NCBI RefSeq assembly: GCF_022808855.1 | Contig: NZ_JAKZLF010000001.1 | Location: forward strand, 62,001 to 126,000 | DNA length: 64,000 nucleotides | Direction: 5' to 3' | Source: Anaeromyxobacter soli | GTDB taxonomy: Bacteria > Myxococcota > Myxococcia > Myxococcales > Anaeromyxobacteraceae | In this document: positions 1-64,000 of the stretch, piece after piece | Position numbering within the stretch: the first letter of the stretch is position 1 | Layout of the letters: the number at the start of each line of letters is the position of its first letter | Made by a program: the position numbers and the translations under genes | The notes under the pieces: generated by a model | Told to the model about the DNA's origin: nothing | The model's input: the letters and a program-made list of their open reading frames with translations, nothing else | The model's database searches: none

Positions 1-1400
1 GATGCCCGCCTCGCGGAGGTGCCCCTCGACGAGCGCGAGCGACTCCGAGACGACCCGGTTCGCGTCGAGGTCGCGGAAGTCGGGCTCGGGGCGCTGCTGG
101 CTGAAGCGGAGCAGCTTCTGGGTGATGTCGCGGCAGCGCCGGGCGAGCGTCTCGATCTTCTCGAGCGACTCGCGGTCGGGGTGCCCGGGGGGCATCGCCT
201 CGAGCAGGAGCTGCGCGTTCCCGAGGATCCCCGTGAGCGGGTTGTTGATCTCGTGCGCGACGCCCGCGCCGAGCTGGCCGATCCCGGCGAGCTTCTGGGC
301 CTCGAGGAGCTGCGCCTGGGCCTCGCGCAGCTCGCGCGTGCGCAGCTCCACCTCGCGCTGCAGATCCTCGTTCCAGCGCTCGAGCCGCTGGCGGGCGGTG
401 CCGAGCTCGTCCGCCATCGCGTTGAAGGTGCGCGACACCGCCGCGACCTCGTCGCGCCCGTCCGCGGGGAGCCGGACCGCCACCTCTCCCGCGCCGAGCG
501 CGCGGGCGGCCGCGTCGATGCGCGAGAGCCCGACCGCCGTGCGCCGGACGACGAGGAACGAGATCGCGAGCACGCCCAGTGCCACGAGCGCGCAGGCGGT
601 GAGCGCCGCGTGGCGCAGGCCGACGATCGAGCCGTAGGCGACCTTCGCGGGGACCACGACGAGGACGCTCCACCCCGAGGAATTGCGGAGGGGCGCCCAG
701 GCCGCGAGGGCGCTCCGGCCCTGGAGCGTCCCTGCGCGCGCGGGATCGAGCCGTCCCGCGAGCTCCGCGCGCGCCGCCTCCTCGAGCGGGGGCGCGCCCG
801 CGGACGCGACGACCACTCGCGCCCCGTCGACGAGGTAGACCGCCCCGCCCTCGGGCACCGCGGCGTCGAGCCGCGGCTGCACGAGCTCCGTCCCGAGCCG
901 CACGCCCACGAGCCAGGTGCGCCCTTCGCGGACGGGCAGGGCGCGGACGGCCGCGAGGTGCGCGCCGGCCCCGGGCTCGTCGTACGCGAGCAGCACGAGC
1001 CCGGGCAGCGCGCGCTCCCCGGCGGCGCGCACCGCAGCGAGGAACGCGTCCGCGGCGGCTCCCGACCCCGTGACCAGCGCGCGCGTCCTGCCGCTCGCGT
1101 CCACGATGGCGCTCGCCTCCGCGGCCGGGAGCTGGCGCGAGAGGACGACGAGGAGCCAGCGCCGCTCGGCCTCGTCGAGGCGGTCGGGCCGCCAGCTCTC
1201 CGCCGCCGCGCCGAGGGTCGCGTCGATCTGGGCGAGCTCCGCGGCCACGCTCGCCGCGCCGGAGCGAGCGCGGGCGAGGTGCTCCGCGGACGTGCGGCGG
1301 ACGAGCTCGCGCTGGGCCCACGCCGCGATCGGGAAGCCGACTCCGACGACCGGTGCGAGCGAGGCTGCGAGGAGGACGAGCGCGAGCTTGCGCTGCAGCG

Positions 1401-1404
<4 letters not shown>
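1..1404 (-). CDS. Membrane sensor histidine kinase, C-terminus cut by window edge
   Basis: The frame is open from an ATG at 1404 down to base 1, giving 468 residues without a stop. A first membrane segment lies at about residues 6-28 and a second at about 256-287. The roughly 225 residues between them are a periplasmic sensing domain I cannot name. A HAMP linker (about 288-338) and a coiled coil follow, then a HisKA domain with the motif GVAHEINNPLTG, whose His384 is the predicted phosphorylation site. The ATPase domain must lie beyond the window. The start overlaps the stop of the upstream hybrid regulator gene by four bases (ATGA), so the two are probably translationally coupled and act in one pathway. 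The stimulus is unknown. Confidence 0.9.
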
Positions 1405-4721
<3,317 letters not shown>

Positions 4722-4831
4722 TCCTGAAGCGCGCCCCCCGGCGAGCGAGAAAAATTGCTGAACGCGCCCATCCTACCACGTGGCGGGCGCTTGGCCGATT
4801 TTCCCGCTATCGCCCGACATCGCGGTTTAGC

Positions 4832-4861
4832 TTGCCCTGCGCGGCTGGAAACGACTATAAG
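4832..4861 (+). promoter_or_regulatory. Candidate housekeeping promoter of typA
   Basis: TTGCCC at 4832-4837 and TATAAG at 4856-4861 are separated by 18 bases. The match to the sigma-70 consensus is 4/6 and 5/6. The -10 box ends 28 bases before the chosen typA start, in the 168-base divergent gap to the hybrid regulator. Confidence 0.6.
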
Positions 4862-4889
4862 TCCCGGCCTTTTACGCAAAGAGTCCTAC

Positions 4890-6743
<1,854 letters not shown>

Positions 6744-6861
6744 GGCGCTCGGCCGTCCTAGAGCAGCCAGCCGTCACCGACGCCGCCCCGGGCCCCGCCC
6801 GCGGGCGGCGTCGACGTCTCCGGCCCCCCGCGCCGACAGCGAGCGCGATCGCCACGAACGA

Positions 6862-6894
6862 AGACGCCGCCCCGGTCTCCCCGGAGCGGCGTCT
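6862..6894. terminator. Inverted repeat between convergent typA and rplC
   Basis: A 9-base perfect stem (6862-6870 pairs with 6886-6894) with a 15-base loop sits between two convergent genes. There is no clear U-run on either side, so it is only terminator-like. Confidence 0.45.
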
Positions 6895-6926
6895 CGTGTC
6901 CTTCGACCGGCGTGCGGCGGAGGCCG

Positions 6927-7637
6927 CTAGACCTTCGGCTTCGCGCGGGCGCGGACTTCCTGCACCTGCTTGGCGCGCGGCTGGCCCTTCACGGCCGTGT
7001 TGACGAAGAGGAGGCCGTCATTGTGGCCCGGCACTGCCCCCTTCACGAGGAGGAGGTTCTTGTCGGCCTCGACGCCCATGACCGTGAGGTTCTGGACCGT
7101 GACGTTGTCGACGCCGTAGTGGCCGGGGAGGTGCTTGCCCTTCCAGACCTTGCCCGGCGTCTTGCGCTGACCGATCGCGCCGACGTGCCGGTGGTGCTCG
7201 TGCGCCGTGGACGAGTCGCGCGCGGCGCCCTTCATGTTCCAGCGCTTCATGACGCCGGTGAACCCGCGGCCCTTCGTGATGCCGGCCACGTCGATGCGCT
7301 GGTTCTCCTTGAAGACCTTGTCGACCGTGAGGACGTCGCCGGCCTTGAGCTCGCCGAGGAGCTTCGCGTCCTTGACGCGGATCTCCTTCACGTGCCGGAA
7401 GATGGGCGTGCCGGCCTTCTTGAAGACGCCGACCTCGGACTTCGTGAGGCGGTGGGCGTGCTTCTCGTCCACCTCACCCCAGCCGAGCACGACCGCGTCG
7501 TAGCCGTCCTTCTCGGCCGTCTTGCGCCGCACCACCGTGCAGGGACCCGCCTCGATCACCGTCACCGGGATGCAGTCGCCCTCGGCGGTGAAGATCTGCG
7601 TCATCCCAAGCTTCTTCGCCAGAAGCCCTGTCGCCAT
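6927..7637 (-). CDS. rplC: 50S ribosomal protein L3, isolated gene
   Basis: A 236-residue protein with the full L3 signature: N-terminal GLLAKKLGMTQIF, a central stretch GITKGRGFTGVMKRW, and the C-terminal half with GKHLPGHYG and NLTVMGVE. L3 binds 23S rRNA early in 50S assembly near the peptidyl-transferase centre. The ATG at 7637 follows a GAGGTG ribosome site. The gene normally sits second in the S10 operon, but here it is alone between typA and a response regulator, with its own promoter. Either the S10 operon of this organism has lost rplC or this is a second copy. Nothing in the sequence suggests decay. Confidence 0.96.
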   Translation of the reverse strand: MATGLLAKKLGMTQIFTAEGDCIPVTVIEAGPCTVVRRKTAEKDGYDAVVLGWGEVDEKHAHRLTKSEVGVFKKAGTPIFRHVKEIRVKDAKLLGELKAGDVLTVDKVFKENQRIDVAGITKGRGFTGVMKRWNMKGAARDSSTAHEHHRHVGAIGQRKTPGKVWKGKHLPGHYGVDNVTVQNLTVMGVEADKNLLLVKGAVPGHNDGLLFVNTAVKGQPRAKQVQEVRARAKPKV

Positions 7638-7706
7638 GTGTCACCTCGCATTGGTCCGCCGCGCGTCACGACTGGCCGCGGAGGACGTGCCGTTGGAAAG
7701 GGGCGG

Positions 7707-7735
7707 TTTCTACCCGTCCGGCGGGCGGGTGTCAA
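7707..7735 (-). promoter_or_regulatory. Strong sigma-70-type promoter of rplC
   Basis: Read on the minus strand, TTGACA (7735-7730) is followed after exactly 17 bases by TAGAAA (7712-7707). This is a perfect -35 box with optimal spacing, about 70 bases upstream of the rplC start. Confidence 0.75.
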
Positions 7736-7789
7736 GGGAAGCCCGCGTACCGCCGCCGGTTTTCCGGGCGCGGTCGGGTGATGTCGCCG

Positions 7790-8167
7790 TCAGAGCGAGG
7801 CGCACTCCGACGAGGTCATCTGCGCGACCTGCGCGAGCAGCGCGTCGATGTCGAATGGCTTCGCCAGGTAGCCTGCGGCCCCGACCGACGCGGCGCGTTG
7901 CGGGTTGCCGTCCGCCGAGATGACGACGATGGGGATCTCCGCCCTGCCCGGCCGCTCCCGGAGCGCCTGGGCGAAGGCGAGCCCGTCCATCACGGGCATC
8001 ATCAGATCCAGCAGGATGATGGCCGGCTTCTCGGCCTCGACCCGCTCGAGCGCCTCCACCCCGTGACGCGCGCGCGCCACGCGATAACCCTCGCCTTCGA
8101 GGATGTCGCAGATGGCGTCGAGGATGTCGGGGTCGTCGTCGACGACCAGCACGAGGGGATCGGTCAT
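7790..8167 (-). CDS. Single-domain response regulator
   Basis: A 125-residue stand-alone receiver. The acidic pocket (VVDDDPD near residues 8-14), the acceptor Asp in LLDLMMP near 53, a conserved Ser (VISADG) and the Lys in YLAKPFD are all present, so it should be phosphorylatable. It has no output domain and probably acts by protein contact, as CheY/DivK-type proteins do. Its start overlaps the stop of the upstream kinase gene by four bases (ATGA), making that kinase the likely partner. Confidence 0.93.
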   Translation of the reverse strand: MTDPLVLVVDDDPDILDAICDILEGEGYRVARARHGVEALERVEAEKPAIILLDLMMPVMDGLAFAQALRERPGRAEIPIVVISADGNPQRAASVGAAGYLAKPFDIDALLAQVAQMTSSECASL

Positions 8168-8886
8168 GGCTCCCGGGGTGAATCGGGCGGGGCAGTATAT
8201 GCCCTCACTCGCGGGAGCGTGAGGAGGTAACCATCCTCGGACAGCGCGAGGCTGCCGTGCAGCGCCCCCGCCGCGCGGCGGGCGACCGGAAGCGCGAGGG
8301 CCCGCCCCTTCGGATCACTGGGGGAGCCCTTGCGCGGATCCTCGAGCGCCTCGGGGGGCACCGCGTGGCCCGACACCGAGATCGAGACGTCCTCCCCCGT
8401 GCGTGCGACCACGCGGACGGGCGTTCCCTCGCTGCCCGCGACGGCGAGCAGTGCCTCGATCGCCCGCTCGAGCAGCGAGCGATCGGCGGCCACCGTGATC
8501 GGCCCGTCGAGCTCGACGGTGACGGGCGGGGCGTCGGCGGGACGCCGCTCCAGCAGGCCCTCGAGGATCTCGCCCAGGGAGAGCGGCTCCGCGCGCACGG
8601 GGATGCCCGCCACGTCGAGCCGCTCGCAGAGGAAGTGATCCTCGACGAGCTGGCGAACGCGGGAGAGCGAGCGCAGGCACATCGCGGAGAGCTTGTCGCC
8701 GCGAGCCCCGCCACGCTCCTCGGGCGACATTCGAGCCAGGAGCTCGGCCGTCCAGAGCGCGGTCGAGAGCGGGTTGCGGACCTCATGGGCGACGAAGCCG
8801 AGATACCCGCTGCGCCGCTCGTTCGCGTCCGCCCTCTCCTCCGAGTCCGATGCGTTCTTGGGCTGTTCCGATTGCTCGCGCTCCAC
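8164..8886 (-). CDS. Soluble histidine kinase partner of the adjacent response regulator
   Basis: I chose the GTG at 8886, preceded by CAGGTGG, giving 240 residues. The frame stays open to a TTG at 9015, so the start is uncertain. A HisKA motif reads FVAHEVRNPLS, with His34 the predicted phospho-acceptor. The C-terminal half aligns in position with an ATPase domain, but N-box and G-box residues are weak (no clear NLLxNA or GxGLGL), so it may be a degenerate or inactive kinase. There is no membrane segment. It overlaps the response regulator gene by ATGA and is divergent from the sigma factor gene. Confidence 0.8.
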   Translation of the reverse strand: MEREQSEQPKNASDSEERADANERRSGYLGFVAHEVRNPLSTALWTAELLARMSPEERGGARGDKLSAMCLRSLSRVRQLVEDHFLCERLDVAGIPVRAEPLSLGEILEGLLERRPADAPPVTVELDGPITVAADRSLLERAIEALLAVAGSEGTPVRVVARTGEDVSISVSGHAVPPEALEDPRKGSPSDPKGRALALPVARRAAGALHGSLALSEDGYLLTLPRVRAYTAPPDSPREP

Positions 8887-9186
8887 GATCCACCTGCCTG
8901 GCCGCCATCCCGACGAGCGTGCAGCCACAACCTGGGTACCCCGTCTGTCACGCGCAAGTGAGCTCTGCAACCACCCCGTAGGTCTTGCAGAACGAATTAC
9001 AGGGAAAAAACCCAACGGGGCCGGGGGCTCGCGCGTTGCCTGTCATTTCTACAGCCACCCGGTTTCCGAGCGGCTCCTGTCCTAACAGCCAAGCCGTTGG
9101 AATCGCGCACAATTTTTCCCTACCCCTTTGCGGCACGTCCGTTGCTTTCTCCAGCTCCCGTCACTAGGCAACCTTCCGGAGGCCGA

Positions 9187-10110
9187 ATGAAGCGCATCGC
9201 GATCCCGACGACCACCAGCTCCCTCGAGCTGTATCTATCGGAGATCAATCGCTTTCCTCTCCTGACCGTGGATGAGGAGCAGCGGCTCGCTCGGCTCTAC
9301 CGCGACCAGGGGGACACGCGCGCGGCGCACCGCCTCGTCACGGCCAACCTGCGGTTCGTGGTGAAGGTCTCGTACGAGTATCGCTCCTACGGCTTCAAGA
9401 TGGCCGACCTCATCCAGGAGGGGAACATCGGCCTCATGAAGGCGGTGCAGAAGTTCGATCCGGACAAGGGCATCCGGCTCATCTCGTACGCCGTCTGGTG
9501 GATCCGGGCCTACATCCAGAACTACATCCTCAAGTCGTGGTCCCTCGTGAAGCTGGGGACGACGCAGGCCCAGCGGAAGCTGTTCTTCTCCCTCGCGCGG
9601 ACGAAGCGCGAGCTCGACAAGATGTCCGTCGAGCACGGTCTGGACTCCGACGCGCAGGACAAGGGCAAGATCGCGAAGAAGCTCCGCGTGAAGCCCGCCG
9701 AGGTCGAGGAGATGGAGCAGCGGATGGACGGCCGCGACCTCTCCCTCGACGCGCCGATGGGCGACGACGGCGGCTACTCGCACATCGACTTCGTCGCCGG
9801 CAAGGCGGCAGCCCAGGACGACGAGCTCTCCGTCGCCGAGGAGCAGCAGATCGTCGCCTCGAAGGTGACCGCGGCCCTCGCGCGCCTCGATCAGCGCGAG
9901 CGCTACATCATCGAGCAGCGCGTCATGGCCGATCGCCCGCTCACGCTGAAGGAGCTGGGGGAGCACTTCGGCTTCTCGCGCGAGCGCGCCCGCCAGCTGG
10001 AGATCCGGGCGAAGGAGAAGCTGAAGCAGGAGCTCCACGCGCTCGCGAGCGAGATCGAGTGGCCGACGGATGGGACGCCGGTCGACGTCGACGACGCCGC
10101 GCTCGCCTGA
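9187..10110 (+). CDS. rpoH: RpoH-family (sigma-32-like) RNA polymerase sigma factor
   Basis: A 307-residue group 3 sigma factor. Region 1.2/2.1 begins [14 protein letters not shown]. Region 2 has the core-binding FVVK...[14 protein letters not shown] and a [10 protein letters not shown] segment of regions 2.3-2.4. The RpoH box [12 protein letters not shown] starts at residue 129 and distinguishes RpoH from RpoD and RpoS. A C-terminal helix-turn-helix ([12 protein letters not shown]) forms region 4.2. The ATG at 9187 lies four bases after GGAGG, which decides it against upstream in-frame codons. Myxobacteria have several RpoH-like factors used in heat shock or development (SigB and SigC of Myxococcus), so this may not be the heat-shock factor itself. 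Confidence 0.93.
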
Positions 10111-10147
10111 CACGCGGCATCGTTTCCATGGCGGCACGTGAGACGGC

Positions 10148-10171
10148 GGCGTCCCTCGCCTGAGGGGCGCC
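10148..10171 (+). terminator. Hairpin after the sigma factor gene
   Basis: A 9-pair stem with one G-U wobble (10148-10156 with 10163-10171) lies 38 bases after the sigma factor stop and before the next gene. There is no U-run, so it is terminator-like only. Confidence 0.35.
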
Positions 10172-10208
10172 ACGCCGCGTAAGCCTGGGATCGTGTACAA
10201 CCCAGGAG

Positions 10209-11954
10209 ATGTTCGAGGGCGCGCCGCGTCAGACGCTCAGCCGAGCCGTGGGCATCGCCGTCATCGCCTTCGTCGCGAGCGCCAACAGCATCGCAAACGG
10301 GTTCGTGTTCGACGACGCTTACAACGTCCTCCACAACCCGTGGATCATCGCGTTCCCCGCTCTCGGCGACGCGTTCACGCACCACATGGCTGGCTTCGCG
10401 GCCGGCCTCGACACGAGCTACTACCGGCCCGTGATGCACGTCCTGCTGTGGGCGTCTCGAGCGGTGTTCGGTCCAGAAGCGTGGGGCTTTCACGCCGCGA
10501 ACGTCCTCCTGCACGCCGGGACATCCGCCGCGGTGTACGTCCTGCTGGTCCGCTGGGCCCGTCAGGACGCCGCGCAGCAGACGTGCGCTCCCGACGCCAT
10601 CTCGGCGAGTCGCCTGTACATCTCGGGACCCGCCATCGGAGCGCTCATCTTCGCGGTCCACCCGGTCCACGCCGAGGCGGTGGCGTGGATCTCGGGGATC
10701 GTGGACCTGTCGTTCGGCTTCTTCTTCCTGGCCGCTCTCCTCGTCGCGACGAGCAGGCGGTCGTCGTCGTGGACGGGCCCTGCCATCGCCGGGGTCCTGT
10801 TCCTGGCGTCACTGCTGGCGAAGGAGCCCGCGGTGATGCTGCTCCCCACCGTCGTGGTGGCATTCGGGATCCGCGGCGACCTGTGGTGTCCGACGCAGCG
10901 CGTCCGAGCCTGGAGAATCCTCGCTTCGCTTTCCGCGGCTACGTTCCTGTACTTGCTGCTCCGCGTGAACGCGCTCGGCGGCCTGATGGGGACGGGAGGA
11001 GCACATCGGGTAAAGGTCGGGGTCGTCGATGGCGTCCTGACGGCGTTGACGCTGCTCGCCGACTATTCGGCCTTGCTCGTGTGGCCGCAGCGCCTCAGCG
11101 CGGTCCACGCGCGCGGGGTCGTGACGACACTGACGCCCGGAGTGGTGGGGGGCGTTCTCACCCTTGCCGCGCTCGCGGCGATCGCCTGGTTCGGCCGCCG
11201 CAGCGCCGGCGTGGTCGTGGGAGTCGCCCTGCTCGTCCTCCCGCTCCTGCCCGCGCTGTACGTTCCTGTCCTCGGGGAGGGACTGGTCGCGGAGAGGTAC
11301 TTGTACCTGCCCCTCGCGGGCGCGGCGCTGCTCGTCGCGATCGCACTCGAGCATCCGCTCGCTCGTCGAGCGCCGGTGGCGCTGAGGTCCGCCACTGCGG
11401 TGCTGGTCATCGGCCTCCTCGCCGCGGGGACCCTCTCGCGAAACGAGGTCTGGCGGAGCGATCTCTCGCTGTGGAGCGACGCAGCCCGGGAGGAACCTCT
11501 AAGCGCCGCCGCGCAAGAATACCTGGGACACGCGCTGCTCGCGTCGGGCGACGCATCGGGGGCCATCCCGGCCCTGACGCGCGCCCTCGCGCTCGACCCT
11601 GCGCACCACGAAGCGCGGCTCGACCTCGCCTCGGCGCTCGCCTCCACGGGGAACGCAGCGGAGGCGACTCGCGCTGCGGAGCTGGCGGTCACCGAGCGGC
11701 CGGCGAACGCCTCCGCCCACACGGTCCTCGGCTACGCGCTGTCGGTGAGCGGCCGATTCTCGGAGGCAGCGGCCGCGTACGAACGCGCGCTCGAGCTCGA
11801 TCCCAGCGCGGCGGCGGCGCATAACGGGCTCGCCATATGCGTTGCGAACCTCGGGCGGATGGACCGCGCCGTCCTGCACTTCGGGGAAGCAGTCAGGCTG
11901 GACCCTGGCAATCCCCAGTACGCACGCAACCTGGCCCTCGCGATGGGCCAGTGA
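10209..11954 (+). CDS. GT-C-like membrane protein with C-terminal TPRs (copy 1 of 5)
   Basis: A 581-residue protein with about 10 membrane segments and C-terminal tetratricopeptide repeats from about 435. After the first membrane helix comes NGFVFDD with Asp35-Asp36. A luminal acidic pair at this place is typical of GT-C glycosyltransferases, including the TMTC/PMT O-mannosyltransferases. A YYRPV motif and an AVHPVHAEAV motif follow, shared with the other copies in this window. The likely job is transfer of a lipid-linked sugar to a periplasmic or surface protein, with TPRs binding partners. Activity is inferred from topology and motifs only. AGGAG directly abuts the ATG at 10209, so the exact start is uncertain. 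Confidence 0.8.
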   Translation: MFEGAPRQTLSRAVGIAVIAFVASANSIANGFVFDDAYNVLHNPWIIAFPALGDAFTHHMAGFAAGLDTSYYRPVMHVLLWASRAVFGPEAWGFHAANVLLHAGTSAAVYVLLVRWARQDAAQQTCAPDAISASRLYISGPAIGALIFAVHPVHAEAVAWISGIVDLSFGFFFLAALLVATSRRSSSWTGPAIAGVLFLASLLAKEPAVMLLPTVVVAFGIRGDLWCPTQRVRAWRILASLSAATFLYLLLRVNALGGLMGTGGAHRVKVGVVDGVLTALTLLADYSALLVWPQRLSAVHARGVVTTLTPGVVGGVLTLAALAAIAWFGRRSAGVVVGVALLVLPLLPALYVPVLGEGLVAERYLYLPLAGAALLVAIALEHPLARRAPVALRSATAVLVIGLLAAGTLSRNEVWRSDLSLWSDAAREEPLSAAAQEYLGHALLASGDASGAIPALTRALALDPAHHEARLDLASALASTGNAAEATRAAELAVTERPANASAHTVLGYALSVSGRFSEAAAAYERALELDPSAAAAHNGLAICVANLGRMDRAVLHFGEAVRLDPGNPQYARNLALAMGQ

Positions 11955-11981
11955 CCGGGGGCGGGGGAACCTCGGGCGTGC

Positions 11982-13361
11982 CTACCCGATGCCGTGCTTC
12001 TTCAGCCGGTAGCGGAGCGTGTCGCGCGACACGCCGAGGAGACGGGCGGCCTTCGACTGGTTGCCGCTCGCGCGCTCCATCGCCTCGACGATGAGCTTGC
12101 GCTCGACGTCGTCGAGCACGAGGCCGTCCGGCGTGACGCTCGGGACGAGCTTGTCCGTGCGCTTCGCCGGTGTGGCGCGGCGCAGCTCGGGGCTGAGGTG
12201 CTCCGGGCGGATCTCCTCGACCCCTGCGTGCAGGATGAAGGCGCGCTCGACGACGTTGCGCAGCTCGCGGACGTTGCCCGGCCAGCGGTAGGCCCTGAGG
12301 AGCTCCATCGCGGCGGGCGTGACGCCTCGCACCTGGCGCTTCATCTCCGAGTTGAAGCGGGCGATGAAGTGCGCGGCGAGCGCGCCGACGTCCTCCACGT
12401 GATCGCGCAGCGGCGGGACCACGATCCGGACGACGTTCAGCCGGAAGAAGAGGTCCGCGCGGAACCGGCCCTCCGCGACGCGCTGCTCGAGGTCGACGTT
12501 CGTCGCGGCGATGACGCGCACGTCGCTGCGCAGCTCCTGGACGCCGCCGACGCGCCGGAACGTCTTGTTCTCGAGCAGGCGCAGGAGCTTCGCCTGGCCG
12601 CCGGGGGGGAGGTCGCCGATCTCGTCCAGCATCACCGAGCCGCCCTCGGCGCTCTCGAACAGGCCGCGCTTCTGGGCGTGGGCGTCGGTGAAGGCGCCGC
12701 GCTCGTGCCCGAAGAGCTCCGACTCGAGGAGGTGCTCCGGGAGGGCGGCGCAGTTCACCTGGAGGAACGGCCGCTCGGCGCGCGCGCTCTGGAAGTGGAT
12801 GGCGCGGCCGACGACCTCCTTGCCGCAGCCGCTCTCCCCCTCGATGAGGACCGTCGTCGTGTCCGACGCGCCGAGCCGCGAGATCATCGAGCGCACCTGC
12901 TCCATCGCGCTCGACGCGCCGACGATCGCCTCGAGCGCGGTCCCGCCGCGGCGCTCGCTCGCCAGCGCCGCGATCTGCCGGCGCGTGCGCGCGGTCGCGA
13001 TGGCCCGCTCCACCGCGGCGTCGAGCGCCTGGAACGGGAACGGCTTCACGAGGAAGTCCATCGCCCCGTGCTTCATGGCGTCGACCGCGATGTCGACGGT
13101 CGAGTGGGCGGACATCATGAGGACGATGAGGTCCGCGTTGTCCGCCAGCGCGCGCTGCAGCGTCTGGACCCCGTCGATCCCGGGCAGCCGCACGTCGAGG
13201 AGCATGACGTCGGGCGGGTTCGCGGCGAGCATCTCGAGCGCCTGCTCGCCCGACTCGGCCGACAGCACCTCGTAGCCGCTGCGCTGCAGGCGCTCCGACA
13301 CGGACCAGCGGATCAGCTTCTCGTCGTCCACGACGAGGACGCGGGCCGAGGGGATCGTCAT
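11982..13361 (-). CDS. NtrC-type sigma-54 activator (REC-AAA+-Fis)
   Basis: A 459-residue response regulator. The receiver has VDDE near 11 and acceptor Asp56 (LLDVRLPG). The AAA+ domain has Walker A GESGCGKE at 175-182, the sigma-54 contact loop reading GAFTDA at 222-227 (canonical GAFTGA), and Walker B VMLDEIGD near 243-250. The C-terminus is a Fis-type helix-turn-helix ending LRYRLKKHGIG. It should activate sigma-54 promoters once phosphorylated. Its ATG at 13361 overlaps the stop of the kinase gene by four bases, so the two form a pair. A good sigma-54-type promoter about 3.1 kb away at 16495 is a candidate target. Confidence 0.93.
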   Translation of the reverse strand: MTIPSARVLVVDDEKLIRWSVSERLQRSGYEVLSAESGEQALEMLAANPPDVMLLDVRLPGIDGVQTLQRALADNADLIVLMMSAHSTVDIAVDAMKHGAMDFLVKPFPFQALDAAVERAIATARTRRQIAALASERRGGTALEAIVGASSAMEQVRSMISRLGASDTTTVLIEGESGCGKEVVGRAIHFQSARAERPFLQVNCAALPEHLLESELFGHERGAFTDAHAQKRGLFESAEGGSVMLDEIGDLPPGGQAKLLRLLENKTFRRVGGVQELRSDVRVIAATNVDLEQRVAEGRFRADLFFRLNVVRIVVPPLRDHVEDVGALAAHFIARFNSEMKRQVRGVTPAAMELLRAYRWPGNVRELRNVVERAFILHAGVEEIRPEHLSPELRRATPAKRTDKLVPSVTPDGLVLDDVERKLIVEAMERASGNQSKAARLLGVSRDTLRYRLKKHGIG

Positions 13362-14863
13362 GCGGCGTGCTCCGTCGCGCGCACGGGGCGCGCCAGCTGC
13401 AGGGTCACCGTGAACACCGTCCCTCCATCCGGCGGACAGCGGTAACCGATGTGCCCCCCGTGCTCCGCCACGATGCGGGCGGAGATCGCGAGGCCGAGGC
13501 CGTTCCCCTCGCGCTTGGTCGTGAAGAACGGCTTGAACACCTGGGCGCGGAGGTCGGTGGGGATGCCGGGACCGGTGTCGGCGATCTCGACGACGACGTT
13601 CCCGTCGCCCATCCGCGAGTGGACCGTGAGCGTCCCCTTCCCCTGGGCGGACATGGCCTGGCAGGCGTTGAGGCAGATGTTGAGGAACACCTGCTCGAGC
13701 TGGGACGGATCGGCCAGCACGGGGGGCAGCTCCGGCGCGAGCTCCGGGGCGACCACGACCACGCCGTTTCGCGACTGCTGGCGGATGAGGAAGAGCACCT
13801 TCTCGAGCGTGCCGTTCACGTCGGTGGAGCGGAGCCTCGCCTTCGGAGGCCGGGCGAAGCTGAGCAGGCTCTCCATGGTGTGCGTGAGGCGCTGCACCTG
13901 GTGGCGCATCTCGCCGACCACCTCGGCGTGCTGCGGGTCCTCGGCGAGGTCCTCCGCGAGGAGCTCGAGCGCGCCGGAGAGCCCGGCGAGCGGGTTCTTG
14001 ATCTCGTGGGCGAGGCCCGTCGCGACCTCGCCGACCGCCGCGAACCGGTCCGCCCGCACCATCCGCTCGCGGTAGAACGCCTCGAGCTCCGCCTGGCTCC
14101 GGCGGAGGGCGGCGAGCATCGCGTCGAACCCCCGGGCGGCGGTGCCGAGCTCGTCGGAGCGCCCCTCGTCGGCGCGCACCGTGAGCTCGCCGGCCTCGGC
14201 CCGCTTCATCGCGGCGACGAGGCGCTGCAGCGGGCTCACGGCCTCGCGCCCGAGCAGCCAGAGCAGGATGGCGAGCAGGCAGACGAGCGCTCCGGACGCC
14301 GCGAACAGGAGGGTCTTCGCGAGGCGGGACTCCGACAGCTCGATGGGATCGCGGCTGAAGCGGAGGTCGAGCCAGCCGTTCACGGGCGAGTGGGTCCCAT
14401 GGCAGCGCGCGCACGCGGTGGCGTTCGGGATCGGGTGGATGACCGCGTACTCCAGCTCGTTCCCGTTCGGCGACTGCACCACGGTCGTGGTCTCGAACTT
14501 GCGGAGATCCGGCCACGGCACCGCGCCGATCAGGGCCGGCGCGGTCGACACGGAGATGTAGCCGGTCGGCGCGACGAGGCTCGCCGCGAGCAGCTCGCTG
14601 TTGTGCGCCATCAGGGTCCCGAGCAGCGCCGGGACGGCGTTCGGCTGGCCCGAGAGCATGGTGTTCGAGACGCCCGACGCCACCATCTCCGTGAAGATCT
14701 GGGCGCGCTCGCGGCGTCCGCGCTCGATGTCCGAGCCGTAGAGGTGGACGGCCCCCGCGACCATCGCCGCCATCGTCAAGGCGAACAGGAGCGCCGTCGG
14801 GAGCAGGATGCGCGCCCGGATGCTCGAGTCGAGCCGCTTGAAGAGGCGTTCGAGTGGATTCAT
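13358..14863 (-). CDS. Sensor histidine kinase with a periplasmic haem-c motif
   Basis: A 501-residue protein with membrane segments at about 19-40 and 184-205. The periplasmic domain between them contains CARCH at residues 151-155, a c-type haem attachment site. A HAMP linker, a coiled coil, HisKA with LAHEIKNPLAG (His286) and an ATPase domain with GNGLGLAI complete it. Related haem-bearing periplasmic domains occur in deltaproteobacterial chemoreceptors and kinases, where they sense redox state or small ligands. Here the domain probably reports respiratory electron supply to the NtrC-type partner, with which it overlaps by ATGA. A single haem motif in a kinase next to a cytochrome locus is notable. 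The ligand is unknown. Confidence 0.9.
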   Translation of the reverse strand: MNPLERLFKRLDSSIRARILLPTALLFALTMAAMVAGAVHLYGSDIERGRRERAQIFTEMVASGVSNTMLSGQPNAVPALLGTLMAHNSELLAASLVAPTGYISVSTAPALIGAVPWPDLRKFETTTVVQSPNGNELEYAVIHPIPNATACARCHGTHSPVNGWLDLRFSRDPIELSESRLAKTLLFAASGALVCLLAILLWLLGREAVSPLQRLVAAMKRAEAGELTVRADEGRSDELGTAARGFDAMLAALRRSQAELEAFYRERMVRADRFAAVGEVATGLAHEIKNPLAGLSGALELLAEDLAEDPQHAEVVGEMRHQVQRLTHTMESLLSFARPPKARLRSTDVNGTLEKVLFLIRQQSRNGVVVVAPELAPELPPVLADPSQLEQVFLNICLNACQAMSAQGKGTLTVHSRMGDGNVVVEIADTGPGIPTDLRAQVFKPFFTTKREGNGLGLAISARIVAEHGGHIGYRCPPDGGTVFTVTLQLARPVRATEHAA

Positions 14864-14943
14864 CCGCTAGGGGACAACGTTCGGCCCACCGCCATCATTG
14901 CAAGGACAGCGACGGACGGGAAGGCGCCGTCCCCGGCGGATGT

Positions 14944-16215
14944 TCACGCAGCGTTTCCGCGATGTACGCGGATGTCGGCAGAAAGCTCGAAGATCTCGAC
15001 AGCGGCGGCGACCAGCGCCTCTCCTGCGCATCCCTCGCACACCGCCTGGCGCAGCTTGGTGCTCGGCGCGTGGAGGATCTTCGAGACGATGGAGCCGGCC
15101 ATCGCGTCGAGCCTCCTTTCGAGCTCCGGATCTTCCCCGAGCCTGCGGAGGGTGCGCTCCACCTCCTCGCGGGCGATCGCGCTCGCGCGGCTGCGCATCT
15201 CCTGGATGAGCGGCGCGGCCCGGCGCTCCGCCTCGGCCCGCACGTACTTCGCGACCTCGTCCGCGATGATCCGCTCGGCCTCGGCGACCGCGGCCACGCG
15301 CTCGGTCATCGCGGCCTTCATCACCCGATCGAGGTCGTCGACGTCGCAGAGGTACACGTCGCGCACGTTGCCGGTCGCCGCGGGGATCGCCCGCGGGACG
15401 GCGAGGTCCACGAGGACGATGGGCCGCCGCCGCGCGCGCGAGAGCCGGGCCATGGCCTCGGGCTGGAACGCGGCGGGCGCGACCGGGGCCGCCGACACGA
15501 CGACGTCCGCCTCCGCGAGCTCCTCCTCGAGCGCGTCGAGGGGCCGAGCGGTACCGCCGACCTCCTGCGCGAGCGCCTCGCCGTTCGCGAGCGTGCGGTT
15601 CAGCACGACGATTCGGGCGCCCTGGTCCCGGAGGTGCTGCGCGGAGAGCCGCGCCATCTCGCCGGCGCCGACCACGACCACGCGCCGGCCCTGCATCGGG
15701 CCGATCACCTTCTCGGCGAGGGTCGCTGCCGCGTTCCCCCAGGAGATGCCCGCGCGCCCGACCGCGGTCTCCGTGCGGACGCGCTTCGCCCCGGCCAGCA
15801 CCCGGTTCAGGACCGCGGTGAGCTCCTTGCCCGCGACGCCGAGCTCGATGGCGCGCTGGAACGCGTCCTTGAACTGCCCGAGGATCTGCGGCTCGCCGAG
15901 GATGGCGGACTCGAGGCTCGAGGCCACGCGCACGAGGTGCCGGAACGCCTCCTCGCCCTGGACCTCGAACAGCGGCAGCTCCCTGCCGGCGCGGGCGTTC
16001 AGCGCCTGGCGAAGCGCGAGCGTCGCGGCCGCGGGACAGCGCGTCGCGGCGAAGATCTCCACGCGGTAGCACGTGGACATCACCGCGACCTCTTCGATGC
16101 CGTCGAGCGCCGCGTAGCTGGCGAGCGCCGGCTGCAGGTCGTCCGGTGACAGCGCGAGCACCTCGCGGTCCGCCACGGTTGCGCCCTTCTGGTTGAGCCC
16201 GACTGCGACGAGCAC
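14944..16215 (-). CDS. hemA: Glutamyl-tRNA reductase
   Basis: The product makes glutamate-1-semialdehyde from glutamyl-tRNA, the first committed step of C5 haem synthesis. Starting at the GTG at 16215, behind AAAGGAG, gives 423 residues, the usual size. The frame is open further upstream, but that extension lacks family similarity. The catalytic Cys49 lies in MSTCYRVE, where most family members read STCNR, so a Tyr replaces the usual Asn. The hallmark LGEPQILGQ, the NADPH site [10 protein letters not shown] and the dimerisation tail are all present. The locus has no other haem-synthesis genes, so this may be a dedicated copy meeting the haem demand of the cytochromes. Confidence 0.93.
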
Positions 16216-16566
16216 GGCGGCTCCTTTCGCGATCTTCCGGCCCACGCGAGCAAGCGCCGTGCCCCCCGTATCCCCGCCAGATTTCCCAGGAGTCCCGAGC
16301 CGGTCTGCGCAAGCCTTGCGCGCTACCTCCCACACGGCCGAGGGAGGCGAAACCCCTGCATGCGCGCTGGGCAGCCGGCGCGCGGGGCGTGCGTGGGGCA
16401 CGGCTGGGGTACCTGCCCCAACACGGTGGGTGAGATCCCCAATCGTCACGCATCGGTTACGGGATTTCCCTTGACATCTCGTGACCCTGGGTGCGGCACC
16501 CGCCTTGCTTTCCCGCGGCAGTTTGCCGCCAGCATCGGCCGGACGGACCGGAGGAGCCCCAGTTAC
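16216..16566. other. Divergent gene-free gap hemA / helix-turn-helix gene
   Basis: This 351-base gap holds the ribosome site of hemA at its left end and a sigma-54-type promoter at its right end. I see no convincing small gene. A TTGACA at 16471 has no matching -10 box. Confidence 0.6.
16495..16508 (+). promoter_or_regulatory. Candidate sigma-54 promoter
   Basis: GGCAC-CCGCC-TTGC followed by T matches the -24/-12 consensus with the required GG-N10-GC spacing. It lies 59 bases upstream of the helix-turn-helix gene start. An NtrC-type activator is encoded nearby. Confidence 0.6.
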
Positions 16567-16989
16567 ATGAAGCCCGAGAGCAACGTCATCCGCGGCCCCG
16601 GCGGGATCCTTTCCTTACCCGCGAGCGACGGGGCCTCCCTCGATCTGCTCATGCTGATCGAGGGAGAGACGAGCGGCGCGCCGCTCGACGAGGTGCTGGC
16701 CCGCTTCGGCAGATCCCGCAGCGCCTACTACGAGAAGCTTCGCCGCTTCCGGGAGAACGGGCTCGAGGGGCTCATCGCGCGGCCGCCGGGCCCGCGCAGC
16801 GCGTGGCGGCGCCCGCTCGAGGTCGTCCGCCACATCGTCCGCGCTCGCCTGCGAGAGCCGGAGCGGAGCGCGGCCGCGATCGCCGAGGAGCTCGCCGGGC
16901 TCGGGCACGAGGTCTCGGTGCGCAGCGTGGAGCGCACGCTCACGCAGTTCGGGCTGACGCGGCGCGAACGCGGACAGCGGCTCAGGTGA
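16567..16989 (+). CDS. Small helix-turn-helix DNA-binding protein
   Basis: A 140-residue protein of two homeodomain-like helix-turn-helix units, about 40-80 ([20 protein letters not shown]) and about 95-135 ([22 protein letters not shown]). This layout resembles the DNA-binding half of IS481/IS630-type transposases, but there is no catalytic domain and no terminal inverted repeat around it. It is therefore more likely a domesticated regulator than an insertion sequence remnant. The ATG at 16567 follows a GGAGG-like purine stretch. A sigma-54-type promoter lies just upstream, suggesting control by an NtrC-family activator. Its targets are unknown. Confidence 0.75.
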
Positions 16990-17112
16990 GCGGCCGCGGC
17001 AGTCGGGTCACTCGCTCGCGGCGTGCGGCGCCAGGCGGGCGCCGGGCCGGTCCGGAGCCCCGACCCCGGGTGTATGCTGGGCCGTTTCCTGCGACCAGAT
17101 TCCCTCGCACCG

Positions 17113-18816
17113 ATGACTCTCTCGCGACCCACCTCCGAGGCCGCCACGCCAGGCTCGACGCCGCCGCGACCGAAGATTTTCCCTGCGGCCCGTCACCATC
17201 TCGTCGCCGTCACGGCGCTCGTCACCCTCGGGCTCCTGGCGTACTCGAACGCCTTCCGGGGTGACTTCGTCTTCGACGACTTCCAGTTCATCGTCGACAA
17301 CCCGGTCATCCGCGATCTCTCGAACTACTTCGCGAGCTCGGCGGGGTACCGCGCGAGCCCGCACCGCGTCGTGGCCTTCGCCTCGTTCGCGCTGAACCAT
17401 GCGGTCGGCGGCCTCGATCCCGCCGGTTATCACGTCGTGAACATCGCGATCCATCTCCTCAACGGATCGCTCGCCTACGCGCTCGTGTGCCTCCTCTTTC
17501 GCACGACCGCCCTGAAGCGGTCCGCGCTCGCGGACTCGGGCCACTGGATAGCGCTCGTCGCGGCGGCGCTCTTCGTGGCGCACCCCCTGCAAGCGCAGGC
17601 GGTCGCGTACGTCGCGCAGCGCATGGCGTCGCTCGCGACGACCTTCTACCTCCTGGCGGTCGTCCTCTACCTGCGCTGGCGCATCGCGCGGGAGGCGCGG
17701 CCGCCGGGCGCGCTCCGAGCGGTCGCGGGGTACGTCCCGATCCTCCTCGCCACGATCGTGGCGATGAAGACGAAGGAGATCGCGTTCACGCTGCCCCTGA
17801 GCGTCGCGCTCCTAGAGGCCGTCCTGTTCCAGGGCGACGCGAGGAAGCGCGCGCTGTACGTCGGACCGATCCTCGCCACGCTCCCGATCATCCCGCTCAC
17901 GATGATCGATCTGGGGGGATCCGCGAGCCTCGCTGGCCAGGCGGCGGCGGTGACGAACCAGACGGACCATTCGCGCTGGGACTACCTCATCACGCAGCTC
18001 CCCGCCGTCGCGACGTACCTGCGGCTCGTCCTCGTACCGGTGGGGCAGAACGTCGATCACGACTTCCCCCTCTTCACCAGCTCGTTCGCGGCGCCCGTCA
18101 TCGGAGCGGCCGCGCTGCTGGCGCTGGTGGCGGGCTCCGCGGTGTGGCTCCTCCGGCGCTCCCGAGCGAGCGCACCGGCGCCGCTCGATCCCGCCGCCCG
18201 GATCGTCGCGCTCGGCATCGCGTGGTTCTTCCTCACGCTCTCCGTCGAGTCCAGCTTCATCCCGATCGGCGACGTGTTCTTCGAGCACCGGGTCTACCTG
18301 CCGTCGGTGGGACTCTTCGCCGCGCTCGCGACCGGCGGCGCGCTCGTCGTGGCCCGCGCCGGGAACGCGCGAGCGCAAGCGATCGCGCTCGCCGTCGTGG
18401 GCGCCATCGTCCTCGTCCTCGCCGTGACCACGTTCGTGCGGAACGAGGTGTGGAGGAGCGAGCTCTCCCTCTGGAGCGACGCGGCGGCGAAGGCTCCGAA
18501 CAAGCCCAGGCCGCACCTCAACCTCGGCCAGGCGCTGATGGCGAAGCACGAAGTCGACGCCGCGATCGCGCAGTACCGGCTCGCGCTGCGCGCCGATCCC
18601 GAGTACGTGGAGGCGCACAACAATCTCGGGGTGGCCCTCGTGGAGAAGGGGCAGGTCGACGAGGCGATCGCGCACCTCGAGCTCGCGGTGGCGCTGCTGC
18701 CGAGCGACGCGAACGCCCAGTACAACCTAGGCCTCGCTTACGGGCGCAAGGGTCGCATCGACCTCGCACGGCAGCACATGCAGCTCGGGATGCAGCTGCG
18801 CTCCGAGGGGAAGTAA
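17113..18816 (+). CDS. GT-C-like membrane protein with C-terminal TPRs (copy 2 of 5)
   Basis: A 567-residue protein starting from the ATG at 17113; an upstream ATG at 17074 is possible. A first membrane helix near 32-48 precedes DFVFDD with Asp55-Asp56, the predicted GT-C acidic pair. Motifs AHPLQAQAV, MKTKEIAFTLP, GQNVDHD and FEHRVYLPS are shared closely with the copy at 20242. About ten membrane segments are followed by three TPRs at about 462-565. It is probably a lipid-linked-sugar transferase or a related membrane enzyme. It precedes two small membrane proteins, and the whole arrangement looks duplicated. Confidence 0.8.
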   Translation: MTLSRPTSEAATPGSTPPRPKIFPAARHHLVAVTALVTLGLLAYSNAFRGDFVFDDFQFIVDNPVIRDLSNYFASSAGYRASPHRVVAFASFALNHAVGGLDPAGYHVVNIAIHLLNGSLAYALVCLLFRTTALKRSALADSGHWIALVAAALFVAHPLQAQAVAYVAQRMASLATTFYLLAVVLYLRWRIAREARPPGALRAVAGYVPILLATIVAMKTKEIAFTLPLSVALLEAVLFQGDARKRALYVGPILATLPIIPLTMIDLGGSASLAGQAAAVTNQTDHSRWDYLITQLPAVATYLRLVLVPVGQNVDHDFPLFTSSFAAPVIGAAALLALVAGSAVWLLRRSRASAPAPLDPAARIVALGIAWFFLTLSVESSFIPIGDVFFEHRVYLPSVGLFAALATGGALVVARAGNARAQAIALAVVGAIVLVLAVTTFVRNEVWRSELSLWSDAAAKAPNKPRPHLNLGQALMAKHEVDAAIAQYRLALRADPEYVEAHNNLGVALVEKGQVDEAIAHLELAVALLPSDANAQYNLGLAYGRKGRIDLARQHMQLGMQLRSEGK

Positions 18817-19134
18817 CCCCACCGAGGGAGCCGCACGCCTCGCGTTGTGGCAGCTTGCCGCGGCCGCTGCGGCTCTCCCGCGCATCGGGAATTCGCCCCA
18901 CGTCTCCTCCGGAGTCGGAGCGTGTCCGCTCCGGCATCGGGCGACGGAAGACGCCGGTTCGCCACCCCACCTCGCTCCGGCCTCCGCGACCGGCCCGTTC
19001 CGGCGCCGCGCGCTGCTCTTCTCGGGCGACGCGCCGGCCGCAGACCGGACTATTTCCCTCACGATTGGGCATTCGTCCGCATTTCGGTTCGGCCGTGATT
19101 GAGCGAGATTGAGCATCGAAAGGAGCCAAACACC
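18817..19134. other. Gene-free gap upstream of small membrane protein pair
   Basis: In these 318 bases I see no plausible gene. The right end holds an AAAGGAG ribosome site and a short direct repeat (GATTGAGC at about 19098 and 19109). It is presumably the promoter region of the small-protein pair. Confidence 0.5.
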
Positions 19135-19560
19135 ATGGCCAACAAGTTCAAGAGCGGAAGCGCAGTGAAGGGCGGCTACTACTTCAACGCGATCAAGTGG
19201 CACGTCGAGCCCATCGCGAAGGACGGCGACCGGCTGCCGGAGGGCAAGGGCGAGTGGATGAAGGTGCCGACGGTCGTCGCCCTCGCGCTCATCCCCATCC
19301 TCGGCCTCACCTTCCTCATGTTCCTCCCGATGATCGGGTTCGTCATCTTCGCCCGCGCCCTCGTGAGCCCGATCGTGAACATGTTCCACCGCGGCGCGAC
19401 CGAGCTGGCGTCCACCGTGAGCCCCGGCTGGCAGCCCGGCGAGGCGCACTTCACCGGCAAGCCCGCGGAGGGCGCCGGGACCGAGGAGAAGGGGCCGACG
19501 GGCGCCGAGGCGCGGCTCGACGCCCTCGAGAAGGAGATCGGCGACAAGCGGAAGAGCTAG
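19135..19560 (+). CDS. Small membrane protein of unknown function (tandem paralogue A)
   Basis: A 141-residue protein with no family I recognise. A polar N-terminal section contains GGYYFNAIKWHVE. One long hydrophobic stretch (about 42-78, with FLMFLPMIGF) could form one or two membrane helices. It is followed by a conserved block, RGATELASTVSPGWQPGEAH, and a charged, coiled-coil-like tail ending LEKEIGDKRKS. There is no signal peptide. The ATG at 19135 has a strong AAAGGAG site. It lies 36 bases upstream of a clear paralogue and is bracketed by two GT-C/TPR genes, which suggests a shared process at the inner membrane. Confidence 0.8.
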   Translation: MANKFKSGSAVKGGYYFNAIKWHVEPIAKDGDRLPEGKGEWMKVPTVVALALIPILGLTFLMFLPMIGFVIFARALVSPIVNMFHRGATELASTVSPGWQPGEAHFTGKPAEGAGTEEKGPTGAEARLDALEKEIGDKRKS

Positions 19561-19596
19561 CGCGGACACGGTTCCCGAGCACGCGAGGAGGCGATC

Positions 19597-20019
19597 ATGA
19601 CGCGGCACACCGGCGGTTCGAAGGTCGAGAGCGGCTACTACTGGAGCCCGAGGCGGTGGGGAGTCGAGGTGGTGCCGCCCGAGGGCGGACGGCTTCCGGG
19701 CGACGCGACGGCGAGGTACCTGAGGCTGCCGTTCCTGCTCGTGCTCGCCGTGGTGCCGCTCGCCGGGCTCGTGTTCCTGATGTTCCTGCCGTTCATCGGG
19801 TTCTATCTCTTCGCGAACGCCCTCGTGAAGAAGCTCACCGGCGGCGTGAAGCGCGGCGCGACCGAGCTCGCCTCGACCGTCTCGCCGGGGTGGACGCCGG
19901 GTGAGGCGCACCTGACCGGCAAGGCCGGCGAGAAGGAGGGCGCGGACGAGGAGAAGGCGACGGCGGAGCTCGAGCGCCTCGAGAAGGAGATCGCCGCCCG
20001 GAAGGAAGAGAAGAAGTAG
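19597..20019 (+). CDS. Small membrane protein of unknown function (tandem paralogue B)
   Basis: A 140-residue paralogue of the preceding gene, with the same order of parts: SGYYWSPRRWGVE, a hydrophobic stretch with FLMFLPFIGFYLF, the block RGATELASTVSPGWTPGEAH, and a charged tail ending ARKEEKK. Conservation of the post-membrane block between the copies marks it as the functional part. A ribosome site (GAGGAGG) precedes the ATG. A strong intrinsic terminator closes the pair. Function is unknown; a scaffold or membrane-anchoring role next to the GT-C/TPR proteins is only a guess. Confidence 0.8.
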   Translation: MTRHTGGSKVESGYYWSPRRWGVEVVPPEGGRLPGDATARYLRLPFLLVLAVVPLAGLVFLMFLPFIGFYLFANALVKKLTGGVKRGATELASTVSPGWTPGEAHLTGKAGEKEGADEEKATAELERLEKEIAARKEEKK

Positions 20020-20043
20020 TCGGGGGTGGGACCGAAGCAGCGA

Positions 20044-20081
20044 GGGCCGGCGGGAGCGATCCCGCCGGCCCGAGCCTTTTT
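20044..20081 (+). terminator. Intrinsic terminator after the small-protein pair
   Basis: A perfect 12-base G+C-rich stem (20044-20055 with 20060-20071), a GCGA loop and a five-base T-run at 20077-20081 make a classic Rho-independent terminator. Confidence 0.85.
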
Positions 20082-20241
20082 CGCGCCCGCCCGCGAGGCT
20101 GCATTCCATCACCCGACATGCGGGCCGGCGCTCGTCGAGTGACCTCCGGACGCGCGCCGGCGCATGCTATCGTCGCCCCGCGGGTCGCGCTCGACGACGG
20201 TCCTCGTCGGCGGCTCCCCGCAGGATGAAAGACGCTCCCCG

Positions 20242-22155
20242 ATGGCCGCCTCCGACCACTCGTCTGGCTCCGCCGCGGCGACCCTCCTGCAGCGCGCGCT
20301 CCCGCTCGTCATGCTCGTGGTCCTCGCGCTCGCGGCCTATGCCAACGCGTTCGGCGCGGGGTTCGTCTTCGACGATCTCGGCATCATCGGGGACGGGCGC
20401 CTGCGGCGGGACCTCACGGCGTTCGCAGCGGATCCGGGCTGGATCCTCCACGAGAACCGGTGGGTGGGGTACCTCACGTTCGCGCTGAACGAGCGGCTCG
20501 GCGGAGCCGACGCCGCCGCGTACCACCTCGTCAACATCGCGATCCACGCCGTCAACGCGCTCGTCGTCTACGCGCTCGTCGCGACGACGTTCGGAACCCC
20601 GCGCCTCCGCGGGTCGCTCGTGGTCTCCTGGTCCCGGGCGATCGCGTTCGTGGCGGCGGCGGCGTTCGTCGCCCACCCGCTACAGACGCAGGCCGTCACC
20701 TACGTCTATCAGCGGTTCACGTCGCTCGCGGCGCTCTTCTGCCTCCTCGCGACGCTCCAGTACGCGCGCTGGCGCCTGCGGCGTGATCAGGGTCCCCTGC
20801 CCCTCGCGCGGAACGTGGCGGCATGGGCCGGCATCCTCGCGGCGACCCTCCTGGCGATGAAGACGAAGGAGATCGCGTTCACGCTGCCGTTCGCGGTGAT
20901 CGCCTACGAGCTCGTGTTCTTCGACGCGCCGGTGGCCCTGCGCGCGAGGTTCCTGGCGCCGCTCCTCGCGACGCTCCCCATCATCCCGCTCGGACGGCTC
21001 GGGGTCGGGACACCGCTGTCGGACGTCCTCTCGGCCGCGGGCGACGTCGCGCGCGTGCAGACGGAGCTCTCCCGGTCGGACTACCTCGCCACCCAGCTTC
21101 CGGTCGTCGCGAGCTATCTCCGGTTGCTCGTGCTGCCGCTCGGCCAGAACGTGGATCACGACGTTCCGATCGAGCGCTCTTTCCTCTCGCTCCCCGTGGT
21201 CGGCTGCGGCGTGCTGCTCCTCGGCCTCGTCGCGCTCGCCGCCTTCCTGCTCCGGCGCACCTCCCGCGCCGCGGCGCGCCCGCTCGACCCGGCGTGGCGC
21301 CTGGTGGCGTTCGGGATCGTCTGGTTCTTCCTCGCCCTCTCGGTGGAGTCGAGCCTCATCCCGATCGTGGACGTGATGTTCGAGCACCGGGTCTACCTGC
21401 CCTCCGCTGGCGCCTTCGCGGCCGTCGCGACCGCGGGCGCGCTCCTCTCGCGCCGGCTCGGCTGGAAGCCGCGGGCCTTCATGACGGCGGGCGCGCTCGT
21501 CGCGGTCGTGCTCGCGGGCCTCACGCTCGCGCGGAACCGCGTCTGGAAGGACGAGATCACCCTCTGGAGCGACGCGGCGCTCAAGTCGCCGGCAAAGGTC
21601 CGGCCGGCGCACAACCTCGGCCTCGCCCTCGCGGCTGCGGGTCGGCACGAGGAGGCGCTCCAGGCCTTCGCGAACGCGAACCGCGCCGACCCCACCCGCG
21701 TGGACGTCTACAGCGACATCGGGGCCGCGCTGCGGAAGCTGGGCCGGGACGAGGAGGCCGCGAACTGGTTCCGCGCCGCGATCCGCCAGGCGCCGGAGTA
21801 CCCCGACGCCTACTTCAACCTGGGTTCGCTGCTGATGGACAGGTCGGGGGATTACGCCGAGGCCGCGGCCCTCTTCGAGCGAGCCATCGCGCTGCGGCCC
21901 GACTACGCGGCGGCGTACGCGAACTATGCGGCGGCGCTGAACCGGCTCGGTCGCCCTGCGGAGGCGATCGCGCGGCTGGAGCCCGCCGCGGCCAGGCTGA
22001 GCGAGAACGCCGAGGCGCGCTTCAACCTCGGCGTGTCGTACGCGATGGTGGGGAACTACGCGGCGGCGCAGCGCGAGACCGCTGCGCTGAGCCGGCTCGC
22101 GCCCGAGCGAGCGCGGCAGCTCTCCGCCTACGTCGCTCAGCTCTCGAACCGCTGA
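20242..22155 (+). CDS. GT-C-like membrane protein with C-terminal TPRs (copy 3 of 5)
   Basis: A 637-residue protein from the ATG at 20242; the frame extends to 20164, so the start is uncertain. GFVFDD with Asp44-Asp45 follows the first membrane helix. It shares AHPLQTQAV, MKTKEIAFTLP, GQNVDHD and FEHRVYLPS with the copy at 17113, its closest relative here. About ten membrane segments precede some five TPRs from about 450 to the end, more than in copy 2. The predicted role is a GT-C glycosyltransferase-like enzyme in the cytoplasmic membrane, by motif and topology. It lies immediately upstream of the first cytochrome gene, in the same direction. Confidence 0.8.
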   Translation: MAASDHSSGSAAATLLQRALPLVMLVVLALAAYANAFGAGFVFDDLGIIGDGRLRRDLTAFAADPGWILHENRWVGYLTFALNERLGGADAAAYHLVNIAIHAVNALVVYALVATTFGTPRLRGSLVVSWSRAIAFVAAAAFVAHPLQTQAVTYVYQRFTSLAALFCLLATLQYARWRLRRDQGPLPLARNVAAWAGILAATLLAMKTKEIAFTLPFAVIAYELVFFDAPVALRARFLAPLLATLPIIPLGRLGVGTPLSDVLSAAGDVARVQTELSRSDYLATQLPVVASYLRLLVLPLGQNVDHDVPIERSFLSLPVVGCGVLLLGLVALAAFLLRRTSRAAARPLDPAWRLVAFGIVWFFLALSVESSLIPIVDVMFEHRVYLPSAGAFAAVATAGALLSRRLGWKPRAFMTAGALVAVVLAGLTLARNRVWKDEITLWSDAALKSPAKVRPAHNLGLALAAAGRHEEALQAFANANRADPTRVDVYSDIGAALRKLGRDEEAANWFRAAIRQAPEYPDAYFNLGSLLMDRSGDYAEAAALFERAIALRPDYAAAYANYAAALNRLGRPAEAIARLEPAAARLSENAEARFNLGVSYAMVGNYAAAQRETAALSRLAPERARQLSAYVAQLSNR

Positions 22156-22188
22156 GCCGCGCGCCGGCGGTCGGCGTCGGCACTGCGC

Positions 22189-22202
22189 GTGACACAGATC
22201 AA
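22189..22202 (+). promoter_or_regulatory. CRP/FNR-like site A upstream of the 27-haem cytochrome
   Basis: GTGAC-ACAG-ATCAA fits the shared element NTGAC-N4-RTCAA found in the same orientation upstream of five cytochrome genes in this window. It ends about 124 bases before the start codon. Confidence 0.6.
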
Positions 22203-22209
22203 GCGATTT

Positions 22210-22249
22210 GCCCCAGTTGTACCGCGCTCAGGGGCAGGTACACTGGGGC
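22210..22249 (+). repeat. Inverted repeat in the cytochrome leader
   Basis: GCCCCAGTTGTACC (22210-22223) pairs with GGTACACTGGGGC (22237-22249) with one bulged T. It could be a terminator for the upstream gene or a second operator in the cytochrome promoter region. No U-run follows. Confidence 0.5.
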
Positions 22250-22325
22250 GACCTCCACCGGGTCACACGCAAAGGCAGCGCTGCCGGTGCGTGCAAACGG
22301 CCTGCGTAATTCCGAGGGCTTCGAG

Positions 22326-25133
22326 ATGGCCATGCTGCGCCCGTTCATCGTCCCGTTGCTGGGGGCGTCTCTCATCACCCTCCTCGCGTGTCAGGCTCGC
22401 ACGATCGAGGAGAGCAAGAGCGCCGAGACCGCCCAGTGCACCCGCTGTCACGGCGGCGAGCAGAACCAGACCGGCGCGCCGCCCCGCATGATCGGGTCCG
22501 ACCCCTCGCGTGCGGGCGCGCACTCCGCGCACGTCGAGGCCGGCGCGCTCGCCGGCGCCCTCGCCTGCTCCGAGTGCCACCTCGACCCGCGCACGGACCA
22601 GTCGCAGCACGGCAACGGAAAGGTGGACGTCTCGTTCGGCGCGCTCGCGCGCGCGGGAGGCGCCTCGCCGGCCTACGACCGCTCGAGCGGGACCTGCTCC
22701 AACGTCTATTGCCACGGCGGAACCGCCACCACGTCCCCGGTCTGGACCGCGCTGGACGGCGCCGCGGTGGCGTGCGGCGCCTGTCACGGGACTCCCGGGA
22801 ACCCCGTGCCGGCGACGCACCCGAGCCTCGCCCCCGGAGCGGCGACGGACATCACGTCCTGCGCCGCGTGCCACGGAGAGACGGTCGGCTCCGACGGGAA
22901 GATCCGGGTCGAGACGGGGAAGCACGTGAACGGCCAGGTCGACGTGCGCCCCGAGGCGAAGCACCCGCAGGGCTGGGCCTCGCCGTCGCTCCACGGCGCC
23001 GCCGCCGCTCAGGACGTTCGGGCGTGCCTCGCCTGCCATGCGGTGAAGGGGGAGCCGCACGTGACGGGCGTGGTCTGCGCGAGCTGCCACGACGCGTTCG
23101 CGGGAGGCAAGGACTGGACGGTGACCTGCAACACCTGCCACGGCGACGCCACCGATCCCTCCGGCGCTCCGCCGCAGGACCTCGCCGGCAACACCGCGAC
23201 GACCGCGCTCGGCGTCGGCGCGCACCGGCAGCACGTGCGGGGCAGCGCGCTCGCGCCCGCGTTCGACTGCAGCTTCTGCCACCCGAAGCCCGGCACCGTG
23301 CTCGACGCCACGCACCTCGACGGCCAGGTCGAGCTCACGGGCTACACGGGCGCCGACGGCGTCTGGAAGACCTCCGCGAAGGACCCGGGCTTCGCGCCCG
23401 CCTCGGCGAGCTGCGCGACCGCCTACTGCCACGGCGCGTTCCAGAACGGCAACGCGACGAACGCGCCGGTGTGGACGCGCGTCGGCGAGGGCCAGGCGGA
23501 CTGCGGGACCTGCCACGGCGTGCCGCCGCCCGCGCCGCACCCGGTGGTTCCCGCCGATCTCGCCGGCTGCAACGCCTGCCACCCCCAGACGATCTCCGCC
23601 ACGGGCGCGCTCATCTCGCCGTCGTCGGGGGGCAAGCACCTCGACGGCGCGATCGAGTTCTCCGGTGGCCACGAGGCCTCGTGGATGGACACGACCTCGT
23701 CGAACTTCCACGCCAACACGGCGGTCCGCAGCCTCTCGTCGTGCAAGGTCTGCCACGGGCAGAACCTCGACGGCAGCACCGGATTCGGCGGCTCGTGCGG
23801 CCGCTGCCACGATCGCCCCGGGCAGCCGTGGGCCACGAACTGCACGATGTGCCACGGCGGGACGGACAACGCGACGGGCGCGCCGCCCAAGGCGACCTGG
23901 GGACGCCAGGCCGATCCGGTCCGCACCGGCGCTCACACGGCGCACGTCACGCAGGGAGCGAACGGCGCCGTCTTCGACTGCAGCGTGTGCCACGTGACGC
24001 CCGCCGACGCGCTCACGCCCGGCCACATCGACGGCGAGACCGCGACGGTGAGGTTCGCCGGCGTGGCGGTGCCGACCGGCGTGACCCCCACCTTCGACCG
24101 CGCGACCGCGGGCTGCGCCTCGACGTACTGTCACGGCGCCACGCTGTCGGGCGGGTCGAAGACGTCCCCCGTCTGGACGAGCACCGGCACGGGCCAGGCC
24201 GACTGCGGGACCTGCCACGGCGTCCCGCCGCCGGCGGACGTCCATCCGCCTGTGTCGAGCAACCTCGCCGGCTGCAACCCCTGCCACCCCGACACCGTCT
24301 CCGCGAGCGGCGCGATCGTGCCCAGGAGCGCCGGCGGCAAGCACATCGACGGCACCATCCAGGCGGCGAGCGGCCACGACGCGGACTGGATGAACACCTC
24401 GAGCCCGAAGTTCCACGCGTACTCCGCGAACCAGGGGCTCGCGTCCTGCCAGTGGTGCCACGGCGCGGACCTCTCCGGCGGCTCGACCGGCGTGAGCTGC
24501 GCGTCCTGCCACGACGGCGTGAACCGGCCCGCCTGGAACAGCTGCGTCATGTGCCACGGCGACAAGACGACGGGCCTCGCCGCGCCGCCGCGCGCGACGT
24601 GGGGGAACAACGTCCAGAGCGGCACGACGAACGTCCGCATCGGCGCGCACGCGACGCACGTGAAGGGCACCGCGAACTCGGCGCCCATCGACTGCGCGGT
24701 CTGCCACCCGAAGCCCGCGGACGCGCTCACGCCCGGCCACGTCGACGCCGCGACCGCCACGGTCACGTTCACCGGCGTCGCCACGCAGGGTGTGACGGGC
24801 ACGAGCTGGAACCGTACGACGGCGACCTGCGCGTCGACCTACTGCCATGGCGCGAACGGCGGCTCGAACCCCACCCCGATCTGGACGAAGGTCGGCCAGG
24901 GCCAGGCGACGTGCGGCAGCTGTCACGGGGATCCGCCGAACGACGGCGGACTGGATCGGCACGTCTTCCACGTGAACGTCCTGAGCATCGGCTGCGGCGC
25001 CTGCCACGCCACGACGAGCACGCAGCACGTGAACGGCAGGCGCGACGTCGTGCTCTACACCGGGACGGTCATCAACACCGGCTGGACGTCGCAGCCCTCC
25101 TGCGACACGCTGGCGTGTCACGGCGCGGGGTAG
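22326..25133 (+). CDS. Lipoprotein multihaem cytochrome, 27 candidate haem sites
   Basis: A 935-residue protein starting at MAML or, two codons later, MLRP. A lipoprotein signal ends LITLLAC, so the mature protein is probably anchored in the outer membrane. By eye I count 22 CxxCH motifs and five CxxxxCH motifs (for example CSNVYCH, CASTYCH). The alternation of Cx4CH with following CxxCH is the pattern of the Geobacter C4xC/C2xCH cytochrome family (TIGR01904). Repeating landmarks are PVWT...CGTCHGVPPP, GAPP.ATWG and VGAH..HV. It is likely a surface electron-transfer cytochrome for metals or other insoluble acceptors. It is monocistronic, with CRP/FNR-like site A upstream and a strong hairpin downstream. 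Confidence 0.93.
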   Translation: MAMLRPFIVPLLGASLITLLACQARTIEESKSAETAQCTRCHGGEQNQTGAPPRMIGSDPSRAGAHSAHVEAGALAGALACSECHLDPRTDQSQHGNGKVDVSFGALARAGGASPAYDRSSGTCSNVYCHGGTATTSPVWTALDGAAVACGACHGTPGNPVPATHPSLAPGAATDITSCAACHGETVGSDGKIRVETGKHVNGQVDVRPEAKHPQGWASPSLHGAAAAQDVRACLACHAVKGEPHVTGVVCASCHDAFAGGKDWTVTCNTCHGDATDPSGAPPQDLAGNTATTALGVGAHRQHVRGSALAPAFDCSFCHPKPGTVLDATHLDGQVELTGYTGADGVWKTSAKDPGFAPASASCATAYCHGAFQNGNATNAPVWTRVGEGQADCGTCHGVPPPAPHPVVPADLAGCNACHPQTISATGALISPSSGGKHLDGAIEFSGGHEASWMDTTSSNFHANTAVRSLSSCKVCHGQNLDGSTGFGGSCGRCHDRPGQPWATNCTMCHGGTDNATGAPPKATWGRQADPVRTGAHTAHVTQGANGAVFDCSVCHVTPADALTPGHIDGETATVRFAGVAVPTGVTPTFDRATAGCASTYCHGATLSGGSKTSPVWTSTGTGQADCGTCHGVPPPADVHPPVSSNLAGCNPCHPDTVSASGAIVPRSAGGKHIDGTIQAASGHDADWMNTSSPKFHAYSANQGLASCQWCHGADLSGGSTGVSCASCHDGVNRPAWNSCVMCHGDKTTGLAAPPRATWGNNVQSGTTNVRIGAHATHVKGTANSAPIDCAVCHPKPADALTPGHVDAATATVTFTGVATQGVTGTSWNRTTATCASTYCHGANGGSNPTPIWTKVGQGQATCGSCHGDPPNDGGLDRHVFHVNVLSIGCGACHATTSTQHVNGRRDVVLYTGTVINTGWTSQPSCDTLACHGAG

Positions 25134-25196
25134 TCGTAGGCCGCCTCGAGGGCCGCGCCGTTGGCGGTCGAGGTGGTCACTGCTGATCTGGATACA

Positions 25197-25229
25197 AGCC
25201 CCTGGTCGCGACCTTCGCGACCAGGGGCT
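25197..25229. terminator. Perfect 15-base hairpin
   Basis: AGCCCCTGGTCGCGA (25197-25211) is exactly complementary to 25215-25229 around a three-base loop. It lies about 64 bases after the 27-haem cytochrome stop. Only a weak T-rich tail (GTTTG) follows, so it is a probable terminator or transcript-end stabiliser. Confidence 0.65.
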
Positions 25230-25799
25230 CCATGTTTGGAACGGCTGAGGACCGGTACCCGCGGACTACGCGCAACTCAGCAGCGCGTCGACGGGCGGGC
25301 TCCGTGCCGGCTGCTCCGACGGGCGTGAGCGCGGCGCACCTCGAAGGTGAGCGTGCGAGCAGGCCGCAACCGGCTGCGACATCCTTCGACTCTGCGCGAG
25401 GCTCAGAGTCCGCCGTCGGCGAGTCGGGTTCGCTCCGAACTCTTCGCAGCATGGTACCGCCGACGCTCCCAGTCGGCGCGCGGGCTCGCGCAGTCCGCCT
25501 CACGCCTCGCGCCGCGACCGCTCCCTCCGCCCCTCGACGTCGTCCAGCATCTGCCTGCGCCAGCCGTCCGCATCATTCGTCTACAGGCCCGATGCACCGC
25601 GTCGCTCGACCGGGAGGAACCGCGGCCGGGCCGCGTCGAGGAGGCGCCCATCACGCGGGCGTCGTTCTCGAGCGTAAGGAAGCGCGGGTCGCGGGGTTAC
25701 CTATCCCCGAGCTCCGCGTCGTGCGCATGCCGGCCGAGGACTTCGTCCCCCCCCTGGGCCCGAGGTTCGTTCCGCTCGCGCACGCGGCCGGCAGATCAA

Positions 25800-25830
25800 G
25801 GCCGCGCCCCGAGGACGACGGGGCGCGGCC
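25800..25830 (-). terminator. Hairpin after the 19-haem cytochrome gene
   Basis: An 11-base G+C stem (25800-25810 with 25820-25830) with a nine-base loop starts 26 bases beyond the cytochrome stop on the minus strand and is followed there by TTGATCTG. It is a probable terminator with a weak U-run. Confidence 0.6.
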
Positions 25831-25855
25831 GGATCTTCACCGCTCTCTCAGCGCA

Positions 25856-27871
25856 TCAATGGCAATTGAAGCACTGGGCGTCCCACTGCGGCTCCACGTC
25901 GACGACGCCGTTCGCATGACGCGCGCGGTTGGTGATGCCGATGCCCACCCCGGCCACGGTACCGATCGCGTCCGGGTGGCAGAGCTGGCACTGGTTTCCG
26001 CCGTTGTGATAGCCGTGCCAGGAGAGGTTCTCCCTGGGCGGATTTCCGTGGCACGAGTCGCACGCCGTCGGCGATCCCGTCCACGAAGGCGTCGCGCGCT
26101 TTCCGGCGTACCGCGCATCGTAGGTGCCGTCCCAGTAGTAGTACGAGAACGTGCCCGCGTAGTTGCCGTGGCAGTACGTGCTGGCGCACGTCCCCGCCGT
26201 CCGGTCCCACGCAGGAGCGGCCCCACCGACGGTCGCGAGCGAGCCCCAGGTGAGCTTGGCGGCTGCGTCGTCGATGTGACCCGGGGAGAAGGCGTCCGCC
26301 GGAACGACGTGGCACTGGTCGCAATCGAGCGGTGCCGCGACCGAGGTCCCCTTGACGTGCGCGGTGTGCGCCCCGACCCGAAGCGGGTCGCCCGAGTTGC
26401 CCCACGTCGTTCGCGGCGGCGCGCCCGTGCCGTCCGCCGGGTCGCCGTGGCACATGGTGCAGTTCCGCTCCCAGCCGGCCCCGTGGCACTTCGCGCAGCC
26501 GACCTGCGTCGCGCCGCCGCTCAGATCCGCGCCGTGACACGCCTGGCAGGGGCCGAGGCCGCGGTTCGCAGAGTACGCGTGGAACTTCGTGCTCGTCTTG
26601 TCCATCCAGTCCTTGTCATGCCCGCCCTCGACGAACCCGTCGAGGTGGAGCCCGCCGGCGCTCGGCGGGATGAGCGCGCCGCTCGAGTCGACGGTGTCCG
26701 AGTGGCACACGGCGCACCCGGAGAGGCCGCCGGAGACCGAGGGGTGCGGCGCGGGAGGAGGCAGGCCGTGGCAGGTGCCACACCCGGCCTCGCCCTGGCC
26801 GACGCGCGTCCAGGTGGGCGACTTGTTCGTCCCGCCGCCGAGCGTGGCGCCATGGCAATACGTGCTGCTGCAGGTCCCGGTGTCGCGACTCCACGCGGCG
26901 GCCGGCTCCCCGCGGTTCGCGGCGAGGCCGCTGAACACGACCTTCGCGGTCGCCTCGTCGACGTGGCCGTCCGACAGTGCGTCCGTGGGCTTCACGTGGC
27001 AGACGGCGCAGTCGAAGGGCGGCGCGATGGCGCTGCCGGTCAGGTGGGCTGCGTGCGCGCCGATCCGCACGTTCGCGGTGTCGCTCGGGACGTTGTTTCC
27101 CCACGTCGCCCTCGGCGGCGAGGACTGCCCGGTCGCCTTGTCGCCGTGGCACATCACGCAGTTCGTCCGCCAGCTCGTGACGCCGGTCGGGAGGTTGCGA
27201 TCGTGGCAGTCACGGCAGCCGGTGCTGGTGGAGCCGCCGGTGAGATCGGCGCCGTGGCAGGCCTGGCAGCTCGCGATGCGCGCGTTGGCGGAGTACGCGT
27301 GGAACCCGGAGCTCGCGGAGTTCATCCAATCGACGCCGTGGCTCACGAGCACGACGGTGCCCTTCGTGTGCTCGCCCATCCGGTGGCACGCCTCGCAGTC
27401 CGCGCGCGTAGGGTTCTGGACGACGAGCGTCGGGTGGACCGACGGGAGCGCAGCCACCGCGTGACAGGAGGTGCAGTCGAGCGGACCGGGCGTCCCCCAG
27501 GTGATCGAGTGGGGCTGCGTGCCCATCGGGAAGTGGCACGCCACGGAGCAGGTCGCCGGATCCGTCCCGGTGAGCGTGATGGTGCCGCCCGATGTCGAGG
27601 TCCCGCGGGTATAGGTGAAGGCGTCGAACTGGTACGCGCCGCCGCAGGGGTGGCAGACCGCGCAGCCGATCCCGTAAGCGGCGTGCTTGTCGTGCGACCC
27701 GGTGCCGGTGCACACCGCAGCGGTCGCGGTGATGGCGGAGGAGCGCGGTGTCCTCGCGAGGCCACCCTGCCCTGCCTCCTGCGCTCCGCTCCCGCACGCC
27801 AGCGACGACAGCATGGCGATGCCGGCGACGATCGCCGATCCGAGCCTTCGGTCGAGCTGCCACGAGCGCAT
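25856..27871 (-). CDS. Lipoprotein multihaem cytochrome, 19 candidate haem sites (paralogue 1)
   Basis: A 671-residue protein from the ATG at 27871, giving a lipoprotein signal ending LSSLAC; the frame is open a little further up. An N-terminal block HDKHAAYGIGCAVCHPCGG and a CSVACH motif (Cx3CH) are shared with two other lipoproteins here. I count 16 CxxCH, two CxxxxCH and one CxxxCH. Landmarks HADLTGG, ATWGNN, VGAHTAHV and the terminal CFNCH recur in the gene at 59686, which has the same haem-motif order and count, so the two are duplicates. It is a probable outer-surface electron carrier. It is monocistronic, with CRP/FNR-like site B upstream. Confidence 0.93.
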   Translation of the reverse strand: MRSWQLDRRLGSAIVAGIAMLSSLACGSGAQEAGQGGLARTPRSSAITATAAVCTGTGSHDKHAAYGIGCAVCHPCGGAYQFDAFTYTRGTSTSGGTITLTGTDPATCSVACHFPMGTQPHSITWGTPGPLDCTSCHAVAALPSVHPTLVVQNPTRADCEACHRMGEHTKGTVVLVSHGVDWMNSASSGFHAYSANARIASCQACHGADLTGGSTSTGCRDCHDRNLPTGVTSWRTNCVMCHGDKATGQSSPPRATWGNNVPSDTANVRIGAHAAHLTGSAIAPPFDCAVCHVKPTDALSDGHVDEATAKVVFSGLAANRGEPAAAWSRDTGTCSSTYCHGATLGGGTNKSPTWTRVGQGEAGCGTCHGLPPPAPHPSVSGGLSGCAVCHSDTVDSSGALIPPSAGGLHLDGFVEGGHDKDWMDKTSTKFHAYSANRGLGPCQACHGADLSGGATQVGCAKCHGAGWERNCTMCHGDPADGTGAPPRTTWGNSGDPLRVGAHTAHVKGTSVAAPLDCDQCHVVPADAFSPGHIDDAAAKLTWGSLATVGGAAPAWDRTAGTCASTYCHGNYAGTFSYYYWDGTYDARYAGKRATPSWTGSPTACDSCHGNPPRENLSWHGYHNGGNQCQLCHPDAIGTVAGVGIGITNRARHANGVVDVEPQWDAQCFNCH

Positions 27872-28016
27872 GCGGATCCCCCAGACCCTGGTCGCGAACG
27901 ACTGAACCGCCTCGGCCAAAGAAAGCAACTTCGATGGCTCACGACGAGAGAGCGTTCGGGTGCACGTGTTGGACGCAACCCATTAGTCCGCCCGATCTCA
28001 ATCTCGCACAATCCCT

Positions 28017-28030
28017 TTGATGTGTGTCAG
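28017..28030 (-). promoter_or_regulatory. CRP/FNR-like site B
   Basis: Read on the gene strand the site is CTGAC-ACAC-ATCAA, matching NTGAC-N4-RTCAA. It lies about 146 bases upstream of the 19-haem cytochrome start. Confidence 0.6.
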
Positions 28031-28164
28031 CAACCTTCAGTACATGAGGGGGCGTGGTGCCGCGACGCGCTTGGGTGGCGATCCCTGCGTCCTCGCGCCG
28101 CGCTCCGATGCTCGAGACGAGGCGCGACCAGGCGTCGGGCTCCAGCGACGTCCGCGCTCGGCAA

Positions 28165-28204
28165 AGAACGGGGGGCCACCGCGCATTGCGCGGCAGCCCC
28201 GTTC
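28165..28204 (-). terminator. Terminator of the FN3 cytochrome gene
   Basis: On the minus strand a long G+C hairpin (arms ending at 28204 and 28165, loop AAT, one or two mismatches) is followed by CTTTG. It lies 24 bases beyond the stop codon. Confidence 0.6.
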
Positions 28205-28227
28205 CGGACCAACGACGTTGACGTTGA

Positions 28228-30006
28228 TCAATAAGGCATCGGGTCGTACCACCAGATCCCGAATGCATCGACGCTCGACCACGGCGAACGGAGATCGTGC
28301 GCAGCGTCCCGCGCCTGGACGCGCCAGTAATAGGTCGCGCCCGGCCACTCGGTGGCCGTGAAGGTCTTCGCGTACGTCGTCGAGGGGGTCCAGGGCCCGT
28401 CGAACACGAGCGGAGCGGTGAAGCCGGGGTTCGAGGAGATCTGGATGCGGTACTCGACGGGATCCCCGTTGGGATCCGCGACGGCGGCCCACTGGAACGT
28501 GACCGGCACGGCGGTCTCGGGGTACGGAACGGCGCCGTCATCCACCGGCGTGAGCGCAGGCTGCCCAGGCGCGTTGGGGTCGGGCGTGGTGAACGTGTAG
28601 ATCTGCGACACTGTCGCGTTCCGCATCGCGTCCGACGAGCGGACCCGGTACGCGTACTGCGTGAGCGGAGCGAGACCGGTGAGCGTCACCTCGCGACAGG
28701 GGGTGCTCACGCCTGGCCCGCAGGGCTGGGTCACGAGCAAGCCGTTGCCATCGACGTTCGAAGGCGTCCCCACGCCCCATTCGACGTAGGAGGTGGCCTT
28801 CTCGTTCGTGGTCCAGGACACCTTCGCGCTCGTCCCCGTGACTTCCGTGACGACCACGTTCGTCACCGTGGGGGCAACGTACTCCGGCGCCGCGGGGAAC
28901 CATCCCGCGGTGTGGCAGTGCCAGCAGTAGGCGTTCGGGTCGCTGATCGCCACGCCGGGCACGGGGTGGTCCGCCCAGGTGGGAAGCTTGAAGTTCACGA
29001 TGCCTTCATGGCCGTGGCAGAAGAAGCAGGGCTTGTTCGCGCCGCCGGGGACGGGGTCCGTCGTGTGGCACCCGGCTGCATTGCACCCCGCGTGGCGCGC
29101 GCCGGAGTGACACCGCTCGCAGAGCGCCTCCGCTCCCACTCCGGCGCGGTTGATCGTCGCATCCGCCACCGGCGACGTATTCACGTTCGACGCGAACAGG
29201 AACGCGTTCGAGCTCTGGTGCGCGTCGTGGCAGGTCACGCACGGAAGCGGACCAGCGCCCCGAGCGTACCCGATGAGCGACCCTCCGAACCCCGTGCCGG
29301 CGCGCGCGCCGTGGAAGTCCCCATCGGCGGACGCGTAGCCGACGAGGAGCGGCGGCGTCTTGCCCGCGACCGCGGTTCCCCGTCCGCCGTGGCACTTCTT
29401 GCACGCACCGTCCACCTGGGCCGGATCATTCGGGTCGAGCGCGCCGACCCCCTGGATGACCACGGTCCCGGAGACGTGCCTGCTCGTGTCGTGGCAGTTC
29501 TGGCAGGCGGCGCGGTTCGCCGTGGCGCTGGAGCTGTCCACGCCGTGGCTCGACCTCACCGGGAACGCTCCAGCCTGACCCTGCGAGTGGCACGAGCTGC
29601 AGGCGAGCGGGCCCGGAGCGCTCCAGTCGACGGGCTGCGTCGTCGCGAGCCCGCCGACGTTATGACACGCCACGCTGCACGTCGTTCCGTTCGCGCCGAC
29701 GGTCACCACGTTTTCCGGCCCCGAGATCGACGCTCCGCTCGTCGGGAGCGTGTACGTGCTCGAGAACTGCATGAGCCCGCCGCACTCGTGGCAGGTGGCG
29801 CACTGGAACCCGACGAGACCATGCTTGTCGTGGGCACCCGTGCCGCGGCAGACCGGGCCATCGGCGGTCGCGGTCGCTGCGGCGCGTGTCCGGCGGACCG
29901 AGGCGGGCGCCGGAGCGCCACTCGATGGTTCATCCTCACCGCAGGCGATGACCAGGATGGTCGACAGCGCAGCCAGGGCGATCGGACGCCCCAGGAGAGA
30001 TCGCAT
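28228..30006 (-). CDS. Lipoprotein decahaem cytochrome fused to fibronectin-III domains
   Basis: A 592-residue protein. The ATG at 30006 follows GAGGAGGGG, which decides it over the GTG at 30024. A lipoprotein signal ends LVIAC. Residues of about 60-362 carry ten candidate haem sites: eight CxxCH, one CxxxCH (CSVACH) and one CxxxxCH (CNAAGCH). The N-terminal HDKH...CATCHECGG block matches the 19-haem paralogues. From about 375 to 480 comes a fibronectin type III domain (SAKVSWTTNEKATSYVEWG), then a second beta-sandwich-like domain to the end. The domains suggest binding to a surface polymer, another cytochrome or a mineral. It is monocistronic, with site C upstream. Confidence 0.92.
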   Translation of the reverse strand: MRSLLGRPIALAALSTILVIACGEDEPSSGAPAPASVRRTRAAATATADGPVCRGTGAHDKHGLVGFQCATCHECGGLMQFSSTYTLPTSGASISGPENVVTVGANGTTCSVACHNVGGLATTQPVDWSAPGPLACSSCHSQGQAGAFPVRSSHGVDSSSATANRAACQNCHDTSRHVSGTVVIQGVGALDPNDPAQVDGACKKCHGGRGTAVAGKTPPLLVGYASADGDFHGARAGTGFGGSLIGYARGAGPLPCVTCHDAHQSSNAFLFASNVNTSPVADATINRAGVGAEALCERCHSGARHAGCNAAGCHTTDPVPGGANKPCFFCHGHEGIVNFKLPTWADHPVPGVAISDPNAYCWHCHTAGWFPAAPEYVAPTVTNVVVTEVTGTSAKVSWTTNEKATSYVEWGVGTPSNVDGNGLLVTQPCGPGVSTPCREVTLTGLAPLTQYAYRVRSSDAMRNATVSQIYTFTTPDPNAPGQPALTPVDDGAVPYPETAVPVTFQWAAVADPNGDPVEYRIQISSNPGFTAPLVFDGPWTPSTTYAKTFTATEWPGATYYWRVQARDAAHDLRSPWSSVDAFGIWWYDPMPY

Positions 30007-30174
30007 CGTTCCCCTCCTCTTCACGGACGAGCCGCCGCCCCACTTCGGGCGGCCAGCAAGACGTACCGTGAAATAGGTAGGTCACGAGGGTATCATGGGT
30101 CCGAGCGCTTGCTTGATGGCGTTCGCCGCGGCACGAGGTCGCGTTGCCTGAATTGATGCAACGCAATCCTCTCA

Positions 30175-30188
30175 TTGATGCGCGTCAA
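30175..30188 (-). promoter_or_regulatory. CRP/FNR-like site C
   Basis: On the gene strand the site reads TTGAC-GCGC-ATCAA, nearly a perfect palindrome. It lies about 169 bases upstream of the FN3 cytochrome start and just beyond the terminator of the upstream operon. Confidence 0.6.
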
Positions 30189-30192
30189 AACT

Positions 30193-30225
30193 GAAGGGGC
30201 GCGCCCCGCAGGAGCGCGCCCCTTC
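30193..30225 (-). terminator. Terminator of the isomerase-cytochrome-NHL operon
   Basis: A perfect 12-base stem (30193-30204 with 30214-30225), read on the minus strand, is followed by AGTTTTG. It lies 18 bases beyond the NHL gene stop. Confidence 0.75.
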
Positions 30226-30242
30226 GATCCGATACCAGGCGT

Positions 30243-31157
30243 CTACTGGGCGATGCTCGTGAACATCTGCACGCGGTTGTTCGAGCGATCGGCCACGAAC
30301 GCGTCCCCCTGAGCGTCCAGGCAGATCTGCGACGGATAGTAAAGCAGCCCGTCCGTCCAGCCGAGGCTGAGCTGGCGCCCCAGGTAGCTCCCGTCCTGCC
30401 CGAGCAGGACGAGACCCGCGCCGTTCTGGTCGACCGCGAGCAGGACACCCCGGTTGTTCGCGGTGAGATAAGTCGGGAAGCTCGCGTAGTCCTTGAAGCT
30501 CTTCCCGAGCGGGGAGAACGCCGTCGCGCCCTTGGCGGCGGACCACACCGTCGCGCGCACCGCGTCGAGCACGTAGACGATCCCGCCCGCGTCCACGGCG
30601 ACGTCCATGAAGGCCCCGGCGTCGGCGGGGAGCGGGAGCGTCGCCGTGACCGCTCCCGAGGAATCCGCCACGAACACCTTCGCGGCGGCCGTGTCGAGCA
30701 CGTAGAGGTTGTCACCGCGGTCCACCTTGAAGCTCGTCGGGACGACCTCCGTCACGCCGGCGGGCTTCAGGTCGACGTACCCCTGGAACGCGCCCTTGGC
30801 ATCGAGCCGTGCGATCTTCCGCAGCTTGCGGTCGAGCACGAGCATGTTGCCCTTCGAGTCGAGCTGCAGGCGCACCGGGTGCTTCAGCTGCGGCACCTTC
30901 ACCTCGGCCGCCGGCGTCACGGCCCCCTCCTTCACGAAGTAGGTGAGGAGGCGTGCGTTCCCGGTGTCGGCGATCACGAGCAGCCCGGCGTCGTTGCAGG
31001 CCACGCCCTCGGGCGCGGACAGCTTGCCGTCCTTCGCGTCCCTGTACACCGTGGCCTGGTGCTTGAACGCGACGCTCTGCGCGCGTGCCCCGCTCGCGGC
31101 GAGGACGACGACGAGCGAGACGATCACCCTCGCGTCGATGGCTCTCAGCACGGTCAT
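30243..31157 (-). CDS. Periplasmic or secreted NHL-repeat beta-propeller protein
   Basis: A 304-residue protein with a signal peptide ending SGARA. Its repeats follow NHL/YncE style (VIADTGNARLLTYF, MLVLDRKLRKIARLD, AFVADRSNNRVQMF), giving a six-bladed propeller. There is no haem motif. The ATG at 31157 shares one base with the stop of the 16-haem cytochrome gene (TGATG), so it is co-translated with it. NHL proteins recur beside nanowire and porin-cytochrome genes in electron-transferring bacteria. A second one lies beside the OmcS-like gene here (43615). A role in assembly or docking of the cytochromes is inferred. Confidence 0.9.
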   Translation of the reverse strand: MTVLRAIDARVIVSLVVVLAASGARAQSVAFKHQATVYRDAKDGKLSAPEGVACNDAGLLVIADTGNARLLTYFVKEGAVTPAAEVKVPQLKHPVRLQLDSKGNMLVLDRKLRKIARLDAKGAFQGYVDLKPAGVTEVVPTSFKVDRGDNLYVLDTAAAKVFVADSSGAVTATLPLPADAGAFMDVAVDAGGIVYVLDAVRATVWSAAKGATAFSPLGKSFKDYASFPTYLTANNRGVLLAVDQNGAGLVLLGQDGSYLGRQLSLGWTDGLLYYPSQICLDAQGDAFVADRSNNRVQMFTSIAQ

Positions 31158-32425
31158 CACCTCGTGAACTTCTCGTGGCACTTCGTGCACGTCTCGGGGA
31201 CCGTCGCGTAGGGCATCATCGACTTGAACTCGGTGCCGTGCGCGCGATGGCAGCTGAGGCACTGCAGGGTCAGGTTCTTGTTGCGCGGGTCGACGTACTT
31301 CGCGCCGACCGGGTGCGACGAGTGCTTCTGCCAGTCGTGGCACTTCCCGCAGAGCTCAGGCGACTCGGCCTTGACGAGCATGAGCGCGGCGTCCGAGCCG
31401 TGGGGATCGTGGCAGCTCGTGCACTCCGAGTTCTTGATGGGCTCGTGCTTCGTCACCGACATGTCGCCGCGCTTGATGGTGTCGGCGTGGCAGCTCCCGC
31501 AGACCGTCCGCATGTCCGCCTTGAGGAGGCCCTTCTCCTTGGACGCGTGGGGGCCGTGGCAAGACAGGCAGGCGGCGCCCTCCGTGACCGGTCGGTGAAG
31601 GCGGTTCTTGTCCATCATCTTGTTGATGTTCTGGACGTGGCACCCGCGGCAGAGCGCCAGCCCCGCCTGCTTCGGCTCGAAGCCCCTGGGAGACCCCGGT
31701 GCCTCGTGGCACTGGCCGCACATGCCCTTCGCGACCGGCGCGTGGACCGTGTTGTAGAGCATGCCGCGCACGTTCGAGCCGTGCGGGTCGTGGCAGCTCG
31801 TGCACCTCGCCTTCGCGACGGGGTAGTTCATGTGCTTCTTCATCAGGATCGGCCCGTCCACCTTGTGGCAACCCAGGCAGAGCTGGGGGACGTCGGCCTT
31901 GAGCAGCTTCAGGCCGGTGGCCGATGCGTGGGCCTCGTGGCAGCTCCCGCAGCCGTTCTCGACCGCTCGGTGCTTGAACTTGGACGCCTTCGCCCCGTCG
32001 ACGAGGGTCTTGTGGCACGTCGCGCAGAGGTCCGGGCCGGCCTTGACGAGGTTGGCCTTCGCGTTCGAGGCGTGCGGATCATGGCACTCGCCGCACTTCT
32101 GCTGCGTGGCCGGCGGGTGGGTGCTCTTGGCGTTCTTCGCGACCACGTCCTTGTGGCACGTCGCGCAGATCGCGTTCGCGTCCGCCGCGAGGAGCTTGCC
32201 GTGGTCCGAGGCGTGAGGGTTGTGGCACCCGACGCAGTCCTTCGAGCGCACCGGCGTGTGGACGAACGGCTTCTTGAGCCGGTCGGCGAAGTCCGGGTGG
32301 CACTCGAGGCAGACCTGCCCGGCCGCCCCCGGCTTCAGCTTGAACTTCGGGGCAGGTGGCGCCGCGGCCGCAGGCCCGGCCAGGGCGGCGACCGCCAGGA
32401 CGAGGATGAAAGGTCTCGCGCTCAT
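31157..32425 (-). CDS. Periplasmic 16-haem cytochrome (doubled CXXCH family)
   Basis: A 422-residue protein with a cleavable signal peptide (AALAGPAAAA). By my count 16 CxxCH motifs are spread evenly, in the doubled-CXXCH pattern (TIGR01905/PF09699): CxxCH-xPHxS blocks alternate with LCxxCH blocks. No Cx3 or Cx4 variants occur, unlike the lipoprotein cytochromes. The lysine-rich composition suggests a soluble or peripheral periplasmic carrier. It lies nine bases after the 26-haem gene and overlaps the NHL gene by one base, in the order isomerase, 26-haem, 16-haem, NHL. It probably hands electrons between its neighbour and an outer-membrane step. Confidence 0.93.
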   Translation of the reverse strand: MSARPFILVLAVAALAGPAAAAPPAPKFKLKPGAAGQVCLECHPDFADRLKKPFVHTPVRSKDCVGCHNPHASDHGKLLAADANAICATCHKDVVAKNAKSTHPPATQQKCGECHDPHASNAKANLVKAGPDLCATCHKTLVDGAKASKFKHRAVENGCGSCHEAHASATGLKLLKADVPQLCLGCHKVDGPILMKKHMNYPVAKARCTSCHDPHGSNVRGMLYNTVHAPVAKGMCGQCHEAPGSPRGFEPKQAGLALCRGCHVQNINKMMDKNRLHRPVTEGAACLSCHGPHASKEKGLLKADMRTVCGSCHADTIKRGDMSVTKHEPIKNSECTSCHDPHGSDAALMLVKAESPELCGKCHDWQKHSSHPVGAKYVDPRNKNLTLQCLSCHRAHGTEFKSMMPYATVPETCTKCHEKFTR

Positions 32426-32434
32426 CTTTGTCCT

Positions 32435-34384
32435 CTACTTCTCGACGACGTGGCAGTTGCCGCAGTCCCGCGACGCGAACGGCGCGTGCTGCAGGTCCTT
32501 GAACATCTTGGGGTCCTTGGAGGCGTGCGGATCGTGGCAGCTCGTGCAGCTCATGTCGGACGCCGCGATGCCGAGGTGGGCCTTCGTGAACTTGCCCTCC
32601 TTCTCGTCGTGGCACTGGCCGCACAGCTCGGCCGCCCGCTGCACGGCGAGCTTCGGCTGCTTCGCCGAGTGCGGGCCATGACACGCCAGGCAGTCCTCGA
32701 CCGGCTGGTGAGGCTTCTCCGCCGCGAGCTTCTCCTTCATCTTCGTGTGGCAGGTGACGCACACGTCCGGAGTCTGCGCGAGCATCAGCTTCTTGAGCTT
32801 CGCCTGGTGCGGGCTGTGGCACTTCGTGCAGTCACCCGCGCTGAACGCAGCGTGGATGCTCGTCGCGCCCTGAACCGCCTTCTCGGTCTTCTCGTGACAG
32901 CGCGCGCAGAGCTGCTTCTCCTCGGAGACCAGCATGCCGGCGGTGTTCGAGCCGTGCGCGTCGTGACAGGTGAGGCAGTCACCCTTCGCGAACGGCGCGT
33001 GCGTCGTCCCGCTCGCGTCCGCCTTCATCATCCCGGCGTGGCACGGCTCGCACAGCTTCGCGCCCCTGGCCTTGAGGAGCTTCGGCTCGTCGGAGCCATG
33101 CCCGGAGTGGCACGCTCCGCACCGCCCATCGAGCACGGGCTTGTGGGTGTGCGTCTTGATGAAGCGCGTCTCCTCCTCGGCGTGGCAGGCGAAGCAGACC
33201 TTGTCGAGGCGGGACTTGACCATGCCCGGCAGGTTGGAGCCGTGCGGGTCGTGGCAGGCAGCGCAGTCCCGGTCCACGAACGGCTGGTGCGCGATCTTGC
33301 GCTTCTCCTCGAACGTCTTCTTGTGGCACGCGCCGCAGAGCGTCGCGACGTTGCTCGCGAGGAGCTTCTTCTCCTTCGTGGCGTGCGGCTTGTGGCACGA
33401 GCCGCACGCGCCGGGGGAGGACATCGGCGCGTGCGCGACCGAGACCTTCTGGCCCATCTGCGGGTGGCACCCGAGGCAGAGCTTCGCGCCGGGGGCGTGC
33501 GTGAGCTTGGGCGCGCCGGACGCATGCGGATCATGGCACGCGACGCACTGCCCGTCCTTCACGGGCTTGTGCACCACGGTCCCGCCGCCGAGCAGCTTGC
33601 CAGAGTCGTGGCAGTTCGCGCAGAGCTTCGCGCCGGCTTCCTGGACGGCGAACGGCTTCGCAGACTTCGCGGGCGCGTGGCAGTCGGAGCAGGACGACTC
33701 CGCGACGGGCGGATGGAGCGAGGCCTTGAGGAGCTTCGCGCGATCAGCGGAGTGCGGATCGTGGCAGCCGGTGCAGGTGGCCACCGGGTAGCCGCCGTGC
33801 GCCTTCACGAACCCGCCGGCGCTCGCCGAGTGGCACTTCGAGCAGAGCTTCCCCTCCTCGGCGACGAGCAGGTTCTTCTGGTCGGACGCGTGCGCCACGT
33901 GGCACGCCTGGCACCCGTCCTTCGCGAGCACCTTGTGCACGTTCTTGCGCTCGAACGCCGACTTGTCGTGGCAGGCGTAGCAGACCTGGCTGCCCTCCGC
34001 CTTCAGCATGTGCGGCGCGTTCGAGCCGTGGACGTCGTGGCACTGGCCGCACGCGCCGGTGCGGAGCACCTTGTGGACGTTCGGCTTGTCGAGGCCGATC
34101 GACTCGCGCTTGTGGCACCGGAAGCAGAGGTTCGCGCCGGCCTCCTTCAGCACGAGCTTCGGCACCACGCCGTGGCGCAGGTGGCAGTCCTCGCACTTCC
34201 GCTGCTTGACCGCGGGGTGCGTGAACTTCACCGAGTCGTACTTCTCCGCGAACGGCTTGTGGCAGTCGATGCAGTCCTTGGACTTGAACTGTCGCGCCGC
34301 CTCCGCCCGGCCCGGCGCGGCGGCGAGGAACGCCGCCGACAGGGCCGCGAGCGCGAGCGTCCACCGGTTGGTCTTGCTGGTCAC
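32435..34384 (-). CDS. Periplasmic 26-haem cytochrome (doubled CXXCH family)
   Basis: I chose the GTG at 34384, which gives a clean signal peptide ending GRAEA and 649 residues; the frame is open upstream. There are 26 CxxCH motifs by my count, in the same doubled-CXXCH arrangement as the next gene (CHDPHGSN...LCxxCH repeats of roughly 50 residues). The long, regular, lysine-rich chain suggests an extended haem wire across the periplasm. It lies 32 bases after the parvulin gene, which may assist its folding. I recall large doubled-CXXCH cytochromes near omcS in Geobacter, but could not check this. Confidence 0.93.
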   Translation of the reverse strand: MTSKTNRWTLALAALSAAFLAAAPGRAEAARQFKSKDCIDCHKPFAEKYDSVKFTHPAVKQRKCEDCHLRHGVVPKLVLKEAGANLCFRCHKRESIGLDKPNVHKVLRTGACGQCHDVHGSNAPHMLKAEGSQVCYACHDKSAFERKNVHKVLAKDGCQACHVAHASDQKNLLVAEEGKLCSKCHSASAGGFVKAHGGYPVATCTGCHDPHSADRAKLLKASLHPPVAESSCSDCHAPAKSAKPFAVQEAGAKLCANCHDSGKLLGGGTVVHKPVKDGQCVACHDPHASGAPKLTHAPGAKLCLGCHPQMGQKVSVAHAPMSSPGACGSCHKPHATKEKKLLASNVATLCGACHKKTFEEKRKIAHQPFVDRDCAACHDPHGSNLPGMVKSRLDKVCFACHAEEETRFIKTHTHKPVLDGRCGACHSGHGSDEPKLLKARGAKLCEPCHAGMMKADASGTTHAPFAKGDCLTCHDAHGSNTAGMLVSEEKQLCARCHEKTEKAVQGATSIHAAFSAGDCTKCHSPHQAKLKKLMLAQTPDVCVTCHTKMKEKLAAEKPHQPVEDCLACHGPHSAKQPKLAVQRAAELCGQCHDEKEGKFTKAHLGIAASDMSCTSCHDPHASKDPKMFKDLQHAPFASRDCGNCHVVEK

Positions 34385-34416
34385 AGCCGTGCCCTCGCTG
34401 AAGTCGTGGACCGCGC

Positions 34417-36246
34417 TCACCCGTCGACGCGCGTGATGTAGACCTTGACGTCGTGCTCCTTGCGGAGCTTCGCCACCCACTCCTTGAGCGCCTTCTCGAC
34501 GCTGCTGGCGAACACCTTCTTGCCGATCGTCTCGCGGCTCTCCTTGTACGGCTGCTCCTTCCCGGGCGTGACGTCGAGGAGCTGGACGACGTAGGCCTGG
34601 CCCCCGTGTGACGAGTAGAGCCGGAACTCACCCTTCTTGGCGCCAGCGAGCAGCTTCGCGAGCTCCTCGGGCAACCCCTTCGCGCTGTAGATCGTGCCGC
34701 CGAAGTCGAGGTCGCGCTCCTCCGCCGGCACCAGGTCCGCCGCGTTCGACTTCAGCCACTTGAGATCCGTGCCCGACTTGATCTTGTCGAGCGCGGCCTG
34801 CGCGGCCTTGCCGTTGCGGAACGCGAGGGCGTCGAGCCGGTAGAAGGCGGGGGTGCTGAACTCCGCCTTGTGCTTCTCGTAGTAGTCCATGAGCTCGCCC
34901 TCGGTGACCTTCACCGAGGGGACCACCGCGCGCTGCACGAACATCCCGAAGAGGAGCGAGGTCTCGTACTCGGCGACGACCGCCTTGTACTCCTCGCTCT
35001 GGTCGAGCTTCTGCGCGAGCGCCTCCTTCTTGAAGAGCCGGCGCATCAGCATCCCCTCGAACGTCTGACGCTTCACGACGTTCACCTGGTTCGCGCGGAT
35101 CGGCCCCTCCATGCCGTGGAAGAACTTGAGCGAGATCCCGGCCGCGAGGTCGCCGACGGTGATCGGCGCCTCGCCGCGGATCCGCGCCAGCACCCGCTTG
35201 TCCTTGTAGAGCGCGTTCCAGCCGGGCTTCTTCGCCTCGTAGTCGAGCCGGTCGATGAGCTTCTCGTCGACCGTCGCGTACTTCTTCGCGAGCGCCTCGT
35301 AGGCCTTGAGCACTGCCTCGCGCCGCTTCGCCGCGAGCGAGCGCTCCTCGGCGATCGCCCGCGCCTCGGGATCCTCCGGGTACCGGACGTCCACCACCTT
35401 GATGACCGTCCAGCCGGAGGGGATCTTGACGGGGGGGCTCACCTGACCTGGCTTGAGCGCCGCGACCGCCATCTCGATCTGCGGGAGGAGCTTCGACTCG
35501 GGGACGAAGACAGGCTCCTCGTTGCCGCGCGCCTTCTTCTCGGCGACGAGTCGCTTCGCCGTCTCCTCGAACGCCTTGGCGTCCCGGACGAGGGGCGCCA
35601 CCGCCTTCGCGTCCTCCTCCTTGTCGAGGACGATCGAGCGGAGCTTCCACTCGCGGACCGAGTCCTGGAAGATCTTCTCGACGGCGGCCGGATCGGCCTT
35701 CACGTCCTTCGAGACCGTCTGCTCGAAGACCTTCCGGAGCGCGGTCTCCTCGTACTTCGCCAGCTCTTCCTTGAGCTGGGGGAGATCGTCGATGCCCATG
35801 TCGCGCGCCTCGGAGGCGACGACGCGGGTGTCGATGAGCCGCTCGAGCACTCGCGTGAAGTCGCTGCGGCTCGCGGGAGCGGCGGGGGCCGCCTCCTCGC
35901 CCGCCTCGCCCTCCTCGTGCGATCGCGGCGCGTGCTCGAGGGCCAGCGTGTCCACGAGCTGGCCCATCGTGATGACGTCGCCGTCGACCACCGCCGCCGG
36001 CGTCGAGGCGAACCGGGGCGACAGGAACGGCACCTTGAGGAGGGCGCTCGCCCCCTCCGGCTCGGCGGTCTTCTTCGCGGGGGCGGTCGGAGCGCTCTTC
36101 TTCGCCACGCCCGAGTCACCCTTGGCGGCATCGGTCTTCGGCGCGGTGGCCGCCGGCGGCACCTTCGTCGCCGCAGCGGGAGCCGCCGAGAACGCCCACG
36201 CAGGCAACGAGGCCAGCACGGCTGCGAGAACTGCACGCGTCGTCAT
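34417..36246 (-). CDS. Periplasmic parvulin-type peptidyl-prolyl isomerase (SurA/PpiD-like)
   Basis: A 609-residue protein. The ATG at 36246 follows GAGAGGAG, giving a signal peptide ending in an Ala-rich cleavage region (AFSAAPAAA). A Lys/Ala/Pro linker follows, then a SurA-like N-domain. Two parvulin-like segments follow: about 260-315 (ALKPGQVSPPVKIPSGWTVI) and about 500-570 (LDFGGTIYSAKGLPEELAKL). Such chaperone-isomerases help beta-barrel and extracellular protein folding. As first gene of the operon with 26- and 16-haem cytochromes and an NHL protein, it is probably a dedicated folding helper for these or for a partner barrel. Confidence 0.9.
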   Translation of the reverse strand: MTTRAVLAAVLASLPAWAFSAAPAAATKVPPAATAPKTDAAKGDSGVAKKSAPTAPAKKTAEPEGASALLKVPFLSPRFASTPAAVVDGDVITMGQLVDTLALEHAPRSHEEGEAGEEAAPAAPASRSDFTRVLERLIDTRVVASEARDMGIDDLPQLKEELAKYEETALRKVFEQTVSKDVKADPAAVEKIFQDSVREWKLRSIVLDKEEDAKAVAPLVRDAKAFEETAKRLVAEKKARGNEEPVFVPESKLLPQIEMAVAALKPGQVSPPVKIPSGWTVIKVVDVRYPEDPEARAIAEERSLAAKRREAVLKAYEALAKKYATVDEKLIDRLDYEAKKPGWNALYKDKRVLARIRGEAPITVGDLAAGISLKFFHGMEGPIRANQVNVVKRQTFEGMLMRRLFKKEALAQKLDQSEEYKAVVAEYETSLLFGMFVQRAVVPSVKVTEGELMDYYEKHKAEFSTPAFYRLDALAFRNGKAAQAALDKIKSGTDLKWLKSNAADLVPAEERDLDFGGTIYSAKGLPEELAKLLAGAKKGEFRLYSSHGGQAYVVQLLDVTPGKEQPYKESRETIGKKVFASSVEKALKEWVAKLRKEHDVKVYITRVDG

Positions 36247-36408
36247 GTCGCTCCTCTCGACCGCGCTCCGGCGCGGCCACGTCGTTCGACGGTCTCTCCC
36301 CGCCGTCCAGCTCCGCTTGGCCGTGCCGGTGGCTGCAACGCGTGTGCCCCCTGCCGGGCCGTCTCTAACCACTGCAATTCCGTGGATTCGCTCCCGATTT
36401 GTCCCACT

Positions 36409-36441
36409 CCACGCAAAGCGTGCTGCGCAAGCGTTGCGTGG
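36409..36441. repeat. Inverted repeat upstream of the isomerase-cytochrome operon
   Basis: CCACGCAA (36409-36416) is matched by TTGCGTGG (36434-36441) around 17 bases. It lies in the 267-base gap upstream of the isomerase gene, so it could be an operator, or a weak terminator of the preceding operon. The shared NTGAC-N4-RTCAA element is absent from this gap. Confidence 0.4.
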
Positions 36442-36513
36442 CCCCTCGATGATTCGATCGTTTTTCGCTGCCGGCCTCGGCCCCGGGAAGAGCCCCACGC
36501 GACATCCGCCCGA

Positions 36514-37806
36514 TCAGCCTTCGTGCGGCTCGCGGCGGACGGCGCCGACGGCGCGCTGCTCATGCGGCGGGCGCTCCACGGTTCGCCGCTCCAGCGCAGG
36601 AGAGCGATCACGCGGGCCGGGCTTCGTCGCGGCGGCGATCCCGTCCACCACGCTGCGGACCATGCGGCACGCGAGCGCGGTCGCGGTGTTCACCCGCCCG
36701 CGATCGAAGAGCACGACGTCGTCGTCACCGCGGTGGTCGGAGGTCGCCTCCCAGACCACCTCCTCGGTGCGGGTGTCGATGAGGGTCACCGTGAAGTCCG
36801 CCTTCGGCACGGGGCCCACGTCGTCGTACTCGCGGACGACGCCGGTCAGCACGAGATCGGTCCCGAGCACCTCCGTCGCGGTGCGCACCGCGAGCAGCGA
36901 GAGCGAGCCCTCGAGGACGATCCGGTAGCGGATGAGCGCGTCGCGCACGACGCCGGGCTCGGCGACCGTGACGGTCCCGAGCGACGACAGGTGCCGGACG
37001 AACTCCACCGCGAGGGCCTCGCCTGCCCCTCTTCGCTCCGTCTGGTTCACGAACGGGAGCACCGCGACGGAGGCCGCGCCGGGCGCGAAGCGGCGCGAGC
37101 GAAAGCTGACCCTGGGCTCGAAGCGGCGCTCCGCCGGGCACGTCGTGACGGGAGAGCCCTGACCGGAGAGGAACCCCGCGAGCGAGCCCGTGAGCCGCGC
37201 GAGCGCGTTTCGCTCGAGCCGCTCGATCTTCGAGATGATCCCGAGATCCAGGAGGCCCGGCTCGTCGTTGCCGCTCAGCACCGCGCCGTCCATCCACAGG
37301 ATCTCGGGTCGTTCTCCCGTCGCGACGAGCCGCATCGTGACGGCGATCTTCGGGGGCGCTCCCGCGTGATAGAGCAGCACCGAGGTGACGAGCACCGCGT
37401 CCACCTCGAGCTCGTCGCGGGCGGCGCTCGCGGTGGCGGCGTCGATGCCCCCCGTGAAGCGGACGCGGTGGCGGGAGAGGAACTCGTCGACGGGATTCCC
37501 CTCGACCACGTCGGCGCCCGCGCGGGCAGCCGCGAGCGAGAGGAGCTTCAGGAGGTGCTTTCCTGGGACGACGCCGCCGCTGAGGTTCTCGATGGGGAGC
37601 ACCGCGATGCGCCGGCCGGCGAGGCGCGGCCGCTCTCGCGGCTTCTCGGGCTCCGCCCGCGGGACAGCTGAATCTGCCCCCATCACGGCAGCGCGCGCCG
37701 CTCCGGGCGACGGCGCCGCGGCCCGAGAGCCGGCACACGCGACGGAGACCGCGAGCGCCAGGAAGGCGAGGGCGACCTTACTTGAACAGCTTGTTGAGGA
37801 GGTCAT
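36514..37806 (-). CDS. Lipoprotein with two CsgG/TolB-N-like domains
   Basis: A 430-residue protein with a lipoprotein signal ending AVSVAC. Two similar halves each begin with an IAVLPxxN strand (IAVLPIENLSGG near 66 and VAVLPFVNQT near 245) and end with a DAVLVTSV or DLVLTGVV strand. This is the fold pattern of CsgG, FlgO and LpoB-type lipoproteins that form or support outer-membrane complexes. The ATG at 37806 lies inside the end of the upstream gene (29-base overlap) behind GGAGGA. It is the last gene of a four-gene operon with a candidate barrel. A role in an outer-membrane channel or its assembly is inferred. Confidence 0.75.
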   Translation of the reverse strand: MTSSTSCSSKVALAFLALAVSVACAGSRAAAPSPGAARAAVMGADSAVPRAEPEKPRERPRLAGRRIAVLPIENLSGGVVPGKHLLKLLSLAAARAGADVVEGNPVDEFLSRHRVRFTGGIDAATASAARDELEVDAVLVTSVLLYHAGAPPKIAVTMRLVATGERPEILWMDGAVLSGNDEPGLLDLGIISKIERLERNALARLTGSLAGFLSGQGSPVTTCPAERRFEPRVSFRSRRFAPGAASVAVLPFVNQTERRGAGEALAVEFVRHLSSLGTVTVAEPGVVRDALIRYRIVLEGSLSLLAVRTATEVLGTDLVLTGVVREYDDVGPVPKADFTVTLIDTRTEEVVWEATSDHRGDDDVVLFDRGRVNTATALACRMVRSVVDGIAAATKPGPRDRSPALERRTVERPPHEQRAVGAVRREPHEG

Positions 37807-38362
37807 CGACGGCTTCCTCCGTCACGTCGTTCAACGGAGCGCCGCCTCCGCCCAGCAGCCGCGCGCCGAAGCCGACCCCTCCCTTGGTGGTGGAGGCGGA
37901 CCAGACGACCTTCCCGGTCTGCGTCTCGATGAGCTGCAGGCTGAGCGATACGACGTTCGAGGACGCGGTTCCGGATCGCAGCTCGCCGTACTCTCGAACG
38001 ACGCCCGTGATCACGGCGTCCGCCTTGAGGAGACCGCCGAGCTTGACCGCCTCCTCGACGTTGGGAGCCGAGGCATTCACGACGCCCACCCGGCTCGCGC
38101 CGCGGATCACCTCGCCGTGCGGGAGGACGTAGATCGAGCCGCTCGCGAGGAGCATGTTGACGAACACGTCCCGGACGCGCTCGCCTGCCATCGAGTCGCG
38201 GCTCAGGTTCGAGAACGGCATCACGAGCACCGTGTGCACCGAGCCGAAGTCCATCTCCGCGTTCTGATAGCGTCGGCGCGCGCCTGGGCCCGAGCACGCC
38301 ACGAGCGAGATCGCGAGCAGGGTCGCGATCAGGGTGCACGCATTCTTGCGCGGGATCAGCAT
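37778..38362 (-). CDS. GNA1162/CsgG-like lipoprotein
   Basis: A 194-residue lipoprotein (signal ending ISLVAC) with a single domain: VLVMPFSNLSRD near 45, DAVITGVVREYG near 115 and a VVSLSLQLIETQTGKVVWSAS strand pair. These features place it among GNA1162/CsgG/LpoB-like proteins that sit at the outer membrane. It ends with a helix EAVDDLLNKLFK. It lies 32 bases after the candidate barrel gene and overlaps the two-domain lipoprotein gene by 29 bases, so the three are translated together. It may be a periplasmic accessory of the barrel. Confidence 0.8.
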   Translation of the reverse strand: MLIPRKNACTLIATLLAISLVACSGPGARRRYQNAEMDFGSVHTVLVMPFSNLSRDSMAGERVRDVFVNMLLASGSIYVLPHGEVIRGASRVGVVNASAPNVEEAVKLGGLLKADAVITGVVREYGELRSGTASSNVVSLSLQLIETQTGKVVWSASTTKGGVGFGARLLGGGGAPLNDVTEEAVDDLLNKLFK

Positions 38363-38394
38363 GTCGCGGCTCCAGTGCAATATGCAGGCCACCG

Positions 38395-40593
38395 TCACAG
38401 CGTCACCGTCAGGTTCGCGGTGAACAGGTGCGAGATCGCGTCCTGCGCCGGCGCGCTCGAGTCGCTCAAGACGTACACGAGATCGAGGAAGGTGCCGGGG
38501 CGGATGGTCCAGCGCGCGGACGGCGAGACGAGCTGGGTCACCGCCTCGGCCGACGTGTCGAGGGTCTTCGAGTACGTCGCGTGCAGCGTGAGATCTCCGC
38601 CCTGCAGGGGCGACCATCCGAGCCCGAAGGTCGCGAGCGTGGTGGGACGCGCCCCACGAATGATCCGCGTCACCGACGCGCTCGCGTAGAGCGCCTCGGT
38701 GGGACTGAACGAGGCGCTCGCATCGGCCTGCTCCAGCGTGGTCGTGCTCGCTGGCACTCCACCGCCCGAGGTGGAGTTCCTCGCAATGCGATAACCCCCG
38801 GAGAGCTGAAAGACCCGGTGAGGTCGGAGGCTCGCCGTCGCTCCACCGATGAGCCCGGTCGATCGCTGACCTCGCTCGAGGAGCGACAGGGTGTAGCCCC
38901 CATTGCCGGAGACGCTGACGCCGCGATAGAGCTCCGCCCTGCTGAACATCGTGAGGGCGTTCGAGAGCGAATTTCCGGTCGTGCCCTGCCGCCAGGCGCC
39001 GGAATAGTTGATCGCGTGGCTCATCGCCGGGAGCGGCGTGTACGCGAGACCGGCGCCGTAGGTCAGGATGCCGCTGTGCGTCTCCTCAGCGAAAAAATCC
39101 TGACGCGCAATTCGTGCGTTCAACGCAAGAGGTTGCGCGAGCTTGTGGGCGAGCGACAGCCCGTTCGTGAGCGCCAGCCGGCTCTCGGAGGTGTCGCGCC
39201 CAGGGGTCCTCGTGTCCGAGCGAGCGACCTGGAGCGAGAAATCATGTGACAGGTTCGGCGACTGGAGCAAGACCGTCCTCGCGCTCGCGCTGGCCGAGTT
39301 GAGCAGTGAGCTGCTGTGCCCACGGATGGCCTCGGCCGGGACCGTCTGGAAGAACTGTAGCTCGGTCACGAATATGTCCGCGTACTTGGGATCGATGGTG
39401 ACCGCGGGGTCGAGGGGAGAGGTGACCACCTTCACGTACCTCGCGGTGATCTCCTCGATGCGGAGCTCGAAGCGGTTCTCGAAGATCCCGAACACCACCG
39501 GGCCGACGAGCGCGACCGGCGTCCAGCGCTCGTTGTCGTCGCTCTGGTACACGCTGAAGCGAAACGCGCTCGTGACGAGCTGGGGGAGCGGCTGGTTGAC
39601 CCAGACGTGGATCGTGTTGACCGGGGTCGCCGGGACGGTGGGCAGCTCGACGCCCATCTCGCGTGCGTTCGAGTCGCCCTTCGTCCGGGGAGAGAACCCG
39701 ATGTCGAGCCCCGCTGCCGCGGTGGTGTTTCCGTCGACGAGCGCGGGGTTCGGGACGAGCGTCGCGGTCTCGGGCGTCGGGAAGCTCTCCACCAGCGACA
39801 GCCCAGCCAGCGGGATCCGCGCAGTCGGGATCTCCGCCCCGGTGTCGCGGACCGTGGTGTTCGCGAACGTCGACTGCACGTCGTAGGTCAGGTGCACGAG
39901 CGTGCGCCGCGAGAACCAGCGGTCCTCGTACGTGACCCGCCCGGTCTGCCCGACGGCGGTCTGCTCGGCGCCGTGGAGGCGGTCCTCGTTGTCGTCGTAC
40001 CGCGCGGAGTAGCCGACCAGCAGCGACTTCGAGGCCTTGTACGAGGCGGTCAGGAGGAACGCGTCGTTCCTCGAATCCTGGGACGCCCGATCGACGTCGA
40101 ACGAGTTCTGGCGGCTCGCCCGGAACGTGATGAGGGGCAGGTCGAGCGGTCTCCAGGCGCTGTCGAAAGCGAGCGTCTCGAGGACCAGGGCTGGCGAGCG
40201 CACATCGAGCGTGCGCGCCCATTCCTGCCGGCGGTCGTAGCTTCCGCGGCCATTCAGCGTCGGGCCGCCGACGTTCAGCCGTCCGAAGATGCTCGCGAGC
40301 CTCGAGTACGAGGTGTCGGCCGAGCCGATCCCGCCCTGCCAGGTCTTGGCGTCCTCGTACTGGCCACCTCCTGCGAGGCTCAAGGAAGGGAAGAACGACT
40401 TGTCCAGCGCGAGCCGATATCGCTGCAGCACCGTGTCGACGGACGAGGTGCGCGCCTCCGCACCTTGATCCGTCACCGTGGACTCCGTCTTCGTGTACTG
40501 CTCCTCGATGACGGCCGACCACCCGTCCCCACGGCCTGCCGTCGCCCAGGCCGCGAGCAGGACACCCAGCGCGGCTCGCGAGAGCCACCTCAT
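38395..40593 (-). CDS. Candidate large outer-membrane beta-barrel with discoidin-like insert
   Basis: A 732-residue protein with a signal peptide (LLAAWATAGRG). Most of the chain alternates short amphipathic strands with turns (for example GRLNVGGPTLNGRGSYDRR, SGNGGYTLSL). It ends LFTANLTVTL, compatible with a barrel C-terminal strand. About 20 or more strands seem possible. Residues of about 320-400 form a non-barrel insert (FRFSVYQSDDNERWTPV...ARYVKVV) resembling an F5/8 discoidin domain. There is no haem motif. It overlaps the propeller lipoprotein gene by ATGA. It is a good candidate for the porin of a porin-cytochrome conduit, or the exporter of a surface cytochrome; which one is not decided by sequence. 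Confidence 0.75.
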   Translation of the reverse strand: MRWLSRAALGVLLAAWATAGRGDGWSAVIEEQYTKTESTVTDQGAEARTSSVDTVLQRYRLALDKSFFPSLSLAGGGQYEDAKTWQGGIGSADTSYSRLASIFGRLNVGGPTLNGRGSYDRRQEWARTLDVRSPALVLETLAFDSAWRPLDLPLITFRASRQNSFDVDRASQDSRNDAFLLTASYKASKSLLVGYSARYDDNEDRLHGAEQTAVGQTGRVTYEDRWFSRRTLVHLTYDVQSTFANTTVRDTGAEIPTARIPLAGLSLVESFPTPETATLVPNPALVDGNTTAAAGLDIGFSPRTKGDSNAREMGVELPTVPATPVNTIHVWVNQPLPQLVTSAFRFSVYQSDDNERWTPVALVGPVVFGIFENRFELRIEEITARYVKVVTSPLDPAVTIDPKYADIFVTELQFFQTVPAEAIRGHSSSLLNSASASARTVLLQSPNLSHDFSLQVARSDTRTPGRDTSESRLALTNGLSLAHKLAQPLALNARIARQDFFAEETHSGILTYGAGLAYTPLPAMSHAINYSGAWRQGTTGNSLSNALTMFSRAELYRGVSVSGNGGYTLSLLERGQRSTGLIGGATASLRPHRVFQLSGGYRIARNSTSGGGVPASTTTLEQADASASFSPTEALYASASVTRIIRGARPTTLATFGLGWSPLQGGDLTLHATYSKTLDTSAEAVTQLVSPSARWTIRPGTFLDLVYVLSDSSAPAQDAISHLFTANLTVTL

Positions 40594-42005
40594 CGCCCAC
40601 GCGCCCCCGCGATCGCGAGCCCGTAGGGATCGTCGCCGACGTCGATGACGGACAGGAGGGAGCGGCTCGCGAGATCCAGGACCGCGATCGCGCGGGACTC
40701 GGGCATGAGGAGGAACAGCGTGTTCTCGACGTCGTCGATGACCATCCACGAGGCGGCGCCGGGGAGCTCCAGCGTGTCGACCGGCAGGAGCGAGAAAGGA
40801 TCGAACACCTGGATGCGGGGCTCCCCTCGCATCGCGACGTAGAGCAGGTCCGTCCGTCGATCGACCAGGATCGCGCCCGCCCCGAGCCCGGCGAAGATCC
40901 GATCCGACGTCGCGAGGTCCGGGACGGAGAGCACGCTGACGTAGGGAGAGCTCGCGTTCGTGACGTAGAGCCGGTTCCCGGCGGAGTTGAGGGTGGCACG
41001 CAGCGGCTCCGGCTCCGTCGGAACCGTGGTGAGCGTCGTGCGCGCGACGGTGTCCACCACGGTGATCGTGTTCGTGCGCCGGCTCAGGACGTAGGCGCGC
41101 CTTCCAGAAGGATCGAGGACGAGCCACTCGGGCTCCGGACCGACGACGGTGCGGCCGAGCTCCGTCCAGCTGACGGTGTCGACGAAGCTCACCGTGTAGG
41201 AGCCCTCGTTCAGCACGATCAGCACCTGGCCGTTCTGCGCGAGCGCCACCTGACCCGGCCGATCTCCCGCGCTGAGCCGGACGCGCGACAGCGTCTCCGC
41301 CGAGACGAGGTCCACGACGGCGACCTCGTCGTCGCCGGCGAGCGCGACGTAGGCGCGGCGCTGGCGCTCGTCGAGGGCGATCCCGCGAGGTTCGCGGCCG
41401 GTGGGGACTGCCGCGACCACCTGCCGCGCCTTCTTGTCGAGGACGAACACGTCGTTCAAGGCAGTGCTCGCCGAGGCGCCGGCGAGGGTGGTCACGGGGA
41501 TCTCGGGGGTGGCCACGGCGAAGGCGGGGGTGAAGCCGTAGTTGCGCTCGATCGCCTCCGCCGGCTTGAGGTACAGCAGGAGGACTCGCGCACCACCGCT
41601 CCGGACGTCGAACCGCGCATCGATTCGCGTGGGCGCCTGCGGCACGAGCAGGTTCGACATCCCGCCGTCGGAACGCAGGCTGGCGTCGGAGACGTCCACG
41701 AGGAGCCCGGCGTACTGCCCCGGCGCCAGCCGCCCGTGGGCGAAGAGGCGCTGGTGGCGGGCATCGCGGCCGGAGAGCACGGGACGGACGAGCTCGAGCG
41801 CGACGCTCTCGCCCTGCTGCGTCACGACGGCGACGGAGCGGACGGTGACGGCGAGCTTCTCCGCCTCCGGGGAGAACGGCTGCACGTAGACGAAGAGGTC
41901 GCCCTCGCCCGAGAGCGGCTCGCGGGCCGCGACCCGTGGCCGGGCGGCGCAGGCGAGGAGCACCGACGCGAGGACCACGGCCTGGAGGACGGTTCGTGTT
42001 CGCAT
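40590..42005 (-). CDS. Lipoprotein with YVTN-type beta-propeller
   Basis: A 471-residue protein with a lipoprotein signal ending VLLAC, from the ATG at 42005 behind CGGAG. Residues of about 30-165 form a beta-rich domain. From about 170 to the end there are seven YVTN-like propeller blades (RRAYVALAGDDEVAVVDL, NRLYVTNASSPYVSVLSV). It is probably anchored at the outer membrane. It is first gene of the operon propeller-barrel-GNA1162-CsgG, coupled to the barrel by an ATGA overlap, which suggests it caps or stabilises the barrel. There is no haem motif. Confidence 0.85.
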   Translation of the reverse strand: MRTRTVLQAVVLASVLLACAARPRVAAREPLSGEGDLFVYVQPFSPEAEKLAVTVRSVAVVTQQGESVALELVRPVLSGRDARHQRLFAHGRLAPGQYAGLLVDVSDASLRSDGGMSNLLVPQAPTRIDARFDVRSGGARVLLLYLKPAEAIERNYGFTPAFAVATPEIPVTTLAGASASTALNDVFVLDKKARQVVAAVPTGREPRGIALDERQRRAYVALAGDDEVAVVDLVSAETLSRVRLSAGDRPGQVALAQNGQVLIVLNEGSYTVSFVDTVSWTELGRTVVGPEPEWLVLDPSGRRAYVLSRRTNTITVVDTVARTTLTTVPTEPEPLRATLNSAGNRLYVTNASSPYVSVLSVPDLATSDRIFAGLGAGAILVDRRTDLLYVAMRGEPRIQVFDPFSLLPVDTLELPGAASWMVIDDVENTLFLLMPESRAIAVLDLASRSLLSVIDVGDDPYGLAIAGARGR

Positions 42006-42095
42006 GCGCGCTCCGATCTCGCGAGCTTCCCTCGGCGAACAACCGGACTGGCGACCTATTCGCACCCGCGACGAAATGAATCGCCCTGACAAGAA

Positions 42096-42123
42096 AGGAG
42101 GGGCCGCTCGCGCGGCCCCTCCT
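42096..42123 (-). terminator. Intrinsic terminator of the NHL-OmcS-like unit
   Basis: A perfect 12-base stem (42096-42107 with 42112-42123) with a TCGC loop, read on the minus strand, is followed by TTTCTTG. It separates the OmcS-like gene from the next operon. Confidence 0.8.
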
Positions 42124-42153
42124 CATACTACACCAGCGTGCTGCGCGAGCTGA

Positions 42154-43434
42154 CTAGTCCTTCGCGTGGCACTTGTTGCAGAGCGAGCGCTGGAAGAAGG
42201 CGTAGCGCGTCGCCGGGCGGTTGTACATCGCCGCCGCGTACTCGGCCTGCGTCAGGCCCTGGTTGAACTCGCCGTTCGCCATCTCCGTGCCCGCAGCCGC
42301 GTCCTTGCCCGGCCACTGACCGTCGACCGCGACGAAGGGCGCGTTGTTGTTCCAGCGGGAGAGCTGCGGGAACGCCGTGGCGTGCGCGCGGTGGCAGGAG
42401 AGGCACATCACGTTCTCCGTGCCGGTCGTCGGGCCGCCGAGCTGCGTGCCGTCGATGACCGCGTGCGCGGCGAGCGCAGCAACGTTCGCCGAGCCCTCCT
42501 CGTAGGGGATCATCGAGTCGTACGAGGTGGCCTGCGTGCCGGTGAGGTCGCCCGAGCCCTTGTACGCGTTGTAGATGGCCGCGATCGTCGTGCCGAGCGG
42601 GTTGCCGGCGAGGTCGTTCGCCTGCGCCGTCAGGAGCGCGCCGTTGCCGGCCGGGTGGATGAGCTTCGTGTTACCGGCGTTGATGCCGTTGTTGTGGATC
42701 GCGCCGTGGCAGTTCGCGCACCACTCGGACATGCCCGAGCCGTAGGCGACGCGCGTGTCGAACGTCGCCTCGGAGCGGTTGTAGGTCGACGGAGCGACCG
42801 CGATGGGCGGGTCGGCCGTGAACGCCGTGGCGGTCGGGACCGACATCGGAACGTAGCCAATGGGGGCGAGGAGGCGGTACACGCCGACGGCCGCGTCAAC
42901 GGTCGGGGCGGCGCCGTAGGAGCCGGAGCCGTCGATCGGCAGGACCTTCGCGCCGAGCGCGGAGGAGGCGATCGTGCCGGCCGCGTCGACGATGCGGGCG
43001 CGGCTGTGCGGATCGTGGCAGGAGATGCAGGAGAGCTTCGTCGCGTCGTAGTTGCCGCCCGGGGCCGTCGTCAGCTTCGTGTCGGCGCCGAGGGTGTAGT
43101 CGGCCGCGATGACGTTGTGGCCGTGCTTGTCAGCGGCGTTCGTGTACGGCGCGCCGCGGATCGTCGTGACGTAGCTCTTCGTCAGGTACGCGAAGTCGCC
43201 ACCAGGGGTCATCTCGACCACGCCGCCGCCCGTCGTCATGACGTGGTAGCTCTTCGGCGCCGTGTCGGCCGCCGCGTGGCAGTTGAGGCACGTCGAGCTC
43301 TGGTCGCTACCCTGGAGCAGGTAGGCGAAGCCCTGGAACTGCGTGCTGGCCCCCTTCTTGGCCATCGCAGTGTTGCCCTTCGAGTTGTGCATCGTGTGGC
43401 AGCCGTCGCAGGTCGCGACGCCACCGTCGTGGAA
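42154..43434 (-). repeat. Inverted repeat arm 1: omcS mature region
   Basis: 1,281 bases encoding the mature OmcS-like protein, near-identical in inverted orientation to 52036-53316 and of exactly the same length. Similarity begins at the signal-peptide cleavage site and ends at the stop codon. Confidence 0.9.
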
Positions 43435-43497
43435 CGCGTACGCGCTGGAGAAGCTCAGCGCGGCGACCGCTGCAACGGCAAACTTGGTGAACTTCAT
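42154..43497 (-). CDS. omcS: OmcS-like hexahaem extracellular cytochrome, copy 1
   Basis: A 447-residue protein with a signal peptide cleaved near SSAYA-FHDGG. Exactly six CxxCH motifs occur (CDGCH, CLNCH, CISCH, CANCH, CLSCH, CNKCH). Spacing and flanking motifs (GVAxCxGCHTMHNS, TTAPGG, APSTYNR, GMSEWCANCH, SGDLTGTQ, FEEG-like, LCNKCHAKD at the very end) match Geobacter sulfurreducens OmcS as I remember it. OmcS polymerises into filaments with a continuous haem chain used for extracellular electron transfer, and this protein probably does the same. It follows an NHL gene by 117 bases, behind AAAGGGGA. A nearly identical mature region is encoded at 52036-53316. Confidence 0.93.
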   Translation of the reverse strand: MKFTKFAVAAVAALSFSSAYAFHDGGVATCDGCHTMHNSKGNTAMAKKGASTQFQGFAYLLQGSDQSSTCLNCHAAADTAPKSYHVMTTGGGVVEMTPGGDFAYLTKSYVTTIRGAPYTNAADKHGHNVIAADYTLGADTKLTTAPGGNYDATKLSCISCHDPHSRARIVDAAGTIASSALGAKVLPIDGSGSYGAAPTVDAAVGVYRLLAPIGYVPMSVPTATAFTADPPIAVAPSTYNRSEATFDTRVAYGSGMSEWCANCHGAIHNNGINAGNTKLIHPAGNGALLTAQANDLAGNPLGTTIAAIYNAYKGSGDLTGTQATSYDSMIPYEEGSANVAALAAHAVIDGTQLGGPTTGTENVMCLSCHRAHATAFPQLSRWNNNAPFVAVDGQWPGKDAAAGTEMANGEFNQGLTQAEYAAAMYNRPATRYAFFQRSLCNKCHAKD

Positions 43498-43614
43498 TGT
43501 TTCCCCTTTGTGTTGTGGCCCTCTGCGACTTCACGGGGCCGTACTGCTGCGGGTACCACTCCCCTGCACTCACTTCTGCTCACTGCACTGCAACTCCTGC
43601 TGCAACACCTTCGG

Positions 43615-44541
43615 TCACTCGTACCGGAAGACCTTCACTCCTCGGTTTCCGGACTGCGCGACGAAAACCTTGCCGTTCGCGGCGACGAGGTCCATGGGGC
43701 CGAGGAGGTTCTCCGGGTCGTCCCCCCGGTACCCGAACTCGCCCAGGAACTCGAACTCGCGATCGAAGACCATGACGACGGCGCGGAGGAGGTCGGTGAC
43801 GAGGTAGTTGCCCTTCTCGTCCGTCGCGATTCCTCCGACGATGTTGAACCTGCCGGGCACGCTGCCGTGCGTCCCGAACCTCCGCACCTCGCCCTTGGGC
43901 GACACCACGAAGGCCTGGAACATCGGCGAGACGGTGATGAGGAGGCTCCCGTCGCGATCGACGTTGAAGCCGCTCATCGCGTCCTCGCGGTGGCGCTTGT
44001 CGAACTGGAGGAGGTCGCGCAGCTCGTACGTGGCGACCGTCGCGCCCGCGTCGTCCGTCACCAGCACCTTCATCCCGCCCTTGTCGGCGAGGAAGGTCCG
44101 ACCGGCCGCGCGCTGGAGCGCGTTCGGGGCGAAGTCCTTCGCGAAGCCTTCCGGCAGCCCCTTGATCTCGATCTTGGCGATGGGCTCGCCGCGGAAGTTG
44201 CAGCGCCACAGCGCCCACGTCCTGCCGACCGACGTGAGCACGAGCAGCTCGCCGCTCTCGAGCGGCACGGCGCCGATGATGGTCCCGATGTCGGACTCGT
44301 CGCCGAAGCTGTAGGTCTCGATGCCCAGGTCGGTGAAGACGTGGACGATCCCCTGCGAGCGGTCGACCATGAAGAGCTCGCGGTTCTCGCGGTCGTACGA
44401 CAGCGCTGCCCAGCTCGAGGCGATCCGGCCGCTCAGGCTCGACAGGTCGTAGCCATACCGGGTCCGCAGGCCCGCCGGCGCGTCCGCGTGGGCGGAGGCG
44501 GCGAGGAAGACGGCGAGGATGGCGGTCGAGAGGCGGGCCAT
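43615..44541 (-). CDS. NHL-repeat propeller protein upstream of omcS copy 1
   Basis: A 308-residue protein with a signal peptide ending SAHADA and six propeller-type repeats (ELFMVDRSQGIVHVF, TFLADKGGMKVLVTD, NYLVTDLLRAVVMVFD, VFVAQSGNRGVKVFRYE). There is no haem motif. It lies directly upstream of omcS copy 1, in the same direction, with no terminator between. I recall an NHL-repeat gene next to omcS in Geobacter as well, not verified. It may assist secretion or polymerisation of the cytochrome. A half-match (GTCAA at 44651-44647) to the CRP/FNR-like element lies 106 bases upstream. Confidence 0.88.
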   Translation of the reverse strand: MARLSTAILAVFLAASAHADAPAGLRTRYGYDLSSLSGRIASSWAALSYDRENRELFMVDRSQGIVHVFTDLGIETYSFGDESDIGTIIGAVPLESGELLVLTSVGRTWALWRCNFRGEPIAKIEIKGLPEGFAKDFAPNALQRAAGRTFLADKGGMKVLVTDDAGATVATYELRDLLQFDKRHREDAMSGFNVDRDGSLLITVSPMFQAFVVSPKGEVRRFGTHGSVPGRFNIVGGIATDEKGNYLVTDLLRAVVMVFDREFEFLGEFGYRGDDPENLLGPMDLVAANGKVFVAQSGNRGVKVFRYE

Positions 44542-44870
44542 GTTCGTTGGCAGCCCACTGTGCAAGGGCGATACCGAGCCAGGAAGCGCCAAAATCCAGG
44601 CAGATCCGCGTCTCCCACATCTCGGGGACAGCGTGCGCTGCGCCATTTGACCCAGCGGTACATGTGGTTGGGGCATGCGCCACACCCAGCGCCACCGCAG
44701 AAGACGAGGTGCGGCGATGTCGTACACGTGACCGGCACACGCACCGGGAGCACTGGGAGGACCCGAGAACAGGACATTCGCGTCGGGAGGGGTCGCCGCG
44801 CGAGCCGGGGCGCGCGACCCATGAACGAACGCGAGGGCACGCGGCCGGGCGCCGTCGGCGCGCTGCGCAC
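44542..44870. other. Promoter region of the NHL-omcS unit
   Basis: 329 bases without a credible gene. On the minus strand it contains GTCAA at 44651-44647, a half-site of the element found upstream of other cytochrome genes; the left half (TACCG) does not match. I see no clear -35/-10 pair. Confidence 0.45.
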
Positions 44871-46565
44871 CTATTGGTCTGCCGCGGGACGGCCCTCGAG
44901 GGCGGAGATGCGCTCGCGGACCTTCGCGACGAGCTCCGCTCGGCCGCTGCGCTCGGTCTCCACGAAACGCCGGTAATGGGCGACGGCCTCGTCGACCCGC
45001 CCGGCCCGCTCCGCGATCAAGGCGAGGTTGAAATGGGCGACGTCGTCGCGCTCGTCCACCTCGAGCACGCGCCTGAAGTACTGCTCCGCGCGCGCCGAGT
45101 CGCCGCGCTGCGCGTAGTAGGTGCCCAAGTTCGTGAGCGCGAGCACGTTCCTGGGATCGAGGCGGAGCGCCTCGTCCCACTCGTGTCTCGCGCGCCCCAG
45201 CTCGCCCGCGCGCGCGTGGGCGTCGCCGAGCGCGAAGTGAGCGTCGGCGTTGTCCGGCTCCACCCGCACGGCGCTCGCGAAGAGCGTCCGGTCGTCGCGC
45301 CAGTCGGGGTTCCTCGCCACGGTGCGTGCCGCGAGCGCGACGAGCACGAAGACCGCCGCGAGCCCGAGCGCCCTCCGCAACTGCGGTCGGGCTTGCCAGA
45401 GGCGCCAGGCCTGATCCGCCAGGACGAGCCACACGCCCACGAGCGGCTGGTACAGGTAGCGCTCCGCGAGCTCCGCGCTGGGAAACCACACGATCGTGCT
45501 CACCGGCAGGAAGCTGAGGACCGCCCAGGCCACGCCGAACCGGGTGACGAGCCTGTTGCGGCGCAGGACTGCGAACGTCCCGATCGCGAGGAGCAGCCAG
45601 GCGAGCACGAGGGCGAGCGGGTGGGAGAAATAGCTCCCCGGGCGCGAGTAGACGGCCGTGAGCTCGCGCGGGAACAGCGTCACCGCCGCGTACTTCGGAA
45701 CGATGTGGAGGACGTTCGAGAGGACCTCGCCCGGACGCGTGTAGGACACCTGCGCGCCCAGCGCCGAGGACAGGACGACCGCGCGGAGCCCCAGGTACAG
45801 CGCCGCGACGCCCGCGAAGGCGGAGAGGATGGGGCCCCGCCTCCTCACCACCTCGCGCCAGGGAGCTCCCGAGAGCGCCTCCAAAACGCCAAGCAGCGGC
45901 AGGAGCATGATCGCGGGCTCCTTGCAGAGGAGGCCCATGAAGAACGCAGCGAGCGAGACGCCGTACCACGCTCGCCTCCCCTCGTCCCGCGCCCGGAGGT
46001 ACGCGGCGAGCGCCGCCAGCACCAACGCGGTGGCCACCACGTTGTTCCGCCCGGAGATGAAGTTCACCGGCTCGGCGTGGATGGGGTGGACGGCCAGCAG
46101 GAGCGCGGCGAGCGCGGCGGGCAGCTCGGCCCTGAACAGCCGGCGCGCGGCGACGAAGAGGAGGAGCGCGGCGGCCGCGTGCCAGAGCACGCTCACGAGG
46201 TGGTAGCCCCACGCGCCGAGCCCGAAGAGCTGGTAATCGAGCAGATAGAGCGCCCGGTTCAAGGGGCGGTAGTACGGGGTCGAGCCGCCGGTCGTGTCGC
46301 ACTCGGTCAGCACGGCGCCCAGGTTCGAGAGCGAGTGGCCGGTGGGGTTCTCGACGATGATCTGCCGGTCGTCCCACGCGAAGCCGTTGCGGAGCGCGTT
46401 CCCGTACGTCAGCGCGATCGCGAGGACGAGGAGCGCCGGGACGGCCCAGCGGCGCGCCGCGGAAGCGGTGAAGGGCTCGTCGGCGCGATGCGGCGGTCGC
46501 GCGGCGCTCGGCTCGCCGGCGGTCGCCGGCGAACGACCGCCAGCGCTCTCCTGGGTTCGGGCCAT
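44871..46565 (-). CDS. GT-C-like membrane protein with C-terminal TPRs (copy 4 of 5)
   Basis: A 564-residue protein from the ATG at 46565. After the first membrane helix comes NGFAWDD with Asp65-Asp66 (Trp where the other copies have Phe). YYRPLNR, AVHPIHAEPVNFISGRNN and AERYLYQP motifs are shared with copy 1. About ten membrane segments precede three or four TPRs from about 428. The ISGRNN stretch is typical of bacterial TMTC-like proteins. Sugar-transfer activity is inferred. It is divergent from copy 5 across a 261-base gap and lies upstream of the NHL-omcS unit on the same strand. Confidence 0.8.
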   Translation of the reverse strand: MARTQESAGGRSPATAGEPSAARPPHRADEPFTASAARRWAVPALLVLAIALTYGNALRNGFAWDDRQIIVENPTGHSLSNLGAVLTECDTTGGSTPYYRPLNRALYLLDYQLFGLGAWGYHLVSVLWHAAAALLLFVAARRLFRAELPAALAALLLAVHPIHAEPVNFISGRNNVVATALVLAALAAYLRARDEGRRAWYGVSLAAFFMGLLCKEPAIMLLPLLGVLEALSGAPWREVVRRRGPILSAFAGVAALYLGLRAVVLSSALGAQVSYTRPGEVLSNVLHIVPKYAAVTLFPRELTAVYSRPGSYFSHPLALVLAWLLLAIGTFAVLRRNRLVTRFGVAWAVLSFLPVSTIVWFPSAELAERYLYQPLVGVWLVLADQAWRLWQARPQLRRALGLAAVFVLVALAARTVARNPDWRDDRTLFASAVRVEPDNADAHFALGDAHARAGELGRARHEWDEALRLDPRNVLALTNLGTYYAQRGDSARAEQYFRRVLEVDERDDVAHFNLALIAERAGRVDEAVAHYRRFVETERSGRAELVAKVRERISALEGRPAADQ

Positions 46566-46826
46566 CCTCGTCCTGAACGCTGCGCGTGCTCCGCAGCTTC
46601 CTTTGGAAGGCGCGCAGCTTACCCCAAGGTCGTGGCGACCGGGCGGACGAGGCGCAGCGCGTCTCGCCTCCGAGCGCGATCCGCTCTCGACTCGCGGCGG
46701 CGTACCGAGTCGCACAGGGTCACCGGAGGCGCGTCGCGGGGGTTCGCCGGCGGTCGAGCGGCAGCCCGCTCCGCGCGGCGCCCGAGAAAATCGACCCGTC
46801 CCGTTGCCGGTATACTCGGCGCCCTC

Positions 46827-48497
46827 ATGCTCCCGAGGAACACCCGCAGCGCCGCGGCCTGGGCGGCGGGCGCCATCGCGATCGCGGCGCTCTTCGCCTA
46901 CCTCCCCGCGCTCGGCGCCGGGTTCGTGTTCGACGACCACCAGTTCCTCCCCGACGGACCCATCGTCCGCGGGCCGCTCGCGGACATCTGGTTCAGCGCC
47001 GCGGCGAAGGACTACTGGCCGCTCACGTACACGGTCCTCTGGGTCGAGGCGCGCCTGTTCGGCAGCGCACCGCTCGGCTACCACCTCACGAACGTCCTCC
47101 TCCACGCCGCGACTGCGATCCTCCTGTGGCGCGTGCTGCGCGCGCTCGAGATCCCCGGCGCGTGGCTCGCTGGGCTCCTCTTCGCGGTCCACCCGGTGAC
47201 GGTCGAGTCGGTGGCCTGGCTCTCGGAGCTCAAGAACACGCTCTCCGCGCCGCTGTTCCTCGGGAGCGCGCTCGCGTGGCTTCACGGCGAGCGGAGGGGA
47301 CGCCGGCGCGAGCTTGCGGTCGCCCTGCTGCTGTTCGCGCTCGCGCTCCTCGCGAAGACGTCCGTGGTCATGCTGCCGGTGGTGCTCCTCCTCCTCGCCT
47401 GGTACCGGCGCGGCCGGATCGATCGAAGCGACCTCGTGCGCACGGCCCCGTTCTTCGCCGTGGCCCTCGCGGCCGGGCTCGCGACGATCTGGTTCCAGCG
47501 CGTCCGGGCGATGACCGACGGGTGGCTGCCGGAGCGCGGCCTCGGCGAGCGGCTCGGCGGCGCGGGCTGGGCGCTCGTGTCGTATCTCGAGCGGGCGCTC
47601 CTCCCCGTTCGCCTCGCGTTCGTCTACCCCGAGTGGCCCGTGGCCGCGGGATCGCCCGCGTTCTACCTGCCCCTCCTAGGCCTCGCGGCCGGCTTCGCGC
47701 TGCTGTGGTCGCGCCGCGCGAGCTGGGGTCGGCCCGTCCTCCTCGCCCTCGGCTTCCACGCGCTCATGCTCCTGCCCGTCCTCGGGCTCGTGGACATCGC
47801 GTACCTGCGCTTCGGCCCCGCCTCGAACCACCTGCAGTACGTCGCGCTGATGGGTCCCGTCGCGCTCGCCGCGGCGGGTCTCGCGAGGCTCGCGGCGAGC
47901 CACCGCCGCGCCACGCTCGCCGGAGCGGGCGCGGTCGCGGCGCTCCTCGCGGTCGTCACCGCCACGCGCGCGGCGGCGTTCCAGGACGACCTCACCCTCT
48001 GGGCCGCCGCGGTGCGCGCAGCACCGGAGAGCCTCATGGCGCACTGGCAGCTCTCGGAGGAGCTCGCCGCGCGCGGCCGTCTCCCCGAGGCCGTGGCGGA
48101 CCTGGAGGAGGCGTCGCGCACCGTCCGCGGTCCCGCCTCCCGACACCGCGCCCGGAGCCTGCTCTTCCTCCGCACCGGCCGGTTCGCGGCCGCCGTCGCC
48201 GAGTGCGACGCCGCCGACGCCCTCCGGCCCGACCGCCAGTTCCGGCGCGACCTGGGCCGGATGCTCACCGTCTCCAACGCGCCGCTGGAGGGGATCGCCG
48301 CGCTCGAGCCGCTCGTCCGGCGGTATCCGGAGAACGTCGACTACCGCTACTGGCTCGGCGCGGCGCTCGCGCGCGCCGGGCGGTTCGCCGAGGCCTCGGA
48401 CGTCCTCGCGGAGGCGTCGCGCATCGCGCGCGGGACGGACGCGGAGATCGAGGAGGCGCTGGCGCTCGTGCGAGGCCGCCTGCGCGCCGGGCCATGA
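46827..48497 (+). CDS. GT-C-like membrane protein with C-terminal TPRs (copy 5 of 5)
   Basis: A 556-residue protein from the ATG at 46827. GAGFVFDD with Asp36-Asp37 follows the first membrane helix. YWPLTYTV replaces the YYRP motif, and AVHPVTVESVAWLSELKNT matches the SGRNN region of copy 4. About ten membrane segments are followed by weak TPR-like helices from about 400. A TATACT lies only 11 bases before the ATG, so the transcript leader may be very short. Its stop overlaps the start of the next gene (ATGA), pairing it with another membrane protein. Glycosyltransferase activity is inferred. Confidence 0.8.
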   Translation: MLPRNTRSAAAWAAGAIAIAALFAYLPALGAGFVFDDHQFLPDGPIVRGPLADIWFSAAAKDYWPLTYTVLWVEARLFGSAPLGYHLTNVLLHAATAILLWRVLRALEIPGAWLAGLLFAVHPVTVESVAWLSELKNTLSAPLFLGSALAWLHGERRGRRRELAVALLLFALALLAKTSVVMLPVVLLLLAWYRRGRIDRSDLVRTAPFFAVALAAGLATIWFQRVRAMTDGWLPERGLGERLGGAGWALVSYLERALLPVRLAFVYPEWPVAAGSPAFYLPLLGLAAGFALLWSRRASWGRPVLLALGFHALMLLPVLGLVDIAYLRFGPASNHLQYVALMGPVALAAAGLARLAASHRRATLAGAGAVAALLAVVTATRAAAFQDDLTLWAAAVRAAPESLMAHWQLSEELAARGRLPEAVADLEEASRTVRGPASRHRARSLLFLRTGRFAAAVAECDAADALRPDRQFRRDLGRMLTVSNAPLEGIAALEPLVRRYPENVDYRYWLGAALARAGRFAEASDVLAEASRIARGTDAEIEEALALVRGRLRAGP

Positions 48498-50110
48498 GAA
48501 CGCCGCCGCTCGCAGGAGACGCCGGCGCGCGGCCCGCGCCGCGAGCCATCCGGGTCGAGCCGATCTACCCGGCCGCCTTCCTGCTGTGCGCGATCGCGAC
48601 GCTGGTCCCGATCTGGTCGGTCGATTACCTGCCCATGGTCGATCTCCCCCAGCACGCCGCAGGAGCGTCGATGTGGATGCACCTGCGCGACCCGGGGTGG
48701 GGATTCGCGGACCGCGTCCGGCTCGACCTCGCGACGCCCTACGTGCTCTCGCCGCTCCTCGTGCGCGCCCTCGCGGAGCTCGCGGGGATCCCGGCGGCGC
48801 TGCACCTCGTCGTGAGCCTGGCGGTGATCGCGCTTCCCCTCGCCGCCGCTCGCCTCCTCCGGGCAGCGGACGGGGATCCGTGGGCCTCGCTCGCGGCGTT
48901 CCCCGCGGCGTTCAGCTTCTCGTTCCACTGGGGCTTCCTCCCGTACCTGGTCGCGGCGCCGCTCGCCGTCGCGCTGGTCGCGGCGGCGATCCGGAGCTCC
49001 TCCAGCCCCTCGCCCCGGCGCGCGCTGGAGCTCGGCCTCCTCACGGTGCTCGTGTTCTTCGCGCACGCCATGGCGCTCGCCGTGGCCGCATGCGCGGCGC
49101 TCGCCGTCATCGTCCACCGCGCGCCCGGCTGGCGGCTCGCGCTGCTCCGCTCGCTCCCCCTGGCCGCGCCCGTCCCGCTCATGATCTGGATCGCGCGCGC
49201 GAGGATGGGCGATCTCGCGGCGGCCTCCAGGCACGCCGACGAGGCGACGATCTGGGTCGACACCGCGAGGCGGATCACCGATCTCCCCGGGATGATCTTC
49301 GGGACGGCGCCCGACGTGCTGCGGGACGGCGAGACCTCCGGGATCCTCTCCGTCACGATCGCGCTCGCCCTCGCCGCGCTAGTTCTCCTCGCGCGGGCGC
49401 CGCGGCCGCGGGATCTCGGGCGCCTCGCCCCCCTCGCCCTCGTGCTCGCGCTCTACTTCGCGCTGCCCCACCACGCGCTCGCGGTCTCGTTCATCTACGA
49501 GCGGCTGACCGTGTTCATGGTGCCCTTCGCGCTCCTCGCGCTGAGCGCCCCGGCGCGTCCCGGGAGGAGGACGGCGCTCGCGCGGGCGGGCCTCGTGCTC
49601 CTCACGCTCGCCTGCATGTCGGTGTGGACCGCCCGCTTCCGGAGGTTCGACGCGGAGGCGCGCGGCTTCGACCGCATCGTGGACGCGGTGCCGCCGGCCC
49701 CGCGCCTCGTCGCGCTGCCGTGGCGCTCGTACAGCGACGCCCTGCCGGGCGCGCCCTATTACCTGCACTTCGGGGCGTGGATCCAGGCGAGGCGTGGCGG
49801 CGTGCTCGGGTACTCGTTCGCCGAGACCTCGGCGCAGGTGGTGCGGTACCGGCCCGGCGCGAAGCCCCCCATGACTCCGACGCTCAACCTCCGGCCCGAC
49901 CAGTTCACCTGGGCGACGGACGGCTGGTACGACTACTTCCTCGCGCGCTCCTTCGAGGACACCGGCGGGTTCCTGTTCCGGGAGGCGACGGAGCCCCTCG
50001 AGCTCGCCGCGCGCGAGGGGCCCTGGTGGCTCTACAGGAAGAGAGCGCGCGCGGAGCCCGACACCGGCGCGCGTGCTGCGGAGTCGGAGCGCGACGGGGC
50101 GAGGCCCTAG
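48494..50110 (+). CDS. Polytopic membrane protein, GT-C glycosyltransferase-like
   Basis: A 538-residue protein with about ten to eleven membrane segments and a soluble C-terminal part from about 390. The first external loop contains VDYLPMVDLPQHA with two Asp residues, at the position where GT-C enzymes carry catalytic acids. The C-terminal part is rich in aromatic residues (GWYDYFLARSF, GPWWLYRKR). I do not recognise a specific family. It starts by ATGA overlap with the preceding GT-C/TPR gene and ends in a short gap facing a convergent GT87-like gene, so it probably belongs to the same glycan or protein-glycosylation process. Confidence 0.7.
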   Translation: MRTPPLAGDAGARPAPRAIRVEPIYPAAFLLCAIATLVPIWSVDYLPMVDLPQHAAGASMWMHLRDPGWGFADRVRLDLATPYVLSPLLVRALAELAGIPAALHLVVSLAVIALPLAAARLLRAADGDPWASLAAFPAAFSFSFHWGFLPYLVAAPLAVALVAAAIRSSSSPSPRRALELGLLTVLVFFAHAMALAVAACAALAVIVHRAPGWRLALLRSLPLAAPVPLMIWIARARMGDLAAASRHADEATIWVDTARRITDLPGMIFGTAPDVLRDGETSGILSVTIALALAALVLLARAPRPRDLGRLAPLALVLALYFALPHHALAVSFIYERLTVFMVPFALLALSAPARPGRRTALARAGLVLLTLACMSVWTARFRRFDAEARGFDRIVDAVPPAPRLVALPWRSYSDALPGAPYYLHFGAWIQARRGGVLGYSFAETSAQVVRYRPGAKPPMTPTLNLRPDQFTWATDGWYDYFLARSFEDTGGFLFREATEPLELAAREGPWWLYRKRARAEPDTGARAAESERDGARP

Positions 50111-50153
50111 CGGACGAGCGACGTCCCCCGGCGACCGGCGGCACGCCGGCGGC

Positions 50154-51545
50154 TCAGCCCGCGACCGGCGCGAACACGTTCGCCACGTGGGCGGCGACGT
50201 ACAGCGCCACGAGCGCGATGGAAGCGACCGCCACTGCCGTGAGCTGGAGCTTCGGCGGAAGCGGGCGCACCGGCTCGGGGCGGCGGCCCGGGCGATCGTC
50301 GAGCGCCACGTCGGCGGCGAAGAACCCGGTGAGGGCGAGCAGCAGCACCGCGATCGCGGTCCAGAGCGGACCCGCGAGCGCCTCGAGGTGGAGCCTCGCC
50401 GTGAGCCCGGGCACGGCGGGATCGAGCGCGCGGAACATGTTCGTGTCGACGTTGTCCGGGAAGAGCACGAACGTCGCGGCGAGGTAGAGCGCGTTCAGGC
50501 CGCCGTAGGCGAGTGGGAAGAAAGCGGAGCGGTGCCGCAGCGCCGCCAGCACGAAGAGGACGAGCGCCGGCGCGGCCCACGCCATGTACTGGGGGAACCA
50601 GTAGCGCGGCGCGAGCAGGAACACCACGCTGCCGGCGTACAGGATGGCGACCTTCTGCCAGAGCGCGAACCCACGGAAGAGGCTCATCCAGACGCTCGCG
50701 ACGAGGAGCCCGGCGAGCAGCCACTCCGTCAGCGTCGTGCGCACCGGACCGTCCCAGAAGATCGCGTCGTACCCGTGGTTGCGGAACGCGAGGTAGCCCT
50801 CCCGGAACCCCGGGCTCCAGAAGGCCGCCACGATGGCGGCGCTCACCGCGGCGCCCACGGCGAGCGGGGCGAGCGCGCGCCGCCAGCCGAACTCGGTCAC
50901 GAGCACCGGCAGGAGGACGACGAGGAACACGACCGGGAAGTTCTTGAACCAGATGCCCAAGAACAGGGCGAGCACGCCAACGAAGGGGCGGCGCGTCGCG
51001 ACGAGGTAGGCGCCGAGGAAGGTCGCGGCCGAGGGCAAGAGGTCGAACTGCCCGAACACGAAGCCGACGAAGAGCAGGATGGGCGAGGTGAGGGCCGCGA
51101 GGAACGCGTGGCCTCCCAGGTCCTCCCCGTCCTTGCGGAGGAACTGCTCCCAGAAGCGGCGCGCGGTCCACGCGACGAGGAGGAGCGCCGGCACGTAGCT
51201 CAGCCTCGGCAGCAGGTACTCGGCGGCGGTGAGCGGCTGCGGCACGAGCCAGGGCGCGTAGCCGTAGAGCCCGAACAGCTTTCCCACCGCCACGATCGCG
51301 CCGAACCACAGATACGCGAGCGGCGGGTACGTGAACCCCTCGATGAACGGGCGCGCGGGGCCGTCGTAGACGGCCTGGTAGACGTTCCAGCGTCCCTCCG
51401 CGACGTAGTGGGAGGCCCAGACGATGTAGTCGAGGTCGCGGTGCGCGGAGAGCAAGGAGATGGCGAGCGCGAACACGACCACGCCCGCCGCCGCGAGAAC
51501 AAGGCGCTCCGTCGCAGCCCCGGCCCCACCCAGATTCAGCTTCAT
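50154..51545 (-). CDS. GT87-like membrane glycosyltransferase
   Basis: A 463-residue protein with about ten membrane segments. The first external loop reads RDLDYIVWASHYVAEGRWNVYQ, and a YPPLAYLWFGA motif follows; both are characteristic of GT87/mannosyltransferase-like (DUF2029) GT-C enzymes, which use polyprenyl-phosphate sugars. The motif PQYMAWAAP lies in a later loop. The ATG at 51545 has no strong ribosome site. It is convergent with the preceding polytopic gene and divergent from OmcS-like copy 2. The substrate is unknown. Confidence 0.75.
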   Translation of the reverse strand: MKLNLGGAGAATERLVLAAAGVVVFALAISLLSAHRDLDYIVWASHYVAEGRWNVYQAVYDGPARPFIEGFTYPPLAYLWFGAIVAVGKLFGLYGYAPWLVPQPLTAAEYLLPRLSYVPALLLVAWTARRFWEQFLRKDGEDLGGHAFLAALTSPILLFVGFVFGQFDLLPSAATFLGAYLVATRRPFVGVLALFLGIWFKNFPVVFLVVLLPVLVTEFGWRRALAPLAVGAAVSAAIVAAFWSPGFREGYLAFRNHGYDAIFWDGPVRTTLTEWLLAGLLVASVWMSLFRGFALWQKVAILYAGSVVFLLAPRYWFPQYMAWAAPALVLFVLAALRHRSAFFPLAYGGLNALYLAATFVLFPDNVDTNMFRALDPAVPGLTARLHLEALAGPLWTAIAVLLLALTGFFAADVALDDRPGRRPEPVRPLPPKLQLTAVAVASIALVALYVAAHVANVFAPVAG

Positions 51546-51966
51546 CGCGCTCCCGTCCGCCCCCCTGGGACGCAGCCGTTATCGCGTGGGCCTCTCGGCA
51601 GCGTCAAGCGGCGAGGGAAGCCGGGACGTCCGCCATCTGCGCTGCGGAGCCAGCGGTGAGGCGTGGACGTGTTCGCCGGCTTTGTCCATGCGCACGGGCG
51701 GGAGGCTCCTGCCCGAAGGCTGACCACAGTCAAATGTTCGAGTCCCGTGACGATGGCACACGCCTGTTCACTTACCGTCATCTGCGAGCACGGCTATTCT
51801 TCGCGATAGGCCTGGGACTCAACGCAATCCGACGGCGACGAGCAACGGTAGCGCCGCAACCGTCAATGGCTCGTGCAATTGCGTGCCGGGACATTTTCGT
51901 ATCGCGGATGTCCGACCGCCCGGTATCTTCCGCGCCCTCAACTCGCAGCAATCTGGGGGACCACCC
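51546..51966. other. Gene-free divergent region upstream of OmcS-like copy 2
   Basis: These 421 bases contain no credible gene. CRP/FNR-like site D lies at 51720-51733. The right part is less G+C-rich than its surroundings, as expected for promoters. I could not fix a -35/-10 pair. Confidence 0.5.
51720..51733 (+). promoter_or_regulatory. CRP/FNR-like site D
   Basis: CTGAC-CACA-GTCAA matches NTGAC-N4-RTCAA in gene orientation. It lies about 234 bases upstream of OmcS-like copy 2, the longest distance of the set. Confidence 0.55.
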
Positions 51967-53316
51967 ATGCGTTTCAAGAGGACCGCGGGCGCGCTCGTCG
52001 CGCTCGCCCTGGCCGTGCCATGTTCCGTGCTCGCGTTCCACGACGGCGGCGTCGCGACCTGCGACGGCTGCCACACGATGCACAACTCGAAGGGCAACAC
52101 TGCGATGGCCAAGAAGGGGGCCAGCACGCAGTTCCAGGGCTTCGCCTACCTGCTCCAGGGTAGCGACCAGAGCTCGACGTGCCTCAACTGCCACGCGGCG
52201 GCCGACACGGCGCCGAAGAGCTACCACGTCATGACGACGGGCGGCGGCGTGGTCGAGATGACCCCCGGCGGCGACTTCGCTTACCTGACGAAGAGCTACG
52301 TCACGCCGATCCGTGGTGCGCCCCCCACTAACGCGGCCGACAAGCACGGCCACAACGTCATCGCGGCCGACTACGGCCTCAGCGCCGACACGAAGCTGAC
52401 GACGGCGCCGGGCGGCAACTACGACGCGACGAAGCTCTCCTGCATCTCCTGCCACGATCCGCACAGCCGCGCCCGCATCGTCGACGCGGCCGGCACGATC
52501 GCGTCCTCCGCGCTCGGCGCGAAGGTCCTCCCGATCGACGGCTCCGGCTCCTACGGCGCCACCCCGACCGTTGACGCGGCCGTCGGCGTGTACCGCCTCC
52601 TCGCCCCCATTGGCTACGTTCCGATGTCGGTCCCGACCGCCACGGCGTTCACGGCCGACCCGCCCATCGCGGTCGCTCCGTCGACCTACAACCGCTCCGA
52701 GGCGACGTTCGACACGCGCGTCGCCTACGGCTCGGGCATGTCCGAGTGGTGCGCGAACTGCCACGGCGCGATCCACAACAACGGCATCAACGCCGGTAAC
52801 ACGAAGCTCATCCACCCGGCCGGCAACGGCGCGCTCCTGACGGCGCAGGCGAACGACCTCGCCGGCAACCCGCTCGGCACGACGATCGCGGCCATCTACA
52901 ACGCGTACAAGGGCTCGGGCGACCTCACCGGCACGCAGACCTCCTCGTACGACTCGATGGTCCCGTTCGAGGAGGGCACCACCGACATCGCCACGCTGGC
53001 TTCGCATGCCGTCATCGACGGTTCGGTGAAGGATGGTCCAGTGACGGGGAACGAGAACGTGATGTGCCTCTCCTGCCACCGTGCGCACGCCACTGCGTTC
53101 CCGCAGCTCTCCCGCTGGAACAACAACGCGCCCTTCGTCGCCGTCGACGGCCAGTGGCCGGGCAAGGACGCCGCCGCGGGCACCGAGATGGCGAACGGCG
53201 AGTTCAACCAGGGCCTGACGCAGGCCGAGTACAAGGCGGCCATGTACGACCGCCCGGCGACGCGCTACGCCTTCTTCCAGCGCTCGCTCTGCAACAAGTG
53301 CCACGCGAAGGACTGA
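51967..53316 (+). CDS. omcS: OmcS-like hexahaem extracellular cytochrome, copy 2
   Basis: A 449-residue protein, again with exactly six CxxCH motifs and the OmcS landmarks GMSEWCANCH, APSTYNR and terminal LCNKCHAKD. The signal peptide (ALAVPCSVLA-FHDGG) is unrelated to that of copy 1. From FHDGG to the stop both copies have the same length (1,281 bases including stop), with long stretches identical in DNA. Differences cluster near residues 107-132 and in one block, GTQTSSYDSMVPFEEGTTDIATLASHAVIDGSV. It has its own promoter region with site D. It is probably a nanowire subunit made under different conditions from copy 1. Confidence 0.93.
   Translation: MRFKRTAGALVALALAVPCSVLAFHDGGVATCDGCHTMHNSKGNTAMAKKGASTQFQGFAYLLQGSDQSSTCLNCHAAADTAPKSYHVMTTGGGVVEMTPGGDFAYLTKSYVTPIRGAPPTNAADKHGHNVIAADYGLSADTKLTTAPGGNYDATKLSCISCHDPHSRARIVDAAGTIASSALGAKVLPIDGSGSYGATPTVDAAVGVYRLLAPIGYVPMSVPTATAFTADPPIAVAPSTYNRSEATFDTRVAYGSGMSEWCANCHGAIHNNGINAGNTKLIHPAGNGALLTAQANDLAGNPLGTTIAAIYNAYKGSGDLTGTQTSSYDSMVPFEEGTTDIATLASHAVIDGSVKDGPVTGNENVMCLSCHRAHATAFPQLSRWNNNAPFVAVDGQWPGKDAAAGTEMANGEFNQGLTQAEYKAAMYDRPATRYAFFQRSLCNKCHAKD
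52036..53316 (+). repeat. Inverted repeat arm 2: omcS mature region
   Basis: Partner of 42154-43434. The arms enclose about 8.6 kb carrying both signal peptides and promoters, the NHL gene and five membrane-protein genes. I compared several hundred bases by eye and found runs of well over 100 identical bases. Confidence 0.9.
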
Positions 53317-53465
53317 TCCAGTGCTGTAGGCAGTGAATCAATCGCATCATCGACCATAGGTCGTCGCCGCCGCTCTCCCTGCCCGGGCGCCCGCCTCATA
53401 TCCCTCGCGCCGGCTCTCGGGAGTCGTGCTCGCCCAGCCATGCGACGCATGGCCGCACTGACCGT

Positions 53466-53479
53466 GTGACCGCGGTCAA
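53466..53479 (+). promoter_or_regulatory. CRP/FNR-like site E
   Basis: GTGAC-CGCG-GTCAA contains a perfect TGACCGCGGTCA palindrome and fits NTGAC-N4-RTCAA in gene orientation. It lies about 97 bases upstream of the giant cytochrome start. Confidence 0.65.
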
Positions 53480-53575
53480 CTCTGGGTTCACTCCCGTTCA
53501 GTAGGGTCGGCCTTTCCACGTGTGGTCAGTTTCACGACGCCGAGATCTCCCCCGGCGCGTGAGGGAGAGGTCGCC

Positions 53576-56500
53576 GTGCCCGACACGACCCGACGCACTC
53601 GCGCGTCGCGCCCCGCGCTGCGCCAGCCCTCCGGCCGCGCACGCGCGCCTCGTTCGCTCCCGCCGCTCGCGGCGGCCCTCACGCTCCTCCTCTCCGTTGC
53701 CTGCGGCGACTCCGGCGCACAGCGCCCCGCGGACCGCGCGGCGCCGCGCGCCCAGTCCGCGGCGCTCGTCGCCGGCGCGGGATCGCCCGCCCACGAGCTC
53801 TACGCCTCGAAGGGCTTCAGCTGCGAGGCCTGCCACCCGTGCGGCACCCGCTCGCCGGATGGTCACGGCGTCACCTGGATGGACCAGGCGAGCCCCGAGT
53901 TCCACGCCGCCTCTGCCAACCGCGACCTCGCGAGCTGCAAGCCCTGCCACGGGGCAAACCTGGACGGCGTCGGCGGCTCGGTCACGGTGTCCTGCGCGCA
54001 GTGCCATGGCGCTTCCTGGAAGACGACCTGCACGCTGTGTCACGGCGGCACGGACGGGACGACCGGCGCGCCGCCGAAGGCGACGTGGGGGAATGCCTCG
54101 GACGCGGTCCGCATCGGGACGCACACCTCTCACGTCGCCGCGGCGCACGCGCTCGCGGGCCCGGTGGGCTGCGCGATCTGCCACCCCGTCCCCGCGGATG
54201 CGCTCTCCGCGGGCCACGCGGACGCGACCACGGCGACCGTGGCGTTCACCGGCCTCGCCGTGCAGGGCGTGATCCTGACGCCCACGTGGGACCGCGCGCA
54301 GGCGACCTGCGCGAACACCTACTGCCACGGCGCGACGCTCGCCGGCGGCGCGAGCCGCACTCCCATCTGGACGGTCACCGACGGCTCGCAGCGCGCGTGC
54401 TCGGCGTGCCACGGCGCCCCGCCGCCCCCGCCGCACGTGCAGAACCCCGCCTGCGGCGAGTGCCACAGCGGCTACGGGGCGGCGACGGTGAACGCGGCCC
54501 TCCACGTGGACGGCAAGGTCGACGCGACCGTCACCTGCACCTCCTGCCACGGCTCCGCGGCGAACGCGGCCCCGCCGCGCGGCACCCGCGGTGAGACGCT
54601 CACCTCGCAGCGCGCGGTGGGCGCGCACCAGATGCACCTCGCCGGCAGCCCCATCGCGAGCCCGATCGCCTGCGCGGAGTGCCACGTCGTCCCCACCGCG
54701 ACGAGCCACGCCGACGGGCCCGTGCAGCTCGCCTGGGGTCCCCTCGCCTCCGCGCGCGGCGCGGTCCCGGGCTTCGACCCGGTGGCCCTCACCTGCGCCA
54801 ACTACTGCCATGGCCAGACGCTCGCCGCCGGCGGCGCGAGCACGACGCCGCTCTGGACCAAGGTGGACGGCACGCAGGTCACCTGCGGCAGCTGCCACGG
54901 CGCGCCCCCGCCGGCGCCGCACACGCAGAACCCCGCGTGCGAGCTCTGCCACGTCGGCTACACCGCGACGTCGGTCAACCTCGCGACGCACCTCGACGGC
55001 GCGCTCGACGTGAAGAGCATGACCTGCACCTCGTGCCACGGCTCGGTGCAGAACGCCGCGCCGCCTTACGGCACGCGCGGAGAGACGGCCACCACGGACC
55101 TCGCGGTGGGCGCCCACCAGCAGCACCTCGCCGGCGGGCTCGTCTCGAACCCGATCGCCTGCGGGGAGTGCCACCTCGTGCCGGCGGCGATGGATCACGC
55201 CGACGGCGGGGTGGGGCTCGCCTGGGGCGCCCTCGCGGCGAAGAACGGCGCAATCCCGCAGTGGGATCGCACGACCGCGACCTGCTCCTCGACGTACTGT
55301 CACGGCCAGTTCGTGGGCGGTAACCCGCTCAACGCACCCTCCTGGACGACGGTGAACGGGACGCAGGCGGCCTGCGGGACCTGCCACGGCGCGCCGCCTC
55401 CCGCGCCCCACCCGGCGAACGCGGCCTGCGGGGGCTGCCACCCCGGCTACACGGCGAGCTCCGTCGCCCTCGCGACGCACGTGAACGGCACGGTCGAGGT
55501 GGCGCTGTCCTGCAACTCCTGCCACGGCTCCGCGACGAACGCGGCGCCGCCGGCCGGCACCCACGGGGAGACGCTCGAGACGCAGCGGGCGGTCGGCGCG
55601 CACCAGAAGCACCTCGCGGGCGGCCCGCTCCGCGGCCCGATGGACTGCGCGGAGTGCCACGTCGTGCCGGCCTCGATGGACCACGCCAACGGCACACCGG
55701 AGATCACCTTCGGCACCCTCTCCAGGACCGACGGCGCGGCGGCGATCTGGGACCCGCAGACCCTCACCTGCTCCTCCACCTGGTGCCACGGCGCGCTCCT
55801 CCGCGGCGGCGGCACGAACCAGGCGCCGGTCTGGACGGGCGGCACGGCGCAGACGGCCTGCGGCACCTGCCACCTCACGCCTCCGCCCCCGCCGCACCCG
55901 CGCACGCAGATCTGCGACAACTGCCACCCGGGCTACACGATCACCAGCGTCGATCTCACGAAGCACGTGAACGGCGTGGTGGAGGCCACGAACCTCACCT
56001 GCTCCTCCTGCCACGGCGACAACTCGCGCGTGCTCGTCATGCAGGCGGACCCGCTCGCCATCGCGGCGCCGCCGTACGGCTCGCGCGGCGAGACGCTCTC
56101 CACCTCGCGCTCGGTCGGCCAGCACCAGGCGCACGTGAACCGCGGCAACGGGCTCTCCATCCCGAACAAGTGCCGCTACTGCCACGCCGTCCCGACCACG
56201 TTCGATCACGCGAACGGGGTCGCGCAGGTCACGTTCGGCAGCCTCGCCACGATGGACGGCGCGACGCCCACCTTCGACGGCCAGACCTGCTCGAACACCT
56301 ACTGCCACGGCTCGACGCTCGGCCGCGGCGGCACGGACCACAGCCCGAACTGGACGAACCCGGCGCCCGTGACCTGCACGACCTGCCACGGCGCGCCGCC
56401 GCCGGCGCCGCACCCGCAGGACTCCGACTGCATCCGCTGCCACCCGGGCTACACCTCGACGAGCGTCCGCAAGGCGACGCACGTGAACGGGGTCTCGGAC

Positions 56501-59500
56501 TTCCCGAGCGGCTGCAACAGCTGCCACGACATCCCGCCGATGACGGGTGAGCACCTCGAGCACCTCCACGAGCGCATCACCTGCGACCGGTGCCACGCGG
56601 GCTACACGACGACGAGCGAGAACCCGGTCCTCCACCGGAACGCTCGCCAGGACGTGACGCTCTCCGGCTGGGACCCGGTGCGCCGCACGTGCAACAACAT
56701 CGGCTGCCACGGGAGCGAGTACTGGGGCCGCACCGGCCAGGCCGCGCGGCAGAGCTGCAACCAGTGCCACGGCGTGCCGCCCGCGTCCGGCGAGCACTTC
56801 GAGCACAGCGAGTACGCGTGCAGCCGCTGCCACGGGACCGGCTACTCGACGACGACCACGAACACGGCGACGCACATGAACAGCGTCGCGGACGTGCCGT
56901 TCGCGTTCTACGACCGGACCACGCACACCTGCTCGAACACCGGCTGCCACGGCTACCAGCGCTGGGGCACGCCCTCCCCGGTGACGCCGAACTGCGCGAA
57001 CTGCCACGGCTTCCCGCCGGCGGCGCCGCACCCGCAGGACACGGCCTGCCAGAGCTGCCACCCGAGCATGCTGCCGTCGGGCGTCCTCACGGACACCCAC
57101 AACAACGGTACGCTCGACATCTCCGGCCAGGGCTGCCAGAGCTGCCACGGCTTCCCCCCGACGGCCACGCGCAAGGGCGGCACGCACCCCGCGGACTCGA
57201 ACTGCTACGGCTGCCACCCGACCACGGTCAATTCGAGCAACCAGGTGGTGCCGGACGGCACGCACAACGACGGCTACGTCCAGGTGGGCGGCGGCGGCGT
57301 GGGCACCTACGGCTGCCAGACCTGCCACGGCGATCAGGCCCGGCAAGCTCCCGCGGGCGCAGACGCGAACGTGAAGTCGGCGCCGCCGTTCGGGACGCGC
57401 GGTGAGACCGAGCCGACCACCCGCGCCGTGGGCGCGCACCTCGCCCACGTGAGCCCGGCCGCCGGCACGCTCGCCGGGCCCGCCGCCTGCTCGGAGTGCC
57501 ACCCGGTGCCCACCGCGATGGATCACGCGAACGGCGCCGTCCTGATCGCCTTCGGCGGGCGCGCGACGCTGAAGGGCGCCGCGCCGGTGTTCGATCCGGT
57601 CGCCGTCTCCTGCGCCTCCACCTACTGCCACGGCGCGACGCTCGGGGCGGGCGGCACGAGCCACGCACCCACCTGGACGGGCGGCGCGGCCGAGGCCGCC
57701 TGCGGCACCTGCCACGGCGCACCGCCGCCGCTGCCGCACACCCAGAACACGAGCTGCGGCGGCTGCCACGAGGGCTACACCGCGACGAGCGTGAACCTCG
57801 CGCAGCACGTGAACGGCACGGTCGAGATCAGCGCCATGGCCTGCAACTCCTGCCACGGCAACGCCTCGAACGCCGCGCCGCCGCAGGGCACGGCGGGCGA
57901 GACGGCGACGACGGCGCGCGCGGTCGGCGCGCACCAGCAGCACCTCGCCGGCGGGGCGATCGCGAACCCGGTCGCCTGCGCCGAGTGCCACGTGGTGCCG
58001 ACGGGCATGAACCACAAGGACGGCGTGGCCCAGCTCGCCTGGGGTCCGCTCGCGTCGGCCGGTGGCGCGGTGACGTCGTTCGACACGACGGCCCTCACCT
58101 GCACGAACTACTGCCACGGCGCGACGCTCGCGGCAGGCGGCTCGAACACCACGCCGCTGTGGACTGCGGTGGACGGCACGCAGGCCGCGTGCGGCGCCTG
58201 CCACGGCGCGCCGCCGCCCGCGCCGCACAGCTCGAACCCGAGCTGCGGCAACTGCCACACCGGCTACACGGCCACGACCGTGAACCTCGCGACGCACGTG
58301 AACGGGACGCTCGACGTGGTCCCGCTCTCCTGCACGTCGTGCCACGGCTCCGCGCAGAACGCGGCTCCGCCGGTGGGCACGGATGGCGAGACTCTCACGA
58401 CGTCCCTCGCGGTCGGCGCCCACCAGCAGCACCTCGCCGGCGGCGCTTACTCGAACCCGATCGCCTGCTCCGAGTGCCACGTGGTCCCGACGGCGATGAG
58501 CCACGCCGACGCCGCGGTGCAGCTCGCCTTCGGCACGCTCGCCAAGACAGGAGGCGCGGCTCCCGCCTGGGATCCGGTCACGGCCACCTGCTCCTCGAGC
58601 TACTGCCACGGTCAGTTCGTCGGCGGGGACCTGCTCAACGCGCCGTCCTGGACCACGGTGAACGGAACCGAGGCCGCCTGCGGCACCTGCCACGGCGCGC
58701 CGCCGCCGGCGCCGCACAGCGCGAACACCGCGTGCGGGAGCTGCCACGAGGGCTACACGCAGACGAGCGTCAACCTCGCGACGCACGTGAACGGGATCGT
58801 CGAGGCGCAGGCCTCGCCGCACGCGCCCGGCTGGGCCGACAAGGCGCAGCACGGCTACCAGGCGAACCTCACCGGCCTCGCGGGCTGCAAGAGCTGCCAC
58901 GGCGACCTCGGCGCGAGCACCTCGTGCGGCACCTGCCACACGAGCGCCGGCTTCGCGACGTGGGACACGAGCTGCACGTTCTGCCACGGCAGCACGACCA
59001 CGGGCCGCCAGAACCCGCCGGTGGACATCCAGGGCCGGACCGTCACGACGAACGTGAGCGTGGGCGTCCACGAGGCGCACGCGACGACGACCATCTCCGC
59101 GCCGCTCACCTGCGTGCAGTGCCACCCGGCGCGCACCGCGAGCGTCCGGACCGACACCGCCCACGTGGACGGCAACGGGATCGCCGAGGTCGTCCTCGGC
59201 ACGCTCGCCAAGACGGGCGGCGCGCCGGCGACCTACACACGGACGAGCGCGACGAGCGCGACCTGCGCCTCGACGTACTGCCACGGCCGCTTCTCGGGCG
59301 GCGTGAACTCCGGCTCGGGCGCGACCGTGGCGTGGACGAGCACGACGCAGGTCGGCTGCACGTCCTGCCACGGCAACCCGCCGAGCACCGGCCGGCACTC
59401 GACGCACCAGAGCAGGAGCGTGCCCTGCACGAACTGCCACAACGCGGTGGTGAACGCGTCGAACGGGTTCGTGGACAAGACGCTCCACGTGAACGGCGCG

Positions 59501-59611
59501 GACAACGTCAAGCTCGGCGGCACTTACAGCGGCCGTACCGTGACCGGAACCTGGAACGCCTCGACGCGGTCGTGCTCCAGCCTGAGCTGCCACGGGAGCG
59601 AGACATGGTGA
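53576..59611 (+). CDS. Giant lipoprotein cytochrome, 61 candidate haem sites
   Basis: A 2,011-residue protein from the GTG at 53576, behind GGGAGAGG. A lipoprotein signal ends LLSVAC. By eye I count 49 CxxCH, ten CxxxxCH and two CxxxCH motifs. Much of the chain consists of units of about 163 residues with six haem motifs each (GSAxNAAPPxGTxGET...VGAHQQHLAGG...CxECHVVP...CSSTYCHGQ...CGTCHGAPPPAPH...CxxCHxGYT). Two tandem blocks (about 54,400-56,500 and 57,350-58,850) flank a different middle part. The family is the Geobacter C4xC/C2xCH type. It is probably anchored on the cell surface and could act as a very long electron relay or charge store. It is co-transcribed with the 19-haem gene 74 bases downstream. 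Confidence 0.92.
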   Translation: MPDTTRRTRASRPALRQPSGRARAPRSLPPLAAALTLLLSVACGDSGAQRPADRAAPRAQSAALVAGAGSPAHELYASKGFSCEACHPCGTRSPDGHGVTWMDQASPEFHAASANRDLASCKPCHGANLDGVGGSVTVSCAQCHGASWKTTCTLCHGGTDGTTGAPPKATWGNASDAVRIGTHTSHVAAAHALAGPVGCAICHPVPADALSAGHADATTATVAFTGLAVQGVILTPTWDRAQATCANTYCHGATLAGGASRTPIWTVTDGSQRACSACHGAPPPPPHVQNPACGECHSGYGAATVNAALHVDGKVDATVTCTSCHGSAANAAPPRGTRGETLTSQRAVGAHQMHLAGSPIASPIACAECHVVPTATSHADGPVQLAWGPLASARGAVPGFDPVALTCANYCHGQTLAAGGASTTPLWTKVDGTQVTCGSCHGAPPPAPHTQNPACELCHVGYTATSVNLATHLDGALDVKSMTCTSCHGSVQNAAPPYGTRGETATTDLAVGAHQQHLAGGLVSNPIACGECHLVPAAMDHADGGVGLAWGALAAKNGAIPQWDRTTATCSSTYCHGQFVGGNPLNAPSWTTVNGTQAACGTCHGAPPPAPHPANAACGGCHPGYTASSVALATHVNGTVEVALSCNSCHGSATNAAPPAGTHGETLETQRAVGAHQKHLAGGPLRGPMDCAECHVVPASMDHANGTPEITFGTLSRTDGAAAIWDPQTLTCSSTWCHGALLRGGGTNQAPVWTGGTAQTACGTCHLTPPPPPHPRTQICDNCHPGYTITSVDLTKHVNGVVEATNLTCSSCHGDNSRVLVMQADPLAIAAPPYGSRGETLSTSRSVGQHQAHVNRGNGLSIPNKCRYCHAVPTTFDHANGVAQVTFGSLATMDGATPTFDGQTCSNTYCHGSTLGRGGTDHSPNWTNPAPVTCTTCHGAPPPAPHPQDSDCIRCHPGYTSTSVRKATHVNGVSDFPSGCNSCHDIPPMTGEHLEHLHERITCDRCHAGYTTTSENPVLHRNARQDVTLSGWDPVRRTCNNIGCHGSEYWGRTGQAARQSCNQCHGVPPASGEHFEHSEYACSRCHGTGYSTTTTNTATHMNSVADVPFAFYDRTTHTCSNTGCHGYQRWGTPSPVTPNCANCHGFPPAAPHPQDTACQSCHPSMLPSGVLTDTHNNGTLDISGQGCQSCHGFPPTATRKGGTHPADSNCYGCHPTTVNSSNQVVPDGTHNDGYVQVGGGGVGTYGCQTCHGDQARQAPAGADANVKSAPPFGTRGETEPTTRAVGAHLAHVSPAAGTLAGPAACSECHPVPTAMDHANGAVLIAFGGRATLKGAAPVFDPVAVSCASTYCHGATLGAGGTSHAPTWTGGAAEAACGTCHGAPPPLPHTQNTSCGGCHEGYTATSVNLAQHVNGTVEISAMACNSCHGNASNAAPPQGTAGETATTARAVGAHQQHLAGGAIANPVACAECHVVPTGMNHKDGVAQLAWGPLASAGGAVTSFDTTALTCTNYCHGATLAAGGSNTTPLWTAVDGTQAACGACHGAPPPAPHSSNPSCGNCHTGYTATTVNLATHVNGTLDVVPLSCTSCHGSAQNAAPPVGTDGETLTTSLAVGAHQQHLAGGAYSNPIACSECHVVPTAMSHADAAVQLAFGTLAKTGGAAPAWDPVTATCSSSYCHGQFVGGDLLNAPSWTTVNGTEAACGTCHGAPPPAPHSANTACGSCHEGYTQTSVNLATHVNGIVEAQASPHAPGWADKAQHGYQANLTGLAGCKSCHGDLGASTSCGTCHTSAGFATWDTSCTFCHGSTTTGRQNPPVDIQGRTVTTNVSVGVHEAHATTTISAPLTCVQCHPARTASVRTDTAHVDGNGIAEVVLGTLAKTGGAPATYTRTSATSATCASTYCHGRFSGGVNSGSGATVAWTSTTQVGCTSCHGNPPSTGRHSTHQSRSVPCTNCHNAVVNASNGFVDKTLHVNGADNVKLGGTYSGRTVTGTWNASTRSCSSLSCHGSETW
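54562..58850 (+). repeat. In-gene tandem repeats of about 489 bases (six haem sites each)
   Basis: The NAAPP landmark recurs at 54562, 55052 and 55538, then at 57869 and 58358, giving periods of 486-490 bases. Each period encodes about 163 residues and six haem motifs. Divergent relatives of the unit start near 56063 and 57383. The spacing is kept without frame breaks, which points to growth by in-frame duplication. Confidence 0.8.
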
Positions 59612-59685
59612 CGTCGATGCCGAGGGTGGACGCGATGCCGAGCCGTGTCGGGAGAGAGCTTCCGGAGCGCCACGAAGGGGCCGCC

Positions 59686-61710
59686 ATGAAGCGCAGGCGT
59701 GGGTGGGATGAGTTCCGTTCAGCGCGGGGTCTCGCGCTCGCGGCGGCGGCGCTCGTCGCGCTCGGCGCGTGCGGTCGGGGTGGATCGCCAGCCACGCCCG
59801 AGCCTGCGTCGGCGTCGGCGCTCCGCCCGCGCGCGGCCCACGCGTCCGCGCTCTCGTCGGGCACGAGCTGCCCCGAGACGAGCGTCCACGCGCGGCACCT
59901 CAACATGTTCGCGTGCGCGACCTGTCACCCGACGGGCGCGACGTTCGGGTTCGAGGTGCCTTACACGTTCCCGGGGGGCACCACGACCGCGGGCGGCACG
60001 ATCGCGCTGCACACCGCGACGACCGCCACGACCTGCACGGTCGCCTGCCACTTCCCGAAGGGCGGGCCGGCGAAGTCGGTGGCCTGGGACGCGCCCGGCC
60101 CGCTCGCCTGCGTCGACTGCCACGCGACGACCTCGCTCCCCGCCGGTCACCCCGCGGTGGCCGCGAACGCGACCCGGACCGACTGCCAGCGCTGCCACAC
60201 GCTCGGCAACCACCTCGGCGGCACGGTCGCGCTCGTCGCGCACGACACGGCGTGGTCGGACAAGACGAGCCCCGGCTTCCACGCGTTCCAGGCGAACGCC
60301 GGGCTCGGCGCGTGCCAGGACTGCCATGGCGCCGACCTCGCCGGCGGGGCCGCGCGCTCGGCGTGCGCGACGTGCCACGACGTCGGGCTGCCCGCCGGCA
60401 TCGCGAGCTGGAAGGTGAGCTGCGTCATGTGCCACGGCGGGACGGAGACCGCGTCGGGCGCGCCGCCGAAGGCGACGTGGGGGAACGCGGCCGACACCGT
60501 CCGGGTGGGCGCCCACACCATCCACGGCGCCGGGAGCGCCATCGCGCCCGCCTACGACTGCGGCGTCTGCCACGTGAAGCCTGCCGACGCGCTCGCGGGC
60601 GGCCACGTGGACGGCGGGACGGCGGAGCTGACGTTCAGCGGCGTCGCCACGGCGCGCAACGCGGCGCCGTCCTGGGATCGCGCGACCGCGACCTGCTCCG
60701 GCGTCTACTGTCACGGAGGGACGATGGGAGGCGGCACGAAGACCGCGCCCGTCTGGACCCGCGTCGGCCTGGGCGAGGCCGCCTGCGGCACCTGCCACGG
60801 GCTGCCGCCTCCGTCGCCGCACCCGACGGTCGCCGCCGATCTCACGCGCTGCGCCTCCTGTCATCCGGACACCATGGACGCGGGCGGCGTCGTCATCGCG
60901 CCTTCGGCCGGCGGCAAGCACCTCGACGGCCTCGTGCAGGCGTCGGGCGGCCACCCGGCCGGATGGATGGACACCGCGAGCGCGGGCTTCCACGCGTACT
61001 CGGCGAACGCAGGGATAGCCGGGTGCCAGGGCTGCCACGGGACGAACCTCGACGGCGTGGGCGGCTCCGCCACGACGTCCTGCGCGACCTGCCACGGCGC
61101 GGGCTGGCGCACGAGCTGCCTCATGTGCCACGGCGGCGTCGCGGACGCGACCGGCGCGCCGCCCTCCGGCACCTGGGGGCACGAGACCGACGCGCTTCGC
61201 GTGGGGGCGCACACGGCGCACGTGAGCGCGAACGCCACGGCGGCCGCCTACGCGTGCACGGAGTGTCACGTGAAGCCCGCCGACGCGCTCGACGCGGGTC
61301 ACATGGACGGCTCCACGGTGACGGTGACCTGGGGCGGGCTGGCGCGGACCGGCGGCGCCGCGCCGAGCTGGGACCGCACGGCCGGCACCTGCGCCGCGAC
61401 GTACTGTCACGGCAACTACGCCGGCACCTTCACGTACTTCTTCTTCGACGGCTACTACAGCGTGCCTTACGCCGGGAAGCGAGCGGCGCCGCGCTGGAGC
61501 GACGGGCCGGCGACATGCGGGTCGTGCCACGGCAACCCACCGCAGACGGGCTCGTGGCACCTGGGTGCCCACGGGGGCGGGAGCAACTGCGACCTGTGTC
61601 ATGCGGACGCCAACGCGACCGGCACGGCCATCACCAACCCGGCCTTGCACCTGAACGGCGCCGTGGACGTGAATCCGGCGTGGGACGCGTCCTGCTTCAA
61701 CTGTCATTGA
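59686..61710 (+). CDS. Lipoprotein multihaem cytochrome, 19 candidate haem sites (paralogue 2)
   Basis: A 674-residue protein from the ATG at 59686, behind GAAGGGG. A lipoprotein signal ends VALGAC. There are 16 CxxCH, two CxxxxCH (CSGVYCH, CAATYCH) and one CxxxCH (CTVACH). Haem order, the GNYAGTFTYFFFDGYY segment and the terminal CFNCH match the gene at 25856 throughout, so the two are duplicates about 32 kb apart on opposite strands. It follows the giant cytochrome gene by 74 bases with no terminator, so the two are probably one operon driven from site E. It is a likely surface electron-transfer partner of the giant protein. Confidence 0.93.
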   Translation: MKRRRGWDEFRSARGLALAAAALVALGACGRGGSPATPEPASASALRPRAAHASALSSGTSCPETSVHARHLNMFACATCHPTGATFGFEVPYTFPGGTTTAGGTIALHTATTATTCTVACHFPKGGPAKSVAWDAPGPLACVDCHATTSLPAGHPAVAANATRTDCQRCHTLGNHLGGTVALVAHDTAWSDKTSPGFHAFQANAGLGACQDCHGADLAGGAARSACATCHDVGLPAGIASWKVSCVMCHGGTETASGAPPKATWGNAADTVRVGAHTIHGAGSAIAPAYDCGVCHVKPADALAGGHVDGGTAELTFSGVATARNAAPSWDRATATCSGVYCHGGTMGGGTKTAPVWTRVGLGEAACGTCHGLPPPSPHPTVAADLTRCASCHPDTMDAGGVVIAPSAGGKHLDGLVQASGGHPAGWMDTASAGFHAYSANAGIAGCQGCHGTNLDGVGGSATTSCATCHGAGWRTSCLMCHGGVADATGAPPSGTWGHETDALRVGAHTAHVSANATAAAYACTECHVKPADALDAGHMDGSTVTVTWGGLARTGGAAPSWDRTAGTCAATYCHGNYAGTFTYFFFDGYYSVPYAGKRAAPRWSDGPATCGSCHGNPPQTGSWHLGAHGGGSNCDLCHADANATGTAITNPALHLNGAVDVNPAWDASCFNCH

Positions 61711-61715
61711 GGCGA

Positions 61716-61751
61716 GCGCCGCGTGCCGTCCGCCGGGGCGGCACGCGGCGC
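61716..61751 (+). terminator. Hairpin after the giant-cytochrome operon
   Basis: A perfect 13-base stem (61716-61728 with 61739-61751) begins five bases after the 19-haem gene stop. No U-run follows, so it may slow or stabilise rather than terminate by itself. Confidence 0.6.
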
Positions 61752-61952
61752 CAGGCGCCTCGACGGACCCGTCGCGCCGCCGGCTGACGGCAGCGGGCTC
61801 GCCAGCCGCGCACGTGAGGTCGCCTCTCTCCCTGCGCGCCGCGGCCCCGTCCCGCGATCGCCGGACGTTCGCGAGGCGCTGCGTTTGAGTACGATCCGGC
61901 GCGGCGGCCGCTCTCTCGTCTCGGTCCGCACGTTCGTGTACCTTGCCGCGCC

Positions 61953-63065
61953 ATGCCCAGGGGGCTGCTCGTCATCGCGCTCGCGGCGCTCCTCTCGGTC
62001 GGCGCCGCCGCGGCGCTCGACGCGCCCTCGGACGCCCAGCGGGTCGCGATGCTCGGCGCCGGACCCCGGCTCGTGCCCGAGCTCGCGGAGCAGGCGCTCC
62101 CTGCGGCGCCCCAGCAGATCTCGCTGAAGACCCGCACCTTCGGGACGGTCACGGTGGACCACCCCGCGCACCTCGCGCGCAGGGCGCATTGCGTGAGCTG
62201 CCACGGCGAGGGACCGATCCAGAAGATCGAGTTCACCCCCAAGCTCGCCCACGAGCGCTGCCGCGGGTGCCACAAGGAGCAGCAGGCGGGCCCGCTCACG
62301 TGCCGGGGGTGCCACGCCCTCCCCGCCGCCGCGGAGAAGCCGCTCGTGGCGGAGCACGCCGCGGCCCCGCCGGCGGTGGGGGGCGCGCGCGCAGATCGCG
62401 GGACGGCGGCTGGCGCCGCCGCAGGGGTGGCCTCGGGCGCTGCACCGGACCGCTCGACGATCCCGTCCTCGCCCGCGCCGGCGACCTCGCCGGCGACACG
62501 CGTCGCCTCGACGTCGCCGGGGACGATCTCGCCGGCGACGGTGCGCGTCGCCTCGACCTCGTCAGGGCCGGCGCGTGCGACGCCGGTCGCGAGGATCACG
62601 GGCGAGGCAAGCGCCGACCCCACGAACCCCCTCAACGTGCCCCTCCGGCGCGTGCTCGAGGTCGGCCTCGCCGGCGGGTCGGGGTTCGGCCCCGCGGTGC
62701 GCCTCCTCTCGCGCCAGGAGAACGCGGTCCTGTCGCACAGCTTCGACCGGGTCGGCGGCGGCCGGGCGAGGAGCCTCGGGCTCCTCGGGATAGGGAAGTG
62801 CTTCTCCGTTCAGGAGGGCGTCGACGTGTTCGCGCTCGGGCTCGGCGGGATCGACGTGGTGGAGAGCCCGGCGGCGACGCTGCTGCCTGCCGCGGGTGCA
62901 CGCATCGGCGTGCTCTGGTCCGTCCGGCACCGCTTCGTGGAGACGATCGACGTCTCGTTCACGGGAGTCGCAGACCTGGCCCGCAGCCACCCGCTCGGCC
63001 AGGAGGTCGGGGGCGCGACCTTCTTCGCGACGATCGCGGCGGGCGTGCCCCTCGGGCCGCGATAG
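61953..63065 (+). CDS. Cytochrome c7-like trihaem domain fused to an unknown domain
   Basis: A 370-residue protein with a signal peptide (SVGAAAA). Residues of about 55-125 carry three CxxCH motifs (CVSCH, CRGCH, CRGCH) with extra His residues before them (VDHPAHLARRAH), the arrangement of class III / cytochrome c7 proteins. A Pro/Ala/Ser/Thr-rich linker of about 85 residues follows. The C-terminal domain of about 150 residues (VLEVGLAGGSGFGPAVRLLSR...GATFFATIAAGVP) has short amphipathic strands and may be a small outer-membrane barrel; I do not recognise it. A periplasmic trihaem module tethered to a membrane part would fit a terminal donor to surface cytochromes. Confidence 0.8.
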   Translation: MPRGLLVIALAALLSVGAAAALDAPSDAQRVAMLGAGPRLVPELAEQALPAAPQQISLKTRTFGTVTVDHPAHLARRAHCVSCHGEGPIQKIEFTPKLAHERCRGCHKEQQAGPLTCRGCHALPAAAEKPLVAEHAAAPPAVGGARADRGTAAGAAAGVASGAAPDRSTIPSSPAPATSPATRVASTSPGTISPATVRVASTSSGPARATPVARITGEASADPTNPLNVPLRRVLEVGLAGGSGFGPAVRLLSRQENAVLSHSFDRVGGGRARSLGLLGIGKCFSVQEGVDVFALGLGGIDVVESPAATLLPAAGARIGVLWSVRHRFVETIDVSFTGVADLARSHPLGQEVGGATFFATIAAGVPLGPR

Positions 63066-63258
63066 GCTCGCTAGTCCGGAGGCGCGCGGCGCCGCGTTCA
63101 CGCAGGACGTGTTCGTCGGTCCACGGCGCACTCGAACAGCGCCACCTCACCAGACGTGACGGTGAAGGTGCCGCTTCCCGTCCCATTCCGTCCCAGCGTC
63201 AGGTCGAGGTCCCTTCGCCACGAAGCTCGCGCCGACTGGCTCCAGCACGAGGGCGGAA

Positions 63259-64000
63259 TCAGGGCATTCGCGTCGAGCCGGAGTCACTCCCCGCGCGCAG
63301 CGCGACGGCGGCGCAGAGGAGACCGGCGACCAGCCAGTAGTAGTTGCAGAACGCCTGCTTGCTGAAGAGCAAGAACGCCAGCCACGCCGCGGCGCCGGTG
63401 AGCACCGCCCGCTCCAGCGACGCGCGTCTCGCCACGCCGAGCGCCAGCACCGCGACCGCGGCCGGGAGCGCGATCCATGGCGAGAGGACCGGCCCTCCCA
63501 TCCTCACCACGGCCGCGGGCCAGGAGAGCGAGTCCGCGCGGAACGGCTGCTGGAGCTGGAAGGCGACGACCCCCCGGTAGAGCGCCGGCGCATCCCACAG
63601 CACGAACGGCAGCATGACGAGCGCCGCGCCGGCGACCGCGGTGGCCGCGCTCTTCCACCGATGCGCCGGAGGCAACGCGAGGAGGATCGGTGCGAGCAGG
63701 ACGGGCGCGTACTGCTTGCTGCTCAGCGCCAACGCCCCCGCGATCCCCGTGACGATGGGGCCGAGCGGGCCCTCTCCCGAGGCGCCGTCGCGTCGGTACG
63801 TGGCGTCGACGACGACGAGCGCCAGCAGCGCCGAGGCCAGCACGATGGGCTCGGTCCACGACTGCTCGAGGACGAAGAAGGTCCTCGGCTGCAAGAGGAC
63901 GAACACCGCCGCCAGCTCGGCGACACGCGAGCCCCTGCCGAGCCGGCGAATGGCCCAGGCCGAGAACAGCACGAGCGCGAGGTGCGTCCACCGCACGTCG
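63259..64000 (-). CDS. Polytopic membrane protein, GT-C-like, cut by window edge
   Basis: About 245 residues are visible, from the window edge to a stop at 63259. The GTG at 63996 may be internal, because the frame is open to the edge. At least six or seven hydrophobic segments are visible, with VLEQSWTEPIVLA and SSKQYAPVLLAPI loops resembling GT-C mannosyltransferase-like proteins (GT39/GT87 types). The start, including any catalytic acidic loop, lies outside. It could belong with the other membrane glycosyltransferase-like genes. The 193 bases before it show nothing. Confidence 0.65.
   Translation of the reverse strand, partial: DVRWTHLALVLFSAWAIRRLGRGSRVAELAAVFVLLQPRTFFVLEQSWTEPIVLASALLALVVVDATYRRDGASGEGPLGPIVTGIAGALALSSKQYAPVLLAPILLALPPAHRWKSAATAVAGAALVMLPFVLWDAPALYRGVVAFQLQQPFRADSLSWPAAVVRMGGPVLSPWIALPAAVAVLALGVARRASLERAVLTGAAAWLAFLLFSKQAFCNYYWLVAGLLCAAVALRAGSDSGSTRMP

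Follow-up and report, generated by a model that had tools for sequence, protein, structure and literature searches.

The window analysed here is a stretch of 64,000 nucleotides (G000:C1:62001-126000) from a 5.3 Mb Anaeromyxobacter soli genome in 80 contigs, and between positions 22189 and 53479 it holds several multihaem cytochrome genes that are preceded by the same short, nearly palindromic element (Table 1; gene calls are simple calls made in this analysis, and start codons may be off). A sequence-only reading had listed five of these 14-mers, roughly 97 to 234 bases upstream of their genes, and we find all five where it placed them and at the distances it gave; it had overlooked a sixth (28218-28231), in which the first TGA doubles as the stop codon of the 8-haem gene. 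Two of the six sites have perfect TTGA/TCAA ends, and in four one end carries a G or C; the palindromic TTGA and TCAA half-sites lie six bases apart, the arrangement of a TTGA-N6-TCAA operator. The 26-haem/isomerase and barrel operons, said in the same reading to be free of the element, are indeed without it in a matrix scan of the window, as is a second OmcS-like gene at 42154-43497 (scores near or below zero in each case). The 49-haem gene and the 16-haem gene that overlaps its end are probably co-transcribed.

Table 1. Sites, promoters and genes in the window (positions counted from its first letter), with the gene of the candidate regulator given by its own coordinates
Feature	Position	Strand	Remark
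FNR-like site GTGACACAGATCAA	22189..22202	+	124 bases 5' of 22-haem cytochrome
Putative promoter TTGTAC-N16-TACACT	22217..22244	+	3' of 22189 site; fully conserved in sister species
22-haem cytochrome, lipoprotein-type	22326..25133	+	N-terminal lipobox-like LLAC
16-haem cytochrome	25856..27871	-	lipobox-like SLAC
FNR-like site CTGACACACATCAA	28017..28030	-	146 bases 5' of 16-haem cytochrome
Sixth FNR-like site TTGACGTTGATCAA, listed as TTGATCAACGTCAA	28218..28231	-	5' of 16-haem gene
8-haem cytochrome, fibronectin-type domain, 592 aa	28228..30006	-	lipobox VIAC
FNR-like site TTGACGCGCATCAA, full palindromic ends	30175..30188	-	5' of 8-haem cytochrome
FNR-like site CTGACCACAGTCAA	51720..51733	+	234 bases 5' of OmcS-like gene
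Hexahaem OmcS-type (nanowire) cytochrome	51967..53316	+	E 2e-111 to solved OmcS filament protein
FNR-like site GTGACCGCGGTCAA	53466..53479	+	97 bases 5' of 49-haem cytochrome
Putative -10 box TAGGGT	53502..53507	+	22 bases 3' of 53466 site; class II FNR geometry
49-haem cytochrome	53576..59611	+	16-haem gene 59605-61710 overlaps gene end
Candidate regulator, CRP/FNR protein	C78:146352-147002		

The two OmcS-type hexahaem proteins (42154-43497 and 51967-53316) are 92% identical, and the operator stands at 51967-53316 only. Since that gene also has no counterpart in the sister species, it appears to be a copy of recent origin with different regulation.

Occurrence, conservation and promoter geometry of the motif

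With the pattern TGACN4RTCAA, whose N4 spacing was set post hoc on sites first seen by eye, we count 6 matches in the window, where dinucleotide shuffles give 0.21 on average and none of 100 reached 6. Genome-wide the pattern matches 26 times, at 23 places, and its reversed control 9 times; 6 of the 23 places fall inside the window, which makes up 1.2% of the whole genome length (binomial p 3e-7). Spacings 0 to 10 together give 105 matches, of which N4 is the commonest with 26. Because spacings 1, 7 and 10 are also raised, perhaps from coding phase, we compared genomic position: 22 of the 23 N4 places lie between genes, whereas of 21 places sampled from the other spacings 10 do (p 5e-4).

The matrix, footprint and homology tests are free of the post hoc bias of the pattern. 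With all window sites left out of its training, a symmetric matrix has exactly six intergenic window matches at or above its threshold of 10 bits, and these are the six sites, all 5' of cytochrome genes; column-permuted matrices find 0.21 on average and 4 at most. A looser search for KTGAY-N4-RTCAM is inflated by a dispersed hairpin repeat and was kept out of the statistics. Downstream (3') of the sites, a secondary GCGCAA element is weakly enriched. The suggestion that every site reads in the direction of its gene holds only in part: the TCAA half is the gene-proximal half more often, but the motif is a near-palindrome whose direction partly follows the wording of the pattern, and the sites of a 46-haem gene are reversed. 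The motif as such has no strict orientation.

Comparison with orthologous regions from five other Anaeromyxobacter genomes shows what is kept within the sites. Across 29 cross-species pairs the outer bases, which the search did not demand at both ends, stay the same in 79% and 86%, against 48% for the six central bases and 47% for 40-base flanks; the TGA/TCA triplets are kept in 100%, but were demanded by the search. The distance from site to gene is kept as well, at 163-165 bases for a hydrogenase in four genomes, 58-59 for the 46-haem gene in three, and, in this genome and the sister species (G003), 97/99 for the 49-haem and 124/121 for the 22-haem gene. For the window sites, the conservation that the earlier reading proposed as a check is good, but incomplete: in the sister species the 22189 site is conserved as GTGATTTAGATCAA, the 30188 site is identical, the 53466 site is conserved as GTGATGCGGGTCAA at 99 bases and the overlooked sixth as CTGATCCAAATCAA, but the 28030 site is broken and the paralogue behind the 51720 site is absent. 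The A. dehalogenans-like genomes have weak sites or none at their nearest cytochrome clusters. When loci are picked by cytochrome homology alone, which removes the bias of a pattern search, a site of at least 10 bits precedes 16 of 37 cytochrome genes (those with at least three haem motifs) and 4 of 102 others (p 8e-8); more than half of the relatives' cytochrome genes have no site at that score.

Some sites also stand in a characteristic relation to putative promoters. Of 70 gene groups, 5 have a TAnnnT box 21-22 bases beyond the site, while all 48 other offsets together yield 10; among FNR-activated promoters of E. coli, 19 of 23 carry their site at -41.5 +/- 4 (PMC3688515). Predicted -10 boxes at this class II position occur in the 49-haem, 46-haem and 4-haem groups, and the remaining window sites are without a clear box. 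At the 49-haem promoter the box at 53502 reads TACGGT in the sister species, and in the fully conserved 22-haem promoter the -10 box lies 14 bases farther from the site than at the 49-haem gene. From this geometry we infer that the site-bound regulator would activate transcription.

Further targets and a candidate regulator

Elsewhere in the genome, N4 sites also lie 5' of the cbb3 oxidase gene ccoN, two NiFe-hydrogenase operons, ackA-pta, an operon with feoA-feoB, a nitrate-reductase-type operon, a tetrahaem/Fe-S/NrfD-type operon and another giant multihaem cytochrome; a 9-haem/cytochrome b operon 11 kb past the window end has a site, and pyruvate:ferredoxin oxidoreductase is also among the targets. 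The target set is therefore that of an anaerobic-respiration regulon, broader than cytochromes. The idea of one regulon uniting the lipoprotein and nanowire cytochromes agrees with the motif, the recognition helix of the candidate regulator, the promoter geometry, the conservation and the co-regulated genes, but the boundary drawn around it was too narrow, since it extends to the hydrogenases, cbb3 oxidase, feoAB, ackA-pta and the nitrate-reductase-type operon.

Two proteins of this genome have both CRP/FNR domains (C78 and C80), and of these C78 is the best candidate for the regulator. A CRP/FNR protein of this genome is 99% identical to that of Anaeromyxobacter terrae SG22. Orthologues of C78 (79-100% identity) are present in all genus and family genomes with a completeness of 87% or more. 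Cysteines C10, C13, C23 and C100 are conserved in 30 of 30 orthologues, at FNR-like places, and the recognition helix P-E-T-L-S-R, which has the E-x-x-S-R form, is invariant in genus and family. Comparative work links Ser or Pro at position 180 together with Glu at 181 to TTGA half-sites (PMC1274295), and the Pro-180/Glu-181 of C78 are predicted to read such half-sites. Against the curated Fnr model NCBIfam NF008365 the protein scores 18.3 bits, where the cut-off is 228, and because this subfamily model failed we call C78 FNR-like and not Fnr: by sequence it is related to FNR but divergent, FNR-like in its predicted working, and outside the Fnr subfamily. The predicted structure was set aside, with the sensor domain at low confidence (mean pLDDT 53).

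Around C78 lie genes for TatA, for a universal stress protein and for a protoglobin histidine kinase, whose response regulators are encoded there too, joined by a CBS protein in the sister genome; the domains of the kinase match those of the oxygen sensor AfGcHK/NmpU (PMC11841059). Nitric oxide had been offered on equal terms with a redox signal, and we drop that parity: because of the four conserved cysteines and the adjoining oxygen-sensing protoglobin kinase, oxygen, sensed through a putative Fe-S cluster, is the likelier signal. The regulator island (L048 95-7006) also contains an NtrC-type regulator, and its order is largely kept in two other species (L246, L247). Half-degenerate sites of the TTGATCGAGGCCAA and TTGATCnnnGCCAA type occur about 95-120 bases 5' of the regulator in many relatives (L215-L227); weak autoregulation of the C78-type regulator is possible.

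The second protein, C80, has none of the FNR-type cysteines, carries the helix P-E-S-L-S-R and is patchy in the genus. A perfect palindrome, TTGACTGCAGTCAA, lies 1.2 kb from its gene, 5' of the gene for a Cys-rich protein that adjoins it (L047 7391-9742).

A probable FNR-type regulon and its alternatives

The operator consensus is a conserved KTGAY-N4-RTCAM palindrome 5' of cytochrome and other anaerobic-respiration genes, and the sites are probably the operators of one FNR-type anaerobic regulon, a reading in which we have good confidence. In the mechanism that we propose, a C78 dimer would bind the sites at low oxygen, with its cysteine-ligated Fe-S cluster intact, and would activate sigma-70 promoters, at several targets from the class II position (centre near -41.5). 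The 22-, 16-, 8- and 49-haem cytochromes and one of the two OmcS-type nanowire genes would then be induced together, along with hydrogenases, cbb3 oxidase, ferrous-iron uptake, acetate kinase and the nitrate-reductase-type operon. We put forward more tentatively, as a serious possibility that falls somewhat short of an even chance, that this CRP/FNR lineage of the Anaeromyxobacter family (C-x2-C-x9-C...C, in an AfGcHK oxygen-sensing island) is a master switch for extracellular electron transfer, into which nanowire cytochromes are wired gene by gene; the last part is proposed because only one of two 92% identical OmcS-type paralogues has the operator.

How else could these sites be used? Both CRP/FNR proteins might bind them, so that the cytochromes would respond to oxygen and a second signal together. 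A P-E-x-L-S-R recognition helix is present in both proteins of this genome, and in alpha-proteobacteria FNR, FixK and DNR have sites in common (PMC2908626); yet no two classes can be distinguished among the sites and C80 is not conserved along with the regulon, and we regard such layered control as rather doubtful. Ownership of the sites by a nitric-oxide- or nitrite-responsive regulator of the DNR/HcpR type, and not by an oxygen sensor, is unlikely. The cysteine-free C80 would be one example, given its helix and the perfect site nearby, and it is possibly an HcpR/DNR member; for HcpR1 of Geobacter and Desulfuromonas, recognition of the same TTGACnnnnGTCAA and control over nar, nrfHA and some cytochrome c genes have been predicted (PMC1274295), and in a profile comparison DNR is the solved protein nearest to C78 itself. 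What weighs against it is that C80 is patchy, and that an A. oryzae-like genome (G006) keeps the regulon with the cysteine-bearing C78 orthologue as its only protein with both CRP/FNR domains. Moreover, the targets are hydrogenases, cbb3, feoB, ackA and pyruvate:ferredoxin oxidoreductase, not nitric oxide detoxification, and HcpR and DNR are without the cysteines (PMC1274295) that C78 has, so that C78 does not fit either family.

Control by cAMP-CRP is very improbable. It would draw on the same superfamily, some half-sites do read GTGA, and in Shewanella CRP governs omcA/mtrC (PMC4417206), but here 67-77% of sites start with T and show no TGTGA extension, position 180 of the recognition helix is Pro and not Arg, and nothing in this genome matches the Pfam Crp helix model. 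Least credible of all is that the sites are chance matches or copies of a dispersed repeat: the hairpin repeat of this genome contains GTGACGCGAATCAC and does inflate looser patterns, but it is absent from the window, where the five sites listed earlier differ in centre and flanks, and a chance origin is rejected by the shuffles, the permuted matrices and the cross-species footprint.

Set beside known systems, the operator and the predicted mechanism of the FNR-type regulon are of an already known kind, with FNR, HcpR1 and CRP/EtrA closest. The E. coli FNR regulon shares the palindrome of TTGAY half-sites with four central bases, the class II position near -41.5, the control of nitrate reductase, hydrogenase and ferrous-iron genes, and a four-cysteine regulator with an E-x-x-S-R helix; it differs in that here TTGAC/GTGAC half-sites are as frequent as TTGAT, the targets include 22- to 49-haem cytochromes, and C78 is divergent and does not match the curated Fnr model. 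The cysteine spacing of E. coli FNR also differs from the C-x2-C-x9-C of C78. The predicted HcpR1 regulon has the same motif, Ser/Pro at 180, and nar and some cytochrome c targets, whereas HcpR has no cysteines and is centred on hcp/frdX and nitrogen oxides (PMC1274295). In Shewanella, omcA-mtrCAB is likewise an instance of outer-surface multihaem cytochromes under CRP/FNR-superfamily control, but there CRP is essential, EtrA merely fine-tunes, and both the motif and the cytochrome operons are others (PMC3078092, PMC4417206). The myxobacterial oxygen system NmpRSTU/AfGcHK has oxygen-linked targets and globin kinase genes of the kind found near C78, although its NmpR is NtrC-like, sigma-54 dependent and reads GCGCA-N5-TGCGC (PMC11841059). 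We tried such NmpR sites as a rival candidate; they occur at chance level and are not enriched in the window.

In the literature searched (most subscription journals lay outside its scope) we found no description of this Anaeromyxobacter regulon, and no account of when metal-reducing Anaeromyxobacter builds up its giant surface cytochromes. With these sites there is now a regulon that can be tested, with a named candidate regulator and a candidate signal, and the natural OmcS-type pair that differs in its operator could show whether an oxygen-independent nanowire gene is held in reserve.

At the tetrahaem/Fe-S/NrfD operon, two FNR-like sites have starts exactly 14 bases apart in three genomes (L194, L260, L286), the second lying between the first and the -10 box. 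The dispersed hairpin repeat occurs in this genome at about nine places outside the window (L236-L245), at the 3' ends of genes, and has the structure TAAACGACAG...GTGATTCGCG...TTCG...CGCGAATCAC...CTGTCGTTTA with a G-rich tail; its first TAA or TGA is at the stop codon of the gene in most places.

Follow-up and report, generated by a model that had tools for sequence, protein, structure and literature searches.

A likely Anaeromyxobacter copy of the Geobacter osc operon, with a predicted 28-strand barrel and PelC-like lipoproteins

Geobacter sulfurreducens carries the osc ("omcS companion") operon, GSU2493-GSU2504, described by Shen et al. 2025 (doi 10.1016/j.chembiol.2024.12.013) as related in PMC13194489 and PMC12977616, and its genes are reported in the former to act on the folding, secretion and morphology of OmcS in Geobacter. 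The same papers identify oscI with GSU2495, which encodes 26 haems, and oscJ with GSU2494, and a GSU2500-GSU2493 block is listed in Citrifermentans bremense, Geobacter sp. L1geo and Geomobilimonas luticola (PMC12977616). The importance of OmcS filaments is itself disputed (PMC13194489), and secretion of OmcS by a pilus-driven route has been proposed as an alternative (PMC12307469). Syntrophic sulfate reducers carry an oet cassette comprising OetABI, OmcX and an OmcS-like protein (PMC10553843), and SEEP-SRB1 a 26-haem/16-haem operon (PMC5539420). Two further systems provide structural comparisons: PelBC, in which a PelC ring sits beneath the export barrel (PMC12141448), and MtrA, in which ten haems span 80 Å (PMC7198977).

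The window analysed here, a 64,000-nt stretch of Anaeromyxobacter DNA, contains four linked genes, all on the minus strand by gene call, encoding a propeller lipoprotein (40590..42005, 471 aa, with a Pfam YNCE/lactonase match), a large outer-membrane β-barrel (38395..40593, 732 aa), the single-domain GNA1162/PelC-like lipoprotein LIPA (37778..38362, 194 aa) and LIPB, a lipoprotein with two tandem PelC/GNA1162-like domains (36514..37806, 430 aa, assigned by AlphaFold, Foldseek and VIA). The positions and junctions given in the first-pass annotation are exact: an ATGA overlap joins propeller and barrel, a 32-base gap separates barrel from LIPA, and LIPA and LIPB overlap by 29 bases, which is also the median overlap across 68 related loci. 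The lipobox cysteine of the propeller lipoprotein, C19, shows no variation in 14 homologues.

The first-pass annotation overlooked that these four genes form the middle of a larger cluster on the same strand, reaching 30243 or further. It begins with an NHL/propeller-like secreted protein (43615..44541, a gene call whose position is kept in most related loci) and an OmcS-family six-haem cytochrome (42154..43497), and continues beyond the propeller lipoprotein, barrel, LIPA and LIPB with a secreted PpiC-type prolyl isomerase (34417..36246, domain match), a 26-haem cytochrome (32435..34420, 26 CXXCH motifs), a 16-haem cytochrome (31157..32425, 16 CXXCH motifs) and an NHL propeller protein, the last of the conserved block (30243..31157, domain match and synteny). 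Outside the block, an 8-haem cytochrome with a fibronectin-type domain (28228..30006, gene call and Pfam) is followed by a strong terminator-like hairpin found by the general terminator scan (28200-28172, minus strand). No structured RNAs or tRNAs were found in the 64,000-nt window.

The eight genes downstream of the six-haem cytochrome equal the GSU2500-GSU2493 block (PMC12977616) in number and in order: an OmcS-family cytochrome lies directly upstream, then the propeller and barrel genes, those of the two lipoproteins and the isomerase, the 26-haem and 16-haem cytochromes and the NHL protein. Counterparts of OscD to OscH (propeller lipoprotein, barrel, LIPA, LIPB and isomerase) were assigned by letter order and annotation, with the two large cytochromes corresponding to OscI and OscJ and the final NHL protein occupying the OscK position. 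The block genes have profile matches in Geobacteraceae (C. bremense, Geomonas and G. luticola; loci L041, L045 and L087 among others) over the stretch that each locus covers. Unlike Geobacter, which has omcS, omcT and oscC, the window, from a different phylum, has a single cytochrome at the block, and another gene of the OmcS family, sharing 91-92% identity with that cytochrome gene, lies 8.5 kb away on the plus strand (51967..53316). The proposal that the locus is a previously undescribed machine is not supported: the block is the osc operon as described in PMC13194489 and PMC12977616, and a core of 26-haem and 16-haem cytochromes, isomerase and propeller had been noted in Anaeromyxobacter earlier (PMC5539420). 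Its functional guess, an OmcS-linked secretion or assembly machine, is probably right because the cluster matches the Geobacter operon, and genome-level co-occurrence agrees with that synteny.

The neighbouring cytochrome, which had been called a nanowire gene, is indeed a full-length OmcS homologue and a probable filament subunit, with a profile E of 1.2e-159 against 6ef8 and 53% identity. It has six CXXCH motifs and fills all twelve well-conserved OmcS histidine columns, ten of which are invariant in an alignment of 118 rows, a statement of conservation rather than of ligand assignment. It groups with the Geotalea and G. luticola copies, apart from the group of OmcS, with modest support between groups.

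The same gene order occurs in Myxococcota (13 loci), Desulfobacterota, Nitrospirota, Acidobacteriota and Rokubacteria, and the barrel adjoins the cytochrome in 43 of the 56 named loci with enough downstream sequence, among them those of C. bremense, Geobacter sp. L1geo and G. luticola. Of 790 whole genomes drawn from four phyla, 33 carry a full OmcS homologue together with a barrel of the close family, three OmcS alone and 754 neither (Fisher 3e-55, a value that overstates independence, since the species are related); in each of the three OmcS-only genomes the gene runs into a contig end. The first-pass annotation had held that a wide spread of the operon in species lacking multihaem cytochromes would count against its idea, and no genome of the 790 carries a barrel of the close family without an OmcS homologue. 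The cluster also exists in a second, distant clade that has other small cytochromes, and the 26- and 16-haem genes belong to the conserved block in both clades. These second-clade clusters probably correspond to the "oet" clusters known from methane-consortium bacteria. The core of 26-haem and 16-haem cytochromes, prolyl isomerase and propeller is shared with the oet and SEEP-SRB1 clusters, and clusters of this type also have a related barrel and lipoproteins, OetI being a putative member of the barrel family. They differ in the upstream cytochromes (5-7-haem and 12-haem), in barrels 14-21% identical to that of the window, compared with 23-37% for a sample of first-clade members, and in the published reading, which is that of an electron conduit (PMC10553843).

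The AlphaFold model of the barrel (m93f6aad9ed2d, pLDDT 90.1) has 28 strands. A Pfam search with this protein gave nothing above cut-off, PDB sequence matches to Cry23AA1 and a porin were judged chance-like, and family identity could not be taken from fold matches, as many unrelated outer-membrane barrels match. The barrel has no match among 72,556 plasmid records, and plasmid carriage was rejected. The discoidin-like insert noticed at first pass is borne out: it occupies residues about 249-424 (39322..39849, minus strand) between strands 11 and 12 of the model, and among 53 homologues 17-20 are hit by models of the F5/8 type C domain, at E 1.6e-6 for the best, with the window barrel alone giving E 0.13. 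If the N-terminus of the barrel is periplasmic, the insert is predicted to be extracellular.

LIPA scores above the Pfam cut-offs for GNA1162, LpoB and CsgG, and LIPB has a weak Pfam match to GNA1162; matches of the LIPB sequence to protein G domains were dismissed as weak and due to chance. The LIPB model (m2498ce91b43d, pLDDT 85.1) shows its two domains at residues about 63-220 and 228-396, and its top fold match is PelC (Z 17.0, rmsd 2.0 Å). Both lipoproteins have a lipobox cysteine and a PelC-type domain; they are PelC/GNA1162-like proteins of a putative ring, and the predicted pore is the barrel. Of the earlier label "CsgG/GNA1162-type", the GNA1162 half survives, but a CsgG-type pore is rejected on the PelC match and on the LIPB model, in which there are globular domains only and no transmembrane β-hairpins. 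What is shared with the CsgG curli channel is a ring domain of weak sequence and fold similarity, whereas the predicted pore in the window is a separate, single-chain barrel.

Between the six-haem cytochrome and the assembly genes lies a terminator-like hairpin, GGAGGGGCCGCGCGAGCGGCCCCTCC plus TTTCTTGT (42089..42122, minus strand), which is absent from the general terminator scan and was found by a purpose-written scan and folding. Such a hairpin occupies the gap between the omcS-like and propeller genes in 43 of 62 clusters, compared with 8% in dinucleotide shuffles, 1-5% at four other junctions and 14% at the propeller-barrel junction; the tally depends on the rule used, an earlier and less controlled count being 44 of 65. 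This conserved hairpin, the fixed 26 haem motifs and the second distant clade are the additions of the present analysis.

From what the analysis shows of the order of the genes, their families and co-occurrence, the architecture of their domains and the conserved hairpin, combined with the roles reported by others for Geobacter (PMC13194489), we propose the following route. The six-haem cytochrome would be exported by Sec and receive its haems in the periplasm, where the PpiC-type isomerase would help it fold. LIPA and LIPB, with three PelC-like domains between them, may form a lipid-anchored ring, of a stoichiometry that we infer, below the 28-strand barrel, and this ring would pass the cytochrome, the presumed passenger of the pore, to the outside, where it would polymerise into the filaments predicted for the Anaeromyxobacter species at hand. 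The propeller lipoprotein and the discoidin-like insert may shape or anchor the filament, and the hairpin, by attenuation, would keep subunit transcripts in excess over those of the machine. We consider this explanation as a whole likely: the cluster would represent the osc operon in Anaeromyxobacter, the four genes would serve as its module for export across the outer membrane, and the cytochrome would leave the cell by this osc-type machine.

The barrel could instead enclose the 26-haem cytochrome as an MtrB-like sheath, letting electrons cross the outer membrane to a filament attached outside, with OmcS leaving by another route such as a pilus-like system; we regard this as unlikely. Described Mtr-type conduits are not known to have PelC-like ring lipoproteins or a prolyl isomerase among their parts. 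The 26-haem cytochrome does favour it: it belongs to the DmsE/MtrA family (TIGR03508, E 1.9e-88) and matches MtrA in 6r2q (chain A, E 2e-18), and its count of exactly 26 haem motifs, unchanged across 56 of 56 homologues, points to a fixed length. The conduit role that Murali et al. assign to OetI, a related barrel, favours it too (PMC10553843). MtrB, a barrel of comparable size with 26 strands (PMC7198977), gives Foldseek TM values of 0.38-0.42, the top global values among the matches listed, although the match to 6r2q_B is a likeness of large barrels only and Pfam gives no MtrB-family match. The cluster resembles MtrAB in its very large barrel and in encoding a multihaem cytochrome related to MtrA, but has 26 haems rather than 10, extra ring lipoproteins, an isomerase and a discoidin insert (PMC7198977). 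The 26-haem gene also pairs with the isomerase and in some Nitrospirota sits in a separate divergent unit (L084, L091, L105), and the osc effects on OmcS reported in PMC13194489 weigh towards export. With an MtrA-related cytochrome encoded in the same cluster, the first-pass suggestion of a haem-free conduit half may still hold as a second role.

Such a second role extends the export explanation: barrel and ring would export the cytochrome, after which the 26-haem cytochrome would dock on or inside that complex and give the finished filament its electrical socket, an idea we advance only tentatively. It would unite the evidence for export and conduit, the 26- and 16-haem genes lie within the block of both clades, and at the MtrA ratio 26 haems would extend for about 20 nm, if the chain is as extended as in MtrA. 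However, contact of the 26-haem cytochrome with this complex is hypothetical, and both large cytochromes have ordinary signal peptides and no anchor. That a PelBC-like exporter of polysaccharide or adhesin, or a surface anchor, merely lies beside cytochrome genes seems to us very improbable. The PelC similarity of both lipoproteins and the galactose-binding-like insert would suit it, but the block is conserved without polysaccharide synthesis genes and strictly associated with OmcS-family cytochrome genes, and the modelled barrel has 28 strands compared with 16 in PelB (PMC12141448). The cluster shares with PelBC the PelC fold of the lipoproteins and a predicted export barrel with a putative lipoprotein ring; it lacks a TPR domain, carries tandem PelC-like domains in one lipoprotein and has cytochrome genes in place of polysaccharide genes.

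This block bears on how cytochrome filaments exit the cell and connect to their electron supply. Export by the osc-type machine and conduction can both be tested in one system, and the lipoproteins gain a concrete, if predicted, structural model as a PelC-like ring. Apparently the same barrel has been read as a secretion channel in one literature and as an electron conduit in another, and the comparison ties the two together. It is possible, though far from assured, that a single family takes in both the osc barrel and that of the "OetI conduit", and that the machine is an exporter and electrical socket with exchangeable cargo, linked to the inner membrane through a cytochrome of strictly 26 haems and about the length of the periplasm; if so, second-clade clusters would build other, undescribed cytochrome filaments. 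The block travels with OmcS-family genes across four phyla with no clear exception, and may mark filament capability better than the fast-evolving cytochrome itself.

Gene calls placed the four genes, encoding a propeller lipoprotein, a barrel, and the one- and two-domain lipoproteins LIPA and LIPB, at 36514-42005 on the minus strand, with coordinates, strand and spacing all as in the first-pass annotation; the window (C1:62001-126000 of a 5.3 Mb genome) has a G+C content of 71.6%. A genome classed in the same genus shares an identical cytochrome with Anaeromyxobacter terrae SG22, which places the window in Anaeromyxobacter. The larger unit, defined with a codon-usage gene caller, is a minus-strand run of an NHL protein, a six-haem cytochrome (43497-42154), the propeller, barrel, LIPA and LIPB, continuing with a PpiC-type isomerase, 26-haem and 16-haem cytochromes, an NHL protein and an 8-haem cytochrome, and closing with a strong terminator-like hairpin (28200-28172). 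Median gaps in related clusters are ~20 bases or less inside the four-gene unit, against ~128 bases before and ~127 bases after it, so the four genes look like a sub-unit. All 56 full-length homologues of the 26-haem protein carry exactly 26 CXXCH motifs, and 30 of 31 homologues of the 16-haem protein carry 16. In one Anaeromyxobacter assembly (L024, 14872-15565) the 26-haem gene is apparently disrupted or frame-shifted, with only 18 motifs called, possibly through sequencing error, and in the PSR-1 record (L092) it appears as two overlapping frames. The window is very cytochrome-rich between 20000 and 63100 (genes with 22, 16, 8, 16, 26, 6, 6, 49, 16 and 3 CXXCH), with several TMTC-like membrane proteins scattered among the cytochrome genes.

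The six-haem cytochrome matches OmcS, the Geobacter sulfurreducens nanowire cytochrome (6ef8), over its full length in profile search (E 1.2e-159), its sole PDB match, and has six CXXCH motifs and 12/12 well-conserved histidines. H16, which we take to be the axial histidine donated by the neighbouring OmcS subunit, is found in the window protein and in 108/116 alignment rows. In OmcS, 11 axial histidines come from the chain itself and one from its neighbour (PMC6584659). A 118-sequence tree places the window cytochrome beside Geotalea copies, with G. luticola a looser neighbour, and apart from OmcS, the support between groups being modest; OmcS homologues of A. dehalogenans were mentioned in 2024 (PMC10954620). 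A second OmcS-family copy, 92% identical to the first, lies at 51967-53316 (plus strand), and directly 3' of it is a 2011-residue open frame with 49 CXXCH (53576-59611, plus strand). At other Anaeromyxobacter loci (L023, L026), relatives carrying 31 and 33 motifs are found on the upstream side of the cluster.

After the six-haem cytochrome gene lies a terminator-like hairpin with a T-rich tail (42122-42097). Such hairpins follow the cytochrome gene in 43/62 clusters (69%), compared with 8% of dinucleotide shuffles, 1-5% at four other junctions and 14% at the propeller-barrel junction, and likely mean that the subunit transcript exceeds those of the machine.

Among 146 Myxococcota genomes, 12 have barrel homologues, and almost all of these belong to a single family. 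The order from the cytochrome to the 16-haem cytochrome is identical in all 13 homologous loci from other genomes, in one of which the OmcS homologue lies 5 kb upstream, and the NHL protein comes next wherever sequence reaches that far. An OmcS-based search of named genomes gave 77 loci; among the 56 OmcS-homologue loci with at least 6.5 kb of downstream sequence, 43 contain the barrel, spanning Geobacter, Geomonas, Citrifermentans, Geotalea, Pelobacter and Desulfocapsa as well as Nitrospirota, Acidobacteriota, Rokubacteria and Myxococcota. The barrel is present somewhere in 15/16 whole genomes checked, most of them chosen since an OmcS locus was without the operon. The block matches osc, the omcS companion operon of G. 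sulfurreducens (Shen et al. 2025, as described in PMC13194489), for which oscC is given as GSU2501, oscI as GSU2495 and oscJ as GSU2494; assigning D to the propeller, E to the barrel, and F and G to the lipoproteins fits the annotation of GSU2497 as a lipoprotein and of KN400_2445 as a YVTN propeller (PMC3495685). The core of the Anaeromyxobacter cluster was already noted in 2017 (PMC5539420). In three Nitrospirota loci (L084, L091, L105) the isomerase, 26-haem and 16-haem genes lie apart in a divergent unit of their own, joined by the NHL gene where the sequence extends that far, and the export part and the folding and large-cytochrome part are therefore separable modules.

Barrel and OmcS were searched in identical genome draws of Myxococcota (146), Desulfobacterota (297), Nitrospirota (148) and Acidobacteriota (199), counting OmcS hits that scored 300 bits or more and close barrels of at least 292 bits in Myxococcota (one query sequence) or at least 430 bits elsewhere (profile), a cut-off set after a gap was seen, the next lower profile score being 250 bits. 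Both occur in 33 genomes, the barrel alone in 0, OmcS alone in 3 and neither in 754 (Fisher 3e-55, a significance inflated by species relatedness), and in all three OmcS-only genomes the OmcS gene is directed into the end of its contig. Wide occurrence of the operon in species without multihaem cytochromes, which the first-pass annotation had named as refuting its proposal, is therefore not seen in these draws.

The barrel model (pLDDT 90.1) has 28 long strands, of which strands 11 and 12 are separated by an insert at residues ~249-424. Of 53 barrel homologues, 17-20 are matched by F5/8 type C models, and the window protein's match falls in this insert. By standard barrel geometry, the C-alpha diameter comes to ~5 nm and the lumen, if empty, to roughly 4 nm, which would be similar in width to the 4 nm OmcS filament (PMC6584659), an arithmetic likeness that is not evidence of what passes. 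LIPB is modelled as two tandem domains, the C-terminal resembling PelC (5t10; Z 17.0, rmsd 2.0 Å over 134 residues) and the N-terminal GNA1162 (4hrv; Z 12.9, 2.6 Å), and LIPA matches GNA1162 and PelC in sequence. In PelBC, a ring of twelve PelC lies beneath the barrel (PMC12141448). At three loci (L058 15558-19016, L074 15412-19335, L102 11290-14106) the LIPB frame runs on into Calx-beta, PKD or Ig-like domains, odd for a periplasmic ring lipoprotein.

More distant barrels scored 20-250 bits in profile search, those compared being 14-21% identical to the window barrel. Multihaem cytochrome genes accompany 33/35 fetched loci of this second clade, the contigs of the other two (L111, L145) ending just past the barrel genes. 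Most have the window cluster's block, with its 26- and 16-haem cytochromes, but their small cytochromes differ from those of the window cluster (5-7 haems, sometimes 12-haem pairs). These loci resemble the oet clusters found in sulfate reducers of methane consortia and in their relatives, whose barrel OetI has been interpreted as an electron conduit (PMC10553843), and it is likely that OetI and the window-type barrel are one family. Reduced clusters (L146 9693-15256, L147 4048-9998) have a distant barrel, one lipoprotein, an NHL protein and a 10-haem cytochrome, and the 26-haem gene is absent from both. In an Acidobacteriota genome, a 1441-residue open frame with 42 CXXCH (L130 15492-19814, minus strand) adjoins a second-clade cluster.

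The osc identity and the co-occurrence with OmcS indicate that the function first proposed, secretion or anchoring of extracellular cytochrome filaments, is probably right in outline. The suggestion that the machine is previously undescribed does not hold: the same function has already been proposed and tested in Geobacter by others. The machine may be an exporter only, a conduit or both. The present analysis adds a member from Anaeromyxobacter, figures for co-occurrence across four phyla, the fixed haem numbers, the PelC-ring model with its tandem lipoprotein, the conserved hairpin, and a tie between two published readings of apparently one and the same machine.
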